A stretch of 64,000 bases of DNA from Nereocystis luetkeana (lineage: Eukaryota > Sar > Phaeophyceae > Laminariales > Laminariaceae), in the NCBI GenBank assembly GCA_031213475.1, contig JARUPZ010000019.1, positions 8,028,698 through 8,092,697 of the forward strand, given 5' to 3'. The number at the start of each line of letters is the position of its first letter. Positions within the stretch are counted from its first letter, which is position 1. The notes beneath the pieces are model-generated. The model ran no database searches. It was not told the DNA's origin and saw only the letters and a program-made list of their open reading frames with translations. Of the stretch, positions 1 through 64,000 are shown piece by piece. The position numbers and the translations under genes were made by a program.

Positions 1-365
1 ACCCTTAGCGTTGAATCACCGGCGCTTCCCCAACGCTCGTAGTCTATATCCTTGCGGTACTGGTCGTACAGCAACACAGCAGCGACTGTGGTACATAAAT
101 ACAGCAATCATTTAATTAACGCTGGTACTGCTGTAGTACAGCAGTAGCACAAACGGCGGGCCACGCGCATATCGTTACAGGCGGGGGGGGGTACGCTTTA
201 AGAGAGGAGTATTCGTCATATGAATAGTATACCTCCCTGAAAGCTGTATTATGTGGAACCGGAATGGGTATTGCACAGGTATAACAAAGCAGCCTTTTAG
301 TATGCCCGTGCGAAGCCGTTTGGCCTCTCTTGAGTAGGTGTTTTTTCGTAAATCGAGCCCTTGTA

Positions 366-456
366 TCCCTTTTAGAACCGCAGTCCCGTTGTGGGGACAA
401 TCCAGTCAAAGTCTAAGTAGTTTGTCCCCGAAACGGGACTGCAGTCCTTGAAGGGT
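366..456. repeat. Family B hairpin element
   Basis: CCCTTTTAGAACCGCAGTCC to CGAAACGGGACTGCAGTCCT, TGAAGGGTT. First copy in the window; a degraded half copy lies at about 750-818. Confidence 0.8.
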
Positions 457-585
457 TGAAACCGACGTCCGCCTGCATACAGCAGTAATCCTACCGCAGG
501 GAGTGGGAACAGGCATATGATAGCGGCCGAAAACACGTCAACTGCGGCCTTACCAACTGTGGTCTACCTTTAGGTACTACGAGTA

Positions 586-723
586 TTTCGGGGGACCATA
601 GTTAATACCCTGGTAGGACCTACCAGGTATGGTATACGTAAAAACCTACCTGGTACCTGGTATATACGAGTATTTAACCATTTTTTAACAATATTTGGTC
701 CTATTAAATATTGTCCCCCGTAA
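586..723. mobile_element. Family A MITE carrying five TA-bounded insertions
   Basis: 138 bp between TA flanks. Against the 105-bp form it has CCCTGGTA (8), CCAGGTA (7), CCTGGTACCTGGTA (14, two in tandem) and CGAGTA (6) inserted, each after a TA, minus 2 bases in the right half: 105+35-2=138. Confidence 0.85.
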
Positions 724-1374
724 TACACTGTCTGTAGTGGTACATGAAACCTGAATCTGACTCTAATTCCAAGTTGTTTTCTCCCCACAATGGGAGTTCA
801 GTACTTGAGGGGGGTTAACAGGAAGCTGTTTCGTACATACACAGCAGTTTTCTTTGTCTCATATTTTGTGACGATGTAATTATTAATATTAATAGTGTCT
901 CTTTAGGATAAGGAGCCAGGACGGACACTGGGTGTACTGATGAAGTTGGGTAGAAAGGATATTTCAAGGTGAAGACCACACTCGCAGCGGTAGTAATGCG
1001 ATTGGAAAGAGCGTGCAGCAATACTACTTACTGCCTGTGAGTACAAGTTTTGTGGTGGCGATGTCTTGTTGTACATGTGCCATGTATACGTCACACATAC
1101 TGCGGAGACCACGTCCATCACCTTCCCCACGAGGCTATCAGCATGTCGTACTCGAGGTCTGCTCTGCTTGACGTGGTCGATGCTGTAACGTCATTTACTT
1201 GCGACACTTTCGGGGATAACACAGCTGCAGTGAAGCAGGAGTTTGTGTATGTAAAGTGGCCTTCTCTGCCTACGAGCGGGGGAGGGGCGACGCCCTGGCC
1301 ATATTGCGGAGTCCGGAGTCTCACACGGCACCAACGGTGTCGTTACATCTCATGGCAACGCGAATACTACAGTA

Positions 1375-1511
1375 TTACGGGGGACCATATTAAATAGGAC
1401 CTACGGTACACACAAAAACCTACCCTGGCATATATTTCGCTATGCTTACAAACTATATTTGGTCCTATTTACTATGGACCCCGAAACGGGACTGCAGTCC
1501 TGAACGGGTTA
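1375..1511. mobile_element. Family A MITE fused to half of a family B element
   Basis: Left end TTACGGGGGACCATATTAAA; the right end runs from TATTTACTATGGACCCCG directly into AAACGGGACTGCAGTCCTGA and ACGGGTT, the right arm of family B. Inside, CCTACCCTGGCATATATTTC is a mutated 8-bp insertion at the site scarred in other copies. Confidence 0.75.
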
Positions 1512-1783
1512 TACTCGTAAGTGTAGAGTAGTTTCCGTCTCCCGTAAGTCATTACCAAACGAGGTTATTACAGGACTGTCTTACAGCTCTTGATCCTTTT
1601 TGCAAAACATACGCAATTGTACCCACTTTCTACTCATGATATCCAGTACCCCCCCCGTCCCCCCCGTCCCAATACCTACTCAACCCAACCACCTACCCCC
1701 CCCCACCCCCACGCACCCCACCTCAGCCACTAGCCCCCCCCCGGCCAGCTACCAACCTGTCCGTCCACCCAACAACCCAACTA

Positions 1784-1894
1784 TTACGGGGGACCATAGT
1801 AAATAGGACCTACGGTACACACAAAAACCTGTATATTTCCCTATTTTTACTATTAGTATGAACATTTGGTTTTATTTACTATAGTCGCCCGTGA
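1784..1894. mobile_element. Family A MITE, variant subgroup
   Basis: TTACGGGGGACCATAGTAAA to TTTACTATAGTCGCCCGTGA; TA on both sides. 111 bp. Confidence 0.8.
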
Positions 1895-1984
1895 TACCAT
1901 GTACCACTATGACCGGAGATATAGTCGGCATTTGATATTGACCTCAGCGTTCAAATGGGGCTTATATTTTCGGTCAGAGCGGTA

Positions 1985-2080
1985 TATAACACGGGTGATG
2001 AGATCAAAAACGCCACCTCGGACAAATTTGGAAGCTGACTTTCTCAACTATGGGAAACGTGCAAAACGCCGAGCGATGCG
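1985..2080 (+). repeat. Family M repeat
   Basis: AACACGGGTGATGAGATCAA, CACCTCGGACAAATTTGGAA, GCTGACTTTCTCAACTATGG, CAAAACGCCGAGCGATGCGA. Block order equals 59160-59258. Confidence 0.65.
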
Positions 2081-3883
2081 AAACCCCCCGCTGTGGTCGT
2101 GTGCGCCCAGCCCCCCTTGTGTGCCCTCCCTCTATTTTTTTTAATATACAATGGGCTCGGAAAATCCGTCCCGGGATGGGGTGTGGTATCTTCCGTCTTA
2201 ACACGGATATGTTTCCGGGCTTTATACGTAACCATGTACGAGTAGTTTGTCCCGGAAAACGTAGGATGCAGGCAGGGGTAATGGGGGGCTTCTACTGTTG
2301 TAGTTTGTTTGACCGTGGAATTTGGTGAGGGCTTCCATGTCGCATGTGAACACCTGGTAGTTATTACTCTGAATACGATATGCCGCAAGCGTGGGCAGTT
2401 TGGAAATATCTCGTCAGTAGGACCTTAAGCGAACACAATTCGAACGATTCCCAAAAGTCCTGCCTCTGCAGGCAAACGTTTGCTGCGGAGAGGAGGATCA
2501 GGCAGTGGGAGTTTCGTCATCTAGGAGTTAGATCACTTGGGAGGCTTTTTTTGTTCGGTTTCCAGTCCCGGGTCTGGCTCTTCATTATCATATTTACATC
2601 CTGTAGCTTTTCCCCCCGAGTCGTACGCGGAGGAGGATCGGGGGGGGGGCACGGAGACAAGACCCAAAGAATTTTCGTGTTTGAACCGCACATTAACACG
2701 CGGATGCATAGTATCTAATACAAACTTTTATATGTTTTCATCACACTATTAATATACACCAGTAAGACCTATGCCAATGGTACAGCGAAGTTGCAATAAA
2801 AAGTTTGAATTTCAAAGATACCCGCCAAAAAAATTCAGAACACGCTTCCTATGGGCCACCTAAAAAAAAAAAAAGTTCCTAACTTTTGGAAAAGCCCGAA
2901 AAAAGCAAATCTGGGGCCGATGTTGGGCCAACATCGGCTTGAGAAAAACTCAGGCCGATCTTTGGTTCGAAGCGGCGAGATTCCGAGTCCTCGACAGACA
3001 TCGATCAACAAAACCAACGATTGCGTCACGAATTCTGAACGGAGTGCGCTCGTTAGGGGCTCCGACCCACCCTAGGGTCACCGTCTTCACACCATGGCCG
3101 GTGTCATGTGGCGGGAGCTGACCAGGCGTGTGATAAAAAAATATTTGGACGCTGGTTTGCACAAAACAGAAGACAAAACTGCTCCATCCGTCTCGAATGG
3201 CAAAAAACAGTTTTTTTTTCAGGTTTGGGAGGATACCGTAGGACGCCGCCGGCAAGCTCTCGCCCCCTAGACCATGGATCCGCCTGATATCTTCGAGGCC
3301 GTCATCTATACTCGTTGGGCTTGCCAGATACCGAGTGGGTTGGCCGTGGGCTGAGTCTATGTCGAGATCGAGGGTCGATCGTCGCACGAGCTGGTTTCGA
3401 TCACCGTGTTGACAATTTGCGACCAGAAAAACACAAATTGCGCCGCCTGCAGCCGTTGGGGAAAAAAAAAGAAAAAATCAAACATTTTTCTCTTTTTTCC
3501 CCACAGCGGCGGTACGAGAAAATTTTCGGCTGTTTTTTTAAAGCCATATATTTGAAAAAAAAAAAATCAACTTCGCGTTTCCATTGGCATAGGTCTAAAG
3601 TCCATTAAAATATCATATTATCAAAATATGGAAGCGGCGATACGAACGCGCTATACGTATTTTTCAAGTACCGCAGTAGGGGTCTATGATGCCTGTTTGA
3701 TACTGCCGGTGCCCGATATATAGCCGGTGGAAGTCGCTTGGCTTGGCACAGATGGGGTTGACCAGCGTGGCAGTGGGAAGAATAATGCCGGTGTCCGTTG
3801 TAGTGCCGGTGTGTTGCCCTGATAGCACATGCCGGCATTATAGAGGAAACACTACTGAAGTCAGAACCCATACATGCCCTCTA

Positions 3884-3989
3884 TTACGGGAGGGAACACA
3901 GTTAATAGGACCAAGTATAGTTAGTAAAAATGGTTAAACATGCAGGTTTTGTGTACGCCATAGGTCCTATCAACTATGGTCCCCCGTAA
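3884..3989. mobile_element. Family A MITE upstream of eIF3c
   Basis: 106 bp with TA flanks; left arm partly decayed (TTACGGGAGGGAACACAGTT), right arm intact. Lies about 255 bases before the eIF3c start codon, so it may touch the promoter or leader. Confidence 0.8.
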
Positions 3990-4198
3990 TAGTTTACATA
4001 TACCAGGTACCTTATTTGTTTTGGGATTGCTTGCTGTGTATGTTTCCCCGTTATGATTTTTTTTTACAGCGCGTACGCACTGCCGCTGTTAAGTATTCAT
4101 GACGTATGAATGTAACGCCTGCCTACCTTATCTCTTTGATGGCTTGTTGTTGTTGTTAACTGTTCGCGAAACGACACTGCTTCCCAACCGCTGGGTAA

Positions 4199-4235
4199 CG
4201 GGACGGGACTGGACTGGACTGGACTGGACGGGGTG
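4199..4235 (+). repeat. (GGACT)n short tandem repeat in the eIF3c leader
   Basis: About four to five GGACT units lie 11-45 bases before the eIF3c start codon, so they are probably in the 5' untranslated leader. The frame is open through them, but the family similarity starts only at the ATG at 4246. Confidence 0.7.
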
Positions 4236-4245
4236 CACAGGAACC

Positions 4246-4398
4246 ATGGCGTCTAAGTTCTGGGCTCATGAATCGGGGGGATCTGGCTCGGAGTCCGACT
4301 CGGACTCCGACTCCGACTCGTCCATGGGCGGTGGGGGTGGCGCGGCGGGCGGGCGGCGGATCTGGGCGGTGGACTCAGACAGCGAGTCGGAAGAAGAG
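4246..4398 (+). CDS. EIF3C: eIF3c exon 1 (residues 1-51)
   Basis: Starts [10 protein letters not shown], then alternating Ser-Asp and a Gly run, and ends in SDSESEEE before the donor GAG|GTGAGT. In animal and fungal eIF3c the N-terminal tail binds eIF1 and eIF5 and is phosphorylated; the acidic SD/SE run here is a likely casein-kinase-2 target (inference). 153 nt, ends in phase 0. Confidence 0.92.
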
Positions 4399-7300
4399 GT
4401 GAGTTTTTACCTTGCCACCTGTCACTTGGGGGAGGGTGGGGGCGGCGGGATTACTCATATCGTTTATGGGCGTCGTCGGAGCGGGAGAGGACGGGAGGAG
4501 GGGGGGGGGGGGGTCGTACTCGTTTTGTTGTTGTCTTGAGCCATTGGCCTATTGACCACGCATCTATCCCTTTCAAGACGGAGCACCGTTCCTACTCCTG
4601 AAATGAGACACCTCCAACATTTCGGCGTGTCGTGACTTTTTTTTTTGTGGGGGGGGGAGAGGATGGGCAGGATACGACGCATGCTGAGGGTAGCGGTGAA
4701 CCTACTGTAGTTTTTTTCATGAGGTTGCTCACTTGAGCAGCCCCGTGTCCGTTGTAAGCCACCCGAGAACATCACCTGTGAGCTATTTGGGGGGGGGAGG
4801 AAGGGGGCGAGAAAGAGAACACGACGCATCTCACTTGTATGGGTAACGGTGAAGACGAATGCCACACGGTACGCAGGGGTGTGCCGGTTTTTTTTTTTGC
4901 TCAATATTTTCTGACCGGTTGAGCTTGTCAAGCGAGCGACTACCGGTTACTCGAAGCATGTTACTTTTCTGCTGGAATAATAGTAATAATAATATTTGTT
5001 TGTTGTAGGACTACTGTACATGGGAGCAGCGAATACCTGTTTAATCTCTTGGTCGGGTTGAGCGAACAGTTGTTTCCCTTCGAAGTCGTGTTACGGGTGA
5101 GATATTGAGCTGTTTTCGTGAGGAGCGCAGATAATAAGCCGCCACCCAGATGATAAGCCACCACCCCTACCGTGGCATTGCTCCGAGCCTAAGTGACCGA
5201 GGCTCTTTTTTCTCTTGGGGTGCTCCTTGCCATACCAATATATATTCGTATATACCAACACTTGGGGAGCTCCATGCCATACGAATAGAAATACTGCATA
5301 CCAGGTACATTTAAAGAAATGACTTTGAGAAATGGGAAGATGAGCACACGACGCCAAGCTAAAACGGGTAACGAGCGGTGCACCTTCTTGTTCTGAGGCT
5401 CCTTCCCATCTTCGCTTTTGAGGAGCTATCATGCTGCTTCATTGTTAGTTGCCATTGAGAAGGAAGTAAGCGCGCACCCGATGTGCACTACAAGTAAGTA
5501 TACTTGATATTTAATGAGTAGCGAATACCCGGTAGCAATGCTTGTTTTTCTGTTTTTGTTGTTTCTTTTACGAGTATTGTTTTTTTTTTTCTTCGTTTTT
5601 TTTTGGCTTTTTTTTCGTTTTTTCTTGTTTTTGCCCCCCCAGGGTGTTTTTCCGCTCCAGCTTTTGGACCCTTTACATCTTGTAAACACGGACTCAATAT
5701 TTGTATATGAGTTGATGTGAGAATAACAGCAGTACTGCCTGACGCGAACGTTTTTTCAACGATACATACAGGGTCCACCCCTCGTCAGTCGCACCTATTT
5801 TTTTGGCCGAAAAGTGCTATATGTACGCACGTGTATTGTGGCGTGCGTCATGCAACATACATAGAAGTGACATCAGAGAACCCTGTTGCTTTCCTCCCCC
5901 CACCGCAACGACTTGAAATATGGCAGCATTGAATCGAGCCTCCTAGGGGGGTAGATGGGGGGGGGGGGGGGGGGTGCGCGGGGGTGGGGTGGTTAGGGCT
6001 GGGTAGGTGGACGCTTTAGTGTTTTTGGTTGCGGAGATGAAGGGATAACGGGATAACAGTGAATTAATTTTGTCCGAGAGAGACGGAGAGAGAGAGAGAG
6101 AACCGTTCGGCGCTTGTCAGCGAGTTAATCGCATTCAATATTCGAGCACTCCATCCCAGGTATACGGCATGGGCGTTTTCTCACGCCCTTAATGTCCATG
6201 TCTGTGGGTGGTAGGACTGCGAGGTCGCCGACTACGGTAGAAATTAGTGGTTGCCTACAGTTAGCTGCAGCGGTGCCAACTATCCAACTTTCTGGGGTTT
6301 CCATGCTTGCGAGAAGGCTTGTTTGGTTTTATCACACTCTGTGTGTAGAATAAAGTTAAGTTCGACCGTCGTGGCGGGGTTTTTTTTGGTCTCCTCGCGG
6401 GGCCTCCGGGAGCGCCTCCGGCGAGGGGGGGGGCTGTTGTGGCTGAAGAAGGGTTGCTTTGGTTCTCGCTTCTCTCTCCTGACTTTCGTTGACTTGACTC
6501 CCAGTTGGCGGTCACCCAATTGATGGCTACCTGGTAGTTGTGGAAGTCCAGCCAACTACTGCCGGTAGTCGTGAAGTCCAGCCAACTAATAATTATGATA
6601 GCCTCGAATTCCACCCAACTAATATCTATGATAGCACTGACTACTAGCCTCGAATTCCACCCAACTATAATTATATCCATGATATGCCATCTGACTGACG
6701 GGTGCTACGGCGGTAGATGTGGTTCCTATTCATAGTTATCTTTCTGAGACTTCTATTTTGAGGAACTCTATATCTCACCCCAATGATTGATTTCGAGAAA
6801 AAACGAAAGCGTAACCTCGGCATATCGTACGTGGTCGTTCGAAAAATGGTGTGAACATGAAACGATGTTCATGACATTTAAAGAAATCTTTGAAGGGCCA
6901 ACACATTTTACCTAGCCGTGAATTCCAGCCAACCATTAAATAGCAGAATGCTGTACCAGTATAGCCGTGGAGTGTCCAGCCACTCACAGCCTCAATTTTT
7001 GGGGTGTTCCTCTGCAAGTCGTGTAACATTTTCGGTTGATGTTGGGAGACAAGACGTTTCAGTTGTCAGCGAAACACTATTTGCGCCGATGACTTGGGCA
7101 CGCTGATGCATACGCGTACCGAGCGGACGCGCGGGCGAGCGGTCCTCTGTATGTGTGTTGCTTCACCTCGCCGTCTCGCCCCTACTACTACGCATGGAAA
7201 TAGACAATGCCTTGACAGGCGACTCGAAACCCCGTTGACCGCACGCATGCATATAGATAATGCCTTGACAGGCGACTCGAAATCCCGTTGACCGCAGGTT

Positions 7301-10300
7301 GGCGTATATCCGCTATATACGTCGTACCGTTGTACTGCTACTATTTACCCGCGGATGACGATAGACAAGCGAATAGACAAGACAGGCAGACAGTCACTCT
7401 GACAGAGTGATCGCGCGTATTTTTTTGTGGTGGATTTTCTCGTCATGATTTTTTTATCCTTGGCCCTGGGCCCGATCCTAAATGATGACGCCTTTTGGTG
7501 GTGGAACTCCTCGTTTAACAGTTTTCTTCTCTGCCCTCCCTACTCGCTTCGCCTGGTGATCGCGATGGGGCGTTTTTTTTTTTAACGTTCCCCCGCGTGT
7601 GCAGGTGCGCGTGGTGAAGTCGGCGAAGGACCGATCCTTCGAGGCGATCCGCACCACCGTCATCAAGGTCCGCAACCACATCAAGATCAACGACTGGAAC
7701 GGCATCCAGGCCGACTTCGACGAGTGCAACAAGCACGTCGAAAAGAGCAAGGTGGGTCTTTGCTGAAGGCGACCTCGGCAGGGAGAGAGCGAAGGAAGCG
7801 GGGAGGGAGGCGGTTGGAAGGCGTTTTTTTTAAGGGGGGCGGGGGCGGGGTTCAGGGTGTGTGTTTTGTTGCCGGTCGGGCATTTGTTACTATTTTGTTT
7901 TTCGGGGGGGGGGTGATTCGCCACGTGAGGTCGCGTTTAGCGCTAGAATGCGGAGAGATTATTTAGCGGAAGCACACATTCGTTCATGCACGCTCGTTAG
8001 ACACGCTCATTTACAAAGGGCACACGCACGTACGTAGATAGGGGTTCCGTGATTGTTTTCGGCGTTTTTGTGTAACGTGGTGTGTGAGCTACCTTACCTC
8101 ATCCCCCTTTTGCAACTTTTTCACCCGCGTTTCGGGCCCAACGTATTATACTTGGAAGTAGTGTACGATAGTTTCTGCAGCAATTTTGTAGGCACTGCAC
8201 CCATGCTATGGGGAACACACTACTGCTGTGATATACGTGGAGTGATCTCGCGCAGATCTGCCCCGCTCAGGCAAAAATAAAATAAAATCAGTTCATGTGC
8301 ACGAACAACAAAACAACAAGTAGAGCCTTTCCAAGAACAACGACCAGCCGGCACAGCAACCAAGCGGGCCTCTGATTACGGTGAGGGTTGGAGTTAGGGT
8401 TCGCCGAAGCCCAAAATAATCTCTCCGTCAGGAAAAAATGCCTCACAAATTCGTGACAAAACCAACCCTACCTGCTCATTAGCAGCGCAGCATCAATTCT
8501 TCTGGGCACGTCTAAGGAGTATCGCGTGAACGGGCAGATATTACGCCAGCTGGGAATTAAACGTATCGTTTTTTGTTGGGGCAGTGGGCTGTGTAAATAC
8601 GTGAGTACGTAGTTTCTCGTACGAGTTCGTATGCCCAGGTGTAGTGACCTGATTTTTTCTTGTAAAGAAAGCATAAATTGCACCTTTTGGCGCGCGGTGG
8701 CGGTATGGAATTTGTTTTGATGCCAACAATGATAATGTTGTCGTCAATAGGTGATGATCGCGAAGGAGGGAGTGCCGTCTTTCTACGTGAAGCTGTTGGC
8801 GAACCTCGAGGACCTGCTGGCGGCGACCCTGAAGGATAAGCCGGCCGTGAAGAAGATGAGCGCCACCAACACTCGCTCTCTCAACCGAATGAAGCTGCAG
8901 CTGCGCAAGCACAACAAGAGGTGAGCCAAAGAACAAAAAAAACACCCGCGCTGCCGCTTTGTTTTCGTTCGGTTGTTCGTTTTTTTTTTCAATTGTTATT
9001 TTTTTTTCTTCTGTGTTTGTATTCGTTTCGTTACAAGTCACTTCGCTTTTTTTTGTTTTTCGTTTTTCGTTAGTTTCTGGGGGTGAGGTGGAGCGGGGAG
9101 GGGGAAGGGGAGTGCGCGACTCCTGCTTCTGTCAGTGGTGTCGGAGTTTGTGATGCCTATTTTATTATTTTTGACATACGTGGTGGGTATTTGTGCGTCA
9201 GCTATGTTTTTTACATGTTTTGGTGAACGTATTTTCTATATTTTTTTGAATAACTGTGTGCAGTTGTTGCATTCACCCCCCCCCCCCCCCTTCGCCTCGA
9301 AAGAGATGCGTGGTCAATGGTGAAATGACTAAGACAAGCAGCATATGAGTACCCCCCCCCCCCCCTTCCGTTATCCTGCCCCCCCCCCCCCCCCCCCCCT
9401 TTCATACCCTCTGCGATTATATTGCTTGTAGTTACGAGTTAAGAGATAGCTGACTCCCGCTAATAAAACACACGCCGGACAGATCACGATCCATCTATCT
9501 GATCTATCTGTAGATCATTTAGATACCAACCTGTCGTTATGAGATGTTGTGCAGGATCTGTGCAATGTAAAGTCCATGTGCAGTCCAGGAAACATGTCCT
9601 GGATCATGCAGGCTGTACGGCTTCCAACCGGCAACATGAGCTCTAAAAATGACATACAGGTCATACAGAACAGGAATATAGTGTTGGCCTCGAAGTATCT
9701 AGACCATGTCAATAGGTATCCGATCTGATCTATCTCACCTGTCCGAGGTGAGGTCCCATCCTGAGGACACATCAGGGGCTGCGATTGCGCTTCTGAGACT
9801 CAACACACACGCCATCCTCTCTACCAATCCACCTCTGTCCCGAAACGTGCGAAATGCAAAGACCGTTCTCATAGTAATATACCCACCATGTAAACGGCCC
9901 TCGCATCCCTGGACAGAGTGGTATGTAGCATTTTCTCGTGTATAAGCTTCTCTAATCATTTTATGACCTATACTCTCTCGTCGCCGCATGCTACCTTTTT
10001 TGGTACATGCTTGCAGCTACGAGAAGGAGATCGCCGACTTCCGCACCAACCCGTCCAACTATGCCGAGGACTCCGAATCCGATTCCGATTCGGATGATTC
10101 GGAATCCGATTCCGATTCGGACGACTCTTCTGACTCCGACTCCGACTCGGACGAAGCGGAAGACTCGGACGCGGCGGAATCGGATGACAGCGACGACTCG
10201 TCCGACGAGGCCGGCGACGCCAAACCGAGGAGCAAGCCTGTAAAGCCTCAGAAGGCGAGTGTTATATTCTATATGCCAACGTTGTCTGGATTGCTCTCTC

Positions 10301-13300
10301 TCCGTGTGGGGATACATTACTTGAAAGTACATTTAGATGTATGCTTGTGCACTCTCTCTTTTGCTGTGATAGCATGTCGGTCGCATTCAGTACGATGGCA
10401 TGGCATTGCACTGTCTTGTCTGCGTACTCGTAGTGCATTATAACGTACCTGGGATTGCTGTACGTACTGTCTGTAGTATCTCCGTGTTGTGGTAGTTGTG
10501 TCCTTGTAGAGGTTGTGTATCTATCTCTTATTGGTAGGATGAAGAATCGTCGCAGACACTATTAACAGGTGTGCTGGATGTCGACGGGTAGCAAGAACGA
10601 TTTAAATTGAGGAACGCACAACAGTAGTGCAGTATTAATAGTAAACTACTTGAGTTAACACTTTTAGGACTGCAGTCCCGTTTCGGGGGACAAACCACAC
10701 TAATTCCAAGTAATTTTCCCCCCAAACGGGACTGCGGTCCTGAAAGGGTTATAACCGTACATAACCCGCTGAGGGCTGCACTCCCGTTAAGGGGGAAACA
10801 ACACTCGGATTTAGAGTTAGATATTTGTTCCTGTGTAAGTGCGGTTCTATGAGGGATGAACGAGGTGCGTTGATTTATTGCACCCTACGAGTATATGTAG
10901 ACTAAAGATAGAAGAGGGGGGAAAGGCACCTGTACCACCTGTATACCTGTAAGTGGGGCTTGTCCGCCTGTTATTTCCCCTTTGTTATTTTTCCTTGTTA
11001 CTTTCTCCTTGGTTCTTTGTCTTACTCTGTTCACAAGCAGTGGTGTTTTTTGTTATTTCTTCTTTTTTCCAGCTCGTTCTTTTTCAAGTGTAGGCCACCT
11101 CGCCTGCGGGGGGGGGGGCACGACAGATTGTTTCTCTTAGATTTTGCTTTCATTTTTCTTCTTCTTCTTTTTCGACTTGTCTACCTTGTTTTTGTTTTCT
11201 CTTTGATTGTTTCTTTTCGTTTCACTATTTCATAGATTGCGTATGTCGTGCCTGTCGTATCTAGTATGATGACATGGCTTCGCATTGCCCACTGCAGTTC
11301 ACACTGCACACGTGGCAACGTAGTATCTCTGTGGCGTAGCTTTGTGACCACAGAACTTGTATCTCTTCTAGGATGGAAGAATCGGCACGGACACTGGTTG
11401 TGCTGGATGTCGACGGGTAGAAAGAACGGTTTAATGTGAAGAACACACACACACACACGAGATGGTTGAGAGCACAATGGTGAAGTCGCTCTTGCGAGTG
11501 AAGGCGGAAAGAAAAAGTGACGGGGATAATAAGGACAAAAAATCCAACACACACAAAGGTTGCCCATCATCAACCTACCAGGTGTTCACAGTTTACAGTA
11601 GAGTATTAATAGTAGATAAGTCTATTTGTAGTATTGGTGGTATTCGGTGTTTGTTCGATGTTGAGTGCGATCGCAAACAGCCGTGATGAAAAGCTAATTC
11701 CTCGTTTCCGACGCGTCCCGCTGCAAAAGCGGGACGTGCATGAGACCAAACGTTGCTTATCCAGCGCTTCTGAGCTCTGCGACGTACTCGCTGCCAGCTC
11801 CGACTCGACGACTACAGTAGAATACAGCAGTGTCGGCCTCAACCTCGATCGTCAACGGCCTTGTCTCTTTTTGGCCGCAATGGTACCCTCAAGAAGCCCT
11901 GTTGTTTTTTGTTGTTGTAGGGTATGAATACTTCTTTTCTTCGTAGCGTCGATTAGGACTCCGGGCGGCCGTGACGATAAGCCAGCTCCTCGTTTCCGAT
12001 GCGTCTCGCCGCAAAAGCGGAACGTGCATGAGACCAAACGTGGCTTGTCCAGCACCTCTGAGCTTTGCTGCCATCATGGCCGCTCGTGTTAATACTGGTA
12101 TCTCCTAAAGGTAGCGTCAAGCTCGCTTGCCGAAAGTCTCTCTGGTTTGTTATCGCCGTAAAAGTGCTGTAGGAAAGCACCAACTATTGGCGTAGTTGCG
12201 TTATTTTTGGCAATGCGGACATCGCGCACCCCCCCCCAAAAAAAGCCGTGACGATAGGCTAATTCCTCGTTTCCGATGCGTCTCGCTGCAAAAGCGGGAC
12301 GTCTATGAGACCAAACGTTGCTTATCCAGCACTTCCGAGCTTTTCTGCCGTCATAGCCGCTCCTGTCTCAATTTAGCGCGAGCCTCAATGTAGTCTATCA
12401 AAGGACTCACTTCTATTTTTTTCCGCCATGTATGTAGGTGCCGCGAGGAACAAAGATGTGTTCGACGATGCGCACATCGCACGCCCGAAAAAGCCGTGAC
12501 GATAAGCTAATTCCTCGTTTCCGATGCGTCTCGCTGCAAAAGCGGAACGTGCATGAGACCAAACGATGCTTATCCAGCCCTTCTGAGCTTTTGATACTGC
12601 CCGCTCGTGTGAGAGTTCTTCTTATTTGTCGTTTGATCTTGTGCGCCGAAACAATCTATTTCGCGAACGTAATTTTCGTAGGAATGCGTCAGTTGTTGAC
12701 ATTTGTTGACGATGCGGACGTCGTGCAACCCACAAGCCGTGACGATAAGCTAATTCCTCGTTTCCGATGCGTCTCGCTGCAAAAGCGGGGGGTGCATGAG
12801 ACCAAACGTTGCTCATCCAGCACTTCCGAGCTTGTTATCGTGTCACCCTCCTTCGTCTCCTCGCTCTCACCTGTGATTTACCCCCCCCCCTGTCGTCCAT
12901 ATGCAAGTCCGCCTCAAAAGCGGTTCTTAGTAGGATGCAGCTCACCCTTCATGCGACTCGCCAGACACCTCACGGCGCTTCGCGCTTGGTGCAAGCAATG
13001 TCTGCCTGGTCGGTGAAAACCCGACATGCTCCGTCCCGGCATTGTAGGGATGCGAGGGTCTATGGTCATACGACTACGGCCATGCATGAGATCGAGTACA
13101 TCTATCCTATTGAGTACACCCCCTCCCCCCCCCCTGCGTCCGCACGGCGAGGTATCTCTCTACCAAACCTCATCACGTACAGTAGTAGCATTGTGCAACC
13201 CTACTGATAGTTGATAGAGTACATACATAGTGCGGTACGTTGTGTTGTATACTCAGCAGTCGTCTGTTGCTACTATTACGGGGGACCATAGTTAATAGGA

Positions 13301-16300
13301 CCAAATATTGTTAGTAAAAATGGTCAACTATATAGGTTTTTATGTATACCATAGGTCCTATTAACTATGGTCCCCCGTAATATCGTACAAAGGTACTGAT
13401 AGTACAGTCAGTGCGTTGTTGCTGTATTGTCGAGTCATTTGTTGTACTTTCTTGCTTGTCGCGTGCTTTTGCTCTCATGTATCGGTAGGGTACGCCCGAT
13501 AGTCTTGTGGTTGTATTTAGCGTAGGGTAGGGGCTGTGAGCTTTGGCCGACTCTTGGTTAGAGAATCACGCGTTGCGGACGATGCCACCCTGGCTGAAGA
13601 AGCCTAGAGCCGCGAGGGTAACGTGCTTTTTGGGGGTGGGGCGGCATCTCCAGGGTAATCGATCCTGTGAAGGCGTAGGGCCGACGGACCTCACACCCGA
13701 CTACCTCACAAGATCAAAGTACTCTAGAGACGCCGACCGTCAGCGTTTTTTTTTTTTTTTTTTCCGAATTCCGAATTCCGAATCCCCGTAGGAACGAAAC
13801 CTATTGGTACGAGTGAAATCGTAAAGAAACCCCAATAATTTCTTTGTCATTTACGTACGTTAACGTATTATCATGTCGCTCCCATAACCTGGAGGAACTG
13901 AATTCCAGCTACGTACCAGGTACGAGAGGTCTTCGCGTTCGGACTACGATTTTTTCGAACGAGTGTACTTTATTCAACCCGCTTCCGTCCGCCCCCCCCC
14001 CCCCCCCCCCCCGCCCCCTCCCGAATAATTTGGGATCCTCCAAGAACCTGTTTGGAAGTAAGAATACCCGGCTCCGAATGGCTCTTTGGTTTTCCAATTG
14101 ATGACACATCGAATTCCCGTCCTTTCTTTCTGTTTCTGTTTTTCCTAAAAAAAAAAAAAACTCCCGAACGATGACGGATGTATCCCCCCCTCAGAACTTG
14201 GAGGATTTGGATTCGGACGAGTGGTCTTCCGATTCCGACTCCGAGTCGGACTCGGAGGGGAGCGAGGACGAGGGCGACATGCTGAAGGGCCGCGCGAAGT
14301 GGCTCAAGAAGACGGACGACACGTCGGACATAAAGAAGCGGAAGGACGAGAAGAGGGCGGCCAAGGTCGAGGATGGGAAGAAGCGCAAGGACAAGGTGCG
14401 TGCGTGCGTGGGTGGGTGGGTGTGTGGGTGGATTGGGCAGCCAAGAGAGTCAAGGCATTGTACGTACATGGGCGTAGGGTTGTGGGTAGGGGGGATGCGG
14501 GGCGGGAGGTAGAGGGGGGGGGGTGGTGGGTGGGGCAGCCAGGCGGTACGTAGAGAAGTTGCAGTTAGACGACTAGTGTTGCGTGGGGAAGAGATGCTTC
14601 GGGAGGGGGGGGGGTAAGTGGGTGTAGGGGTGTGGAGGGGGGGCTATGCTGGGTAGTTAGGTGGGGAGGAGGGGATTGGGGGGGTGGTACGAGGGGGAAA
14701 GGGGTGCTTTGCCTCCGTGTGGTCTCTTTTTCTATGGATTTACTCTTGTAGTTCGACATGCCTTGTGGTCGTCCTTATCCTTTTTCGTTATTTTACAGTG
14801 CTGCTTATGTTTGCTTCTGCTCTTTTTTTATTTATTTTTTTCTTTTATGCTGTTTGAAAAAAAAAAAAAAAAAACTCGTGTACGTCGTTGTTTCTGTTCT
14901 CTTCCTATTTATCAGGAATAGTTGTTCTCTTGCCTCTTTATGTGTTCCTGATCCCTTTGCTGCCTGCCTGCTGTGTGTTTCTGCTGTCCATCCAGGCTGT
15001 TGTCATCGCTGGCAAGGACAAGGGCCCACCCCTCAAGCTAGACCTGGACATCACCTCCGAGGACCTGGAGAGGAAGCTCAGGGAGTGCCTCGCCAGTCGC
15101 GGCCGCAAGGCTACCGACCCCAAGGTCAGTACTCAGTACTCGATACTCCGTATTGCGCTCGCTACTAAACAATCGATGCTGGATACCGGTAGTTCAATAC
15201 TCAACACTCGACGTACAAAAGTCGGTATTACTTCGATACTTAACTATCAACGTTGTCGTGTGGATTTTCTGATGCTACGTTACGTTTCGTCACCCTCGTA
15301 CGTTACCTTGCGGTACCTTACGTTATCCCGCGTTACGTTGTGTTACATACCTTGCGTTGCCTCACGCTACCCCACGTTACCTTGCGTTACCGTGCGTAAT
15401 CTCAGAGTCACCCTGTACCATACCTTGCGTCGCATCTCGATTCGCTCGCCACAGGACGTCCTCCGGCAGCTGAGCGTCCTGGCGTACATCGCGCGCCGCC
15501 TGGGGCCCGTCCGTGAGATCCCCATCATCATGTACCTCGTTTCCGCCATGTTCGACACCTTGCGCAACATCGACGAGTACATGGAGACGGCGATGTGGAA
15601 GAGCTGCAGAGGTTACATCAACCGGGTGAGTTGGCCGTCAAAGCATTCACGCACACTGTTCGAAACGTTTCTGACGAGCCTGATGACGTTTTTTCGGCGA
15701 GAAAAATGGTCTTGACGAGTACCAGTTCTGTTTTTGGCGAGTACATGGCTTTGACGAGCGCGGCGCGGGGGAAGGTGGGTGGGAGGGAGGGTTGTGGCCG
15801 GGGTGGTGGGGTTGATCCAGAGGGGTTATAGACGGGGTCGTGAGGATGAACCCCCCCCCCCCCCATCAGGAGTGGGGGGTGGAGAGGGGATGGAAGCTAC
15901 ACGCCGCCCCCCCCCCCCCCCCACCCTTGGAGGAGTTGCTTTTGTACAAACAATTTTTACACATGGCGCCTTTTCTTTATACTTTTTTGTTGGAATGCCT
16001 TTTTTTGACACGAGTTTCCCCTCCCTTGCTCCTTTCCCTCCCTTCCTTTCCATCCCCCCCCCCCCCGCCCTCCCTCCTTTTTACCGCCTGCCGTGGCTCT
16101 GGCAACCGGCGTACCGACCCACCTATTGACCGACGGACCTCTTGCCACGTACATGTACAGGTAGCGGACTTGCTCGAAGCCCGCCCCGAGCTCACCCTCG
16201 GCCAGCTCGGCAACGAGGTCGTCGCCGACCTCCTCCAGGCCGGGTCAGGGGCCGAAGTCAACGAGTCCGAGGTAGCCGATGCTACCGCCGAGGTGGAGAA

Positions 16301-19300
16301 GACGGGCGTTCTCAAGGTCGTCGGGTCGCTGTCGCTGTACATGATCCGCCTGGGGGACGAGTACACGAAGTCTCTGCAGAGCATCAACCCGCACACGCAG
16401 GAGTACATCGGGCGGCTGAAGGACGAGTCGGTGGTGGTGGAGCTGGCGGCGAAGGTGCAGGGGTACTACGAGCGCCAGGGAGAGATGGGCATCGCGGCGG
16501 ACCTCGCGCTGCTTCAGGTGGGCGTGGGGTAGGGGTGGGATGGGGTTGTGTTGGGTTGGGTATGGTTGGGTGGGGTGTGATGTGCTCTTGTCCGGGTGTT
16601 GTTTTTGGGTTGGGTGGGGTGGCGAGTTTTGGTGGTTTCGTGTTGGACGGGTTCGGGTTTGATTCCTGTTTGGTTTGGATCGGTGCAGGTGGTGGCGGTG
16701 TGCGTGCTTTGCCTGGGCCCTAGCGTGTTTGAACGCGGCGCACACCTTCGCTCTGTTGTGCCTGGTATCGACTAAAATTTATCACGGCAGTGCCGCAACA
16801 GAGATGAATGTTAGAACAGTAATAACCCGCGTACCAATGTATCGTCAGAACACGGGCGTAGAGGCAGTAGGCGGCGAGCGAGCGACCCTCTATTCCTTCC
16901 CTCCGACTCTCTCCCCTTCTCTGCTTCTGTCGACGGTATGCCCTTGTTTTTGGCTTTTTTTTTCTTTTTTTTTCATCATGCCCCTTTCTCTCGCGGTGTC
17001 GTCATGTGCTAGGCGCTTGCTCCTATTTCTCCTCCTCCTGCCCCCACCCCCCCTCCTTCCTTTCCTCCTCCAATCCTCCTCCTCTCCCTCCCCCTCCTCT
17101 CCTCCCTCCCTCCCTCCTCCTCCGCCTCGTTGTCCTTCCTGGCGACAGGCGGAGCACCTGTACTACCAGCACGAGTCCATCGCCCGCGCCGTCCACAAGG
17201 CCCAGGCGTTCACCAACAAGTTCGGTAAGGCGGAGGACCTCCACCCGGCCTGCACGGTCTCCTCGGCCTCCGCGCGCTCCGATGGCAAGCTGGACGTCAG
17301 CAAGGGACACCCCGCGGCCTTCCTGGGGCAACCCGTCGTGGACCATGAAGACGTGAGAGAGACGTTGGAGTTGTTGTTGTGATGGCCGTGTGCTGGCGGG
17401 GATAGGGATAGGGGGAGGGTTAGGTGTGTGTGGGGGGGTGTACTCGATAGGAGGTATGTACTCGATCTCATGCATGGCCGTAGTCGTATGACCATAGACC
17501 CTCGCATCCCTACGATGCCGGGACGGAGCATGTCGGGAGGGTCATTAGTTGATTGCCGTAGTCACTTGAGAGACGTTGGAGTTGTCTTCGTTGCGGCCGT
17601 GTGCTGGCGGGGATAGGTACACGGGGAGGGTTGGGGGTGGGGGGGGGGGCATTGGTTGATTGCCGTGGTCATTTGACTTCCGACGATGCATCCCTTTCGA
17701 GACGGGGGGGGCGGGGGGGGGGGGTGGGGAGGGGGGAGTCTAAGGTGGTCAGGGCTAGGGTTAGGGTTTAAAGTTCAATATTTTGTAACCGTGTGTTGTG
17801 GAAACTGGGCCAAGTTGTATCCATCACAGCCCTCGCAGACGCGGAATATGTTGGGGCATGGACAGCGCACTCATCATACCTTTTTTATTTTGTTTTTGAA
17901 AAATAAAAAATATTCCAACTGCGTCAGCTGTGAGTTTCACCTATTGAGTGGTCGATGGCATTTAAAGCGAGGCGACCTCGGGTGTGGGGCCGGCCCGGCG
18001 GGCGTCTCCTCTTATGCGTGACGAGCTGTCTCTGGGTTTTGCGTGAGGCATATTTTTTTCGGGGCGGCGTAAGAGGTGTAAACCGCGCAGTGCATATAAT
18101 GCTGTATGTGTTATCATCTGGGCTGCCCCTCTCGCCAGACTCTGTCGACAGACAGCTGCAGTCGCTACGCCAGATAGCTATCTGTGACTGTGACTGTTCG
18201 TGACCCCCCCCCCCCCCCCCCACCCCCCCCCGCCCCGCTCTCTCTTCGACCCCGCCGCTCCCCGGTTCCACTCTCCCTTCCGGTCGTGCTTGCCTGTTAA
18301 TTCTTCATGCGCGCGCCGCCGCCTCCCCCCCCCCCCCACACTTCCTCCTATGCAGTTCCATCTTGACGTTGTGGTGGTTTTCCGTGCGTTGGTTGGCCTG
18401 GGTTTGTTTTGGTTTCATTGCGTGGTTTTGGTTCGGTTCTGGCTTTTGCGTTTTGCGTTTCGGCTGCTAACTCTTGTCTTTCTTTTTTTTTTCTTTTTTT
18501 TTTTTTCTTTCTTTGTCTCGGTCTGTGTTTCTTCGCAGGCGGACTATACGGAGCAGCTGCGGCTGCTGTGCGTGACGGTGTACCAGCACGGAAACGATCG
18601 CTGCCGCACCCGCGCCATGCTTTGCCACATCACGCACCACGCGCTTCACGACCGTTTCTACCCGGCCCGCGACCTGCTCCTCATGAGCCACCTCCAGGAC
18701 AACATCAGCCAGGCCGACATCGCCACGCAGATCTTGTACAACCGCATGATGGTCACGCTGGGCCTTTGCGCCTTCCGTAAAGGGCTCGTCAACGACGCTC
18801 ACGACTGCCTGAGGGACGTCTGCTCCTCGCGCGTTAAGGAGCTGCTCGCCCAGGGCATCCAGATTAACCGTTTCCAGGTGTGTGTTTTCGGTGTGTGTGT
18901 GGGGGGGAGGGGGGGGGGGGGATGTTTTGGTGTGTTTTCGTTTTTACTTCTCTTCGCCCTTTGTGTTTTCTTCCTTCCTTCCGGTATTACGGGGGACCAT
19001 AATAAATAGGACCCAATATTTGTGTGTAAACATAGGTGAATATATAGTTTTTGTGTGTACCGTAGGTCCTGTTTACTATGGTGGTCCCCCGCGACAGTAT
19101 TAGTAGTGACTCAAATCCAGGGTCACGGTAAGGCTCTCCAACAAGGCGAGAAGAAGCTCAACACTTTATTCCCTCGTCTGTTTGCGCGGTGTTGGGGTGT
19201 AACATACCTGGTTTGGGTTTTGTCTCCCTCGCCTGTCGTTTTTTTTTTTTTTTCTGTCCTGCTGTAAACAAATAAACGATACCGTTAAGAAACGGGACGC

Positions 19301-22300
19301 CAGTCTACAGTCCTGCAGCCCCCCCCCTTCTCCCCCGTTGTCCTATATACAGCGAAATGCATATATATTATATATATAGTATATCACCGAACGGAACGTG
19401 GGTATGACAGAAACGAAAGCAGAGCGTGAACGACAGAGGGGGGGGTGTACGCATTGTCATGCATGGCCGTAGGCGTATGGCCTTAGAACGAGAGAGACGG
19501 AGGGAGGCGAGGGCGGAGGCGGAGGCGTACTCATTTGTTGCTTGCCTCAGTCGCTTGACCATTGTGACCCGCACGCATCCCTTTCGAGACGGAGCACCGC
19601 GGAGGGAGTGGGTCTACAACGGCCGCGGCAAGGTTTTTTTGTCGTACAGCAGTTGTACCGGGCCGGGGGAAAAATGCAGGAGGATACGTAACGCCACAAA
19701 GATGAGAGCGACAGGGGAAAGCGTACGGATGTCACCACTGGCAGCAGTAGGGGCAGCCCTCAGGCCTCTCGTGGAAGCGGGGTCGGTCCAATTTTGCCGA
19801 AATCAGCTCAACACACTGACTGCATTGTGTTTCGGTTGATTTTCTCCACGGGCGTCTTTTGGTGTGTCGCTTTCGAGCGCGAGCCTGTCTGTGCAGAAGC
19901 ACCTTCGCATCCGCTCGGGCTCTCGCTCCGGAGAGGTTAACTGCATGAACGTGGTGGAGATGGACCGAAGCACGATGAAGTGTATGGGTTGTCCTCGGCA
20001 ACGTGGACGACCCCGCTACTATTACGGGGGACCATAGTTAATAGGACCAGATATTGTTAGTAAAAATGGTTAAATATATAGGTTTTTATGTATACCATAG
20101 GTCCTATTAACTATAGTCCCCCGTAATACGAGAGGCCTGGGGGCTGCCTCTAGTGCAAGTGGTGACAATCAATCCGTACGCTTTTCTGTTTTTCGCTCTC
20201 GTCTATGTGGCGTTCGCATCCTCCCGCGCGTATTTGATGCCAGGTCGTCCAAGTATCGTAGGCCACGTCTTCCTGCTGCGGTAGACCCACTCTCTCTTTC
20301 ACGTTTCCGCTTTCGTTTCTCGTGTCATTTTTACGTTCCGTGCGCTGGTTCATACATAGCCGATCTACATAATGGCTTTGTAACATTTTTTAAAAAGCTT
20401 TTTAGGGGGGCGGGGGGTTTGGAGAGGGGGAGGGGCTGCAGGACTGTAGGCGTTAGTCCTCTTCTCTACCGTGCATTTCGTTATTGCGTTAAAGCAGGTT
20501 ACATTTTTTTCTGTGTCTTTGTTCTTTTTCGGGGGTTGTGTGACGATGTTATGCCCGACGTATCATTTGTGGCCTGTTCGCTTTCCGGGTGGGCTGTTCA
20601 CGCGACCGCAGCCCCTGCCCGTTGTTACCTGGGGCGGCGGCCCCTTCTCTCCTCGTGTCCCTCATCCCACCCCCCCTCCTCTCTTCTCATCACCACCCCC
20701 CTCTTCCTCCCTCATCACACCCTCCTCCTCTTCCTTCATCATACTCCCCTCTTCCTTTTCCCTCCTGCCCCCCTCCCCCCCCCCCCCCCCCCCGACCCTT
20801 TTCCCTGGCCTCTTCTGCGCTTTGAAACTCTCCCAATGTTTCAGGACAAGAACCCCGAGCAAGAAAAGGCCGAGCGGCGAAGGCAAACCCCCTACCACAT
20901 GCACATCAACCTGGACCTGCTGGAGTGCTGCCACCTGACGAGCGCGATGCTCCTCGAGGTGCCGAACATGGCCCAGGAGTCGACGGAGCTGCGCAGACGC
21001 ATCATGTCCAAGACCTTCCGCCGCTACGTCGATTTCTTTAACCACCAGGTGCTGCAGGGGCGTCCGTGAAAAATGAGAAAACGACACACCACACCCCCAA
21101 AGGACGAAATGGAAAAACCGTTGCGACCGTTGTTGATCGCATGATGAAAAAAAAAGGAAAAAATATAAAATGATCCTTTTTTTTTTTTTTTTTCTTCACT
21201 TATTTCTGGTAAACCCCCTCCCCTCCTGTGTGGCAAAAAACAAATTCTGTGACGGTTTCACATTTATTTATTTTTTCCGGGCGCCCTTGATGTGTGTGTG
21301 AAAAATGGGCGTGTTGTACGCAACGTTTTGTTTTGGTCTACAGTACAGTATTACGGGGGACCATAGTTAGTAGGACCTATGGTATACATAAAAACCTACC
21401 AGGTATAGATTTAACCATTTTTACTAACAACATTTGGTCCTAATCACTATGGTCCCCCGAAATAGTGGTTTTCGGTTTCGTCGTTTTCTGCGTTTTATTC
21501 CTTCTTTTTTTTTCCTCAGTGTTTTTCTTGTTTTTCGTCGGTTCCTTCGTTTTTTTTCTGTGTGCCCTTCGTTATGTTTTTATTTCTTGGTGTCTGACCT
21601 TTTTTTTTTCGTCGTTTTTTTTTCCTCATCCTTTCGTTGAGTTCCTGGTATGGTTGTTGTTGTTGTTGTTGGGTTTTTATTTGCCCGAAAAAATATGGCG
21701 CTTACCCGAACGCAGGTGCGCATGACGTGCGAGCGTGACACCGCAAGAGAGCAGCGCCCTAGGAATACAACTCTAGCCTACTCTGCTTTGCTCCCGCTTT
21801 ACCTGACTACTTCCTGTCTTGACTTGACGCCACTGCTGTACCCCACCTACCCTCCTTCCCTGCTTCGAGGCGTGTCTACCATGTCTCGACGCCGCTGTTG
21901 TATCTCTCTGAATCTCCACCGACTCTACATTGTTCCGCCGCCAATCGTCCTCGCCCTACCCTGTCTTGATGAACGTCTACCATGCCCTGCCCTACCCCAC
22001 CCTACCCTACCCTGCCTTGCTTTGTGTTGCGTTACCCTACCCTACCCTACCGTGGGCCACCCCACCCTACCCTGCGCTGCCCTCTGGCTTGACTCCACTC
22101 TGACCTTGGACACCACTTAACCTTACCCTGTTCTACCTTGCCCTACCCTACCTTTTACCTTACTTTACCTTCACCCTACCCTGCCCTACGCTACCCTGGC
22201 TTGGCTCCACTTTGACTTTACCCTACCCTACGTTACCCTACCATACCCCACCCTACCTTGCCTTACCCTGCCTTACCCTATCCTACCTTACCCCACCTTA

Positions 22301-25300
22301 CCCTACCTTACCTCACCCTACCTTACCCTACCTCACCTTACCTTACCTTACCCTACCTTACCCTACCTTACCTTACCCTACCTTACCCTACCCCACCCTG
22401 CCTTACCCTACCTTACCCTACCTTACCCTACCTTACCCTGCCCTACCCGGTATGACGCCACCCTCGCAAGGTCTTCACCGGCCCACCCGAGAATATTCGC
22501 GACCACGTGATCGCCGCCGCTAAGCGGTTGATGGAGGGAGACTGGAAACGCTGCTCGGATCTCATCCTTGGGTACGTTCCGGGAGTTGTGGTGCGGCTGA
22601 GGCGGGGTCCGTGGGGGGGGAGGGGGGGGGGGGGAGGTTTGTGTGTGTGATTTGTGTTTGTTGTTAGTTTTTGTTGTTGTGAAGTAGTTGGGAGTTGGGT
22701 GCGAAACTGGAGTATGCTTTGGTGTTTCGTTGTACTTTTACGGTTGTAGATCTTTTTTTTTGTTGATGGTGCTTTTGTGTGTCCTACCGCTGCTGATCCT
22801 GCTGCTGTTGCTGCGAATTTGCCACACTCGTTCGTTATTGGGGCTGCTCTTTTTTTGTCATTCGCGTTTTTGTCTGTTTTTGTTTGGCGTACGTTCCCCG
22901 TGTTTTCCTATGCTGTCTGTACGAAGTCTTCCCCAAGTGATGCGTACGTCAAACCAGAAAATCCACAAACCTTGGTGTCGATCGTCTCGAGATTGTTGAG
23001 GATAACACACGTTGCCTTTCACGGGAGGCGAGGCAGGCAGACAGGGGTCACGCGCGCCTTCGAGCGATCATGGTCGCGTGTGTGTATGTTTTAGTATCGT
23101 GCGTATGCACGCATGGTATGCCCACACTTTGTGTTGCGCCGCTTGCCGTCTGCCGAGTCTTCCCGAATGATGCTTACGTCAAACCAACAAATCCACAAAA
23201 ACTCGGTGGCCATCGCCTCGGGCATGTTGAGGAAAACACACCTTACGTTTGGCGGGAGACGAGGCAGGCCGACAGGCAGGGGTCATGTAGCCCCCCCACG
23301 CGATATTGTGATCGCTCTTTGTTTCTGCGAAGTAAGTATTCTACCCCCTTGGCCTGGGATGTAAGACTGGTTGTATATGCGTAGCAGCTCACAAGCGTGT
23401 ATTATACTCACGGCCAGAGCGGTGTGTAGCAGAAGGGTGTTTTTGGGCGCGTCAAGGCGGTCTATTTCGGCCTTAATGTACTAGTTTTAGTGTAGGGAGC
23501 GGTCAGTCAAGGGATCGAATCGCGGCCTCGTGTTGGCAGCATCTTTTCGGTGTCGAGTCTTCCCGAGTGATGCTCACGTCAAACCAACAAATCCACAAAA
23601 CCCGGTGGCGATTGCCTCGGGTATCTTGAGGACAATGCACCTTACGTTAGACGGGAGACGACAGGCGGAGCGGGCGCCTTACGACCCGGAAGTATCGTAC
23701 TAGTAGTTACCCAAAATTTTCCGTGGGGCACGTGTTTTTGGTTTGTCCGCGTCCTTGAAGTTTGTTTTTTATTTTCATGGTGATCGTTATTTTGGTGTTG
23801 ATTTTCATGCGTTGACTTTTGCGTTTTTTTTTTTTCTTCAGTTTGCGGTTTGTATTGATTTTTGACACGAGATTGTCGAGGGAGCTGTCGCGCTCAGAGG
23901 CGGGGGTATCCTTCTGCCATGCTTTTTTTTTGTGAGACGTGTACCAGGTATGTGATTAATGTCCGGCTGTTTTTGTGATACACCGTGTACGGCAAAACGC
24001 CCAATATGCAACATGAAACCCCAAAACCGCAAAAGAGTATCCACGCACGGAATTCGAAAAGGCAATAGGATGATACGGCGCTTCTATGTAATCACACGAA
24101 AAAACGGCAGTAGGCGGCCAACTTCAACAGGAACCCATTGGTCGACAAATCAATACACGCGGCATTGAGCTTCTTCTCGCCATCTGCGCTACGATGGGCC
24201 TGCCCGCCCGGCGCCATGTTTATCGAGCTCGTTCAATGCAGTGCATGCAGCATTTAGTGCTTTGCTCCTCGCCCCCCTGCGCCAGCCACCACCCGAACGG
24301 TGTCAGCCCCTTTGCTTTTTTTTTGGGCGCCAAGTTCCAGTGAGTTTACTTGGCACTCGAGTGGGGTCGTTTTTGCAGCAATGATTTCGATGACGAGCAG
24401 TGAGTGGTACAACTTCATTCTCTGTTTTTTTCTCACCCTGTTTTTTTTCAGCGGGCCTGTTGTGTAAGTATTTTCGGTGCGCCCCCTCGTGGCGAGCGAT
24501 GGAGGAGTGTGTTTCGTTCCTGTTTCGACGCCTTCGCTCGTGGCCGAACCGATGGTTGGATTACTCCGCCTCGAACCGGGGCCTCCCCCCACCCGCTAAC
24601 TCACTCCCCTACCTACCCACCCACGCCGCCGCCGCTTCTTCTTACGCATGACTAGGCTGGACGTTTGGAACCTTATTCCCGGGCAGGGCAGCGCGGAGCT
24701 GGTCAAGGCTCTCGTGAAGGAGAAGATTCAGGTGCGCGTTACCGCTTGCGTCCACGTCTCCGTCGTGCGGTTGTGCCGATGCCCCGGTCCTACCCCCTTC
24801 CCTTCCCCTTACCGGGCCTCTCGTGCCACCTCCGGTGTTGGCCTTGATTCCTTTCACCGCTTTCACGTCTGTAAAAACGTTGTCCCAACACCATGTCCAG
24901 GTGGTTTCTACACGTCTTATGTTTTTCATGTGGAAGCGTTCTTTCGACCGGTAGAGTTTACGTGTGTTGAGCAGCCTTGAACACATGCTGAGGTAAGAGC
25001 TGAACTATTGTTTTTTTTTTTTGTTTCTCGCTCTAGGAGCTCTCCACTAACGGTAAGTCGAAGTTAAAACTCTTCTCAGTACATGGTGAAAGTGCAATGG
25101 TTAAGGAGCAATACCGTGGCATAGGTGTCCAAACAGTAAATACTGTATCGCAAAAAAAAAGATTAGAGAAACGTTCCGACGTTTTTTTTGGCGTAAGGAG
25201 CCTCGTCGTCCAGAAATAATTTTCGCCAAAAAGTGCGACCCCTTTTATATTGAACGCGTCATGCAGGCTGCTCATTTTTCCATGTGCACGTATTGCTACT

Positions 25301-28300
25301 TGATCGTTGTGTTCGTTGTGTTTGTGCCAGTGTTGTTCTTGGTGGTGGTGGTGTTGTTTGCATGTGGAACCGTCATCTCAACCCGAGAGTGCTTGTGCTG
25401 TCGTAAAATCCATCCAGGTTGCTCGTGTTCTATGTATTCGAGGTGTGTTGTCTTCCGTGTGGAGCCGTCTTTTCGACTCGAGACTGCATCTGTTATCGTA
25501 CAGCATTCATCTAGGTTCCTTGTATCCATACGTGCCGCTCGTTATTCCTGACAGTTGAAAGACCATGTGGAATCTCTGTGCAGCGTATGGGTTGCTCCTA
25601 TTCCGTATTTGTTCACGTTGCGCTTTGTTGTCCCCTGCTTGTGGCACGAACGGCCAGGCGGAAGCGTTGAGGACGTACCTGTTCACGTACTCCCCGCATT
25701 ACGAGTCCCTCAGCCTCCTCACGCTGTGCGAGATGTTCGATATGCAGAAGAGCAAGGCGCACTCCATCATCAGCAAGATGATGCTTAACCAGGTCCGCTC
25801 TCGTTTTTAATGATGGTGTTGGTGGTGCTTAACCAGGTCCGCTCTCGTTATTAATGATGGTGTTGGTGGTGACGGTGGTGGTTTAGTTTGTGGCGGTGGC
25901 GGTGGCGATAGTGTTTATACAGTAGTTGTTTTTTTGGGTGTTGGTGTTGACTTTTCGCCTTTGCGGAATACTTTTGCGGGGTTTTCGTTTTCACCTTGCT
26001 GGTTGCCTTGGATGCCTACTATTTATAGTCGCCCATGGCCTACGTACGGTAGCTTTTGGTTGGTCGTTCGTTGTCTTCTGTCGATGTTGTGTCGATGGTT
26101 TTGTGGCTCTCGACGTTTTTTTGTTTGCTGTGTCTGTTTTGTGTGCTCGTGCCTTGTGTTTCGGTTAGTTTGTGCGCTATGTCGGTCAGTCGATCGATTG
26201 GTTGGTCGGTGTGTTTGTGTTGTTCCGCCTACTATTTTGTTTGCTCGTTGGTTCGTTTGTTTGTTTGTTTGCGTGTTTTGCTCGGTTCTTTCTCCTTTGT
26301 TTGGTTGTTGCTTCGTTGGTGTGTTTCTTCCTTGCTTGTTCAAATGTTTTTTTTTTTCACGAGTATTCGTTCGTGGTTGTTTCGCTTGGTCAGTTGGCGT
26401 GAACAGGCAGCGCCTCGAGGAGGCTTACACCCGCGACACCGTTAAGGCCTCCCCGATAGTTGGCAGCCTTGGCCTGTATTTTGTTCGCATGACCAAAAAC
26501 GCGGGTCCGACGCTCCGACCCTATTCGTCGCCGGCCTCTCCGTCCCTAGCGGAGGGGGGGGCAGTATGTACTCAGTGTTTCAACGGGTCCCTTTCTCGTG
26601 TTTCTTCGGCCTTGCGCGTGGTTCCTCCCTCTCTCGTATTTCTTCGGCCTCGCGTGTGGTTCCAGGAGCTGTACGGAAGCTGGGATCAGCCGACGGAGAC
26701 GGTGGTGCTGAGGAAGGAGGACCCCAACACTCTCCAGCTGCTGGCGCTCAAGTTCGCAGACAGGGTGACCAGGCCATGCTTGAGCTCTGCGTGCGGCAGT
26801 CTAGTTGTTGTTGCGATCGTTGTCCTGCCGTTTTTGTTTTTTTTTCTTGTTCGGTATCTGTCCGCCCCCCCCCGAAATGTCTACTGGTACACCTGGTATG
26901 TATTATTTGATGAAGCGGGCATCTGATCGATCCGGTGTATGCTGCTGCCTGTTGAGACCCACCTACCCCCCACCATGATGCAGCTGCGTTCCAGGTTCGG
27001 GCGTTTTTTGTTCGTTTTTTGTTCGTTTTTGTTTTTCACCACTGCTAAACCTGTCCCCTTCACTCAATTTCAAGTAAGTTTGTCCCCGAAAATGCAGGTG
27101 CAGTTCTGTAGACGGGTCATATTTTTGCCGCCAAGTTTGTGATTCGGGCAGGATTTATCGACTACCGTGCGTTCTGATTTAGGTTCCGTTAGCCAACTAA
27201 CTTCAAGTCGGCAATGAAGGAAGGCTCATAACCTCGAGGGTCATGACCTGAAGGAATAATGCATGTGTCGAGGTGTGAAGTGACTGCACATCACAATAGA
27301 TATGGATGTCAACGTCCATATGCTGACAGGCAAGTCGGCTGCCGGAGCCAACTGATGGTCAGCTGACTTGCCGACTTGAAGCCAGGCGAAGCGAGCCAAA
27401 TCAGCCCTTCCCTCCTCCCAATGAAAAATGTACCCCGCGTTCAACAATCCTTCTTATGTACACGTACTGGTATGGAAACGCAAGACATCACATAGTCGGC
27501 ACCTTCGGGAGACGACTATTAACAACTATCTGTCCAACTGAATACTATTTATAGTTGGTGACTTGAAGTCGTGCCGACTCGAAGCCCGACGTGTAATTTG
27601 CCGCCCCCGTGATCGTTTACGCCAGAAACTTGCTCCGATTTTTTTTTTTTTTTCCTGTTTGGACGCTTTTCCTTTTCTGTTAATAGTAGTTTTAGTTGTC
27701 AATAGCACTGCAGTCCCGTTTTAGGGACAAAGTACTTGTTATTTGAGTGGTTTGCCCCCCAGACGGGACTCTGACTGCAGTTTGCCATGGAGGGTTTGAG
27801 ATCACTCCATCAGCGAGGAGGGAAACTACTACTATTACGGGGGGCCATAGTTAACAGGACCAAATATTGTTAGTAAAAATGGTTAAACATATAGGGTTTT
27901 ATGTATACCATAGGTCCTGTTAACTATGGCCCCCCGTAATACTTGTTTGTCGCTGCCGTGTGTGCGTGGTAGGCCTTCGTTGCACTTCGGATTTTTTCTC
28001 GAGAGAGAGAGAGCCGCCACAGCCGAAACGAGGCATGATCATTGTTACGGAGGGCCATAGTAAATAGGACCTCCGGTACACGAAAAGCCCCTATATATTT
28101 ACCTCTTTTTGCTAAACAATATTTGTCCCTACTTACTTTATTTGTCCCTACTTACTATGGCCCCCCGTAACAGTATGATATTATGTTCCTGATCATGTAT
28201 GACTCTATGACCAACTCCTAAGGTGTCAATTTTCGCGACCCCACTTATTTATTCTCTTTTTGCATATATATACCTGGTAGTATGTAAATATCGTACCATT

Positions 28301-31300
28301 TTCTGGACGGAAGACCGAGCATGTTTGCTCGTTTTTTTTGCTGTATGCATGGCGTTTGTGTATCCCTGCAATAGTACCGTGGGTTTTCTAGTGTGCGGAG
28401 GGGTTGCGTATCGCTATCGGAACGGCCGGCCACTGTGATGGCAAAATGATATAATGAGCCTGAACACATAATGTGGCCAACATTAGCTGAGTGACCGGCC
28501 AGCCCTCCCCCACTGCCATAGCATAGTAAAAATAGGGAAATATACAGGTTTTAGCGTGTACCACAGGTCCTATTTACTATGGTCCCCCGTAATAGTAAGT
28601 GAAAGTATAACGTAATCAAATCGGCCGGCCACTGTGGTGGCAAAATGATATAATGAGCCTGAAAACACCGTGTGGCCAACTCTAGCTGAGTGACCGGCCA
28701 GCCCCCCCCCCCCCCCCCTCTTTTGTAAATGTGTCCTTGAAGGTCGATAGTGCACATGTAAGGCATCAAACCGGCCGGCCATTGTGATGGCAAAATGATA
28801 TAATGAGCCTGAACACATAATGTGGCCAACATTAGCTGAGTGGCCGGCCAGCCCCCCCCCACCCCCCCCCCGGTTTCAAGACGCCCTGAAGGCTCGACCT
28901 GGCGAATGCTGGTAGCGCTATCATCAGTTTCAGCGACTCGCTCTGTGTTTATTGGTATGAATGGTTATCTTGCACCTGGTGCTTTGTTGATCGTAAGTCG
29001 CAAGAGTACTACAGCCAACCACGTCGACGACGATCAAATTGACGCCATATTCCTCAACATGCCTATTGTATTACCTCTTCACGGTTAGTTTTTGGCGCCC
29101 CGGCTTTGCGGCGTTGTATACAGCCGTTCATAGTCTGACAGGAAGATGGGTCCCTTGTGGTCCGGCTCCTGGGGTTTGTGTGGATTCATCGACGGCCCCT
29201 CTCCTTACATCACGAAGGTTGTTTGTTTGTTGTTTTGCTCTGTGCGGAGGCGTTGCGTAGAGGGATCACAGGGGCCGGCCACTATGATGGCAAAATGATA
29301 TAATGAGCCTGAAAGCATAATGTGGACAACTCTAGCTGAGTGACCGGCCAGTTCCACTCCCCCCCCCCCCTCCCGCTCCTGTTTATTGACACCCTCGAAA
29401 GCATGGGCGTGGAAAGTGTTGTTGACGCTGTTTTTATAACATACCTGGTACACACATGTATATTGATCTTCGCAGCCCAGGGACTGGCATTCGATCTTCG
29501 CTTTTAGAGGAAGCGTTGCGTAAAATTTGATGCAAGGTGGCCGGCCACTATAATGGAAAACATATCCAATGAGCCTGAAAAACATCATGTGACCAGCTCT
29601 AGCTTAGTGCCCCCCCGCCCCCCTCCCTGTTTCAAGACATCCTCGCAAGTCGCAACGAGCTACCGGTATTGTTGTTGGCCCTCAGTATCATTGCTGTGTG
29701 CGATAGGTCGATTCTCTACGCCACCGTGATGCTCCTACTTGTTTGTTCATTGCACAGGCGCGCGCGGTATGCATTATTTGCTGTAGCGAGAGACAAACAG
29801 GCGAGAGAGCCAAAACAGAGAATGAAGCCATTCAAAGCATCAACTGGCCCTGAAATCTTACTGCTGTGAATCCAACATCTTACGGTTCGTACTTTGTCCT
29901 GTTGTGAGCCGTTGTTTATAACCCCTTTAGGAGTGCAGTCCCGTTTTAGGGACAAAACCACTCAAATTCCAAGTAATTTGCCCCTGAATCGGGACTGCGG
30001 TCCTAAAAGGGTCAAGGCGCGTATCCAACGCGCGAACTCGAGCCAATGTGTGCCCTTAGTGTCTTTTCCCTGCTACCCGTCGTTTTTTTCGAGTATGGTG
30101 TGCAGAGGCGTTACGTTAGCGCGCGATGGCACGGCCGACCAGCCACGATCATGGCAAGACGATGCAATGAGCCTGAATAAATCATGTGGCCAACTTTAGG
30201 CTGAGTCACCGGCCAGCCCCCAATCCCCTCCCCCCTTTTCCTGTTAAAACCCATTTTGTGCTGCGCTTTCCACAAACATGAACCTGACTCTTGTTTCAAG
30301 TGCTTGGTTCTCACAGCGGGAGTGCATCCCTTAAGGCCCAAAGCGGCTAAAGGCCCCCTACAAAAATCGCCGACCGGAAAAGTGTTGTGGGTGTATTATA
30401 TACCTGGTACGAATTTGCGGTTATGTTGGTCTTTCGGTCCTGCCTTCCCGTCACCGTGGTCCGCTCCTCGTCTTTTTTTTTTTTTTTTTTTTTTGTGCAT
30501 GGGGTTACGGTCTCTCCCCCCCCCCCCCCCCCCCTCTAGATCATTTGTGCGAGGTAAAGAATTGGGAATGATCGCATCACGTAGTGTTCAAGGTAAGGCA
30601 CCCAAGAGGCAGTTACATAGTACTCCCATTGCTGTCTCTGGAAATGCCTACACCGGAAATTATATCAACTTATTGAAGCTGTCGTCCATGTGCAAGTCCG
30701 CCTTAAAAACGGTTCTTAGTAGGATACAGCTCACCCTTCATGCGACTCGCCAGACACCTCACGGCGCTTCGCGCTTGGTGCAAGCAATGTCTGCCTGGTC
30801 GGTGAAAACCCGACGTGCTCCGTCCCGGCATTGTAGGGATGCGAGGGTCTATGGTCATACGACTACGGCCATGCATGAGATCGAGTACATCTCTCCTATC
30901 GAGTACACCCCCCCCCCTCCCCCTCCCAATTCCGCCGCACGCCTACATCATACCTCAATAGCCAGGCGGCAAACCGTGTTTTCCCCCTTGTTCCGTTTTG
31001 CACGGGCTCACGGTACCCCCCCTCCCCCCTCCCGCCCATCCCATCTCGCCCAAACCTCAAAACCCCTAGGCGGTAACCCTTGTGGAGAGCAACGAGCGTC
31101 TCATGGATGCCAGGACCGGCGCCTACGGCTTCCGAGACGACACCGGTCGCGGGGGAGGCCGGGGCGGCGGTGGGCGCGGCGGCGGCGGGCGCGACTACAA
31201 CAGTGGCGGCGGGCGCGGCGGCACCAGTGGCGGTGGTGGCCGCGGCAGCGGAGACTGGGGAGGGGGGCGAGGGTACAACCGGCCAGGCCAGACCGCGAAC

Positions 31301-31405
31301 AACCGTTACCAGGGAGGAGGGCGCGGGCGCGGCGCGTATGGAGGGAGGGGGGCGGGCAACTACATCCGCGAGAGGCGCGATATGGGCGTCGGGCCTCGCC
31401 GCTAA
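4246..31405 (+). CDS. EIF3C: Eukaryotic translation initiation factor 3 subunit c (16 exons)
   Basis: Core scaffold subunit of cytoplasmic eIF3, which binds the 40S subunit, contacts eIF1/eIF5 through its N-terminus and organises the PCI/MPN core. I recognised it from blocks such as [74 protein letters not shown] and [17 protein letters not shown], all in eIF3c order. Sixteen exons join in frame to about 1019 residues; the human protein is about 913. Order: Ser/Asp-rich N-terminus (1-51), eIF3c N-domain from about 52, a long acidic SD-repeat insert (about 165-260), a Lys-rich linker (265-303), the helical core (304-770), the PCI domain (about 772-908) and an RGG-rich tail (about 925-1005). 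The start is the ATG at 4246 in a strong context (ACCATGG), giving [10 protein letters not shown]. Exon ends lie at GT donors and AG acceptors except the donor of exon 4, which reads GC. Introns total about 24 kb and hold many mobile repeats. The family call is secure; single exon borders are predictions. Confidence 0.95.
4501..4615 (+). repeat. S-family dispersed repeat abutting a G run
   Basis: A run of G is followed by GTCGTACTCGTTTTGTTG and a block containing ACGCATCTATCCCTTTC, AGACGGAGCACCGTTCC and TACTCCTGA. The same block recurs at 19515, 35180 and, inverted, at 9290 and 61125, each time beginning at a long G run (C run when inverted). It looks distantly related to family K (shared GTACTC start, CGCATCC and GACGGAGCA). 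No coding capacity. Confidence 0.7.
6528..6690 (+). repeat. Diverged tandem repeats, CCA(C/G)CCAACTA units
   Basis: Four units carry TCCAGCCAACTA or TCCACCCAACTA; two of them also share CCTCGAATTCCACCCAACTA, and three carry an ATGATAGC-like spacer. A further related piece (GAATTCCAGCCAACC) lies near 6920. Sits in intron 1. Confidence 0.65.
7191..7296 (+). repeat. 53-bp tandem duplication
   Basis: Two units (7191-7243 and 7244-7296) share TGCCTTGACAGGCGACTCGA followed by a block ending CCCGTTGACCGCA, with only a few changes. It lies about 300 bases before exon 2. Confidence 0.85.
7605..7751 (+). CDS. EIF3C: eIF3c exon 2 (residues 52-100)
   Basis: Starts [15 protein letters not shown] and ends CNKHVEKSK, the start of the conserved eIF3c N-domain, including the [15 protein letters not shown] block. 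Acceptor GTGTGCAG, donor AAG|GTGGGT, 147 nt, phase 0 at both ends. Confidence 0.95.
7752..8750 (+). other. eIF3c intron 2 (1.0 kb)
   Basis: GTGGGT...CAATAG. Rich in G runs near the donor; no dispersed family copy or coding segment recognised. Confidence 0.8.
8751..8920 (+). CDS. EIF3C: eIF3c exon 3 (residues 101-156 and part of 157)
   Basis: [20 protein letters not shown] through [10 protein letters not shown] matches the eIF3c N-domain (family pattern: P.FY...L..LED, then N....KL.QK..K). 170 nt, ends in phase 2; AG plus the first C of exon 4 gives Ser157. Confidence 0.95.
8921..10016 (+). other. eIF3c intron 3 (1.1 kb)
   Basis: GTGAGC...TTGCAG. Contains an inverted S-family copy (9290-9352), a poly-C cluster and an otherwise unexplained stretch (about 9480-9960) with short GATCTATC-type inverted repeats. 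Confidence 0.8.
9290..9400 (-). repeat. Inverted S-family repeat and poly-C cluster
   Basis: The S-family block is on the minus strand (AAAGAGATGCGTGGTCAATG is the reverse of the CATTGACCACGCATC motif), ending in GAGTA and then a C run of about 14. A second C run of about 20 lies at 9378-9398. The copy border coincides with the C run, as at other sites. Confidence 0.65.
10017..10254 (+). CDS. EIF3C: eIF3c exon 4 (residues 157-236), acidic SD-repeat insert
   Basis: Begins [18 protein letters not shown], the end of the conserved N-domain, then about 50 residues of Ser/Asp repeats ([20 protein letters not shown] and further) and a basic end, [11 protein letters not shown]. The DNA is a degenerate GATTCC/GACTCC repeat, a likely source of length variation. 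All family members are acidic here, but this run is long. No GT donor fits the frame at the end; the best junction is AAG|GCGAGT, a GC-AG intron, giving phase 0. Confidence 0.88.
10396..10606 (+). repeat. Family F fragment
   Basis: Diverged relative of the 3' half of family F: GGCATGGCATTGCACTG, then AGTATCTCCGTG, then a GGATGAAGAATCG...GTGCTGGATGTCGACGGGTA block and AAGAACG. It ends near GGAACGCACA in place of the (CA)n end of full copies. Confidence 0.65.
10655..10751. repeat. Family B hairpin element
   Basis: Inverted repeat whose arms read (TT)AACNCTTTTAGGACTGC, AGTCCCGTTT, then GGGGACAAAC, mirrored as CCAAACGGGACTGCGGTCCT and AAAGGG. A diverged half copy follows at about 10763-10800. 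In RNA it would form a hairpin of about 40 bp. No coding capacity. Confidence 0.8.
10962..11458 (+). repeat. Family F repeat, full copy 1
   Basis: A 497-bp stretch almost identical to 41828-42322; only a few substitutions and small indels were seen. It runs from TCCGCCTGTTATTTCCCC to GAAGAACACACACACACAC. The (CA)n end and the 3'-anchored truncated relatives (10396, 48468, 49060, 50865) suggest a short retroelement (SINE-like) or the 3' end of a non-LTR element. No promoter boxes could be assigned with confidence. Confidence 0.85.
11679..11776 (+). ncRNA. Family D structured element 1 (C/D-box-like)
   Basis: First of five copies of a 98-99 nt unit in intron 4, all on the gene's strand. This copy has perfect box C (GTGATGA) and box D (CTGA) motifs just inside its ends, and a central hairpin GTCCCGCT/AGCGGGAC with loop GCAAA. 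Other copies have T-G where this has C-G in that stem. Candidate intronic snoRNA or other structured RNA; it could instead be a palindromic mobile element. Expression is unknown. Confidence 0.5.
11968..12065 (+). ncRNA. Family D structured element 2
   Basis: Box C-like GTGACGA and box D CTGA. Its outer internal stem is GATAAGCC/GGCTTGTC: one more base pair than the other copies, made by a change on both sides (T:T to C:G), plus a T:G wobble. This paired change is evidence that the fold, not just the sequence, is kept. The terminal stem is weak in this copy. Confidence 0.5.
12244..12342 (+). ncRNA. Family D structured element 3
   Basis: Box C-like GTGACGA; box D position reads CCGA. Terminal stem AAAAGC/GCTTTT flanks the boxes. 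Internal stem GATAGGC/GCTTATC keeps pairing through a G:T wobble. Preceded by a short inverted repeat (GCGGACATCGC) and a C run. Confidence 0.5.
12492..12590 (+). ncRNA. Family D structured element 4
   Basis: GTGACGA and CTGA boxes, terminal stem AAAAGC/GCTTTT, internal stem GATAAGC/GCTTATC, then CGTTT/AAACG and GTCTC/GAGAC (the A of AAACG is followed by a substitution, ACGAT). Preceded by GATGCGCACATCGC as in copies 3 and 5. Confidence 0.5.
12735..12833 (+). ncRNA. Family D structured element 5
   Basis: GTGACGA; box D position reads CCGA. The terminal stem here is ACAAGC/GCTTGT, whereas copies 3 and 4 have AAAAGC/GCTTTT: an A:T to C:G double change that keeps pairing. The internal stem has one A:C mismatch (GATAAGC/GCTCATC). 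Frames open across this family (such as 12438-13016) reflect the repeat, not a protein. Confidence 0.5.
12896..13120 (+). repeat. Family K element, 5'-truncated
   Basis: Carries the 3' 225 bp of the K element: AAGTCCGCCTCAAAAGCGGT, AGACACCTCACGGCGCTTCG, CGACATGCTCCGTCCCGGCA and CATACGACTACGGCCATGCA, ending GAGTACACC at a C run. Full copies are at 30541 and 49757. Confidence 0.8.
13276..13380. mobile_element. Family A hairpin MITE, intact 105 bp
   Basis: Flanked by TA on both sides. The ends are near-perfect inverted repeats of about 27 bp starting TTACGGGGGACCATAGTTAA. The 105-bp length and TA target duplication fit a non-autonomous Tc1/mariner-like element. It has no coding capacity. This copy is a good reference for 'unscarred' family A. 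Confidence 0.85.
14195..14395 (+). CDS. EIF3C: eIF3c exon 5 (residues 237-303)
   Basis: [20 protein letters not shown], then [20 protein letters not shown] and a Lys-rich end. The acidic stretch followed by [AR].[FW]LKK and a basic coiled region is the usual eIF3c order. Acceptor CCCCCCCTCAG, donor AAG|GTGCGT, 201 nt, phase 0. Confidence 0.9.
14996..15124 (+). CDS. EIF3C: eIF3c exon 6 (residues 304-346)
   Basis: [20 protein letters not shown], then [20 protein letters not shown], matching the family's KL.E.L..RG.KGTD block that opens the helical core. Acceptor CATCCAG, donor AAG|GTCAGT, 129 nt. The short W/V segment that often precedes this block is not seen; a small exon in the 600-nt intron before it cannot be excluded. 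Confidence 0.93.
15282..15425 (+). repeat. Degenerate CGTTACCTTG decamer array
   Basis: About 14 imperfect copies of a 10-bp unit close to CGTTACCTTG lie in intron 6, ending about 30 bases before the acceptor of exon 7. Similar in style to the CCCTA/CCTTA array in intron 11. Confidence 0.7.
15455..15625 (+). CDS. EIF3C: eIF3c exon 7 (residues 347-403)
   Basis: [20 protein letters not shown] to [11 protein letters not shown]. Family equivalent: QI..L..L...A...LG, then the Y....MW..C...IN block. Acceptor GCCACAG, donor CGG|GTGAGT, 171 nt, phase 0. Confidence 0.95.
16161..16517 (+). CDS. EIF3C: eIF3c exon 8 (residues 404-522)
   Basis: [15 protein letters not shown] through [20 protein letters not shown] to DLALLQ. 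INPH.QEY..RLKDE is a hallmark of the subunit. Acceptor TGTACAG, donor CAG|GTGGGC, 357 nt, the largest exon. The intron before it holds two long C runs and one G-rich stretch. Confidence 0.96.
17149..17352 (+). CDS. EIF3C: eIF3c exon 9 (residues 523-590)
   Basis: [20 protein letters not shown] followed by a variable region ([20 protein letters not shown]) and ending VVDHED. It corresponds to the LHTYYK and variable linker region of other eIF3c proteins. Donor GAC|GTGAGA, less typical than the others; 204 nt. Confidence 0.88.
17353..18538 (+). other. eIF3c intron 9 (1.2 kb)
   Basis: GTGAGA...TTCGCAG. Contains an inverted family K piece, S-like fragments near 17560 and 17660-17705, G runs, a short CTAGGGTTAGGGTTT tract (about 17753-17769, too short to call telomeric) and a C-rich stretch at 18204-18235. 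Confidence 0.8.
17430..17541 (-). repeat. Family K fragment (minus)
   Basis: Begins at a G run with GTACTCGATCTCATGCATGG, GTATGACCATAGACCCTCGC and CGGGACGGAGCATGTCGGG. This is the part of family K nearest the homopolymer; the rest of the element is absent. Confidence 0.75.
18539..18877 (+). CDS. EIF3C: eIF3c exon 10 (residues 591-703)
   Basis: The best conserved exon: [71 protein letters not shown]. These match eIF3c across eukaryotes nearly residue by residue. Acceptor CTTCGCAG, donor CAG|GTGTGT, 339 nt. Confidence 0.98.
18987..19094. mobile_element. Family A MITE in intron 10
   Basis: 5' end TATTACGGGGGACCATAATA; 3' end decayed (CCCCCGCGACA in place of CCCCCGTAATA) and with a 3-bp GGT duplication. 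Belongs to the variant subgroup with AAATAGG in the arm. Confidence 0.8.
19439..19610 (+). repeat. K-like and S-family pieces after a G run
   Basis: A G run, then GTCATGCATGGCCGTAGGCG (K-like), then GTACTCATTTGTTGCTTGCC and ACGCATCCCTTTCGAGACGG (S family). The two related repeats lie head to tail, about 70 bp apart. Confidence 0.65.
20022..20126. mobile_element. Family A MITE, intact 105 bp, intron 10
   Basis: TA on both sides; same orientation and nearly the same sequence as 13276-13380. Internal reference piece GGTTAAATATATAGG has no insertion, which makes it useful for comparison with scarred copies. Confidence 0.85.
20845..21048 (+). CDS. EIF3C: eIF3c exon 11 (residues 704-771)
   Basis: [55 protein letters not shown]. 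The E..K.ERRRQ.P.H.HIN.ELLE block is diagnostic. Acceptor TGTTTCAG, preceded by a long C-rich tract; donor CAG|GTGCTG chosen because [12 protein letters not shown] restores the family junction ([10 protein letters not shown]). 204 nt. Confidence 0.95.
21351..21462. mobile_element. Family A MITE with one TA-CCAGG-TA scar
   Basis: 112 bp, exactly 7 more than the intact copies. The extra 7 bp (CCAGGTA) sit after CCTA: this copy reads ACCTACCAGGTATAGATTT where intact copies read ACCTATATATTT (allowing one substitution). Right end mutated to CCCCCGAAA. TA flanks on both sides. Confidence 0.85.
21988..22447 (+). repeat. CCCTA/CCTTA pentanucleotide array
   Basis: Degenerate at first, then nearly pure from about 22212 to 22446, largely a 10-bp unit CCCTACCTTA. 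It ends about 24 bases before the exon 12 acceptor and so acts as a very long pyrimidine-rich tract. Not telomeric: the unit is 5/10 bp rather than TTAGGG. Confidence 0.85.
22471..22571 (+). CDS. EIF3C: eIF3c exon 12 (residues 772-804 and part of 805)
   Basis: [20 protein letters not shown] then [23 protein letters not shown]....GDW..C opens the C-terminal PCI region. Acceptor CGCAAG (non-C before AG), donor GG|GTACGT, 101 nt, ends in phase 2; with the first G of exon 13 it makes Gly805. Confidence 0.95.
22922..23050 (+). repeat. Family E repeat, copy 1
   Basis: Shared core with 23154 and 23553: GTCTTCCCNAGTGATGC, TACGTCAAACCA, AATCCACAAA, then GTTGAGGA, AACACAC and GGGAGGCGAGGCAGGCAGAC. Most diverged of the three. 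Confidence 0.7.
23154..23285 (+). repeat. Family E repeat, copy 2
   Basis: GAGTCTTCCCGAATGATGCT, CAAACCAACAAATCCACAAA, GGTGGCCATCGCCTCGGGCA, CACACCTTACGTTTGGCGGG. Same orientation, about 230 bp after copy 1. Confidence 0.75.
23553..23660 (+). repeat. Family E repeat, copy 3
   Basis: GAGTCTTCCCGAGTGATGCT through GCACCTTACGTTAGACGGGA; about 400 bp after copy 2. The family was seen nowhere else in the window, so it probably spread by local duplication. Confidence 0.75.
24656..24731 (+). CDS. EIF3C: eIF3c exon 13 (residues 805-830)
   Basis: [20 protein letters not shown] then KEKIQ. It equals the family's G.VWDLFP....V...L..KIQ. Acceptor GACTAG, donor CAG|GTGCGC, 76 nt; phase 2 in, phase 0 out. 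Confidence 0.94.
25658..25792 (+). CDS. EIF3C: eIF3c exon 14 (residues 831-875)
   Basis: [45 protein letters not shown]: the winged-helix half of the PCI domain (E.LRTYLFTY...Y.S.S...L...F......VHSI.SKM). Acceptor GGCCAG, donor CAG|GTCCGC. The last 10 bases and the donor belong to a 44-bp tandem duplication. Confidence 0.96.
25783..25870 (+). repeat. 44-bp tandem duplication over the exon 14 donor
   Basis: Units 25783-25826 and 25827-25870 differ by one base (CGTTTTTAA against CGTTATTAA). Each holds CTTAACCAG|GTCCGC, the end of exon 14 plus its 5' splice site, so two equal donors lie 44 bases apart. Use of the second would read through an in-frame TAA (VRSRF then stop). Confidence 0.9.
26666..26764 (+). 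CDS. EIF3C: eIF3c exon 15 (residues 876-908)
   Basis: [20 protein letters not shown] then [13 protein letters not shown], matching E...S.DQPT.TVV......P...Q.LALQ.A.K. Acceptor GGTTCCAG, donor AGG|GTGACC, 99 nt. The 870-nt intron before it has a T/G-rich middle. Confidence 0.95.
27704..27797. repeat. Family B hairpin element
   Basis: Arms CACTGCAGTCCCGTTTTAGG and CCCAGACGGGACTCTGACTG. The right arm carries an extra CTGA piece, so it pairs imperfectly; outer TTTAGG/CCTAAA ends are degraded. Confidence 0.65.
27835..27939. mobile_element. Family A MITE, intact 105 bp, intron 15
   Basis: TA flanks. Both ends carry GGGGGGCC where others have GGGGGACC, a matched change in both arms that keeps the inverted repeat. 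Confidence 0.85.
28045..28170. mobile_element. Family A MITE, variant with internal duplication
   Basis: Ends TTACGGAGGGCCATAGTAAA and CTTACTATGGCCCCCCGTAA. 126 bp; the extra length is mainly a 19-bp direct repeat, TTTGTCCCTACTTACT(TTA/ATG), near the right end. Flanks are TG and CA rather than TA. Confidence 0.75.
28424..28503 (+). repeat. Family C repeat, copy 1
   Basis: First of six copies within 1.8 kb. Core GGCCGGCCACTGTGATGGCA, AAATGATATAATGAGCCTGA, TGTGGCCAAC, TTAGCTGAGTGACCGGCCAG. Ends are inverted (GGCCGGCCACT / AGTGACCGGCC). Often preceded by GTGCGGAGGNGTTGCGTA and followed by a C run and a GTTTCAAGAC piece, so the true unit is longer than the 80-bp core. Confidence 0.85.
28525..28592. 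mobile_element. Family A MITE, left end missing
   Basis: Starts mid-element at AGCATAGTAAAAATAGGG and keeps the right arm GGTCCTATTTACTATGGTCC then CCCGTAA. It lies between family C copies 1 and 2. Confidence 0.8.
28623..28703 (+). repeat. Family C repeat, copy 2
   Basis: CGGCCGGCCACTGTGGTGGC to CTGAGTGACCGGCCAGCC; runs straight into a C run of about 16. Confidence 0.85.
28772..28853 (+). repeat. Family C repeat, copy 3
   Basis: CGGCCGGCCATTGTGATGGC to CTGAGTGGCCGGCCAGCC; its inverted ends match best of all copies. Followed by a C run and GGTTTCAAGACGCCCTGAAG. Confidence 0.85.
29273..29351 (+). repeat. Family C repeat, copy 4
   Basis: GGCCGGCCACTATGATGGCA to TAGCTGAGTGACCGGCCAG; preceded by TGTGCGGAGGCGTTGCGTAG. 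Confidence 0.85.
29538..29610 (+). repeat. Family C repeat, copy 5 (right end lost)
   Basis: GTGGCCGGCCACTATAATGG, AATGAGCCTGAAAAACATCA, AGCTCTAGCTTAGTG, then a C run in place of the inverted end. Confidence 0.75.
29920..30013. repeat. Family B hairpin element
   Basis: AACCCCTTTAGGAGTGCAGT to GGACTGCGGTCCTAAAAGGG. Well preserved arms (AGTCCCGTTTTAGGGAC / GCCCCTGAATCGGGACT). Confidence 0.85.
30131..30218 (+). repeat. Family C repeat, copy 6 (diverged)
   Basis: ACGGCCGACCAGCCACGATC, GCAATGAGCCTGAATAAATC, AGGCTGAGTCACCGGCCAGC; preceded by GTGTGCAGAGGCGTTACGTT, the diverged lead-in of copy 4. Confidence 0.75.
30541..30912 (+). repeat. Family K element, full-length copy
   Basis: About 370 bp from ATCATTTGTGCGAGGTAAAG through GTATCACGTAGTGTTC-like and CCCATTGCTGTCTCTGGAAA to the 3' part shared with the truncated copies, ending GAGTACACC at a C run; another C run precedes it. 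Nearly the same as 49757-50146 and, inverted, 35957-36335. No long frame; most copies keep the end next to the homopolymer, as expected of a retroposed element. Confidence 0.8.
31070..31405 (+). CDS. EIF3C: eIF3c exon 16 (residues 909-1019), RGG tail and stop
   Basis: [20 protein letters not shown] matches the family's L.E.NE..LD...G.YG end of the conserved region. Then a tail of [10 protein letters not shown] repeats ([20 protein letters not shown]) ending MGVGPRR and TAA at 31403. RGG boxes bind RNA and are arginine-methylated in other proteins; plant eIF3c tails are also Gly/Arg-rich, animal ones much less so. Acceptor CCCCTAG. Confidence 0.94.
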   Translation, partial: AVTLVESNERLMDARTGAYGFRDDTGRGGGRGGGGRGGGGRDYNSGGGRGGTSGGGGRGSGDWGGGRGYNRPGQTANNRYQGGGRGRGAYGGRGAGNYIRERRDMGVGPRR

Positions 31406-31759
31406 CATTTTTGAACCCGTGTTGGAGGCTGCTTGAGGGGGGGGGGGGAGGGGGGGGAGGGTAGCCGGGGCCTGTGGACCGTGCAAGGGGTTTCAGTGCG
31501 TGGCGGCGTCGGCGGCGGTGGATGCATGCGCTGAGATGATTGGGTGCAACGGTACAGCCAGGTCTACGGGGGTGGGTAGCCGTGAAACGACCGAGCGAGC
31601 AGGATTGGCTGAGGAAAGCGGCAAAGGGACGGCGTACCGTTACCGCTGCTGGGCCCTTTCGGGGTGGTTGTGGTGGTGGTGGTGGGTATCGATGGTGATT
31701 TTTTTTCCCCTCGTTTCTTTGAGCCCTTTCAGATGGGCCTGTGTTGGCGTGTTGTTCTT

Positions 31760-31790
<31 letters not shown>

Positions 31791-32658
31791 CTGCGGTGAT
31801 GACTGGAGTGGAGCTCAAAGGCGATAAAGTTGGCTGTTAATTGGCGGTCGTTGAATTAGTTTTCTGTTCTTTCACGATGCTGAGTTTCTGTGTTTTTGTT
31901 TTTTTTTTGTGTTTTTTTGTGTGTGCTTTTTTTTTTTTTTCTTGTGCTCCGCGGTTACGGTAAAGACGTCGTAAAACAAGCTCTGTGGCAGCGCTCTCGC
32001 TGCTTGCACCGCGAAACAGCACGAAGCACAATACACAGAATAGCAGCACGAGCAGTGGAGGCTAAGAGCTGGTCTGCTAACGATGTGATGAGTGTTGGTG
32101 TACCCGTAGTAGGCTGTTCGGCCCGCAGTATCATTAGTGCGATGGTAGATATGATGCCGGCGTGATGCTGTCGTACGGGCTCTTCGTTGAGCGGGCCGAA
32201 CTATTGTTTTCTTTTTTTTTAGTTTTGTTTCGCAGTTTGCTATCCTGGTTCGTTGATTGAGAGCGCACACACCCACACGCTGGAGACGAGAAGACACGGC
32301 ACGGAGACAACAACGGACGAATATCAAAAATTAAGATTGCGGAAAACGACAAACTGGCTTTCATCGCCTCTACGTACGTGGATTAAGTTTTGTTCTGAAA
32401 AGCCGAGGGGAAGTCACGTGACTGACTGCTGTGTCAGGCTGAAGTTTTATCAATACGGCTGTATGTATCGGAAGGCTTGCCAGCAGCATACCGTGGAATG
32501 GTTCTATAGGTATTACCGTGCTGCGTAGTAGTACCGATTCCTGTTCGTATTCCTATTCGGAGATAATGCAAGTTTGGTGGTGACGAACCGAAAAAAATAA
32601 GAAGACCTAGGGAGCGGTACGTACGTACGAAGTTGTTGTTGTTCTTCTTACCATTATA

Positions 32659-32748
32659 ACCCATTTAGCGGTGCAGTCCCGTTTTGGGGACAAACTACTT
32701 GGAATTTGACTGATTTGTCCCAACCGGGACCGCAGTTCTAAAAGGGTC
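32659..32748. repeat. Family B hairpin element
   Basis: AACCCATTTAGCGGTGCAGT to CCGCAGTTCTAAAAGGGTCA. Loop CTACTTGGAATTTGACTGAT is the usual family B centre. Confidence 0.8.
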
Positions 32749-32951
32749 AATAAGGTGTTCCATGCGTATGAGTGTAGTCCGGCGCGTGGGCGCAAGTTCC
32801 TGGTGCGTACTGGTACCTACCAACAGCGTCTCATACCATACATAATACACCCCTATGGACGAGAATGTGAGGACCGTTATTATGTACCAGGTATTTTGGT
32901 ATTTATACACGGACAGGCGGTCCTTGCTTCACCGTGCAGAGTTAGCTGTTT

Positions 32952-33053
32952 AACCCTTTCAGAAGCACAGTCAGTCCCGTATTGGGGACATCCCACTCGA
33001 ATTTACAAGTAGTTTGTTCCGAAAACGGGACTGCGGTCAGGTCATAAAAGGGT
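32952..33053. repeat. Family B element with matched 4-bp duplications
   Basis: Left arm has CAGTCAGTCCC and right arm GGTCAGGTCAT where others have CAGTCCC and GGTCCT: a small duplication in each arm at nearly mirrored places. Confidence 0.75.
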
Positions 33054-33837
33054 GAAAAAGGACACCTCCATGATCCGTCACTGCTGCCGCCGTGTGGGCA
33101 GAGCAGCCAGGCGGCAGGGTCGAACAGGCCCCCCGCGATAACTGAACTGAATCCGAGATAACAAACTTCGTTTTTTTTTTCAGTATTATTTGCAATGCGT
33201 TTTACATACTTGTACCAGGTATAATATGTGTGTGGTGTACGATACCTGGTACAAATTATAAAAAAAAGTTTACAGAAAAAAAATGTATGCGCCCGGTTAC
33301 TTGCCCGGCGAATGTGTCAAATGACGACAGTTTTTTGCATGTGACTGCCCGCATATATATCTGAAAATCTGGTGACGGACGCCTTGTGACAGCCAAATCC
33401 GGGGATGAAAGGCCAACGTCCCCGTTTTTTTCAAAGCCTGTTATTTCGAAACTTGCTATTAATAATTTCTGTAATTATTTTGAAAAATAATACGCACCAG
33501 GTATAAAAAAAGTGCTGTTTGTGTTATGTATACATACGTGGTGGCGTGCAGTGGGCAGGTTGACGACAGTGCAACGGGCGGATACGATACGAGTAATAAT
33601 GCGTGTCGAAAGTAAAGACAAAATTTCAAATATGATGGGATTGAATAAATTACAGTAGTAGTATCAGCGCGTATGATGCCCATATCACGAAAAATGTTGG
33701 CACGTTAGGTATGTTATGAAGACTAGCCAGCTCAGCTGTAAGCCGAGGACACAGCACGCCATACGAATGTATGACGGATTTTCATCGTGCGTATCGATGC
33801 CACTTCTTTCCGTACATCAGAAGTGCCAATTTTAGGA

Positions 33838-33920
33838 CATGCCTGTGCGTTGTGCGCGTGTGTGTGCACGAGGACATGCTTGTTGTGCGTTGTGCGCGTG
33901 TGTGTGCGCGAGCACACGCA
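33838..33920 (+). repeat. 40-bp tandem duplication, GTGCGTTGTGCGCGTG
   Basis: Two units of TGTGCGTTGTGCGCGTGTGT followed by GTGC(A/G)CGAG and CA. Purine-pyrimidine alternating (Z-DNA-prone) in both units. Confidence 0.7.
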
Positions 33921-35164
33921 GCGTGAAGGCGATCCTCAAGCCTCGAGCGCGCGGCGCACCTTGTGAAACATTTTCACGGGGTTTCCACACAATACGTTTG
34001 GAGGCGTTATTGTATATCAGGTAGTGGATAGGAGATATATTTCGTGACGGCTCAAAAATCTCATGACGGGCCGCCGCCACGGTTAATGTTGCCGTGACGT
34101 ATACCCGCCACTAGACATCTTTGTCGCCCGGTGGCTACTTCGTTTTCCTTCAAGCTTGCAGGAAGACTTTTTTAGCTACGTGTGTGTGTTCTTCGTTGCT
34201 GCCCGCTGGCTACCTACGAGTAGTAGCCGTTACGAGGGACGAACGCCTGCTGTGTTCTCTGGTGTTGTCCCTTTTCAGCTTGCGACACCCTCGGGATATC
34301 AAGTCAACCTCAATCCCGAAGGGGAACCTTGTACCCATGATATTCAGCATATATATACACATATTTTACGTTCACTAGTTCTGGAATTCCACTTGCAGCC
34401 GAGCACGAGGAAAATACGTACGTACTGCTGCTGCAACACCACTCTTCTTACGTGAATATAATCTCCGTTTGGATTCTGATCTATACCAGGTACATACATA
34501 GGTGACACGTGTGTATGAATATCAACCGGAGCTTTATTCTCGGGAGAGTATTATGTATAATGGGACCGATTTCGTGCAGCTGTTACAGTTACACAGACAG
34601 GTTGTCTGCCGGTTCCAAGTAGTTCTCATGTGTGTATGCTTTGTGCGTTACATGTGTTACTTCGCCTCTGCTTGCTGTATTTTACTTAACTGGTACATAA
34701 AAAAACAGAAGACAAAAGGGCGGTAACCCCGGTTGCATACTGGGGTTTCTTTAATTAATTAATTTATTTTTCTTGGCTGCCCGACCCGACCTTCCCTCCC
34801 CCTGCATCCCCCCTTCCAGGTGGCGGGACCAACGCGTTTCCCCCCTCAGTCGATCCCAAGCGATCGCCACCCATATGCACCTCGGCGGGTGTCGATAACC
34901 GACATGCACACCATGGTCGGTGGCCTGCGCGCACTCTCAGCTACCCAGCTCTTGCCGCAACGTTGTTCTTTCTTGTGGCAGCAATCCTAAGACGACACTT
35001 GGTGTGGTGATGCTCCTTTGATGGTGGCCACATTTTCGATCCTGACAGAACCCAACTACCCACCTGGTATGCGCCATATCGTGTGTACCATCGCTGGAAC
35101 CCCATAATTCCTCACTCCAACAAAATCGACTCTCCCCCTAATCTCGCGACATGGGGGAGGGGAG

Positions 35165-35277
35165 TGGGGGGGGGGGGGGGGGGGTCGTACTCATTTGTTG
35201 CTTGCCATAGTCTTTTAACCATTGACCACGCGTCCGTTTAGAGACGTAACGCCGTTCCTACTCCTGATGGAGACACT
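35165..35277 (+). repeat. S-family repeat after a G run
   Basis: About 18 G then TCGTACTCATTTGTTGCTTG, ACCATTGACCACGCGTCCGT, GTTCCTACTCCTGATGGAGA. Directly followed by a family J copy. Confidence 0.75.
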
Positions 35278-35281
35278 GCTA

Positions 35282-35352
35282 TGAGGCTTAGATTGGGTAG
35301 GCGATTGGTTAACCTAGTACCTTTAGCCCAACGGACTAAGACCCTCACAACA
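35282..35352 (+). repeat. Family J repeat, copy 1
   Basis: GAGGCTTAGATTGGGTAGGC, GATTGGTTAACC, TAGCCCAACGGACTAAGACC. Other copies at 39990 and 40193. Short arms TTGGG/CCCAA face each other around the centre. Confidence 0.7.
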
Positions 35353-35956
35353 CGTCCAACATTTGCGAGGGGGTATTGTAAGGCTCAACAGGTATGCACT
35401 GTGGGTGGGAATTTGGTCAACCTCTTTACAGTAATACATCAACAAGCGTCGCAACCTCCCTCCAGCGTCGCAACCCCCCTCCCCCCCCCCCCCCCCCGGT
35501 CTATAGTCACACGGCTACGACCATGTATGGTGACATGTACCCCCTCCCCCCCCCCCCGCTCGATGGCCAAATAAGGCATGGTCCAATGTATAAGACAAGC
35601 AATAAGTTAATACGCTTCCCGCTCCCCCCTCCAGCTCAGGTGGGTTGGTCAGAGGAAAAAACCCGCCACGTGATACACTAGACTGGGTATGATACCGTAG
35701 ACGATGTGCAGAAAAACCACGAAACGAGAGGCCCCATCCTCTCTCCCACACCAACCGTCGGAACACCTACATCGAGTCCACTAGAATAGGAGGATACCTT
35801 ATGTATACACACTAATCTTATTGCGGACTAAGGCGCGGAGCACTTGAAAGAGAGTGACCGCGCGGGGAGGGGGTAGTGCGGTTATAGCACTTACCCAACA
35901 GCGAAATAAGTCGAGAAACCCTCACAAGAGGTTGGGGGACCGCGGGGGGCGGGCGG

Positions 35957-36335
35957 GGGGGGTACTCGATATCATGCATGGCCGTAGTCGTATGATCGTA
36001 GACACTCGCATCCCTACAATGCCGGGACGGACCACGTCGGGTTTTGACCGACCAGGTAGACATTGTGTGCACCAAGCGCGAAGCGCCGTGAGGTGTTCGG
36101 CGAGTCTTCATGAAGGGTGAGCTGCATGATACTAAGAATCGCTTGTGCGGCGGACTTGCACATGGATAACAAAATCAATGAGGTAATTTATTTTCCGGTG
36201 TGGCCACTCCCAGAGACAGCCATGGGGGTACCATGTAACTGCCTCATGGGTGCCTCACCATAAACACTACGTGGTGCAATCTTTCCCCTCGTGCGGAGTG
36301 AAAGTTCTCTACCCGCTTCAATGATCTGTAACTCG
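35957..36335 (-). repeat. Family K element, near full length (minus)
   Basis: Starts at a G run with GTACTCGATATCATGCATGG; runs through AGGTGTTCGGCGAGTCTTCA, GTAACTGCCTCATGGGTGCC and CTCGTGCGGAGTGAAAGTTC. Same extent as the plus copies at 30541 and 49757. Confidence 0.8.
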
Positions 36336-36459
36336 ATCTCCAGCTGTGACCGTCCGCCGGGAAAAAAAACGGTACCCTGGTTGTGTAGCTCACGTAGTGA
36401 GCCGCATGTTATACAGTGTCGTTGCCAACCGACGCCAACCCAACCTATATATAGATAAT

Positions 36460-36672
36460 ATAGAGGGGGGGGGGGGGAGGGTGTGTGTGATTACAACACT
36501 AGCCCAACAGCTAGATAAGGCGCGAAGCACTTTGGAGGCCTCGAGACAAGGCTGGGCGGGGGCGGGGGTTTGCTCGTGTCATGCATGGCTGTAGTCGTAT
36601 GCTCATAGACCCTCCCATCCCTACAAACCCGGGACGGAGCACGTCGGGTTTTCACCGATCAGGCAGACATTT
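36460..36672 (-). repeat. Family K fragment after G-rich sequence (minus)
   Basis: G run at about 36465-36480, then GTCATGCATGGCTGTAGTCG, CCGGGACGGAGCACGTCGGG, CAGGCAGACATT, where the homology stops. Confidence 0.7.
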
Positions 36673-37296
36673 TGAATTCGCGCGCGGTATGTAGGAGCCC
36701 CAACCCGTTCTGGCCGGAGGAGTGGGGGTGGAACAAGGGGCAAGTTGTTTCACTATTAATGATAGACGAGTTTATATATTACCAGCATATATACTGCGAA
36801 GCAATACACCATTTTAGGACCTCAGGTATATTGACCTGTAAAACAAGAGGCCAGGTCTTATCACCCGGGTAGGAAAAACAGCGCGGCAATGATACAAGTA
36901 TCATCATGATTGAGCGCATGTAGTAAAATCACCCTTTGTTCACCATGTTACGCTTCGGAGGCATTTCCTTCTCCGATAGCCCGGGTTGCTCATTGTTGGT
37001 GGTCGATGATACTGTGATCGTCTGACCTGATTTCGACCCTTTCTTCCCCTGTATCCCCGAAGATCTTGCCCCTAGGAACGACAAAAAACAAAGCGGCCAA
37101 AGTTCGTGCCTATCACATGGCAGAGGCGGGCGAGTGGAAGGAATGCGCGTTTTGTTTTTGCCAATGAAGGATGTTTGCTGCCACCTAGATATAAAACTAC
37201 GTGTTATGTACCAGGAATAGCACTGTACACTGAACAGCGGAAATCCGCAAATTACGGGACACTCATTTCAATGCGATATCGAGGCATCGCCGTAAG

Positions 37297-37626
37297 TCTG
37301 CCGACGGGAGTGCTGCCGACGGGAGTGATATCGACAGGGCGAGTGCTTCCGACGAGAGTGCTACAAACAGGGCGAGTGCTACCGACGAGAGTGCTACCAA
37401 CAGGGCGAGTGCTATCGACGGGAGTGCTATCGACGGGAGTGCTACCGACGGGAGTGCTACCGACGGAATTGTTACCGACGGCAGTGCTGCTTATGGGAGT
37501 GCTCCCGACGGGAGTGATGCCGACAGTAGCGCCACCGACCGGAGTGCTACCGACGGGAGTGTTACTGACGGGAGTACTGCCGACGGGAGTGCCATCGAAT
37601 GGAGAGGAGTGCTGCCAGCGGGAATG
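37297..37626 (+). repeat. 15-bp minisatellite (GTGCTACCGACGGGA)n
   Basis: About 20-22 imperfect units; a 30-bp higher-order form (ACAGGGCGAGTGCTACCGAC then GAGAGTGCTAC) is visible at 37335-37410. Because the unit is a multiple of three, both strands stay open for 150-180 codons (VGSTP-type repeats on the minus strand). I regard those frames as array artefacts. Confidence 0.85.
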
Positions 37627-37995
37627 TTGGAGGCCCATCTCTCGTTCCCCTTGATGGTCGTGGGAATTATGTCCACCGTGTTTCGTCGTCGATAATTCCG
37701 ACCCCGCTACCCATGGACCTGTGGACAATATGTTTTGCTACCGTACCTGTAAGCGTTCGACGGGCAGAGAAAAAACACGACATCGCAGGTGCTAATAGCG
37801 TCGTTTGGCGAGGACTGTGGTATATATAATTGTTGAGAGCATACTGAGGCTCTTATCGGCAGGTAGGTATTTGTTGTTGGACGTCGTCGCTGCCGTGTGC
37901 GTTGGTGTAAGGCTGGGGCCATCGAAAAATGTCAGGCAGTGCGCGTCGGCGCGACAGTATATCGTTCTACAGGCCCTGTAAAATGCAGCTGATGG

Positions 37996-38060
37996 TGGTG
38001 TCCAGGGGGGGGGGTGTACTCATTGTCATGCATGGCCGTAGTCGTATGACCATGGACGCA
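37996..38060 (-). repeat. Family K terminal fragment (minus)
   Basis: G run, then GTACTCATTGTCATGCATGG and CCGTAGTCGTATGACCATGG: only the 50 bp nearest the homopolymer are present. Confidence 0.7.
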
Positions 38061-38299
38061 CTAGGGTTTGCGACGAAGGCCGAAGGGCCGACCTCTGACG
38101 TCCCGAATCTGGAACTGTCCGGCCTTTCTTCTGGGCGAGCGACATGCGGTTTTCTGTTTGAGAACCATTGCGTCGGTAGCCTGCTTTGACATCCTGACGA
38201 GCTGCAGCCGTTGTGCTTGTTGGTTCATGCCACATCCACGCCGTCATCACTGTAAAGTAGTAGGTCTTGTGCCGTCGAGGGCAGACTAATGCCCTAATA

Positions 38300-39745
38300 A
38301 TGCCGACTTCTTGTCCCTGAGCAAGGCCACCGTGGAAAAAATGTTCAACCACGGGGAAAAGGCGAGCGCCATCGAGCTCCTGCGCTCCGTGACGACGGCC
38401 GCAATGCAAACGCTAAATTGGTTGCGGCCGTAGGTTCTCCATACCAGCAGGGGGGGACGAGCGACGAGCTCGTTGTCGTCGCAGAAACGAAACACCCAAT
38501 CGCCACCATAGATAGGGACCCTACCACGAGGTATGGACCGGCACCGAGCCGCTGTTTCAGATTTTCCGAAAATGCCTCCTTCGTTCGGTAGTATTGGCAA
38601 CCTTAACCTTCCCGTTCTGAAAAAATCAAGGGCTTTAAAAACAACAGTACCCCTCCCCGTGCGAACTCATCGCTCTTTACGGTATACCAGGCACGAAACA
38701 TATTTCTCACTAGGTATAGATCACTCGAAGAGTTGCGGCCGTATATTAGGTTTTTGCCGCCGAGCACGGGATATCATGATGGCGTTGATCTTCGTTCATC
38801 CTGTTGTCCGAGAAAACGACCGCCCGATCAATGTTGTCGTCGCGAATATGGTGTTTTTCTGCCCGGTGCGGGACGAGCTCCGTGCTCTGGAACTCCTCAA
38901 AAGACGGTCGTCCTTCCCACTACCAAGTCCAGACGAGCGCGCCAAAGTTATGTTTTCCGCGTGAAGACGACCGCACGCAATGATGCCGCCGTGGAGAACC
39001 TACGCACCGGCCAGTACTGGCAGTCACTAAACCGTGGCACGGTTGATGCTGTCGTATATTCGGCGCCGTCGCAAAGGCGTTCAGCCGCCGGTTACATTTG
39101 AGCGCCGACCTTTTCCTGCTCCCCCCCCCATGAATGAATGCGGCCGCAGTGTTGCCACTGTGTAGGTTTTCTATACCGCTGGGAGCTCATGCATGAGCAC
39201 CGACCTACGTATTGCCTGCTCCTCATGAAGATGGCTGCAGTATTATCGCCACACCGGAAATAAGTTGTTTTGCTGACGAGCCGAGTGCGGCGCGAGCGGC
39301 TGTTTGTCCCCCACGAAGACGGTCGCGATACGAATGTTGCCGCCATGAGGTACTTGTAAACGCTGGTTACGCACGAGAGCCGAGCGCTTTAGTCTACCGC
39401 GAAAAAGGGCCGCCGCGTCGCCACCGCGGGCATCCTACCCGTTCGCCGGCGACGTACGTGAGCACCAACGTTCTGGGCGAGAGCCGAGCTTCTACTTCTC
39501 GCGAAGATGGAAACAGGGGTAGATTGTCTACCAGTATTTCAGCAGGTTGTCTGCCGCCGGGTACGGATGGCCTTTGAACTTCGAGCGGCAGCTCCCCGTG
39601 AAGGCGGCCGCAATGTCGCCGCCGGGAAAAGGGATTTGACTGCAATACAGGGGTTGGACGAGCGCCGATTTCCCACGGCTCCTCTCCAACATGGTGGCTA
39701 TATGGTGATGCTACTGCAGGGTAGGGACGAGCGCCGATAGTGTGT
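38300..39745 (+). repeat. Degenerate tandem array, 90-130 bp units
   Basis: About a dozen units begin with GACGAGCGCCGAGCT-like sequence, followed 20-30 bases on by CGNGAAGACGGCCGCAATG and TTGCCGCC. Clear starts near 38362, 38456, 38870, 38932, 39102, 39197, 39278, 39373, 39460, 39659 and 39725. GC-rich, with open frames on both strands but no recognisable protein. Confidence 0.6.
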
Positions 39746-39754
39746 TCCCCGTGT

Positions 39755-39975
39755 GGTGTCGAGTTGGGTTAGGTCGGGTCGAGAGGTGTTCAAAATCCCA
39801 CAGTTTGAATCCGGTTGGGTCGGGTCGGGTCGGATCAGATGTCGACATCTCAACATTTTGAGGGTCGTGTTGAGTCGACCCGACCCTACCCTACCCAACC
39901 CTACCTGACCCGACCCGATCCGACCTGACCCTACCCGACTCAACCCGTACCTGTCCTACCCTATCCTATCCTACC
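39755..39975. repeat. Pentanucleotide tracts GGTCG / CGACC in inverted arrangement
   Basis: A left part with GGTCGGGTCGAG and GGTCGGGTCGGGTCGG, then a right part on the other strand sense with CGACCCGACCCTACCC and CTACCCTATCCTATCC. The two halves could pair. The related right-sense tract at 40262-40376 follows family J. Confidence 0.7.
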
Positions 39976-39989
39976 CTACTGTCTTATGG

Positions 39990-40053
39990 CTTCGGTTGGG
40001 TAGTAGATTGGATAACTTTTCATCAGAAGCCCAACGGACTAAGACCTTAACAA
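39990..40053 (+). repeat. Family J repeat, copy 2
   Basis: GGCTTCGGTTGGGTAGTAGA to AGCCCAACGGACTAAGACCT; lies between two pentanucleotide tracts. Confidence 0.65.
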
Positions 40054-40192
40054 ATGGCGTCGTCGGTAGGATGAAATATAACCCTAATCAAGTATCTAAA
40101 AAAATACTTCTTTAATTGGAATCGCGTGTTGGTGACACGCGTCGACCTGTATAACCGGTCCGTTCCAGGCGGGGGGGGGGGTGTTACGAGGC

Positions 40193-40266
40193 TTAGGTTG
40201 GGTAGACGATTGGTTAACGTTTTACCAGTAGTAGCCCAACGGACTACTGTACGACCTTAACACTAC
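40193..40266 (+). repeat. Family J repeat, copy 3
   Basis: A G run, then GAGGCTTAGGTTGGGTAGAC to AGCCCAACGGACTACTGTAC; runs into a CCCTA/CCGAC pentanucleotide tract. Confidence 0.7.
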
Positions 40267-40376
40267 CCTACACCCTACCCTACAATGCTCTACCCTATCC
40301 GACCCTATCCGACCCTATCCGACCCGACCCGACCCGACCCGACTCGGTCCGACTCGGTCCGACTCGGTCCGACTTG
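40262..40376 (+). repeat. Pentanucleotide tract CCCTA to CCGAC
   Basis: Unit drifts along the tract: CCCTA, then CCTATCCGAC, then CCCGA, then TCCGACTCGG. Stepwise drift suggests replication slippage after point changes. Confidence 0.75.
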
Positions 40377-41106
40377 TGGAGACCCCTGATTATTTCAAAA
40401 ATTCTCGTGACTCAGTGATGTCCTGTTTCTTCGTGAGCTTGACCTCTTTGTTCCTTTCTTGTGGCCGTAATATTCCATCACGTTTTTTAGTGGTGACCCG
40501 TGATAATTTTGCAAGTAAGTGTCACTAACAACGCGTTTTTTTTCTCCTTGTACTGCTGTATGTATGTGACTCTTCTGGTTTGAAGAAGGGGGTTCGAACC
40601 CAATGTAAATCTGCAACTATAGTAGTATTACAGTACTTAATGCACTCACCTTGCAGAGCTGCTGGTTTGGCAGCCGAAAAAGCTCGGTACTAGAGAGCGC
40701 GAGTTAGTTATCAAAATTCGACACAAATCGACGAGCAGTGGGTGGGAGTATGCTGAACAATTCGCCTGACTAAAAACGAAGGCAAGTATCGGGGGGAGAA
40801 GTAGGGCACACCTAGTCTCAATATTAACATCTCGATATTAACAATAATAGCATGCACTCGATATACGCTCGTTCGTGTCGGTTTGTCAAGGATGCAGAAC
40901 ATCGCCGAACGTAAAAAGTAAATGATAAAAAACACTCAAAATCAACAATAATATTAAGTATTCAAATCTTAGAGAAAAAAGTTATCGCCGAAGTTTTGTT
41001 CGTAGACACCTACCTTCCAACACGCTACCCCACCACACTATTAATACTACACGTACTTACTACCAGGTATTAATATGAATACTATATACTGGTATATATT
41101 TATCCT

Positions 41107-41185
41107 CATCATCATCATCAATCAGCTGACGATGGGGACGATGATGATGATGGGGTGATAATCGATCATCATCATCAGCGTCATC
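41107..41185. repeat. ATC/GAT trinucleotide inverted repeat
   Basis: TCATCATCATCATCA, then GATGATGATGATGGGG, then ATCATCATCATCAGCG: alternating strands give a potential stem-loop. Confidence 0.75.
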
Positions 41186-41511
41186 ACCACAGACAGGCAG
41201 GACACAGACATCACAGACAGCAGCAAGCAGCAGTTGAACTGTTGTTAGCTGTTGTTAGATATTGGTACCTGTTGTTGCGTGTAATAAAGTACAAATGATA
41301 CCCCCGGTCGGAAATAAAGTTGTGGCCCGATAAAAGTTTGTATGCATGCCAAAATATATGCATGCCTGGTATATATACGGCATACATACGGTAAATCTTG
41401 GCTTGTTACGCAGCAGCAGCAGAGCAACAACAGACGCCAGATACGGCAGAGATAGATACCAAACATACTATTATAATACCTACCTGGTCGTAGATATTTG
41501 GTTGGATCGTA

Positions 41512-41512
<1 letters not shown>

Positions 41513-41544
<32 letters not shown>

Positions 41545-41545
41545 C
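41513..41545 (+). repeat. Poly-T tract (about 32)
   Basis: Uninterrupted T run, among the longest homopolymers in the window; about 280 bases before the second family F copy. Confidence 0.9.
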
Positions 41546-41827
41546 TTTCTTGCGCTGACTCTCCGTGATTTTCATTTCATTTTTTCTCTTCCTCTTCCTT
41601 TTCTGATTGATAAGCCGTACTCAAGGAGCCGTGTGGCGTGGTTGGAAGACGAACCTGCTCTGCTCGGCTCGTATTGTCTGACGCCAAGGGGCTGGGCATA
41701 GTTGACGAACGCAGGGCGGAGACGGCAGTCTGGGTAGCAAGGTACCAGGCGGATTAGCAGGGAGAACCTGGCTATACTACTCGTACCACAAGCTGCTGCC
41801 GCCACCTAGAAGGTGCTTTGGGCTTTG

Positions 41828-42322
41828 GTCTGCCTGTTATTTCCCCTTTGTTATTTTTCCTTGTTACTTTCTCCTTGGTTCTTTGTCTTACTCTGTTCAC
41901 AAGCAGTGGTGTCTTTTGTTATTTCTTCTTTTTTCCAGCTCGTTCTTTTTCAAGTGTAGGCCACCTCGCCTGCGGGGGGGGGGGCACGACAGATTGTTTC
42001 TCTTAGATTTTGCTTTCATTTTTCTCCTTTTTCTTTTTCGACTTGTCTACCTTGTTTTTGTTTTCTCTTTGATTGTTTCTTTTCGTTTCACTATTTCATA
42101 GATTGCGTATGTCGTGCCTGTCGTATCTAGTATGATGACATGGCTTTGCATTGCCCACTGCAGTTCACACTGCACACGTGGCAACGTAGTATCTCTGTGG
42201 CGTAGCTTTGTGACCACAGAACTTGTATCTCTTCTAGGATGGAAGAATCGGCACGGACACTGGTTGTGCTGGATGTCGACGGGTAGAAAGAACGGTTTAA
42301 TGTGAAGAACACACACACACAC
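41828..42322 (+). repeat. Family F repeat, full copy 2
   Basis: Almost identical to 10962-11458 in intron 4 of eIF3c (see that entry). Changes are single substitutions (such as GGCTTTGCATTG against GGCTTCGCATTG) and a small TTC-repeat difference, pointing to recent transposition or duplication. Confidence 0.88.
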
Positions 42323-43101
42323 ATACCCAGAGATAATGATTTGGGTCGGCCGCAAGAGCAGTTACCAGGTATATACGTGCAGCATTCATCACAGAAGATT
42401 TATACGTGGCGCCCGCGCGGGCTTTTTTTTTTGCGCGTTTTATTTCTTTGTTTGAAGAAACCAGCTGGAAAACAAAAAAACAAAGCAAAATCGACGTTTT
42501 CCCCCCCTGCCCCCGGCCCCCGCCCCCCGCCCCCCCCCCCTCATAGTCCTCCAAACTCCCTCCGAGATCCAATGCATCATCTCTGATCCAGCACAGCAAC
42601 AACAACAACAACAAACTCCCGACAGCGCCGAAACAACAAACAAGCAAAACAACCAACCAGGCACAGCAGAAGCACAGGAAGAGAGCAACCAACGGAACAA
42701 ACAGGCAACAAATAAAGTTGGAAAATTCAAGACCGTAAAGAATCGGCGAAGAGTAAAGCAATCAATCAATTCGACGCTTTACTGCAGCTGTGGTTGTGGT
42801 CTGCAAACAAGCGAGCCAGGACAGCGAGAGGGGAGAGAGTAGAGAGAGATTCAAAAATCGAAGCAAGAGTCTTTTTTCGAAAAAGCAACGCCCCCTCAGG
42901 CCACCAGACCGTGCCGCACAACCTGTCAAGCAGCCTCAAGCCTAAAAGCCGGAGAAGACACCTGCGAGCTACACTTCGTTCACTCCGCCTATCAGAGTCT
43001 GGGGAGGGGGTTGACTCTGCTCGTGCCTTTCAACACCGCGAATGCTGGGGGGAGGAGCCTCGGCGGGGGGCGTGGTGGGTGGTCCGGGCCTGGTTTTGCA
43101 G

Positions 43102-43192
43102 ATGAATAGGTCTAAATCGGCACCCGAGACACTCTCGACCGAGATACTGAGGCCTGCTGCTTCGGAGAGGGAGGGAGAAGGGCCGGAGGCAG
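43102..43192 (+). CDS. LRR gene exon 1 (proposed)
   Basis: MNRSKSAPETLSTEILRPAA then SEREGEGPEA, donor GCAG|GTGCGT, phase 1. The frame is also open upstream to an ATG at 43042, so the start is uncertain; TTTTGCAG directly before the ATG could even be an acceptor. Alternative: skip this exon and start at the ATG at 43332, which gives a Leu-rich segment resembling a signal peptide that reads straight into exon 2. Confidence 0.45.
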
Positions 43193-46100
43193 GTGCGTAC
43201 TATAATACCCTCACCCCACATTGGTTTCGTGTTGTGGGGGTGCCCTGATGTTTGTTCCGGGTCTTGAATCTGAGGGTTAGTTGAGGAGGGAGGCCAGTCG
43301 AGTCTATCGGGCTCCGCCTGCTACACAATGAATGTACATGTACAAGACATATCTTGGTACAAATGATGGAAACAGGCCTGTAAATTTTCACGTGCGCCTT
43401 CGACTTTGCTGCGCGCTGCTGTGCTCCCTGCTGTCGTTGCTGCGGCTGCGTCCCTCCGCGTTCTTAGCCCCATCGACGGCGCCCGAGAGGAGGGCTCTGC
43501 TCACCCTCTTCTGGTGCACCTCTGGCCCCGAGTGGACCCAGAAGTCTGGCTGGCAGGAGGACGACAGTGATCTCGGGGAGTGGTGTGGTGTCGGGCTCGA
43601 CCCCGGGGGCGATTACGGAGTCACGCTTGTCGATCTACGACGCAATCGCCTATCAGGTCAGACACCTTAGCATAGTATAGTAGCAGCAACAGCAACAACA
43701 GCAGCAGAACACATAGATAGGGGTATTGACGCTGAGCGCGGCGCAGTGACATAAGTTGGTCGCGCGCGCGGGCGAGCGGGCAAGCGATGAGGTCGAGGGA
43801 AGGCAGCGACGAGCCCACGCGCCCACGTCCATTTTTTTTCTCTCGTCTCCATGCTGGTGCTGTGTGGGGGCATGTCCTCTACCTTTTCTGTTTCTTTTCT
43901 GCTTTGTTGTTTCGTTTCTGTTCTCTTGTCGTTGTCCTCCACTATCTTGCGGAACAATATTTTTGCGTGTCCTCGTGTGCGCTGTGCAAAGAAGTGTTTC
44001 GGCCACGGCTCATCACATTTCACAACGAACAGGCACCTCGCTGCTGCTGCTGCTGCTGCTGCTTCTGCCGCCGCAGCTGCTGCTGCTGCAGCTGCTGCTA
44101 CTGCTGCTGCTTCTGTTGTTGTTGCTGTGTTTTACTGTTGTTGCGGCCTGCCTCTCCAGTCCCCGTATATACGTAAACTTGCTTGGTCTGCTGCTGCTGC
44201 TGCTGCTGCTGCTTGTGCCGTACTTGACATTTTTTTATGTTATGTGTGCATAGCAGACCAATCGACCGGTGTGGCGGTGGAGGTTTGCCTCGCCTACCCC
44301 CCTTCTGCCTTGTGTTGTGCAGTCGCAGGAGCGTCAAGAGAACGACCGGCTGCTCTTGCTGCTGCTTCCGCTGCTGCATTCGGGCAGTAAAAATCAGAGG
44401 TCATCGGGCATATACCGTAGGCCGACAGCCCCTTCTTGCAAATAAATGAGTGTTCATGTTCATGCGCCATCCAAGATAAAAAAAATAAAAATGTTTGAAC
44501 ACACACTGCACAACCATGCCGTCGGTTCGTTTCAACTTTCTGCCCCCAAAACTTTGTGCAATCTGTAAACTCTGATGAACGTATATCAGTAGTAATAGGA
44601 GTACACGGAAGCGTGGCACGACGACGGCCGTATCTATATGACATAGCTGCCTGGTACGTACGCAATCTCAATCGAATTTCCTGGTTCGTTTTTGTCGGGA
44701 CCACCAAACGAAAACTTTGACAGGAGCGCTGCCGCCAGAAATGGGGGACCTGGGCGGCCTCCGCCACCTCTACCTGGGCGACAACCAGCTACAAGGTCAG
44801 GGGGGGATAGGCGTACGTAGCCTGCGGCAGGGCCGTTACTTGCTTGTGTCATTTACTTGGTTATTGGCGTTTTGACTGGTGTGCTATACGCACATGGATG
44901 TACTGCTTGCTGAACCAAGATACATATATACATGCATTTTGACATTTTTTTGTGTTCGTCGGTACAAAGGAGCATCACAACAATAATATGTTGCAAATAA
45001 AATGTTTTTTGATTTTTGAGCTGGTTTGAGTATAGAGAAATAACGGTTTCAACAGAGATGCCATTTGACATTGACCAAAATCGCCTGTCTCGTTCTCGTT
45101 TGTAGTTTCGAGCAAGCAGCAGAGAGCTTCGTCACGTCTCCTACTGCTGTACGTACTGCTTGGACAGGGGATGGGCTGGTTGTCGATTCCACCCTACGTA
45201 CACCTATATTTGCATCTTTGTCACAAGTCTCCTGTGTTGCATTGACCCGGGATTGGGTCGCGCTCGTTCAGCAGTACATACCCCCGGCCGGGGGATTGGT
45301 TACATGGTTCGGTTGCTTTGTGGCTGTGAGTGGTGGCGTGGTGGTACTTTTCTCATGCGCCAGCAAGCCGCTGAACCCAAAAAATGACTTTTCCCCACTT
45401 TTGGTAGGCTTTTCCCACCTTCGGCAGGCTTGTGCCCTTTTGTATAAAATGTCAAGCGAAACAGTCGGCGCTTTTCTTTCGAGCCAGAGAAGAAGAAAGA
45501 AAAACAGAAGGACCGCGTTCAAAAATCCAAAACATACCACATAAAAATACCAAAAAAGACCGGTGCAAAGGCTACTGGTACCAAAACAACAGAAAACAAG
45601 ATGCAATCTCGGATCTCGGGCTTGCGGGCTCGTTGATTTGTTGACGTGTTGAGCTTTGTCTGGTGGCTGGTGGCTGGCTGGGCTGGCTGGTCGTGGGTGG
45701 TGGTTGTGGACGGTTGTTCCTGCCCGGGGGGCTGTTTGTTTATCCGCACTCCGCACGGAAATATCGCGAAGGCGTGAAGCCAGGAACCAGGTACTACTGC
45801 TGTAGTAATGCTGCTGCTGCTGTGTCGCCATTCATATCATAGGGAGAGAGAGAAGACGATGCGCGAAGATAATCAATCAATGGGATGGAGCAAAAATATT
45901 ACCTGGTAATAGTGAAGGTGTGCAAGGCGTGCAAGGCGCGAAATGTGAAAATTAAATAAATGCGAAGAAACCGAGAAACCAGAAACAAACGTCAAGTAAT
46001 GAACATTGATTGGTGTAAATATCGCACGTACCAGGTATAATAATAATAGCATGCATGCATGTGAAAAAAAACCAGAATGAAGAACGAGGAGGAGGGTGGG

Positions 46101-49100
46101 GGGGGGATGGGAGGTTGTCTGCGCGATTTTTGGTTTGTTTTGATTGTTTCGCCGGGACTCGGTGCGGTTGCATTCGATTACCCGTACGGTATAATATGCG
46201 TGCCATGTACATAAACGTATGGCTTACACCCTTGTTATTGTGTACGTACGCGACCGGAAAGCATCAGCTCTATTTATACCGGTACAGCAGCATAATCTGG
46301 TATATACAGCCGGCGTCCCCGGTGGCTTGGTAGGTGGTCCGCGTGCCTACTCAATTTCGTGGGTTCAAGTGTCATCGAGTGCATATATATATGCTCGTAG
46401 GGGCTTTTTCTTGCATTTAAATTGACTAGCGGAAAGCGCGAAGAAAGCGCGAGTTATTAATAGCTGCATTCGATGAAAATCGACGAGCAGTGGGAATGCT
46501 AAACCCTATCTATGCGCGAAGAAAAATGAAGGCACGTGCCGGGGGGGAGAAGGGACGACGGCTTGTCCAGGAGAAGACCGCTGAGGGTAAAACCACCTAC
46601 GAGTTAAGCTGGAAAGTAAAAGTGATGTTGAAAAATGGTATACATGCATGCTGCATGTTGTCATACCTGGTACTAAATAAGATACCTGGTATCTCTCACG
46701 TACGTAGAATCTAGAGTACGTGGTACGTACGAAGTACCTGATATCCTACATAATTTATCATTAATAAAGCAAAGAGCAACAGCTGACACCAGTACTTCCT
46801 TCCCCTTCTGACTTCCTAAATCTAATACGAGTAGAACGTACCTGTACCTATTATTATAGTATGATACCAGGTACCATCGGCACATAACATCAATCGGGAC
46901 GTGGTCCTCTATTGGCGACAAGGCAATCACGGTCGGTGGTAGCACCCCATTACCGCCCGATTATTTGCGAAACTGCCGCACATATCAACCAACTAAATTG
47001 ACGTGTCCAAGGTTATCAGCAGCTGCCTACAAACTCGGGGGTGCTGGGGGGAAGGGGGTGTTACTCATGGCATGCCATGCACCGTAGTTGTATGACCGTA
47101 GACCCTCCCATCCCTACATGCCGGGACGGAGCACGCCAGGTTTGCACCGACCAGGCAGACATTGCTTGTACTAAGCGCGCATCGCCGTGAGGTGTTGCGC
47201 GAGTCGCGTGAAGGGTGAGCTGCATCCCACCATGAAGGCCAGGGGGGCCGGGGGGGGTGAGTTGCTACTGCTCTCGTTCGCGAGGACGACTCATCTTGGC
47301 GCTGGTGCTGCCCTGGGCGTCCTCAAGTCCCCGGTCTCGCCTGATTCGCTCCACTGCCTGCCGTGAACGCGATGTTGCCGTCCCTTCCCAGTGATTTCCG
47401 CTCTTTTCTTGCGTGCAAAGCAAGAAAGAGTAACCTGGCTCCATCAAAACGCCTCCCCAGTTCTGGTCTTCTTGCGAAAACAATCTGGCGCGGGGAGGGT
47501 TCAACCAAACCCACCCCGGTCAGTCTTGACTCCCCCGTCGATGCTGAATTGTGAGCTTACTACTGTGTACTGCAATACTACTATTAATAATAATACCTGG
47601 GTGAGCGCCGCCTCTTGACATCTGCCCGGTCCACCCGTGTTGATGCTTCTTACTTGAGATCTACTATAATAATTATACCTGGTAGTATATACATAATAAC
47701 TGGTACCTGGTGTCACAAATACCAAGTTAACGCCAGGGCGATGTTACGATATTTTGAATCATGGGGTTGGGTAGTCTGACCGGTACCAGGTATGCGCTAA
47801 GCTATTATCAATTGTACCGGGGGCCATATTTAATAGGACCTACGGTACGACCAAAAATCTATATATTTACCTATTTTTACTATTAATAGCAATGTTTGGT
47901 CCCATTTACAATGGTCCGCCGTAATGCCAGGTATACTATTTTATTGTAGTTCGTATGCGTACGTATGTACCAGGTATATTTTATTGCAGAGTGTAATACA
48001 AAAAACTCTGTTCATCAACCCTGTCGCCCGTACTGCCTGAAGGTTGGGAAGTCGAACGTTCGAAGGGTCGGATGCCGATGAGGTCGTCTTCCTTACGAGT
48101 ATTCGCTGAAAATCAGGGAGTGGGACTTGGCAAAACTTGGATGAAGGTTGACCATTGACCATCAGTGGGCATGCTAAACCCTGTTATATGCGATGTGCGT
48201 GGCAGTCATAAATTTATACAACGTTTCCGCGCCTGACGGCGCATCGCTGAGTGAAAGTGACCCCAACACCACCGGACACTGCAACAGGGTTGGCCCAATT
48301 TGTTGGTCACAACTTCGTGTAAAAAATGCCCCGATTCTAATTTGTTTGAGGACCGACTCAGTCGACCACACCGTCTCTGCGGTTCCGGCGCATCGCTCGA
48401 TGAAAGCGGCCCCTGCTGTGTCGTGCTTTCGTTCCCTACATAGAGGTTGCCTCTCTCTTTCACTATCAGAATGGATGAAGAATATGCACGGACATTCGAT
48501 GTGCTGGATGTCGACGGGTATGCATAGAAAGAACGTGAAACGTTGCTCCGTTACTGCCCAAAAGCAATCACCTGGTACAGCAGTAACTCTGTACTCTGTG
48601 CTACTTTGGCTGCGAACGTAACTAAAGGCTGATGGAGTCATGAAGGGAGTACTGAGGTGGGCACTTTCCGAACGCAACTAAATGCTGCAAACGAAGCTAC
48701 AGCAACAGAGCAGTAGATAGATGCTGAAGCGCTGCTCGCTGCTTGTCCATAGAACGTGAAGAACACAAACAACATGGGAGCGACCATGAAACGGCAGACA
48801 AAATAGTGTCATCGGTCCGGCTTTGTTTGGTCACAGATTAAGGTTACTGAGCAGATACCCTGGTATGTTTTTTTCAAGTCGTGATAACTCAATCAATACG
48901 CACTGAGGGGCGTAGAAGGGAAGACATCTATCTGTTGTCATGCACTATTATACTAGTAATACTCTGTTCGCTCTCTACTCTGCTTACTGGATAGGCATGT
49001 AATGCTGTACAGGTGCGAGTAGCATTTCGTAGTTTTGTGGCCCGAGTTTGTATTATACAATCGGCACGGACACTGGTTGTGCTGGATGTCGACGGGCAGA

Positions 49101-51870
49101 AAGAAGTTGTTTAATGTGAATAACACACACGACGCTCGGCTTGACCTGCCAGAGGGTCGCAGTGCGCGAAAATTCATGCGAGACGACCTTGGAGGTAAAA
49201 TATAATACCAAGTATAAGATGTACCGTTGTACCTGGTAATGTGACTGAACGAAAGGAAAAAGTCGCTGTGGCTTGTGGTACTGCAGTCTGCAGTCCCTTT
49301 TTGGGGACGAACTACAGCAGCTGTTTTTCAACGATGTATGTACTCCAAGTTAGAAGTGTTTTGTACCCAAAACGGGACTGACTGCAAAAGGGGTGACAAA
49401 ATCGTAGAGCAAGTACCGGTACAAGCATGGACTTTTCTTACTTGCGTTTTTCTTGCTCGGCGGGACTACTCGGCGGGTTCTGTTGGCGGTCGGCACCTCT
49501 CTGGCCTCTGAAGAGCTTGCTTCCTCTGTCCTGTGAAGGTATTACCTACTGAGCTATAGGGGTAAAAGACCGATCGATTGCCCTACCCTGGATAGTTCTT
49601 ATAAGACCCCCCCCCCTCTATTATATATAGGTTGGGTTGGCGTCGGTTGGCAACGACGCTGTAAAACATGCCGCTCACTACGTGACCTAGACAACCAGGG
49701 TACCGTTTTTTTTTTGTTTTTGTTTTGGCCGTTGCCCACAGCTGGTCGTCGAGTTAGATCATTTGTGCGAGGCAAAGAACCTTTACTCCGCACAAAGGAA
49801 TTGATCGTATCACGTAGTGTTCATGGTAAGGCACCCACGAGGCAGTTACATAGTACTCCCATTGCTGTCTCTGGACGTGGCTACACCGGAAATCAAACTA
49901 TCTCGTTGAAATTGTTATCCATATGCTAGTCCGCCTCACAAGCGGTTCTTAGTAGGATGCAGCTCTCACCCTTCATGCGACTCGCCGGACACCTCACGGC
50001 GCTTCGCGCTTGGTGCAAGCAATGTCTGTCCGGTCGGTGGAAACCCGACATGCTCCGTCCTGGCATCATAGGGATGCGAGGGTCTATGGTCATACGACTA
50101 CGGCCACGCATGAGATGGAGTACATCTCTCCTATCGAGTACACCCCCCCTCTGAACGGCGGGATCTTTGGTGCGTCGGTACGGTATATGACCGTGCGCTG
50201 ACTTACCCGCTTCGTTTTCAATACCTGTGTGACGAGAGAGGCATGTTTTTGGCGTTTCTTAAAAAAAAAAACGTTCGAAGTGAGATTCGGAGCCGTGTCC
50301 TTGACGACGCCAAAATGCGAATGTTTGTGTTACCTACTGAGCTATAGGGGTAAAATACCGATCGATTACCCAGCCCAGGGAAGTTCGTCCCTTATAACCA
50401 TCCCACTTGAACAACGCCTTCTTTTACTTGCCAGCGACCCTTTTCCCTTTTTTTTTTTAGAAGGAGATCATCGAGCCTCGGTGTTTGCGAGTTGCCAGTT
50501 TGCACCTAAAATCGTGGGCGGACCTCTTTGTCCGCTTCATGCGCAGTTTGTTCCATGATTTATAGTGATCGAGCGTTGCGGGCGCCGGAAGCCGCTGGCG
50601 GAGAGAAACACCTTGTGTGTGTGGATACGTGTTATTCGATGTTTTTCGTCGGCTGTGCCAGGCTGTCGTGGCTGCTGTTAACATTATAGCTGGTACGTAT
50701 ATATGTACATACTACTACTGCTGTATCTGTAGTATATACGTGTAACCGTATTTTCGAACGTGCCGGGATTCTCATTTTTTTTTTTCTTGTCCTGCAACGT
50801 ATCTATCTGTATCTCAACTGGTTTCTTACGTCGTGTATGCTGTACTGATCGTATCCATTACCTTGGCATGGCATTGCGTTGTTGTCTAGTAATATTAATA
50901 TTATTAGTATCCTTTCCTCGTTTGCGATGTAGATGTATTGTCTCCGTGTCTTGGTTTGTGCCAACAGAGCTTGTATCTTCCTATTAATTGGATGGAGAAT
51001 CAAGCACGGACCGTGGGCATGCGGGATGTCCCTGGGTAAAGAACGGCTTCATGTTCTGACGAGAACATTAAGAACACACACACACAATAACAGCTTCGAC
51101 AGTAAGTTTCAAGTGAGCTAGGTGTTTTACATGTACAAGCAGTAGCGGCAGGGCCTACGATCAATGACCTCGGGTACATTATTTGGGTTTCGTTGTTTGT
51201 AGGAGAGCTTGTTTTTTATCGTTCTTGTTTGGTACCAGGTATACGGTAAAATAAAGCCAATTACCTGGCGTGTTTTTTCCCCCAGACCTCCCGCCCCCCC
51301 CCTCCCCCCGCCCCCCCGCCTCCATGCATAACGAGTACCCCCCCCCCCCCCCCCCCCCGTGCTTAATGAGTACACCCCCCCCCCGTGCCCCCCAGGGGGG
51401 AGGGGGTTGACTCGCTTGCTAAAGTCAGTTAGTTGGCTGACTTAGCCACCGAACTCTCAAATTGCCATGAGGTTCAGCCAACTCACAGCTTACAGCTCTA
51501 CTGCAATATTAGCAAATGGTTCGAGTAATATCATGTATGGATATAAAGACCGGCAGAACTTCTTGCAGCATGAGACATACAGATATGCACGTGTTTGGCA
51601 AGAAGGAAGTTTTACGTACGTATTTACCATGGATTCCTGCCGTACGCCGCAATCCAATTGCGTTGCAGTTACGGCTGCTGTTCTGTTCTACAAATAGTAA
51701 TGCAGTAATGATACGTTCTGTACCCGCCTGAGCTGAGCTGGTGGGAATTTTACGAATCATGAGTCGTGAGAGTTATTTTTAGTTACTGCTGTACTTCCCA
51801 CGGCCATGGGAGAAACACGCGCAGTGCAGCAAGGGTGTTAAAAAGAGCATGTTTTTTGTAACTGTCCTAC

Positions 51871-51905
<35 letters not shown>

Positions 51906-54900
51906 GCACATAACTTATTTTATTTCACTGGTCTACAATATACTGCTGTTGTACCGGTCTTGATAAATACCCTGGTAGTGTTAATACCAGTCCAATATTA
52001 TTTAGTTTTCACTGCCCGGCAGGTCTTCGGGCGATGCATACATAAACACTCGCACGGAGTATTAAATACTACTCTGGACATAAACATAAGGGCCGTTTAG
52101 TCTTCTTATAAACGCCTAAACGTTCCTTTTATTTCCGACTAAAGTAGTACCTGGTATCATATGATACATGATACCGACATGCCACGCATGCCCCGTGACT
52201 CTCGACGTCTGTTCTGATCTTGCGGCGGCTCCCAGCTTACCACACAGCAGCACTCTACCGCATCGGTTGGAGGTATACATCGTTGTGATGATATTTACGT
52301 TCTGTTCGCGCTGCTTCGTCACTGACCCACCAGCACGTTTTTTTCTTCAAGTTCTTGTGGACCTCCGTTGCATCCGGAGCTCTACCGACACCACCACCAT
52401 CACCATCACCATCACTACCACTGCTATTATACTGCAACCACCGCCCTTATGCGTGGCACAAACTATTGTATGCACGCTTTAGCCTTTGCAGCGCTGCAAT
52501 TTTTATGCTGCACCAATTCCTGGTAGTTTGTGACCAAAAACTATAGTACTGCTAATACAGTGGGCGCCCGCAGTTAACCCTTTTAGGACCCCAGTCCCGT
52601 TTTGGGACAAACTACTTAAAATTTGAGTGCTTTGTCCCCACATATGGGATTGCGGTGGTAAACGGGTTAAGAAACATCATTGATGAATCAAGAAAAACAG
52701 GCTCAGATCGGCACGAACAATAATGAAATAGTGTTAAGAAACACAGCTCAACGGTGGTACCGACTCTAAATCCTATACAATAGAGTTGTATCAAGGTCAG
52801 AAATAAAATGAGACATTTGAGCCTGGACACAAAATTGACGTTTCTTAACACAGGCCGCCCGCTGTACACCTCGCTCCCAAGGGGTTCAAATACAGCACAC
52901 ATGTACCGGGCACGACGCATGGTATATCGTGTCTATCATACTCTATTGATTATAACACCAGCGTGTACGTCTGTAGGTGGAGGCCACGTTATGAATAGTA
53001 GTGGCGCCTGTCTTGTGAGCACGGACTACTTTATTGTTGCTTTTTGTTGGCGATGACATGGCAGCAATTCGATGCAAGTCGACAAGGGAAGAAAGGGTTG
53101 AAGTCTTGTCGCGATAAAAAAAGCCTTCCAAGGCAAGAACCGTGGCGGGGAGGAGGAGGGACAAGAAGAGCCTATGATACTTTTGTGACCTCGGATCTGA
53201 GTTGCGGTTAGGCAGGGGATAGACAAGGAGGGGCGGAGGTAAAACATGGGATGGAAACAAAAGCACACAACAGTTGATGGTTACCTGGCGTTTTTGGAGC
53301 CTGTCTTGTCACCATGGTTACCTCGGACTACTTTATCGTGCCGATGAGTTACTGTCAGAACGTTATTTAGGTGATCGCGTGGTTTCGTGAGTTCATGGTT
53401 ATTGTTGGAGTCTATTGTGTGAGCACGGAAATAGAATGTGGGGATAGAACAAAACATTTTTTACGTACACGATCACATGATTACGTGAAATCGTTCAAGT
53501 CTGTCTTGTGACTGCGGACGACATTTCTGGCGATGATTGTGAGAACAACATGATCGCATTCTCACCTAAATATCAACATTTGACATTTATTTTAGATAAC
53601 CTTTGTGTGGTGCATTAGTGCGTTCTTCTTCAGCGGCATCTAATACTCTTTCGTATGCCTACATATATATGGCAGATTACGGTTCACAAACAGACTGCTT
53701 GTTACTGCTGTAGTTCCCCTCTGTGACCGCCAGCTAAATTCAGGCAAACGAGTTTCCAGGTACCCGGCGCATGATGTTGAGCTCGCTTCCTTCAAGTCCA
53801 GCACGCGGTCTTTTGACCCTTTTAAGGCTACAGTCACGTTTTTGGGGACAAATTACTTATAATGTGAACGATTTGTCCCCTGAACGGGACTGCGGCCCTA
53901 CAAGCCTTCAGATTTAGAGCGCGAGAGGGCATCCTACAGTAGATGACGAGAACACGGACCGGAGTAATTCCTCATCTCGACCTCGAAGGCCGTTGTCTTC
54001 GACTATAACGCCGTACTTGTGAAATGCCACCACCCAACGCTTACTGGTACCCCGTATATAGTGTTGACATAATAGTTTGATCGTAGTGTTTTCTCTCCAA
54101 AAGGCTACAGGGTGGACCTGCTGTGGGGTACCCGGTTTAAGAGCCCACCGGAACAGGCCAGTGTTGCTGCTCTCATCTCCGAACCGCTCGTATCCCCGCT
54201 CAAGAGCGATTTGATGTCGTCCCGCGATAAGGACGAGCCTCCCTCCTAAAATCGAAACACTTTTCTTCTTGAAGAGCTGATGAGCTCGGGAAAGTTCGGG
54301 CGAACCCTGGTTGTTCAAGGTTCCGTGCCAAGCCGAAGTTACCGCTCTTTTTAACCATTTTAGGACTGCAGTCCCGGTTTTGGGACACACCACTCATTTT
54401 CCAAGTAAGCTGCCCCCGAATCGGGGCTGCGGTCCCTAGAAAGGTTACGTCCGTTTTCTCTTGTTATGGCCGCTCTTAAACCGGATCGGTTACCCCACTC
54501 TACCGCCTTAGACTAAGCGTTGATTTACCAATTTACTCAGGGGGTAGCTTGATGAAGTTAGAGGTATATATAGTCTATTAACCCCTCTGGGAGTTTGGAA
54601 GGCATGCCTTGCTTGACGGGAATCGTGCCGGAAAAAAGTGATGTCATTGTTTAGCAGCGTCGGCAAAACGAAGCAACCGGGGCTGCTGGGGTATAGCAGA
54701 GGTGTACTCATGTAACGCATGGCCGTAGCCGTGTGGCTTGTAGACCCTCGAACCCCCACAATGCCGGGACGGAGTGCGTCGGGTTTTCGGCGACCAGGCA
54801 GACATCGCTCATTGCACCAAGCGCCGTGGGGTGTTTGGGCGAGAACCGCATGGAGGCAGAGTTGCATCCTACTGAACCCTTTTAGGGCAAACTGCATCCC

Positions 54901-55453
54901 ATTTTGGGGACAAACCTGTCAGATTCTGTGTGGTAAACCTCTCAGATTCTGTGTGGTTTGTCCCCAAAATGGGAGATGCAGTTTTGTCCTGAAAGGGTTA
55001 TTAATAGTTGTTCGGTGCCCCTTTGGCATTAACCCCGAGTTATCTACCTAAACAGTGATAACTCCACCTGTACCGTGTTTTCGACCGTGTAGGAGCTATA
55101 GAACAGCGTCAGCGTGCGGCAGTAGGGGTAAGGGTCATTCCGCGCCCGTCCCGTACGACTCCTCGTTGCGTTGTAACCATTGTAACCATCGTAGCTCGGG
55201 CACCATGCAGTATCACTCCCCAATCACGCAGTGGCGGTGGCCGTAGTTGCCATTTTTTTTTCGCGTCGGGTTTCGCCTCTGAAGCACCCCAAGAGGCGCT
55301 TGCTTGTGAGGCGGCTTTTTTTTTTTTTTTTTGCATGTGGATGACGGTGTTGAGTTAGTCACGATAGTTTACTACTACTGTGGGCAGAGCAACCGAAGTC
55401 GAGAACGATGTGCACGCTGTAGTTGACGAGCGAGCGGCATTGTATGACGCTAC

Positions 55454-55514
<61 letters not shown>

Positions 55515-58500
55515 CGTTGTTTGTTGTTGTTTCTGTCGTCGTTGTACGTCTTGCTCATGCCGTAGAGGGCGGTTGACAAAACTGTACTTGTTTCATAAGG
55601 TGCTGTTGGGTGTTAGGGTCGATCTGACCGAGGGTTGTGTTTTAGTTTTTTTTCGGTATTTTCCCGAAATTTCTGTATTTCTTGATTTTTTCCTATAGGA
55701 AAATAAAGAAATTTCGGGAAAATACTGAAAAAACTGAAAAACGCTCCTCGTTAACCCTTTTAGAACCGCAGTCCCATATGTGGGGACAAACCACTTAAAT
55801 TTCAAGTAGTTTGTCCCCAAAACGGGACTGCGGTTCTAAAGGGGTTAAGATCGACCCTTATACCCTTGGGTAAGACCTTGCTTGTCATACGTATGCAGGT
55901 TTGGCGTTTTAGCTGGGTCTCGAAGGGATTCATAGGGCTCTGTAAAATCAAGAATAGTGCCAAAGTCAGTCCATTTCAAGCAGGCTGAGAGCGCCTAGCG
56001 TGGGTAGGCAGGCGCACTTCGACTCGAGTTGACGAGGGAAGAACGGGCTGAAATATTTTGGCGACAAAAGTGCCTTCCAAGGTACGAACCGTATTGGGGA
56101 GGGGAGGGTACGAGCCTACTATGTGACCCCGCATATGAGTTGCGACTACTACTCAATAGCAGGGAAAGCAGGGAGATAGAAAAGAAAGGCGGATATCTGG
56201 TATTTTAACATACGGGATGGAAAATAAAATCACCAAAGTGGAGCGACCAGAACGATGTAGAGTATGATACTGTGCGTTTCTTTGGCCAGCGTCCACCGTG
56301 AGCGCGCAACGTTAGAATGAGTACCACCGTGTAACGCTTTAGGTAGCATCGCCCTATCGGATTGAAGTTCGGAGCCGACATTCTCTTTATGATGGGGACA
56401 AGGTGCAAACGCCGAGCGGAGCGGTGCGTCTATGTGGAGATGTCTCCGTCGAGATCTTTCCCAATCCGTCTTTGTTGTTTTTTGTGTGTACCCCTCCCTT
56501 GCTCTGGAGACGCTCTGCTTGGAGAGTCGTCCCACAGTTGATGTGTTATCGTGCGTATTATTGTGCGTCGCGCGTGTCACACAAGTCCGTGCATTGCATA
56601 CTCCGAAGCATTAAAAAAAAAAAAAATGCCCCAAGGCTGTGAGGTTCAAATTTTCCTCAAAGCTCATTTTTGGAGCTTGGTGGCGGTGCTGTTACTATTA
56701 GTGTTTGTGGTCATACTTGGATCGCGCGTGCCACAAGGCAAGGGGTGTGTAGGCTGCAGAGCGGTCTTGCGTACACGGCTCTGACTTTTTTCCATTCAAC
56801 ACCCTCTGTAACCCTGCATCCTAATGGTTCTAAGCCTAATGGTCTAATGATGCTATGTACATCGTGTGGCCGAGGCTGTACCGTCCGGTTTCGTATGGGT
56901 TTTCGTTTTTGTCAATTTTTTGTAAGTCTTCTGCCGCCTCGTCGAAGGTGGAGAGGCACTTGGCCAAGGGATGTAGGGTAAAAACTACCGGTATGGCTTT
57001 TGTACCAGCAACAATTGGCCAATCGCAAGGCCTGACATGCCTCTACGAGTACTCAGTTGTCGTGACGGCGGTGTCAACCATGCTAGTTTTGGGGTTTTCT
57101 TTTTATATATTTTTTGTGTGCTAAAAGAAAACACATGGCGTAGTATTCGCCTCCGGTGGCGACTTGAGCGGGGTCCTCCAGAGGCGCCTCCTTGGAGCCC
57201 TCCGGCGGCCCCTCCGGGGGCACCTCCCACGGCCCACCGTCAGCCGGGGTGCGGACGTTTTTTTGGCTCACCTGACTTTGTTCACCTCACGAAGTCTAGA
57301 GTCAGTTACGAGTACCAGACGCGAACTAAACACACGTGACGGCACGAGGGACGCAACGATTGTTGATTACCTTGTGGAAGTTGCGTTCTGTGTTTAGTCG
57401 TCCGAACACCTGCCGGTGTCAAGGCAGTCCTGGAGGGTACTATTAACACTACACGGGTACACATGGTACAAGAGCTTTACTAGAGTGCACCTCGTCTCCG
57501 ATATAATGGAGTCCTGCTACTGGCGCCACGTATTTGCCCCTGGTGGGCTTGAGGTTCAGCCTCGTGGCTTCGAAATGGTCGATTGCGCGAGTTCGAATCC
57601 CCCTCCCAATGGGACTGTTTCTTACGCAAGCATGGAGGTCTGGACTAGAATGGTAGCGCGTACTACCAGGTAGCGCATAGCAGCGTGTATCGGCACGATT
57701 CGAGGCGAGTCGGCGACGGAAGAACGTTGCTGAAGTCCGCTCGCGATAAAACCGAAGGCACAGACAGTCGTAGGGAGGCGGGGGAGAAGTGCCTGGTACG
57801 TGACTCAATGGTTGATCTGAGCTAAGAAAGGGCGGGAGCTGGAGAAGTAGGTTGGACGACAACGGTGGATGGGAGGGGAAATAAAATGAAGAGACTGGTG
57901 TGTGGGATGTGTCGTAATGTATGACTCGATACGACAGCACGAGTAGGTGTGCAGGCTTTTGGAGTTTTTTTTTAAATTTGATCCCAGGGTAGGGTTTTTC
58001 GGCGTCGCTACTGTAGTGGCTTACTTTTACGGGGGACCCTAGTTAACAGGACCAAATATTGTTAGCAAAAATGGTTAAATATACAGGTTTTATGTATACC
58101 ATAGGTCCTGTTAACTATGGTCCCCCGTAATAGCTTTCTACCTTTCGGTGCTGTGGATGGTGTGCTGGTGTGTTTCGGTGCCCCATTGTCCTCTTTGCCC
58201 TTGCGACAGTGGCATCAATCACGCTTCTCAGCGGTACGCATCGATCTCCCCCCCCCCCTCTCTCTCATGCCCTATTTGTCATGGACACGATAGACACGAT
58301 GGACATGACGGACATGGCGGGCATCACTCGGGCGTGCCCATGTGCCAGTCGACGACGATGCCACCATCCGAGGTCATTTTAGCGTTTTGAGCTTGTAAAC
58401 GTGCATATCAGTATAAATTTCACACGTTTTGTAGCGTATCAAGAGTGCATCGGTGCCTTCTAGATACTTGTCTGTGTGCGCTGCCGTGCACGGTACCTGG

Positions 58501-61500
58501 TATAGATATGTTCGTTGGCGCTGTTGCATTTTGTCGGCAACGAGGGTGACATGTTGGTGACATTGCGTCTGGTGCTGCCTAGCGCTCAGTTCATATGATA
58601 CCCGGCGGGTATTCTACACAGCAGTGACTCGCACAAGTATCGTATAATATTATACCAGGTGCCTGGTATCAGGTTACGATATTATGATATATATATATCA
58701 CGATACAGACCGTCAATATTAACGCTAACTCGGTCCCCGATCTGTTCCGAATTTGTGCGGTGTCCGGTAACCGCGCGGGAACCACCGCTTTCCTCATGAT
58801 GCATTTGCAAGGTATTGCTGTCTACTCACACGATGAGTTAATTAAACGGCATGTATATGTGTATGTATACGAAGTAAATTGTTGGTCTCGGTTCTTGGCC
58901 GAGCAGCGCTCGCCCGTTGAAATGAGCGAACAAGCTGGGAGGAAACCGCGTGTAGCCGTACATCTGTACGCGACAGTACCATATCACACCACACGGGCGA
59001 TGAGATAACACACGTTATCTATCGCACCGGTGATACTATAACACACACCGTATCACACGGGTGATAAGACAACACACCGTATCACACGGGTGGTAAGATA
59101 ACACACGGGTGATGAGACAACACACCGTAAAACACAGGTGATGAAATAACACACATTATCGCACGGGTGATAACGTAACACACCCCCTCGGACGAATTTC
59201 GAAGCCGATTTCCTAGACAACGGGGAGAACGTACTGAATACGCCCAGCGATTCGCACATACGTCTATATGGAATAATCTCGACGCGATAGTTCCAAAAGA
59301 GAACGATTTTAGGATGTGTGTGTTTATTGCACCCTCGATTTTTGGAGGAAATCGTCTCTGAGATTCTCCCCGGGAGAGTGTAATCTCAAGTATACTCTGG
59401 CCGTAAACATAAGAACCGCTTGGTCTTTATTTTAGCGACCAAACGTTACTTATATTTCCGCTCAGGGTGGTCTGTCGGTACTACTGTCGAATCTCTCCGG
59501 AAATGTAAGGAGCACTTGGGTCAAGGCAACGCATTACAGGGCGGGATGAGCCAGGACAGCAGGGTAGGGGGCAGGGATGCACAGGGCAGCTGCTGGCCCG
59601 GGACAGCAAGAGAGGCGACTGCGTTCTCGCAGATGTAGAGATGTTCAAGCCCTATCCCACGATCGACTCTGCTTCCTCTCTGGCTCTGTGTTTTTCTGGT
59701 ATTCACACTATTTAATAATTAATACCTTTGTAGTTTATGCCAGGTATCTCTTTCGGGGTAGGGTTGGGGTTGTTGTCTTTGTTCTTTTCCGATGCTGGTG
59801 ATGTCGGGTTGGGGGGGAGGGGGTTGCTTTGATCAGGAGATAAAGCCACAGGCCCAGATGCAGCAGCAACAGCAAGAGGAGCGTTACGCTGCGCCTGCTT
59901 GCGCTGCTTTCAGCACTGGACAAAAAACTCGTGCTGCGCGCCCTAATGGCGTGGTATACGAACCTGTTCTGAATATGGATGTGAAGGGGCCTGTGAAAAC
60001 AAGACGCGTTCTGTGCGCTCTACTCGTTCGTGTGATACGCGACACCGCTCTGTCCGGAATCGCAACGAACCTTTGCGCGTGCTCAAGCGGCCCTTACAGC
60101 TCCCTGACCCTCAGGGTGATGCTCTCGCAGGCTCTTATAGTGAGTTACTTCACGCTGCCGACGTTTCGGCCGGCACCCAGATAATGAAACGATAGAGTAA
60201 GAGCGTGCCCAACAAACAGAAGGCCAAAGTTACTGTTCATGGTATATACGACCGAGGTGTCCGGCCGGGCATCCCGTCTCGACTACTCAGCGTTTCGCCA
60301 AAAAGCGCTCGTACGAAGAGATCTATTCGAAAAAGTACGAAAAAATCACAGACATAACCATTACTGTATACCAGTACCAGGTATATGTCTATACACCCCT
60401 TCCGTTTACCATTCCGTATTTTCGGGGACAAACGCGGGCAGCATTGACGACACAGCAGTGCCACCCCCTTTTTTTTATCTCCTGTAGGTTTTTCGCTCGT
60501 GCCATGGGTCTGTTATACGTAATTAATCGCCTTGTAATAGTGTTTCATGGAAATATATACACGAAGTATATACGTGCATATTATATACATTCCTTCGCCG
60601 GTAGGTCCACCCACGAATCGCGAGTGCGTGAGACGTGAAATACCTGTATGCTACTGCCATGTGGCATGCGATTGTTTTGCGTTGTTGTTTTCGTTTTTGA
60701 TTTCTCGCTTTTATTTTTACGCATTTTTTTTTTTTTTTGCTGTTCCCGCCCCCCTCCGCCGCTCCGGCGGCATCCATCTATGACTGTATGGATCCATGTG
60801 TTGTCATCTTGTCGTTGGTGTGCCGTTGTGCTTCCCTTTGTTCTTGCTCGTCCTCACTACTGCTGTGCTGCTGTGAGTGCTACTACCCCTTTTAGGGCTG
60901 AGGTCCCGTTTTGTGGAGAAACTACGAGCATTTGACTGGTTTTTCCCCCAAGAACGGGACTGCGGTCCTAAAAGGGTTACAATAGTAGTGCTGCTACTGT
61001 TAGTGCTACCGCTGCACGAAGTGTATACTGCCTAGTGATACTAACGCGCCTGCTGCTGTTAATAGCACTGCTGTATATGGTGCTGCTGTAGAACAAGCAC
61101 CCACCCCCCCTAGAGGTGTCTCTATTAGGAGTAGGGACGGTGCTCCGTCTCGAAAAATGGGATGCGTGGCCAATGGTCAAATTATCCAGACAAGCAACAA
61201 ACGAGTACGCCCCCCCCCCCACCCCTTTCCCTTCTTTCCCGGTCCTGGTTCGGTGTTGATGTCGGCAGGCTCGATTCCCAAGACGATCGGACAGCTGTCC
61301 AACCTTTGCATCCTCAGCCTTCGAGGGAACAAGTTGAAAGGTGCGCTGCGGTTCGGTGCGGCTTGTTTTGACGGTGTTGCGGCAAAAACCGTGGTGTGCA
61401 AGTAGCAGCCCCAAATAGGCACCTACTGTAGGTTCGGGTGGTGCGGCTTTTACCTTTTTTCTGATTGCTGTTGGCGCTAGTTAGTGTCAACGCTGACGCA

Positions 61501-63044
61501 ATTTAAATGTCCTTTCTGTTTATAGCTGACGATATTGAAAGGTAACTCTATTTATATCTGTTACGGGGGACCATTGTTAATAGGACGAAGTATTGTTCGT
61601 AAAATTAGCGAAATACTTCGAAGTATATAGTTTTTTGTCTGCACCGTACCTGGTAGGTGCTACTAACTATGGTCCCCCGTAATAACTCTATTTAAAGCGA
61701 ACGCTATTTAGTAAAGCTAACGATATTTACAGTAGTAAAGCCAACGCTACATAAGGCTAACGCTATTCAAAGCTAACTCTCACTTGAAGCTAACGCTAAC
61801 CCTGTGGTCGGTTGGTCCGGGTTCCGTCCACCGCATCAGTGCGCTTACTCACTCCTTGCGTTCTTGACAAATGATCAGTCGTGTTTCCGGACAGGTAAGA
61901 GACAGGCGCAAAGTTAGACCAGTGATAGACCCTTCTTGCCATGATGGACACGCCCGGCGTTGGTCCCAGCTCCTTGCTCCGGCCGGACTGGGTTGCTTGG
62001 AATCGTGAACCGAATCGTGTTTTTTTTTTCTTTCTTCCCGGCACAACAAGCTACTCGGACTTTCGAGTTGGATTCATCTCTGCAGTACCGGTATATACGA
62101 GTAGCAAAAGGGTTACTGCTCTGCTGCTGTAACGTGATTCGCTGGGAGGGATTTCCTCTTGCCCAGTTTTATGTTCTTCCCCTAGCGTTGTCGCCACTTG
62201 GGAGATCGGATGAAAATAGAATGTATACATATACTGGAATTTTTTTCTTGTGAGAATCGTACCGACATGGATTCTTCACAACTTGTTTTAGTCGTGAAAT
62301 GCGAGCGTACTTAACGGCACCGACTGCCGTTGTTTTATCGGTGTCTGAGTATTGGGTTCGAGCCCTCATCAAGCGGTGGTGCTGCGGGTACAGTTGGTCC
62401 CGAGGCTCGACTTCCGGCACGTAGGGGGGGAATTTTTGGTGCTGGGCTTTTCTTTTTCAATTTCTGGTATACCAGGTATAGTTCAACGGTAAACACCACT
62501 GCTGTGTCCGGGAATATGGAGTGCGCTTTGGGCGTTGGAAGTAACATCTAAACGCAGCCTTATTTACCGGAACAGAGTGGTAGTTGTGACGTGAGTTAGC
62601 CCAAGTAAGAGAAGGAAGTGCTCACCCCTTCGCGCGTTATTTTTCAAGGCGCGTGTACCGTAGCAGGGAGGGGGGGGGGGGGGGTCAAACCTGGCGTGAC
62701 ATGTAATTCTGCAGGGAGGGGGAGAGATGGGCAGGGAGAGGGGGAGGGGTCTGAGGATGATTAAGTAGAGCTCAAGGGGCACTGGAATACAATACGTACC
62801 TGGTATGTGTTTTACGTTTTTTGTTGTTGTTTGTTCTGCTGTAATTTATGTTTTTTTGGTGGTGTGTGTTTATGTGTTTTTTTTCCCCTCCGGTCGGCAG
62901 GTGACATCGTTCCGGAGCTGGGCGACCTCACCGGCCTGCGGACTCTCAGCCTGCGCGACAACCATTTCACCGGCACCATTCCGCCCGAGCTGGGGCAGCT
63001 CACCGCCTTGAGGCACCTCTTCTTGAACAACAACAAGCTCAGAG
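43102..63044 (+). CDS. Leucine-rich repeat protein, 5' part (five exons seen)
   Basis: Predicted join 43102-43192, 43468-43656, 44724-44795, 61269-61340, 62901-63044: 568 nt, about 189 residues, open at the right end. After a short N-terminus comes an LRR N-cap-like module (RALLTLFWCTSGPEWTQKSG ... DLGEWCGVGLD ... VTLVDLRRNRLSG), then four 24-residue LRRs of the plant type (GxIPPELGxLTxLRxLxL). Every junction is phase 1 and splits a Gly codon, and repeat exons are 72 or 144 nt. Such modular LRR exons are known in brown algal LRR families, where the LRRs are joined to ROCO GTPase or NB-ARC/TPR parts; no such domain lies in this window. Binding partner and cell location are unknown. The 16.5-kb third intron is long, so exons 4-5 could belong to a second gene. 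Confidence 0.7.
43468..43656 (+). CDS. LRR gene exon 2, LRR N-terminal module
   Basis: 189 nt, phase 1 at both ends. Residues APSTAPERRALLTLFWCTSG, then W(15 apart)W-type pattern PEWTQKSGW...EWCGVGLD, then VTLVDLRRNRLSG. The ALL.LF..T.G..W....W......W.GV pattern with a following L.L..N.L.G is the usual cap of this LRR class. Acceptor GTTCTTAG after a strong pyrimidine tract; donor TCAG|GTCAGA. Confidence 0.8.
44038..44217 (+). repeat. (CTG)n trinucleotide tracts in LRR intron 2
   Basis: CTG/GCTGCT runs at about 44040-44110 (with CCG and TTG interruptions) and a purer run at 44189-44216. Frames through them are poly-Ala/Leu/Cys or, reversed, poly-Gln; I do not take them as coding. Confidence 0.8.
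44724..44795 (+). CDS. LRR gene exon 3, one LRR
   Basis: Exactly 72 nt: (G)ALPPEMGDLGGLRHLYLGDN then QLQ(G). Acceptor TTTGACAG, donor CAAG|GTCAGG, phase 1 on both sides. Confidence 0.88.
47050..47232 (-). repeat. Family K fragment (minus)
   Basis: Short G-rich lead, GGCATGCCATGCACCGTAGT, TGACCGTAGACCCTCCCATC, CAGGTTTGCACCGACCAGGC, GAAGGGTGAGCTGCATCCCA. Keeps about half of the element from the homopolymer end. Confidence 0.75.
47814..47924. mobile_element. Family A MITE, decayed ends
   Basis: TACCGGGGGCCATATTTAAT at the left and ATGGTCCGCCGTAA at the right; variant subgroup with CTACGGTACGACC inside. Flanks no longer TA on the right. Confidence 0.75.
48468..48545 (+). repeat. Family F 3' fragment
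   Basis: GAATGGATGAAGAATATGCA, CGGACATTCGATGTGCTGGA, TGTCGACGGGTATGCATAGA, AAGAACGTG. The TATGCA insertion in the last block is specific to this copy. Confidence 0.65.
49060..49130 (+). repeat. Family F 3' fragment
   Basis: CAATCGGCACGGACACTGGT, TGTGCTGGATGTCGACGGGC, GTTTAATGTGAATAACACAC. Very close to the full copies over its 70 bp. Confidence 0.7.
49280..49397. repeat. Family B hairpin element, expanded loop
   Basis: Arms CTGCAGTCTGCAGTCCCTTT and CCAAAACGGGACTGACTGCA; about 25 bp longer than typical, the extra sequence lying in the loop (CAGCTGTTTTTCAACGATGT). Confidence 0.7.
49757..50146 (+). repeat. Family K element, full-length copy
   Basis: ATCATTTGTGCGAGGCAAAG through ATCACGTAGTGTTCATGGTA, CCATTGCTGTCTCTGGACGT, CACCTCACGGCGCTTCGCGC to ATCGAGTACACC and a short C run. 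Confidence 0.82.
50865..51087 (+). repeat. Family F relative, 3' half
   Basis: GGCATGGCATTGCGTTGTTG, ATTGTCTCCGTGTC, CAACAGAGCTTGTATCTTCC, GGATGGAGAATCAAGCACGG, AAGAACACACACACACAA. Older copy, but the (CA)n end is kept. Confidence 0.7.
51870..51906 (+). repeat. (AGT)12 microsatellite
   Basis: About 12 pure AGT units flanked by TCCTAC and GGCACA. Confidence 0.9.
52040..52145 (+). repeat. Family H repeat, copy 1
   Basis: Shares with 59363-59470: ACTCTGG(A/C)C, TAAACATAAG, CCGYTTRGTCTT, AAACGTT and TTTATATTTCCG-type blocks. Pairing halves (TTTAGTCTTCTTATAAACG / CGCCTAAACGTTCC) suggest a weak hairpin. Confidence 0.6.
52574..52669. repeat. Family B hairpin element, TTAA ends
   Basis: GTTAACCCTTTTAGGACCCC to GGTGGTAAACGGGTTAAG. 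TTAA occurs at both ends, either a target duplication or the outermost part of the arms. Confidence 0.82.
53070..53265 (+). repeat. Family G repeat, copy 1
   Basis: GATGCAAGTCGACAAGGGAA, GTTGAAGTCTTGTCGCGATA, GCCTTCCAAGGCAAGAACCG, TGTGACCTCGGATCTGAGTT, ACATGGGATGGAAACAAAA. Other copies at 56020 and 57685, all on the same strand. Confidence 0.72.
53815..53905. repeat. Family B hairpin element (decayed)
   Basis: ACCCTTTTAAGGCTACAGTC to CTGAACGGGACTGCGGCCCT. Confidence 0.75.
54353..54446. repeat. Family B hairpin element
   Basis: AACCATTTTAGGACTGCAGT to TCGGGGCTGCGGTCCCTAGA, AAGGTTA. Confidence 0.78.
54700..54873 (-). repeat. Family K fragment (minus), no G run
   Basis: GTACTCATGTAACGCATGGC, CGAACCCCCACAATGCCGGG, GGCGACCAGGCAGACATCGC, GCATCCTACTGAACCC. 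The only clear K copy without a long homopolymer at its end; it is also the most diverged, so the run may have been lost. Confidence 0.7.
54876..55000. repeat. Family B element with tandem centre
   Basis: The loop region CCTCTCAGATTCTGTGTGGT is present twice (first copy CCTGTCAGATTCTGTGTGGT), making the element about 125 bp. Arms carry GCATCCCATTTTGGGGACAA and its mirror, a matched change from the family's GCAGTCCCGTTTT. Confidence 0.8.
55454..55515 (+). repeat. (TTG)20 microsatellite
   Basis: About 20 TTG units with one CTTG interruption after the end (TTGTCGTTG). The minus strand would read poly-Gln, but no gene context supports coding. Confidence 0.9.
55620..55750. repeat. Palindrome TTTCCCGAAATTTC...GAAATTTCGGGAAA
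   Basis: TATTTTCCCGAAATTTCTGT and AGAAATTTCGGGAAAATACT face each other around TTTTTTCCTATAGGAAAATA, and TTTAGTTTTTTTTCGG mirrors CTGAAAAAACTGAAAA. A long AT-rich hairpin directly before a family B copy. Confidence 0.75.
55751..55848. repeat. Family B hairpin element, best preserved
   Basis: TTAACCCTTTTAGAACCGCA and CTGCGGTTCTAAAGGGGTTA arms with TTAA at both ends; centre ACCACTTAAATTTCAAGTAG. A good reference copy. Confidence 0.87.
56020..56235 (+). repeat. Family G repeat, copy 2
   Basis: TCGAGTTGACGAGGGAAGAA, TGCCTTCCAAGGTACGAACC, GTGACCCCGCATATGAGTTG, ACGGGATGGAAAATAAAATC. Confidence 0.72.
56340..56425 (+). repeat. Family M repeat
   Basis: GGATTGAAGTTCGGAGCCGA, CATTCTCTTTATGATGGGGA, GTGCAAACGCCGAGCGGAGC. 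Relatives near 1985-2080 (GTGCAAAACGCCGAGCGATG) and 59160-59258. Confidence 0.6.
57685..57900 (+). repeat. Family G repeat, copy 3
   Basis: GATTCGAGGCGAGTCGGCGA, CTCGCGATAAAACCGAAGGC, GTAGGGAGGCGGGGGAGAAG, TGATCTGAGCTAAGAAAGGG, AGGGGAAATAAAATGAA. The most diverged copy. Confidence 0.65.
58027..58130. mobile_element. Family A MITE, near intact (104 bp)
   Basis: TTACGGGGGACCCTAGTTAA to GTTAACTATGGTCCCCCGTA. TA flank kept on the right; the left is TT. Confidence 0.82.
58685..58703. repeat. (TA)n microsatellite
   Basis: GATATATATATATCA, flanked by TATCGT/ACGATA inverted pieces. Confidence 0.75.
58996..59182 (+). repeat. Minisatellite CACGGGTGATNAGA
   Basis: About six or seven units of 22-38 bp: CACGGGTGATAAGACAACAC then ACCGTATCA, with shortened forms. 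It passes into a family M copy (CCTCGGACGAATTTCGAAGC). The family M copy at 1985 also starts with AACACGGGTGATGAGA, so the array seems to have grown out of the start of family M. Confidence 0.75.
59363..59470 (+). repeat. Family H repeat, copy 2
   Basis: GAGAGTGTAATCTCAAGTAT, ACTCTGGCCGTAAACATAAG, ACCGCTTGGTCTTTATTTTA, GCGACCAAACGTTACTTATA. Shares block order with 52040-52145. Confidence 0.6.
60884..60978. repeat. Family B hairpin element
   Basis: ACCCCTTTTAGGGCTGAGGT to ACGGGACTGCGGTCCTAAAA, GGGTTA. Confidence 0.82.
61110..61215 (-). repeat. Inverted S-family repeat ending at a C run
   Basis: GAGGTGTCTCTATTAGGAGT, AGGGACGGTGCTCCGTCTCG, GATGCGTGGCCAATGGTCAA, GACAAGCAACAAACGAGTAC, then C. 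It ends about 50 bases before LRR exon 4. Confidence 0.78.
61269..61340 (+). CDS. LRR exon 4, one LRR
   Basis: Exactly 72 nt, phase 1 both sides: (G)SIPKTIGQLSNLCILSLRGN then KLK(G). Acceptor GTCGGCAG, donor AAAG|GTGCGC. Less GC-rich and less consensus-like than the other repeats. Confidence 0.85.
61561..61682. mobile_element. Family A MITE with two TA-bounded insertions
   Basis: 122 bp, which is 105 plus a 7-bp CCTGGTA insertion (ACCGTACCTGGTAGGT where relatives read ACCGTAGGT) plus a 10-bp CTTCGAAGTA insertion (AAATACTTCGAAGTATATAG against AAATATATAG). Right flank TA; left flank TG. Confidence 0.83.
62901..63044 (+). CDS. LRR exon 5, two LRRs
   Basis: 144 nt, exactly two 72-nt units: (G)DIVPELGDLTGLRTLSLRDN-HFTG, then TIPPELGQLTALRHLFLNNN-KLR(G). 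Phase 1 both sides. Acceptor GGTCGGCAG (the same GTCGGCAG context as exon 4), donor AGAG|GTTAGT. Likely a fused pair of repeat exons (intron loss) or an unsplit duplication. Confidence 0.88.
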
Positions 63045-64000
63045 GTTAGTCCGCGGGGGTGGTCTGTGGGCTCGGTGGAGGCATGGGGGGGGGCGGGGGG
63101 GGTGCACGAGCCGTTTCGGAGATGGGCGTAAGGTTATAGAGGAATGGGACCCGACGTGGATAGCAGAGTCGATTCACCGCGGTTCTGACCCCGGCGAAAC
63201 GCCCGCGATCTGATAGCACCTACTGGTGTCGATCACTGCGTATATATAGTCCGCAGCGGAATATACCCTGGACCATAAACCCGTGCGTTTTGTTTCGCCG
63301 GGTAAAAACCGGCAGAGATACCGGTTAACCGGCAGGTCTTTGCCGGTGAAGCCGGTTCCTCCGGCGCGGCTGAACGAAACAAAGTAGCTACGTACACAGA
63401 TGTCACACATTAACACTATTAATATCTAGTTCGGGGTTAAGGGCCCGTGGGGTCTCTGTATGTTTATGTAATAGTCTCTTTACATAGGAGCGTAGGGATT
63501 TTCCCTCCGTGAGCTGAACTGGACAGCTCTGACCTTGGTTGGCCCCTTTTTACTTTGTTTCACCCGACTGACGGGGACAGACTACTTGGAATCAGTGTAA
63601 GAATACGTCTCGCCGTCGGTTGGCCGGTGCGTGGGTCTGTGTTGGTCCGTCGGTTTGTGTCGGGAGGCCGGGGAAGGGAAACGGTACTGCTGGCGTGGTC
63701 AGCGTTCGTTTCTACTTTACGTGTGTTTCGTCTTATTTTTCGTGGCTCGATCGGCAGATTAAGTCCTTCTCTCAGTTCCGACCCTGTTGTTGAGACGCCC
63801 TATCTTGACGGCGCAACCTGCTGTCGTACTCGCTTTTTTGTTTACATTTTTGTCCGGGGTGCCACAGCGGTCTGTGCTCTCACGCGCTCGGAAGACTCCA
63901 ACTGTTTTCACGAACTTTGACCCTTCACCACTTCCCTCGGTGGCGCTCGGGAACGGATCGCGTGCTCCCTCGCCTAGTGTGTCTTCTCCACCGTGACACA
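63045..64000. other. Right edge, no coding segment recognised
   Basis: Starts with the donor of LRR exon 5, then a G-rich stretch and a palindromic CCGGTT/AACCGG-rich segment at 63298-63360. A family B-like half is at about 63556-63600 (GACGGGGACAGACTACTTGG). The rest has open frames without similarity I know; further LRR exons are expected beyond the edge. Confidence 0.6.

Follow-up and report, generated by a model that had tools for sequence, protein, structure and literature searches.

What could have placed the same nine-base word, TACC(A/T)GGTA, again and again in one stretch of a brown algal genome? The stretch in question, referred to below as the window, comprises 64,000 nucleotides at 8.03-8.09 Mb of contig 19 of Nereocystis luetkeana (assembly GCA_031213475.1). 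A first reading of the letters took the word for the probable scar that a transposon leaves at a TA site.

Abundance of the motif in the window and in the genome

The original prediction reported about 35 copies of the motif, where some 0.5 would be expected by chance. An exact count also gives 35, with 19 copies of TACCAGGTA and 16 of TACCTGGTA, and each of the 30 positions named as examples turned out to lie within 0-8 bp of a real site. The chance figure is borne out by 100 dinucleotide-preserving shuffles of the window, which contain 0.47 copies on average and 3 at most, none of them reaching 35. Markov models of orders 1 to 4 predict 0.2 to 0.9 copies per form; order 5, which already includes much of the motif, predicts about 4. 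In a ranking of the arms of all 256 words of the type xxxxWyyyy in the window, TACC comes first with 35 copies and TAGG second with 8, the latter probably being part of the miniature element (MITE) treated below. TACCSGGTA occurs twice. The putative scars of the window are given below with no strand assigned; those labelled "scar" are exact matches, and MITE A denotes the family described in the next section.

606-615, TACCCTGGTA, +1 scar variant (8-bp insertion in MITE A), from alignment to empty MITE copies
621-629, scar TACCAGGTA in MITE A, GGACCTA/CCAGGTA/TGG, also by MITE alignment
647-655, scar TACCTGGTA in MITE A, first member of a tandem pair, also by MITE alignment
654-662, scar TACCTGGTA in MITE A, second member of the pair, also by MITE alignment
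1421-1430, TACCCTGGCA, decayed +1 scar in MITE A copy 1373, from MITE alignment
4001-4009, scar TACCAGGTA
5299-5307, scar TACCAGGTA
6528-6536, scar TACCTGGTA
13914-13922, scar TACCAGGTA
21397-21405, scar TACCAGGTA in MITE A copy 21349, AAAAACCTA/CCAGGTA/TAGATTT, also by alignment to a 93% identical empty copy
23942-23950, scar TACCAGGTA
28271-28279, scar TACCTGGTA
29442-29450, scar TACCTGGTA
30401-30409, scar TACCTGGTA
32885-32893, scar TACCAGGTA
33213-33221, scar TACCAGGTA
33243-33251, scar TACCTGGTA
34484-34492, scar TACCAGGTA
41061-41069, scar TACCAGGTA
42363-42371, scar TACCAGGTA
45900-45908, scar TACCTGGTA
46029-46037, scar TACCAGGTA
46664-46672, scar TACCTGGTA
46683-46691, scar TACCTGGTA
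46865-46873, scar TACCAGGTA
47676-47684, scar TACCTGGTA
47784-47792, scar TACCAGGTA
47968-47976, scar TACCAGGTA
48856-48865, TACCCTGGTA, +1 variant
49230-49238, scar TACCTGGTA
51233-51241, scar TACCAGGTA
51968-51977, TACCCTGGTA, +1 variant
52148-52156, scar TACCTGGTA
57664-57672, scar TACCAGGTA
58494-58502, scar TACCTGGTA
60375-60383, scar TACCAGGTA
61647-61655, scar TACCTGGTA in MITE A copy 61559, also by MITE alignment
62470-62478, scar TACCAGGTA
62797-62805, scar TACCTGGTA

The enrichment extends to the whole genome: the 465-Mb assembly (1,987 contigs) contains 182,395 copies of TACC(A/T)GGTA vs. 1,744 of a reversed-pattern control. This corresponds to about one copy per 2.5 kb (0.39 per kb), the window being richer with 0.55 per kb. 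The identical pattern was found at 202 sites, against 135 for the reversed one, in five bacterial genomes (MAGs) taken together, so the excess is not a general one. A sample of 20 contigs, with 10 kb read at one fixed position in each (200 kb), has the motif in 18 of its 20 stretches, with 60 W-centred and 2 S-centred copies.

The window harbors an intron-rich eIF3c gene at about 9967-21066. For the protein joined from its exon pieces, identity is 86% with both Ectocarpus (covering 78% of the query) and Scytosiphon (47%), 83% with Sphacelaria (47%), and 76% with Discosporangium (48%). Among the best 120 of 2,198 matches, one of them given without identity, those that do not bear the name of a brown alga stay at or below 64%, and the gene places its host among the brown algae. 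A Pfam scan assigned the eIF3c domain to 4 of 131 window open reading frames, and four of the scanned frames belong to the stretch 14,858-21,066. The earlier remark that no copy lies in an exon holds for this stretch, the only one covered, which contains none of the 35 motifs.

Insertion at TA in copies of a MITE

The origin of the motif can be followed in MITE family A, whose members are about 110 bp long, TA-flanked, of the form TATTACGGGGGACC...GGTCCCCCGTAATA and with the ends TTACGGGGGACCATAG. The window contains about 13 copies that are full or nearly so, and there are more in many other stretches. The approximate coordinates in the window are as follows.

584-725, plus strand, MITE A copy with four TA-site insertions (609, 621, 647, 654), from alignment to the empty copies 13274-13382 and 20020-20128
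1373-1488, MITE A copy
1782-1896, MITE A copy
3881-3991, MITE A copy
13274-13382, MITE A copy
18985-19093, MITE A copy
20020-20128, MITE A copy
21349-21464, MITE A copy
27833-27941, MITE A copy
28043-28172, MITE A copy
47812-47926, MITE A copy
58025-58132, MITE A copy
61559-61684, MITE A copy

Compared with the empty copies 13274 and 20020, copy 584-725 has CCCTGGTA extra after AATA, CCAGGTA extra after GGACCTA, and CCTGGTA extra twice after AAAAACCTA. Copy 21349 carries CCAGGTA inserted after the same AAAAACCTA, and an empty copy at 20018-20129 is 93% identical to it. In copy 61559 the insertion is at the GGACCTA site, the same MITE site as that of 621 on the other strand; copy 1373 bears a decayed 8-bp insertion, and copies outside the window (L024, L006) have insertions at other TAs too. 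In each case the inserted unit is exactly CCWGG plus TA (or CCCTGG plus TA) at an existing TA, that is, 7 or 8 bp. The claim that family A MITEs had gained CCAGG or CCTGG together with one TA is thus confirmed by alignment to empty copies. Empty and scarred states both occur among the MITE A copies, and no filled state was seen. The MITE itself was rejected as the source of the scars, since its ends are TTACGGGGG.

A wider search was made for sequences matching the joined flanks of 126 sites (100 W-centred and 26 variants), with an ungapped match required in the 275 kb searched. Twelve sites have such a match and the other 114 have none. Seven of the twelve are MITE A copies; for one of these (647), the counterpart is a copy with one scar and not an empty copy. 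The remaining five matches are weaker or consist of simple sequence, and in one of them, from outside the MITE (L019), the relatives have CA where TA is expected.

The dependence on TA is also evident from direct repeats of the form XY-CCWGG-XY. With all 16 dinucleotides counted in 264 kb, TA gives 95 and the others 0 to 5 each. Dcm-type methylation of CCWGG was rejected as a cause, as it leaves the TA repeats unexplained. A passage on Ectocarpus describes that alga, not the present one, as being without cytosine methylation (PMC12477816). Taken together, TACC(A/T)GGTA is a genuine insertion mark, very uniform and saturating the genome.

Several other repeats share this DNA. Another family of inverted repeats, its ends resembling CCCTTTTAGGACTGCAGTCCCGTTT, is found at 361-458, 10654-10751, 27703-27770, 29917-30014, 32666-32733, 53812-53909, 54361-54428, 55750-55847, and 60882-60979. 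A 300-bp direct repeat (10962-11261 and 41828-42127) is 99% identical between its copies, and five diverged 122-nt tandem copies, spaced 243-288 bp, occupy 11658-12835. CTA/TAG trinucleotide repeats are very abundant, ACTACTACT occurring 793 times in a 200-kb sample (L012-L031).

A probable excision footprint and the alternatives to it

We infer from the sequence that the motifs are likely to be excision footprints of a DNA transposon of the cut-and-paste type, with TA as its target, CCAGG ends, and a 5-nt stagger between the cuts. The transposon, the stagger, the repair path, and recent jumping all belong to this model; excision itself is deduced, because the source element was not found. The element would insert at TA and duplicate it, both of its ends reading 5'-CCAGG inward from the TA. 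At excision, the transposase would cut one strand at the tip of the element and the other 5 nt inside, so that a 3' overhang ending in CCAGG would stay on each flank. The two overhangs could pair at four of five positions (C-G, C-G, A-A, G-C, G-C), with a central A:A mismatch. After ligation, repair of the mismatch would leave either A or T in the middle, and hence TACCAGGTA or TACCTGGTA. Pairing out of register by one base would yield the minor variants TACCAGGGTA/TACCCTGGTA, TACCAGTA/TACTGGTA, and TACCGGTA. Such a slip should produce CCAGGG/CCCTGG, not CCTGGG/CCCAGG, and CCAG/CTGG, not CCTG/CAGG; in other words, TACCAGGGTA should exceed TACCTGGGTA, TACCAGTA should exceed TACCTGTA, and S centres should be few.

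The counts in 264 kb are consistent with these expectations. The centre is W in 95 cases (1.8 expected) and S in 4 (1.4 expected), as the ambiguous A/T centre of the original prediction demands. Between two TAs, on both strands, CCAGGG occurs 8 times (0.63 expected) vs. once for CCTGGG (0.52), and CCAG 25 times (9.8 expected) vs. 10 for CCTG (8.0 expected). The junction variants are therefore strand-specific, as for two joined element tips, although the numbers are small and come from the 264 kb only. Both contrasts were counted after the slip model had been framed; CCCTGG had been spotted in the window before that and hence is not an independent prediction. The slipped products CCGG (11, 2.5 expected) and CCCGGG (2, 0.18 expected) are present too. 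CCATGG, which the model allows, was found 0 times in 264 kb (0.44 expected), and the fully filled footprint CCAGG plus CCTGG was likewise found 0 times there. The CCAGG...CCTGG ends named in the first reading thus hold up, and the shifted variants fit re-annealed CCAGG overhangs.

The scars appear to be of some age. In 264 kb there are 99 one-mismatch forms where 44.9 are expected, an excess of 54 beside the 95 exact copies, which corresponds to a decay of about 0.07 changes per site if all scars are given one age. Decay does not affect all positions alike: an excess of transitions is seen at the outer T (+14.7), the A (+12.4), and the first C (+9.1), and none at the second C (4 vs. 5.8 expected). 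The target flanks are asymmetric, with GTA...TAT or its reverse (GTAT/ATAC) in 41 of 95 sites as compared to 14.3 expected from all TAs. Moreover, at the MITE site AAAAACCTA the centre of the decayed scars is A on the MITE strand in 104 of 142 matches; the scar centres in 264 kb are 55 A vs. 40 T. The uneven decay, the bias to A at this site, and the asymmetric targets do not follow from a simple footprint model.

Two of these features, the uneven decay without excess transitions at the second C and the preferred GTA...TAT flanks, together with the palindromic form of the motif, are what would be expected of a functional site kept by selection, for instance one bound by a transcription factor or another DNA-binding protein, with no scar involved. 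We regard this as improbable. In MITE copies, the motif is gained at TA as a precise addition of 7 or 8 bp that related copies lack, and four such insertions are found in one 140-bp copy. It recurs about every 2.5 kb across the genome and exists in tandem copies, and its slipped variants carry the strand bias expected of CCAGG overhangs. One-mismatch forms are in excess, and an origin of conserved sites by point mutation is not what was found.

Two loci allowed a comparison with contigs filed under bacterial MAGs. Positions 15-3702 of L006 are 99% identical to contig 4 of the algal assembly and represent a second haplotype, either of this species or of one very close to it. All three scars compared there are common to both haplotypes. 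One differs by 6 bp, being TACCTGGTA in L006 and TACCTGGTACTGGTA in the assembly; this reflects either a second event, with CTGG as its 4-nt slipped product, or a duplication of CTGGTA in tandem. For the rest of L006 no match is listed, and the contig may be chimeric. At L010, positions 1-3009 are 100% identical to the alga genome over 3,009 bases, so nothing is learned there on change.

It is conceivable that elements reside at TAs in the germline or at another stage of the life cycle and are removed by a domesticated transposase in the tissue that was sequenced. TA-bounded elimination is known in ciliates, and a programmed removal of this kind would account for very many scars without elements. 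It is nevertheless very improbable here, given that three scars are common to two haplotypes and that an excess of 54 one-mismatch forms stands beside the 95 exact copies; with so many decayed copies, the scars look heritable and old.

Tandem double insertions, in which CCWGGTA occurs twice, form 6 pairs among the 95 sites in 264 kb; a further 8 pairs were counted in the first 100 sites listed for the genome (contig 1). The scar itself creates the GTA...TAT context, which may explain the tandems. Spread of a repeat or microsatellite by slippage or recombination would also generate some tandem pairs, and the polymorphic haplotype site does resemble one extra CTGGTA unit. However, most copies in the window are single and have dissimilar flanks. 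The centres, furthermore, differ in 5 of the 14 pairs, which are accordingly not simple duplications. This explanation can hardly be credited, less so than any of the other alternatives.

The predicted source element and known systems

Nothing convincing as an intact element with CCAGG...CCTGG ends was found in 275 kb. For 483 head-to-head CCWGG pairs in these 275 kb, the inverted-repeat extension scores follow the control with one exception, a pair matching at 13 of 16 bases (0.1 expected), both ends of which are scars in AT-rich, TAATAAT-like DNA. Half-site extensions that recur revealed no family, only TACCAGGTGTTCACA twice and a few duplicated stretches. The commonest MITE insertion site was used as a trap, with 142 matches, of which 53 have AAAAACCTACCWGG followed by A/C and 89 have it followed by T and then not A. 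All 53 of the former were read (by eye 44 in the MITE and 9 outside) and 40 of the latter (35 in the MITE and 5 outside). No convincing source element appeared at these 93 of the 142 matches, 79 of them in the MITE by eye and 14 outside. At 78 of the 79, the MITE sequence resumes within the stretch read, which identifies them as decayed scars; one holds a different insertion. In this one, L126 (extended as L135, about 152-1400), some 1.25 kb of other DNA lies within MITE A, bounded by the 7-bp direct repeat TACTCAA, which is more than 10 bases away from CCAGG. By eye, this is another element, and it was rejected as the source.

Protein searches were also negative. Genome searches with Pfam DDE_3 (PF13358; control found in 3 of 14) and Transposase_1 (PF01359; control silent) gave 0 matches each, with divergent or intron-split transposases escaping such searches. 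The scan of 131 chosen window reading frames (127 beyond 21 kb and four from 14.8-21.1 kb) revealed eIF3c and LRR domains only, and Rfam gave no window match at gathering thresholds. Virus contigs scanned with the MITE end gave one match, L001, which resembles a bacterial phage tail region, is scar-free, and was discarded as a chance match; a second scan alongside it yielded nothing. A scan of bacterial genomes returned five MAG contigs, L002-L006, and the first 3.7 kb of L006 are alga DNA.

Does the lack of a visible element favour an enzyme that writes the tiny insertion directly into TA from a CCAGG-bearing RNA or DNA template, with no larger element at all? No filled site was found in the 275 kb or in the 93 trap matches read, the scar sequence is very uniform, and scars are often themselves targeted, as in the tandem pairs. 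Two re-annealing CCAGG overhangs, by contrast, would be expected to give both the A/T centre and slipped variants specific to one strand, and we know of no enzyme that writes such small template-coded insertions. Direct writing is therefore unlikely. For the excision model, the lack of intact copies is not fatal, because cut-and-paste movement with end joining can keep the copy number level while the scars add up: each germline jump would add one, even without a gain in copies. A small number of elements, active steadily over a long time, could suffice to leave far more scars than elements, although this is an argument and not a measurement.

Insertion at TA with duplication of the TA is common to the Tc1/mariner superfamily and the present mark, and the palindromic insert with its ambiguous A/T centre is like that of Sleeping Beauty in the form given by the original prediction. 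In passages of earlier papers, footprints are put at 2-4 bp for Tc1/mariner (PMC7913693), at 0-4 bp for Passer (PMC9976928), and at two or three nucleotides for the family as a whole, with two for ISY100 (PMC2170065), whereas the dominant footprint here, CCWGG (95 in 264 kb), has 5 nt and is outside the 2-4 bp range. A passage of another paper places the first cut of Sleeping Beauty and mariner three nucleotides inside, as compared to the five proposed here, and states that the footprint is identical to the overhang, Sleeping Beauty excision being repaired by end joining to leave its 3' overhang (PMC7827188); the insert here would equally correspond to the 3' overhang of the flank. Further differences from Sleeping Beauty and Tc1/mariner are that one five-base footprint dominates at 182,395 sites and that no element or transposase was found in our searches. 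Since a 5-nt stagger would fall outside the Tc1/mariner range, the description "Sleeping Beauty-like" applies to how excision works and not to family membership. The consensus of mariner terminal repeats begins with YYAGRT, and the predicted 5'-CCAGG(T), of which the model supplies only five bases, would fit it.

Stowaway/Osmar5 elements in grasses, as described in passages of PMC1925063, leave varied fragments of 1-4 bp from their terminal repeats. The present case appears similar in having such fragments between TA duplications at empty sites and in re-insertion at old footprints, but here a single 5-bp product dominates the genome. Likewise, excisions of DNA transposons in rice are reported as varied, with perfect ones rare (8 of 94), in the part of PMC4423477 compared, whereas the footprints here are uniform. 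Among brown algae, Ectocarpus offers a comparison, with 17 Mariner-Tc1 families and mostly non-autonomous copies according to passages of a 2025 paper (PMC12477816), whose main text contains the words "excision" and "footprint" 0 times. Elements flanked by TA are mentioned for the Ectocarpus virus EsV-1 in a paper on Fanzor (PMC3627910). A full-text search for both 9-mers gave, among the matches listed, what look like primer, barcode, or chance matches, and no description of such genome-wide scars is among the literature matches listed.

Lifetime rates of transposition are hard to measure, because excision scars tend to be scarce, variable, and difficult to recognise. We consider it an even question whether this brown alga preserves fossil traces of well over 100,000 individual jumps by a single TA-transposon lineage, whose transposase would cut 5 nt inside CCAGG ends and whose own scars would be favoured targets, giving rise to chains. 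A stagger of 5 nt is not described in the literature passages compared and, if true, would extend the knowledge of TA transposases. In general, if this reading is true, every jump would have left the same recognisable 9-mer, at a density of about one per 2.5 kb, so that jumps could be counted and dated through their decay, and the choice of targets mapped genome-wide.
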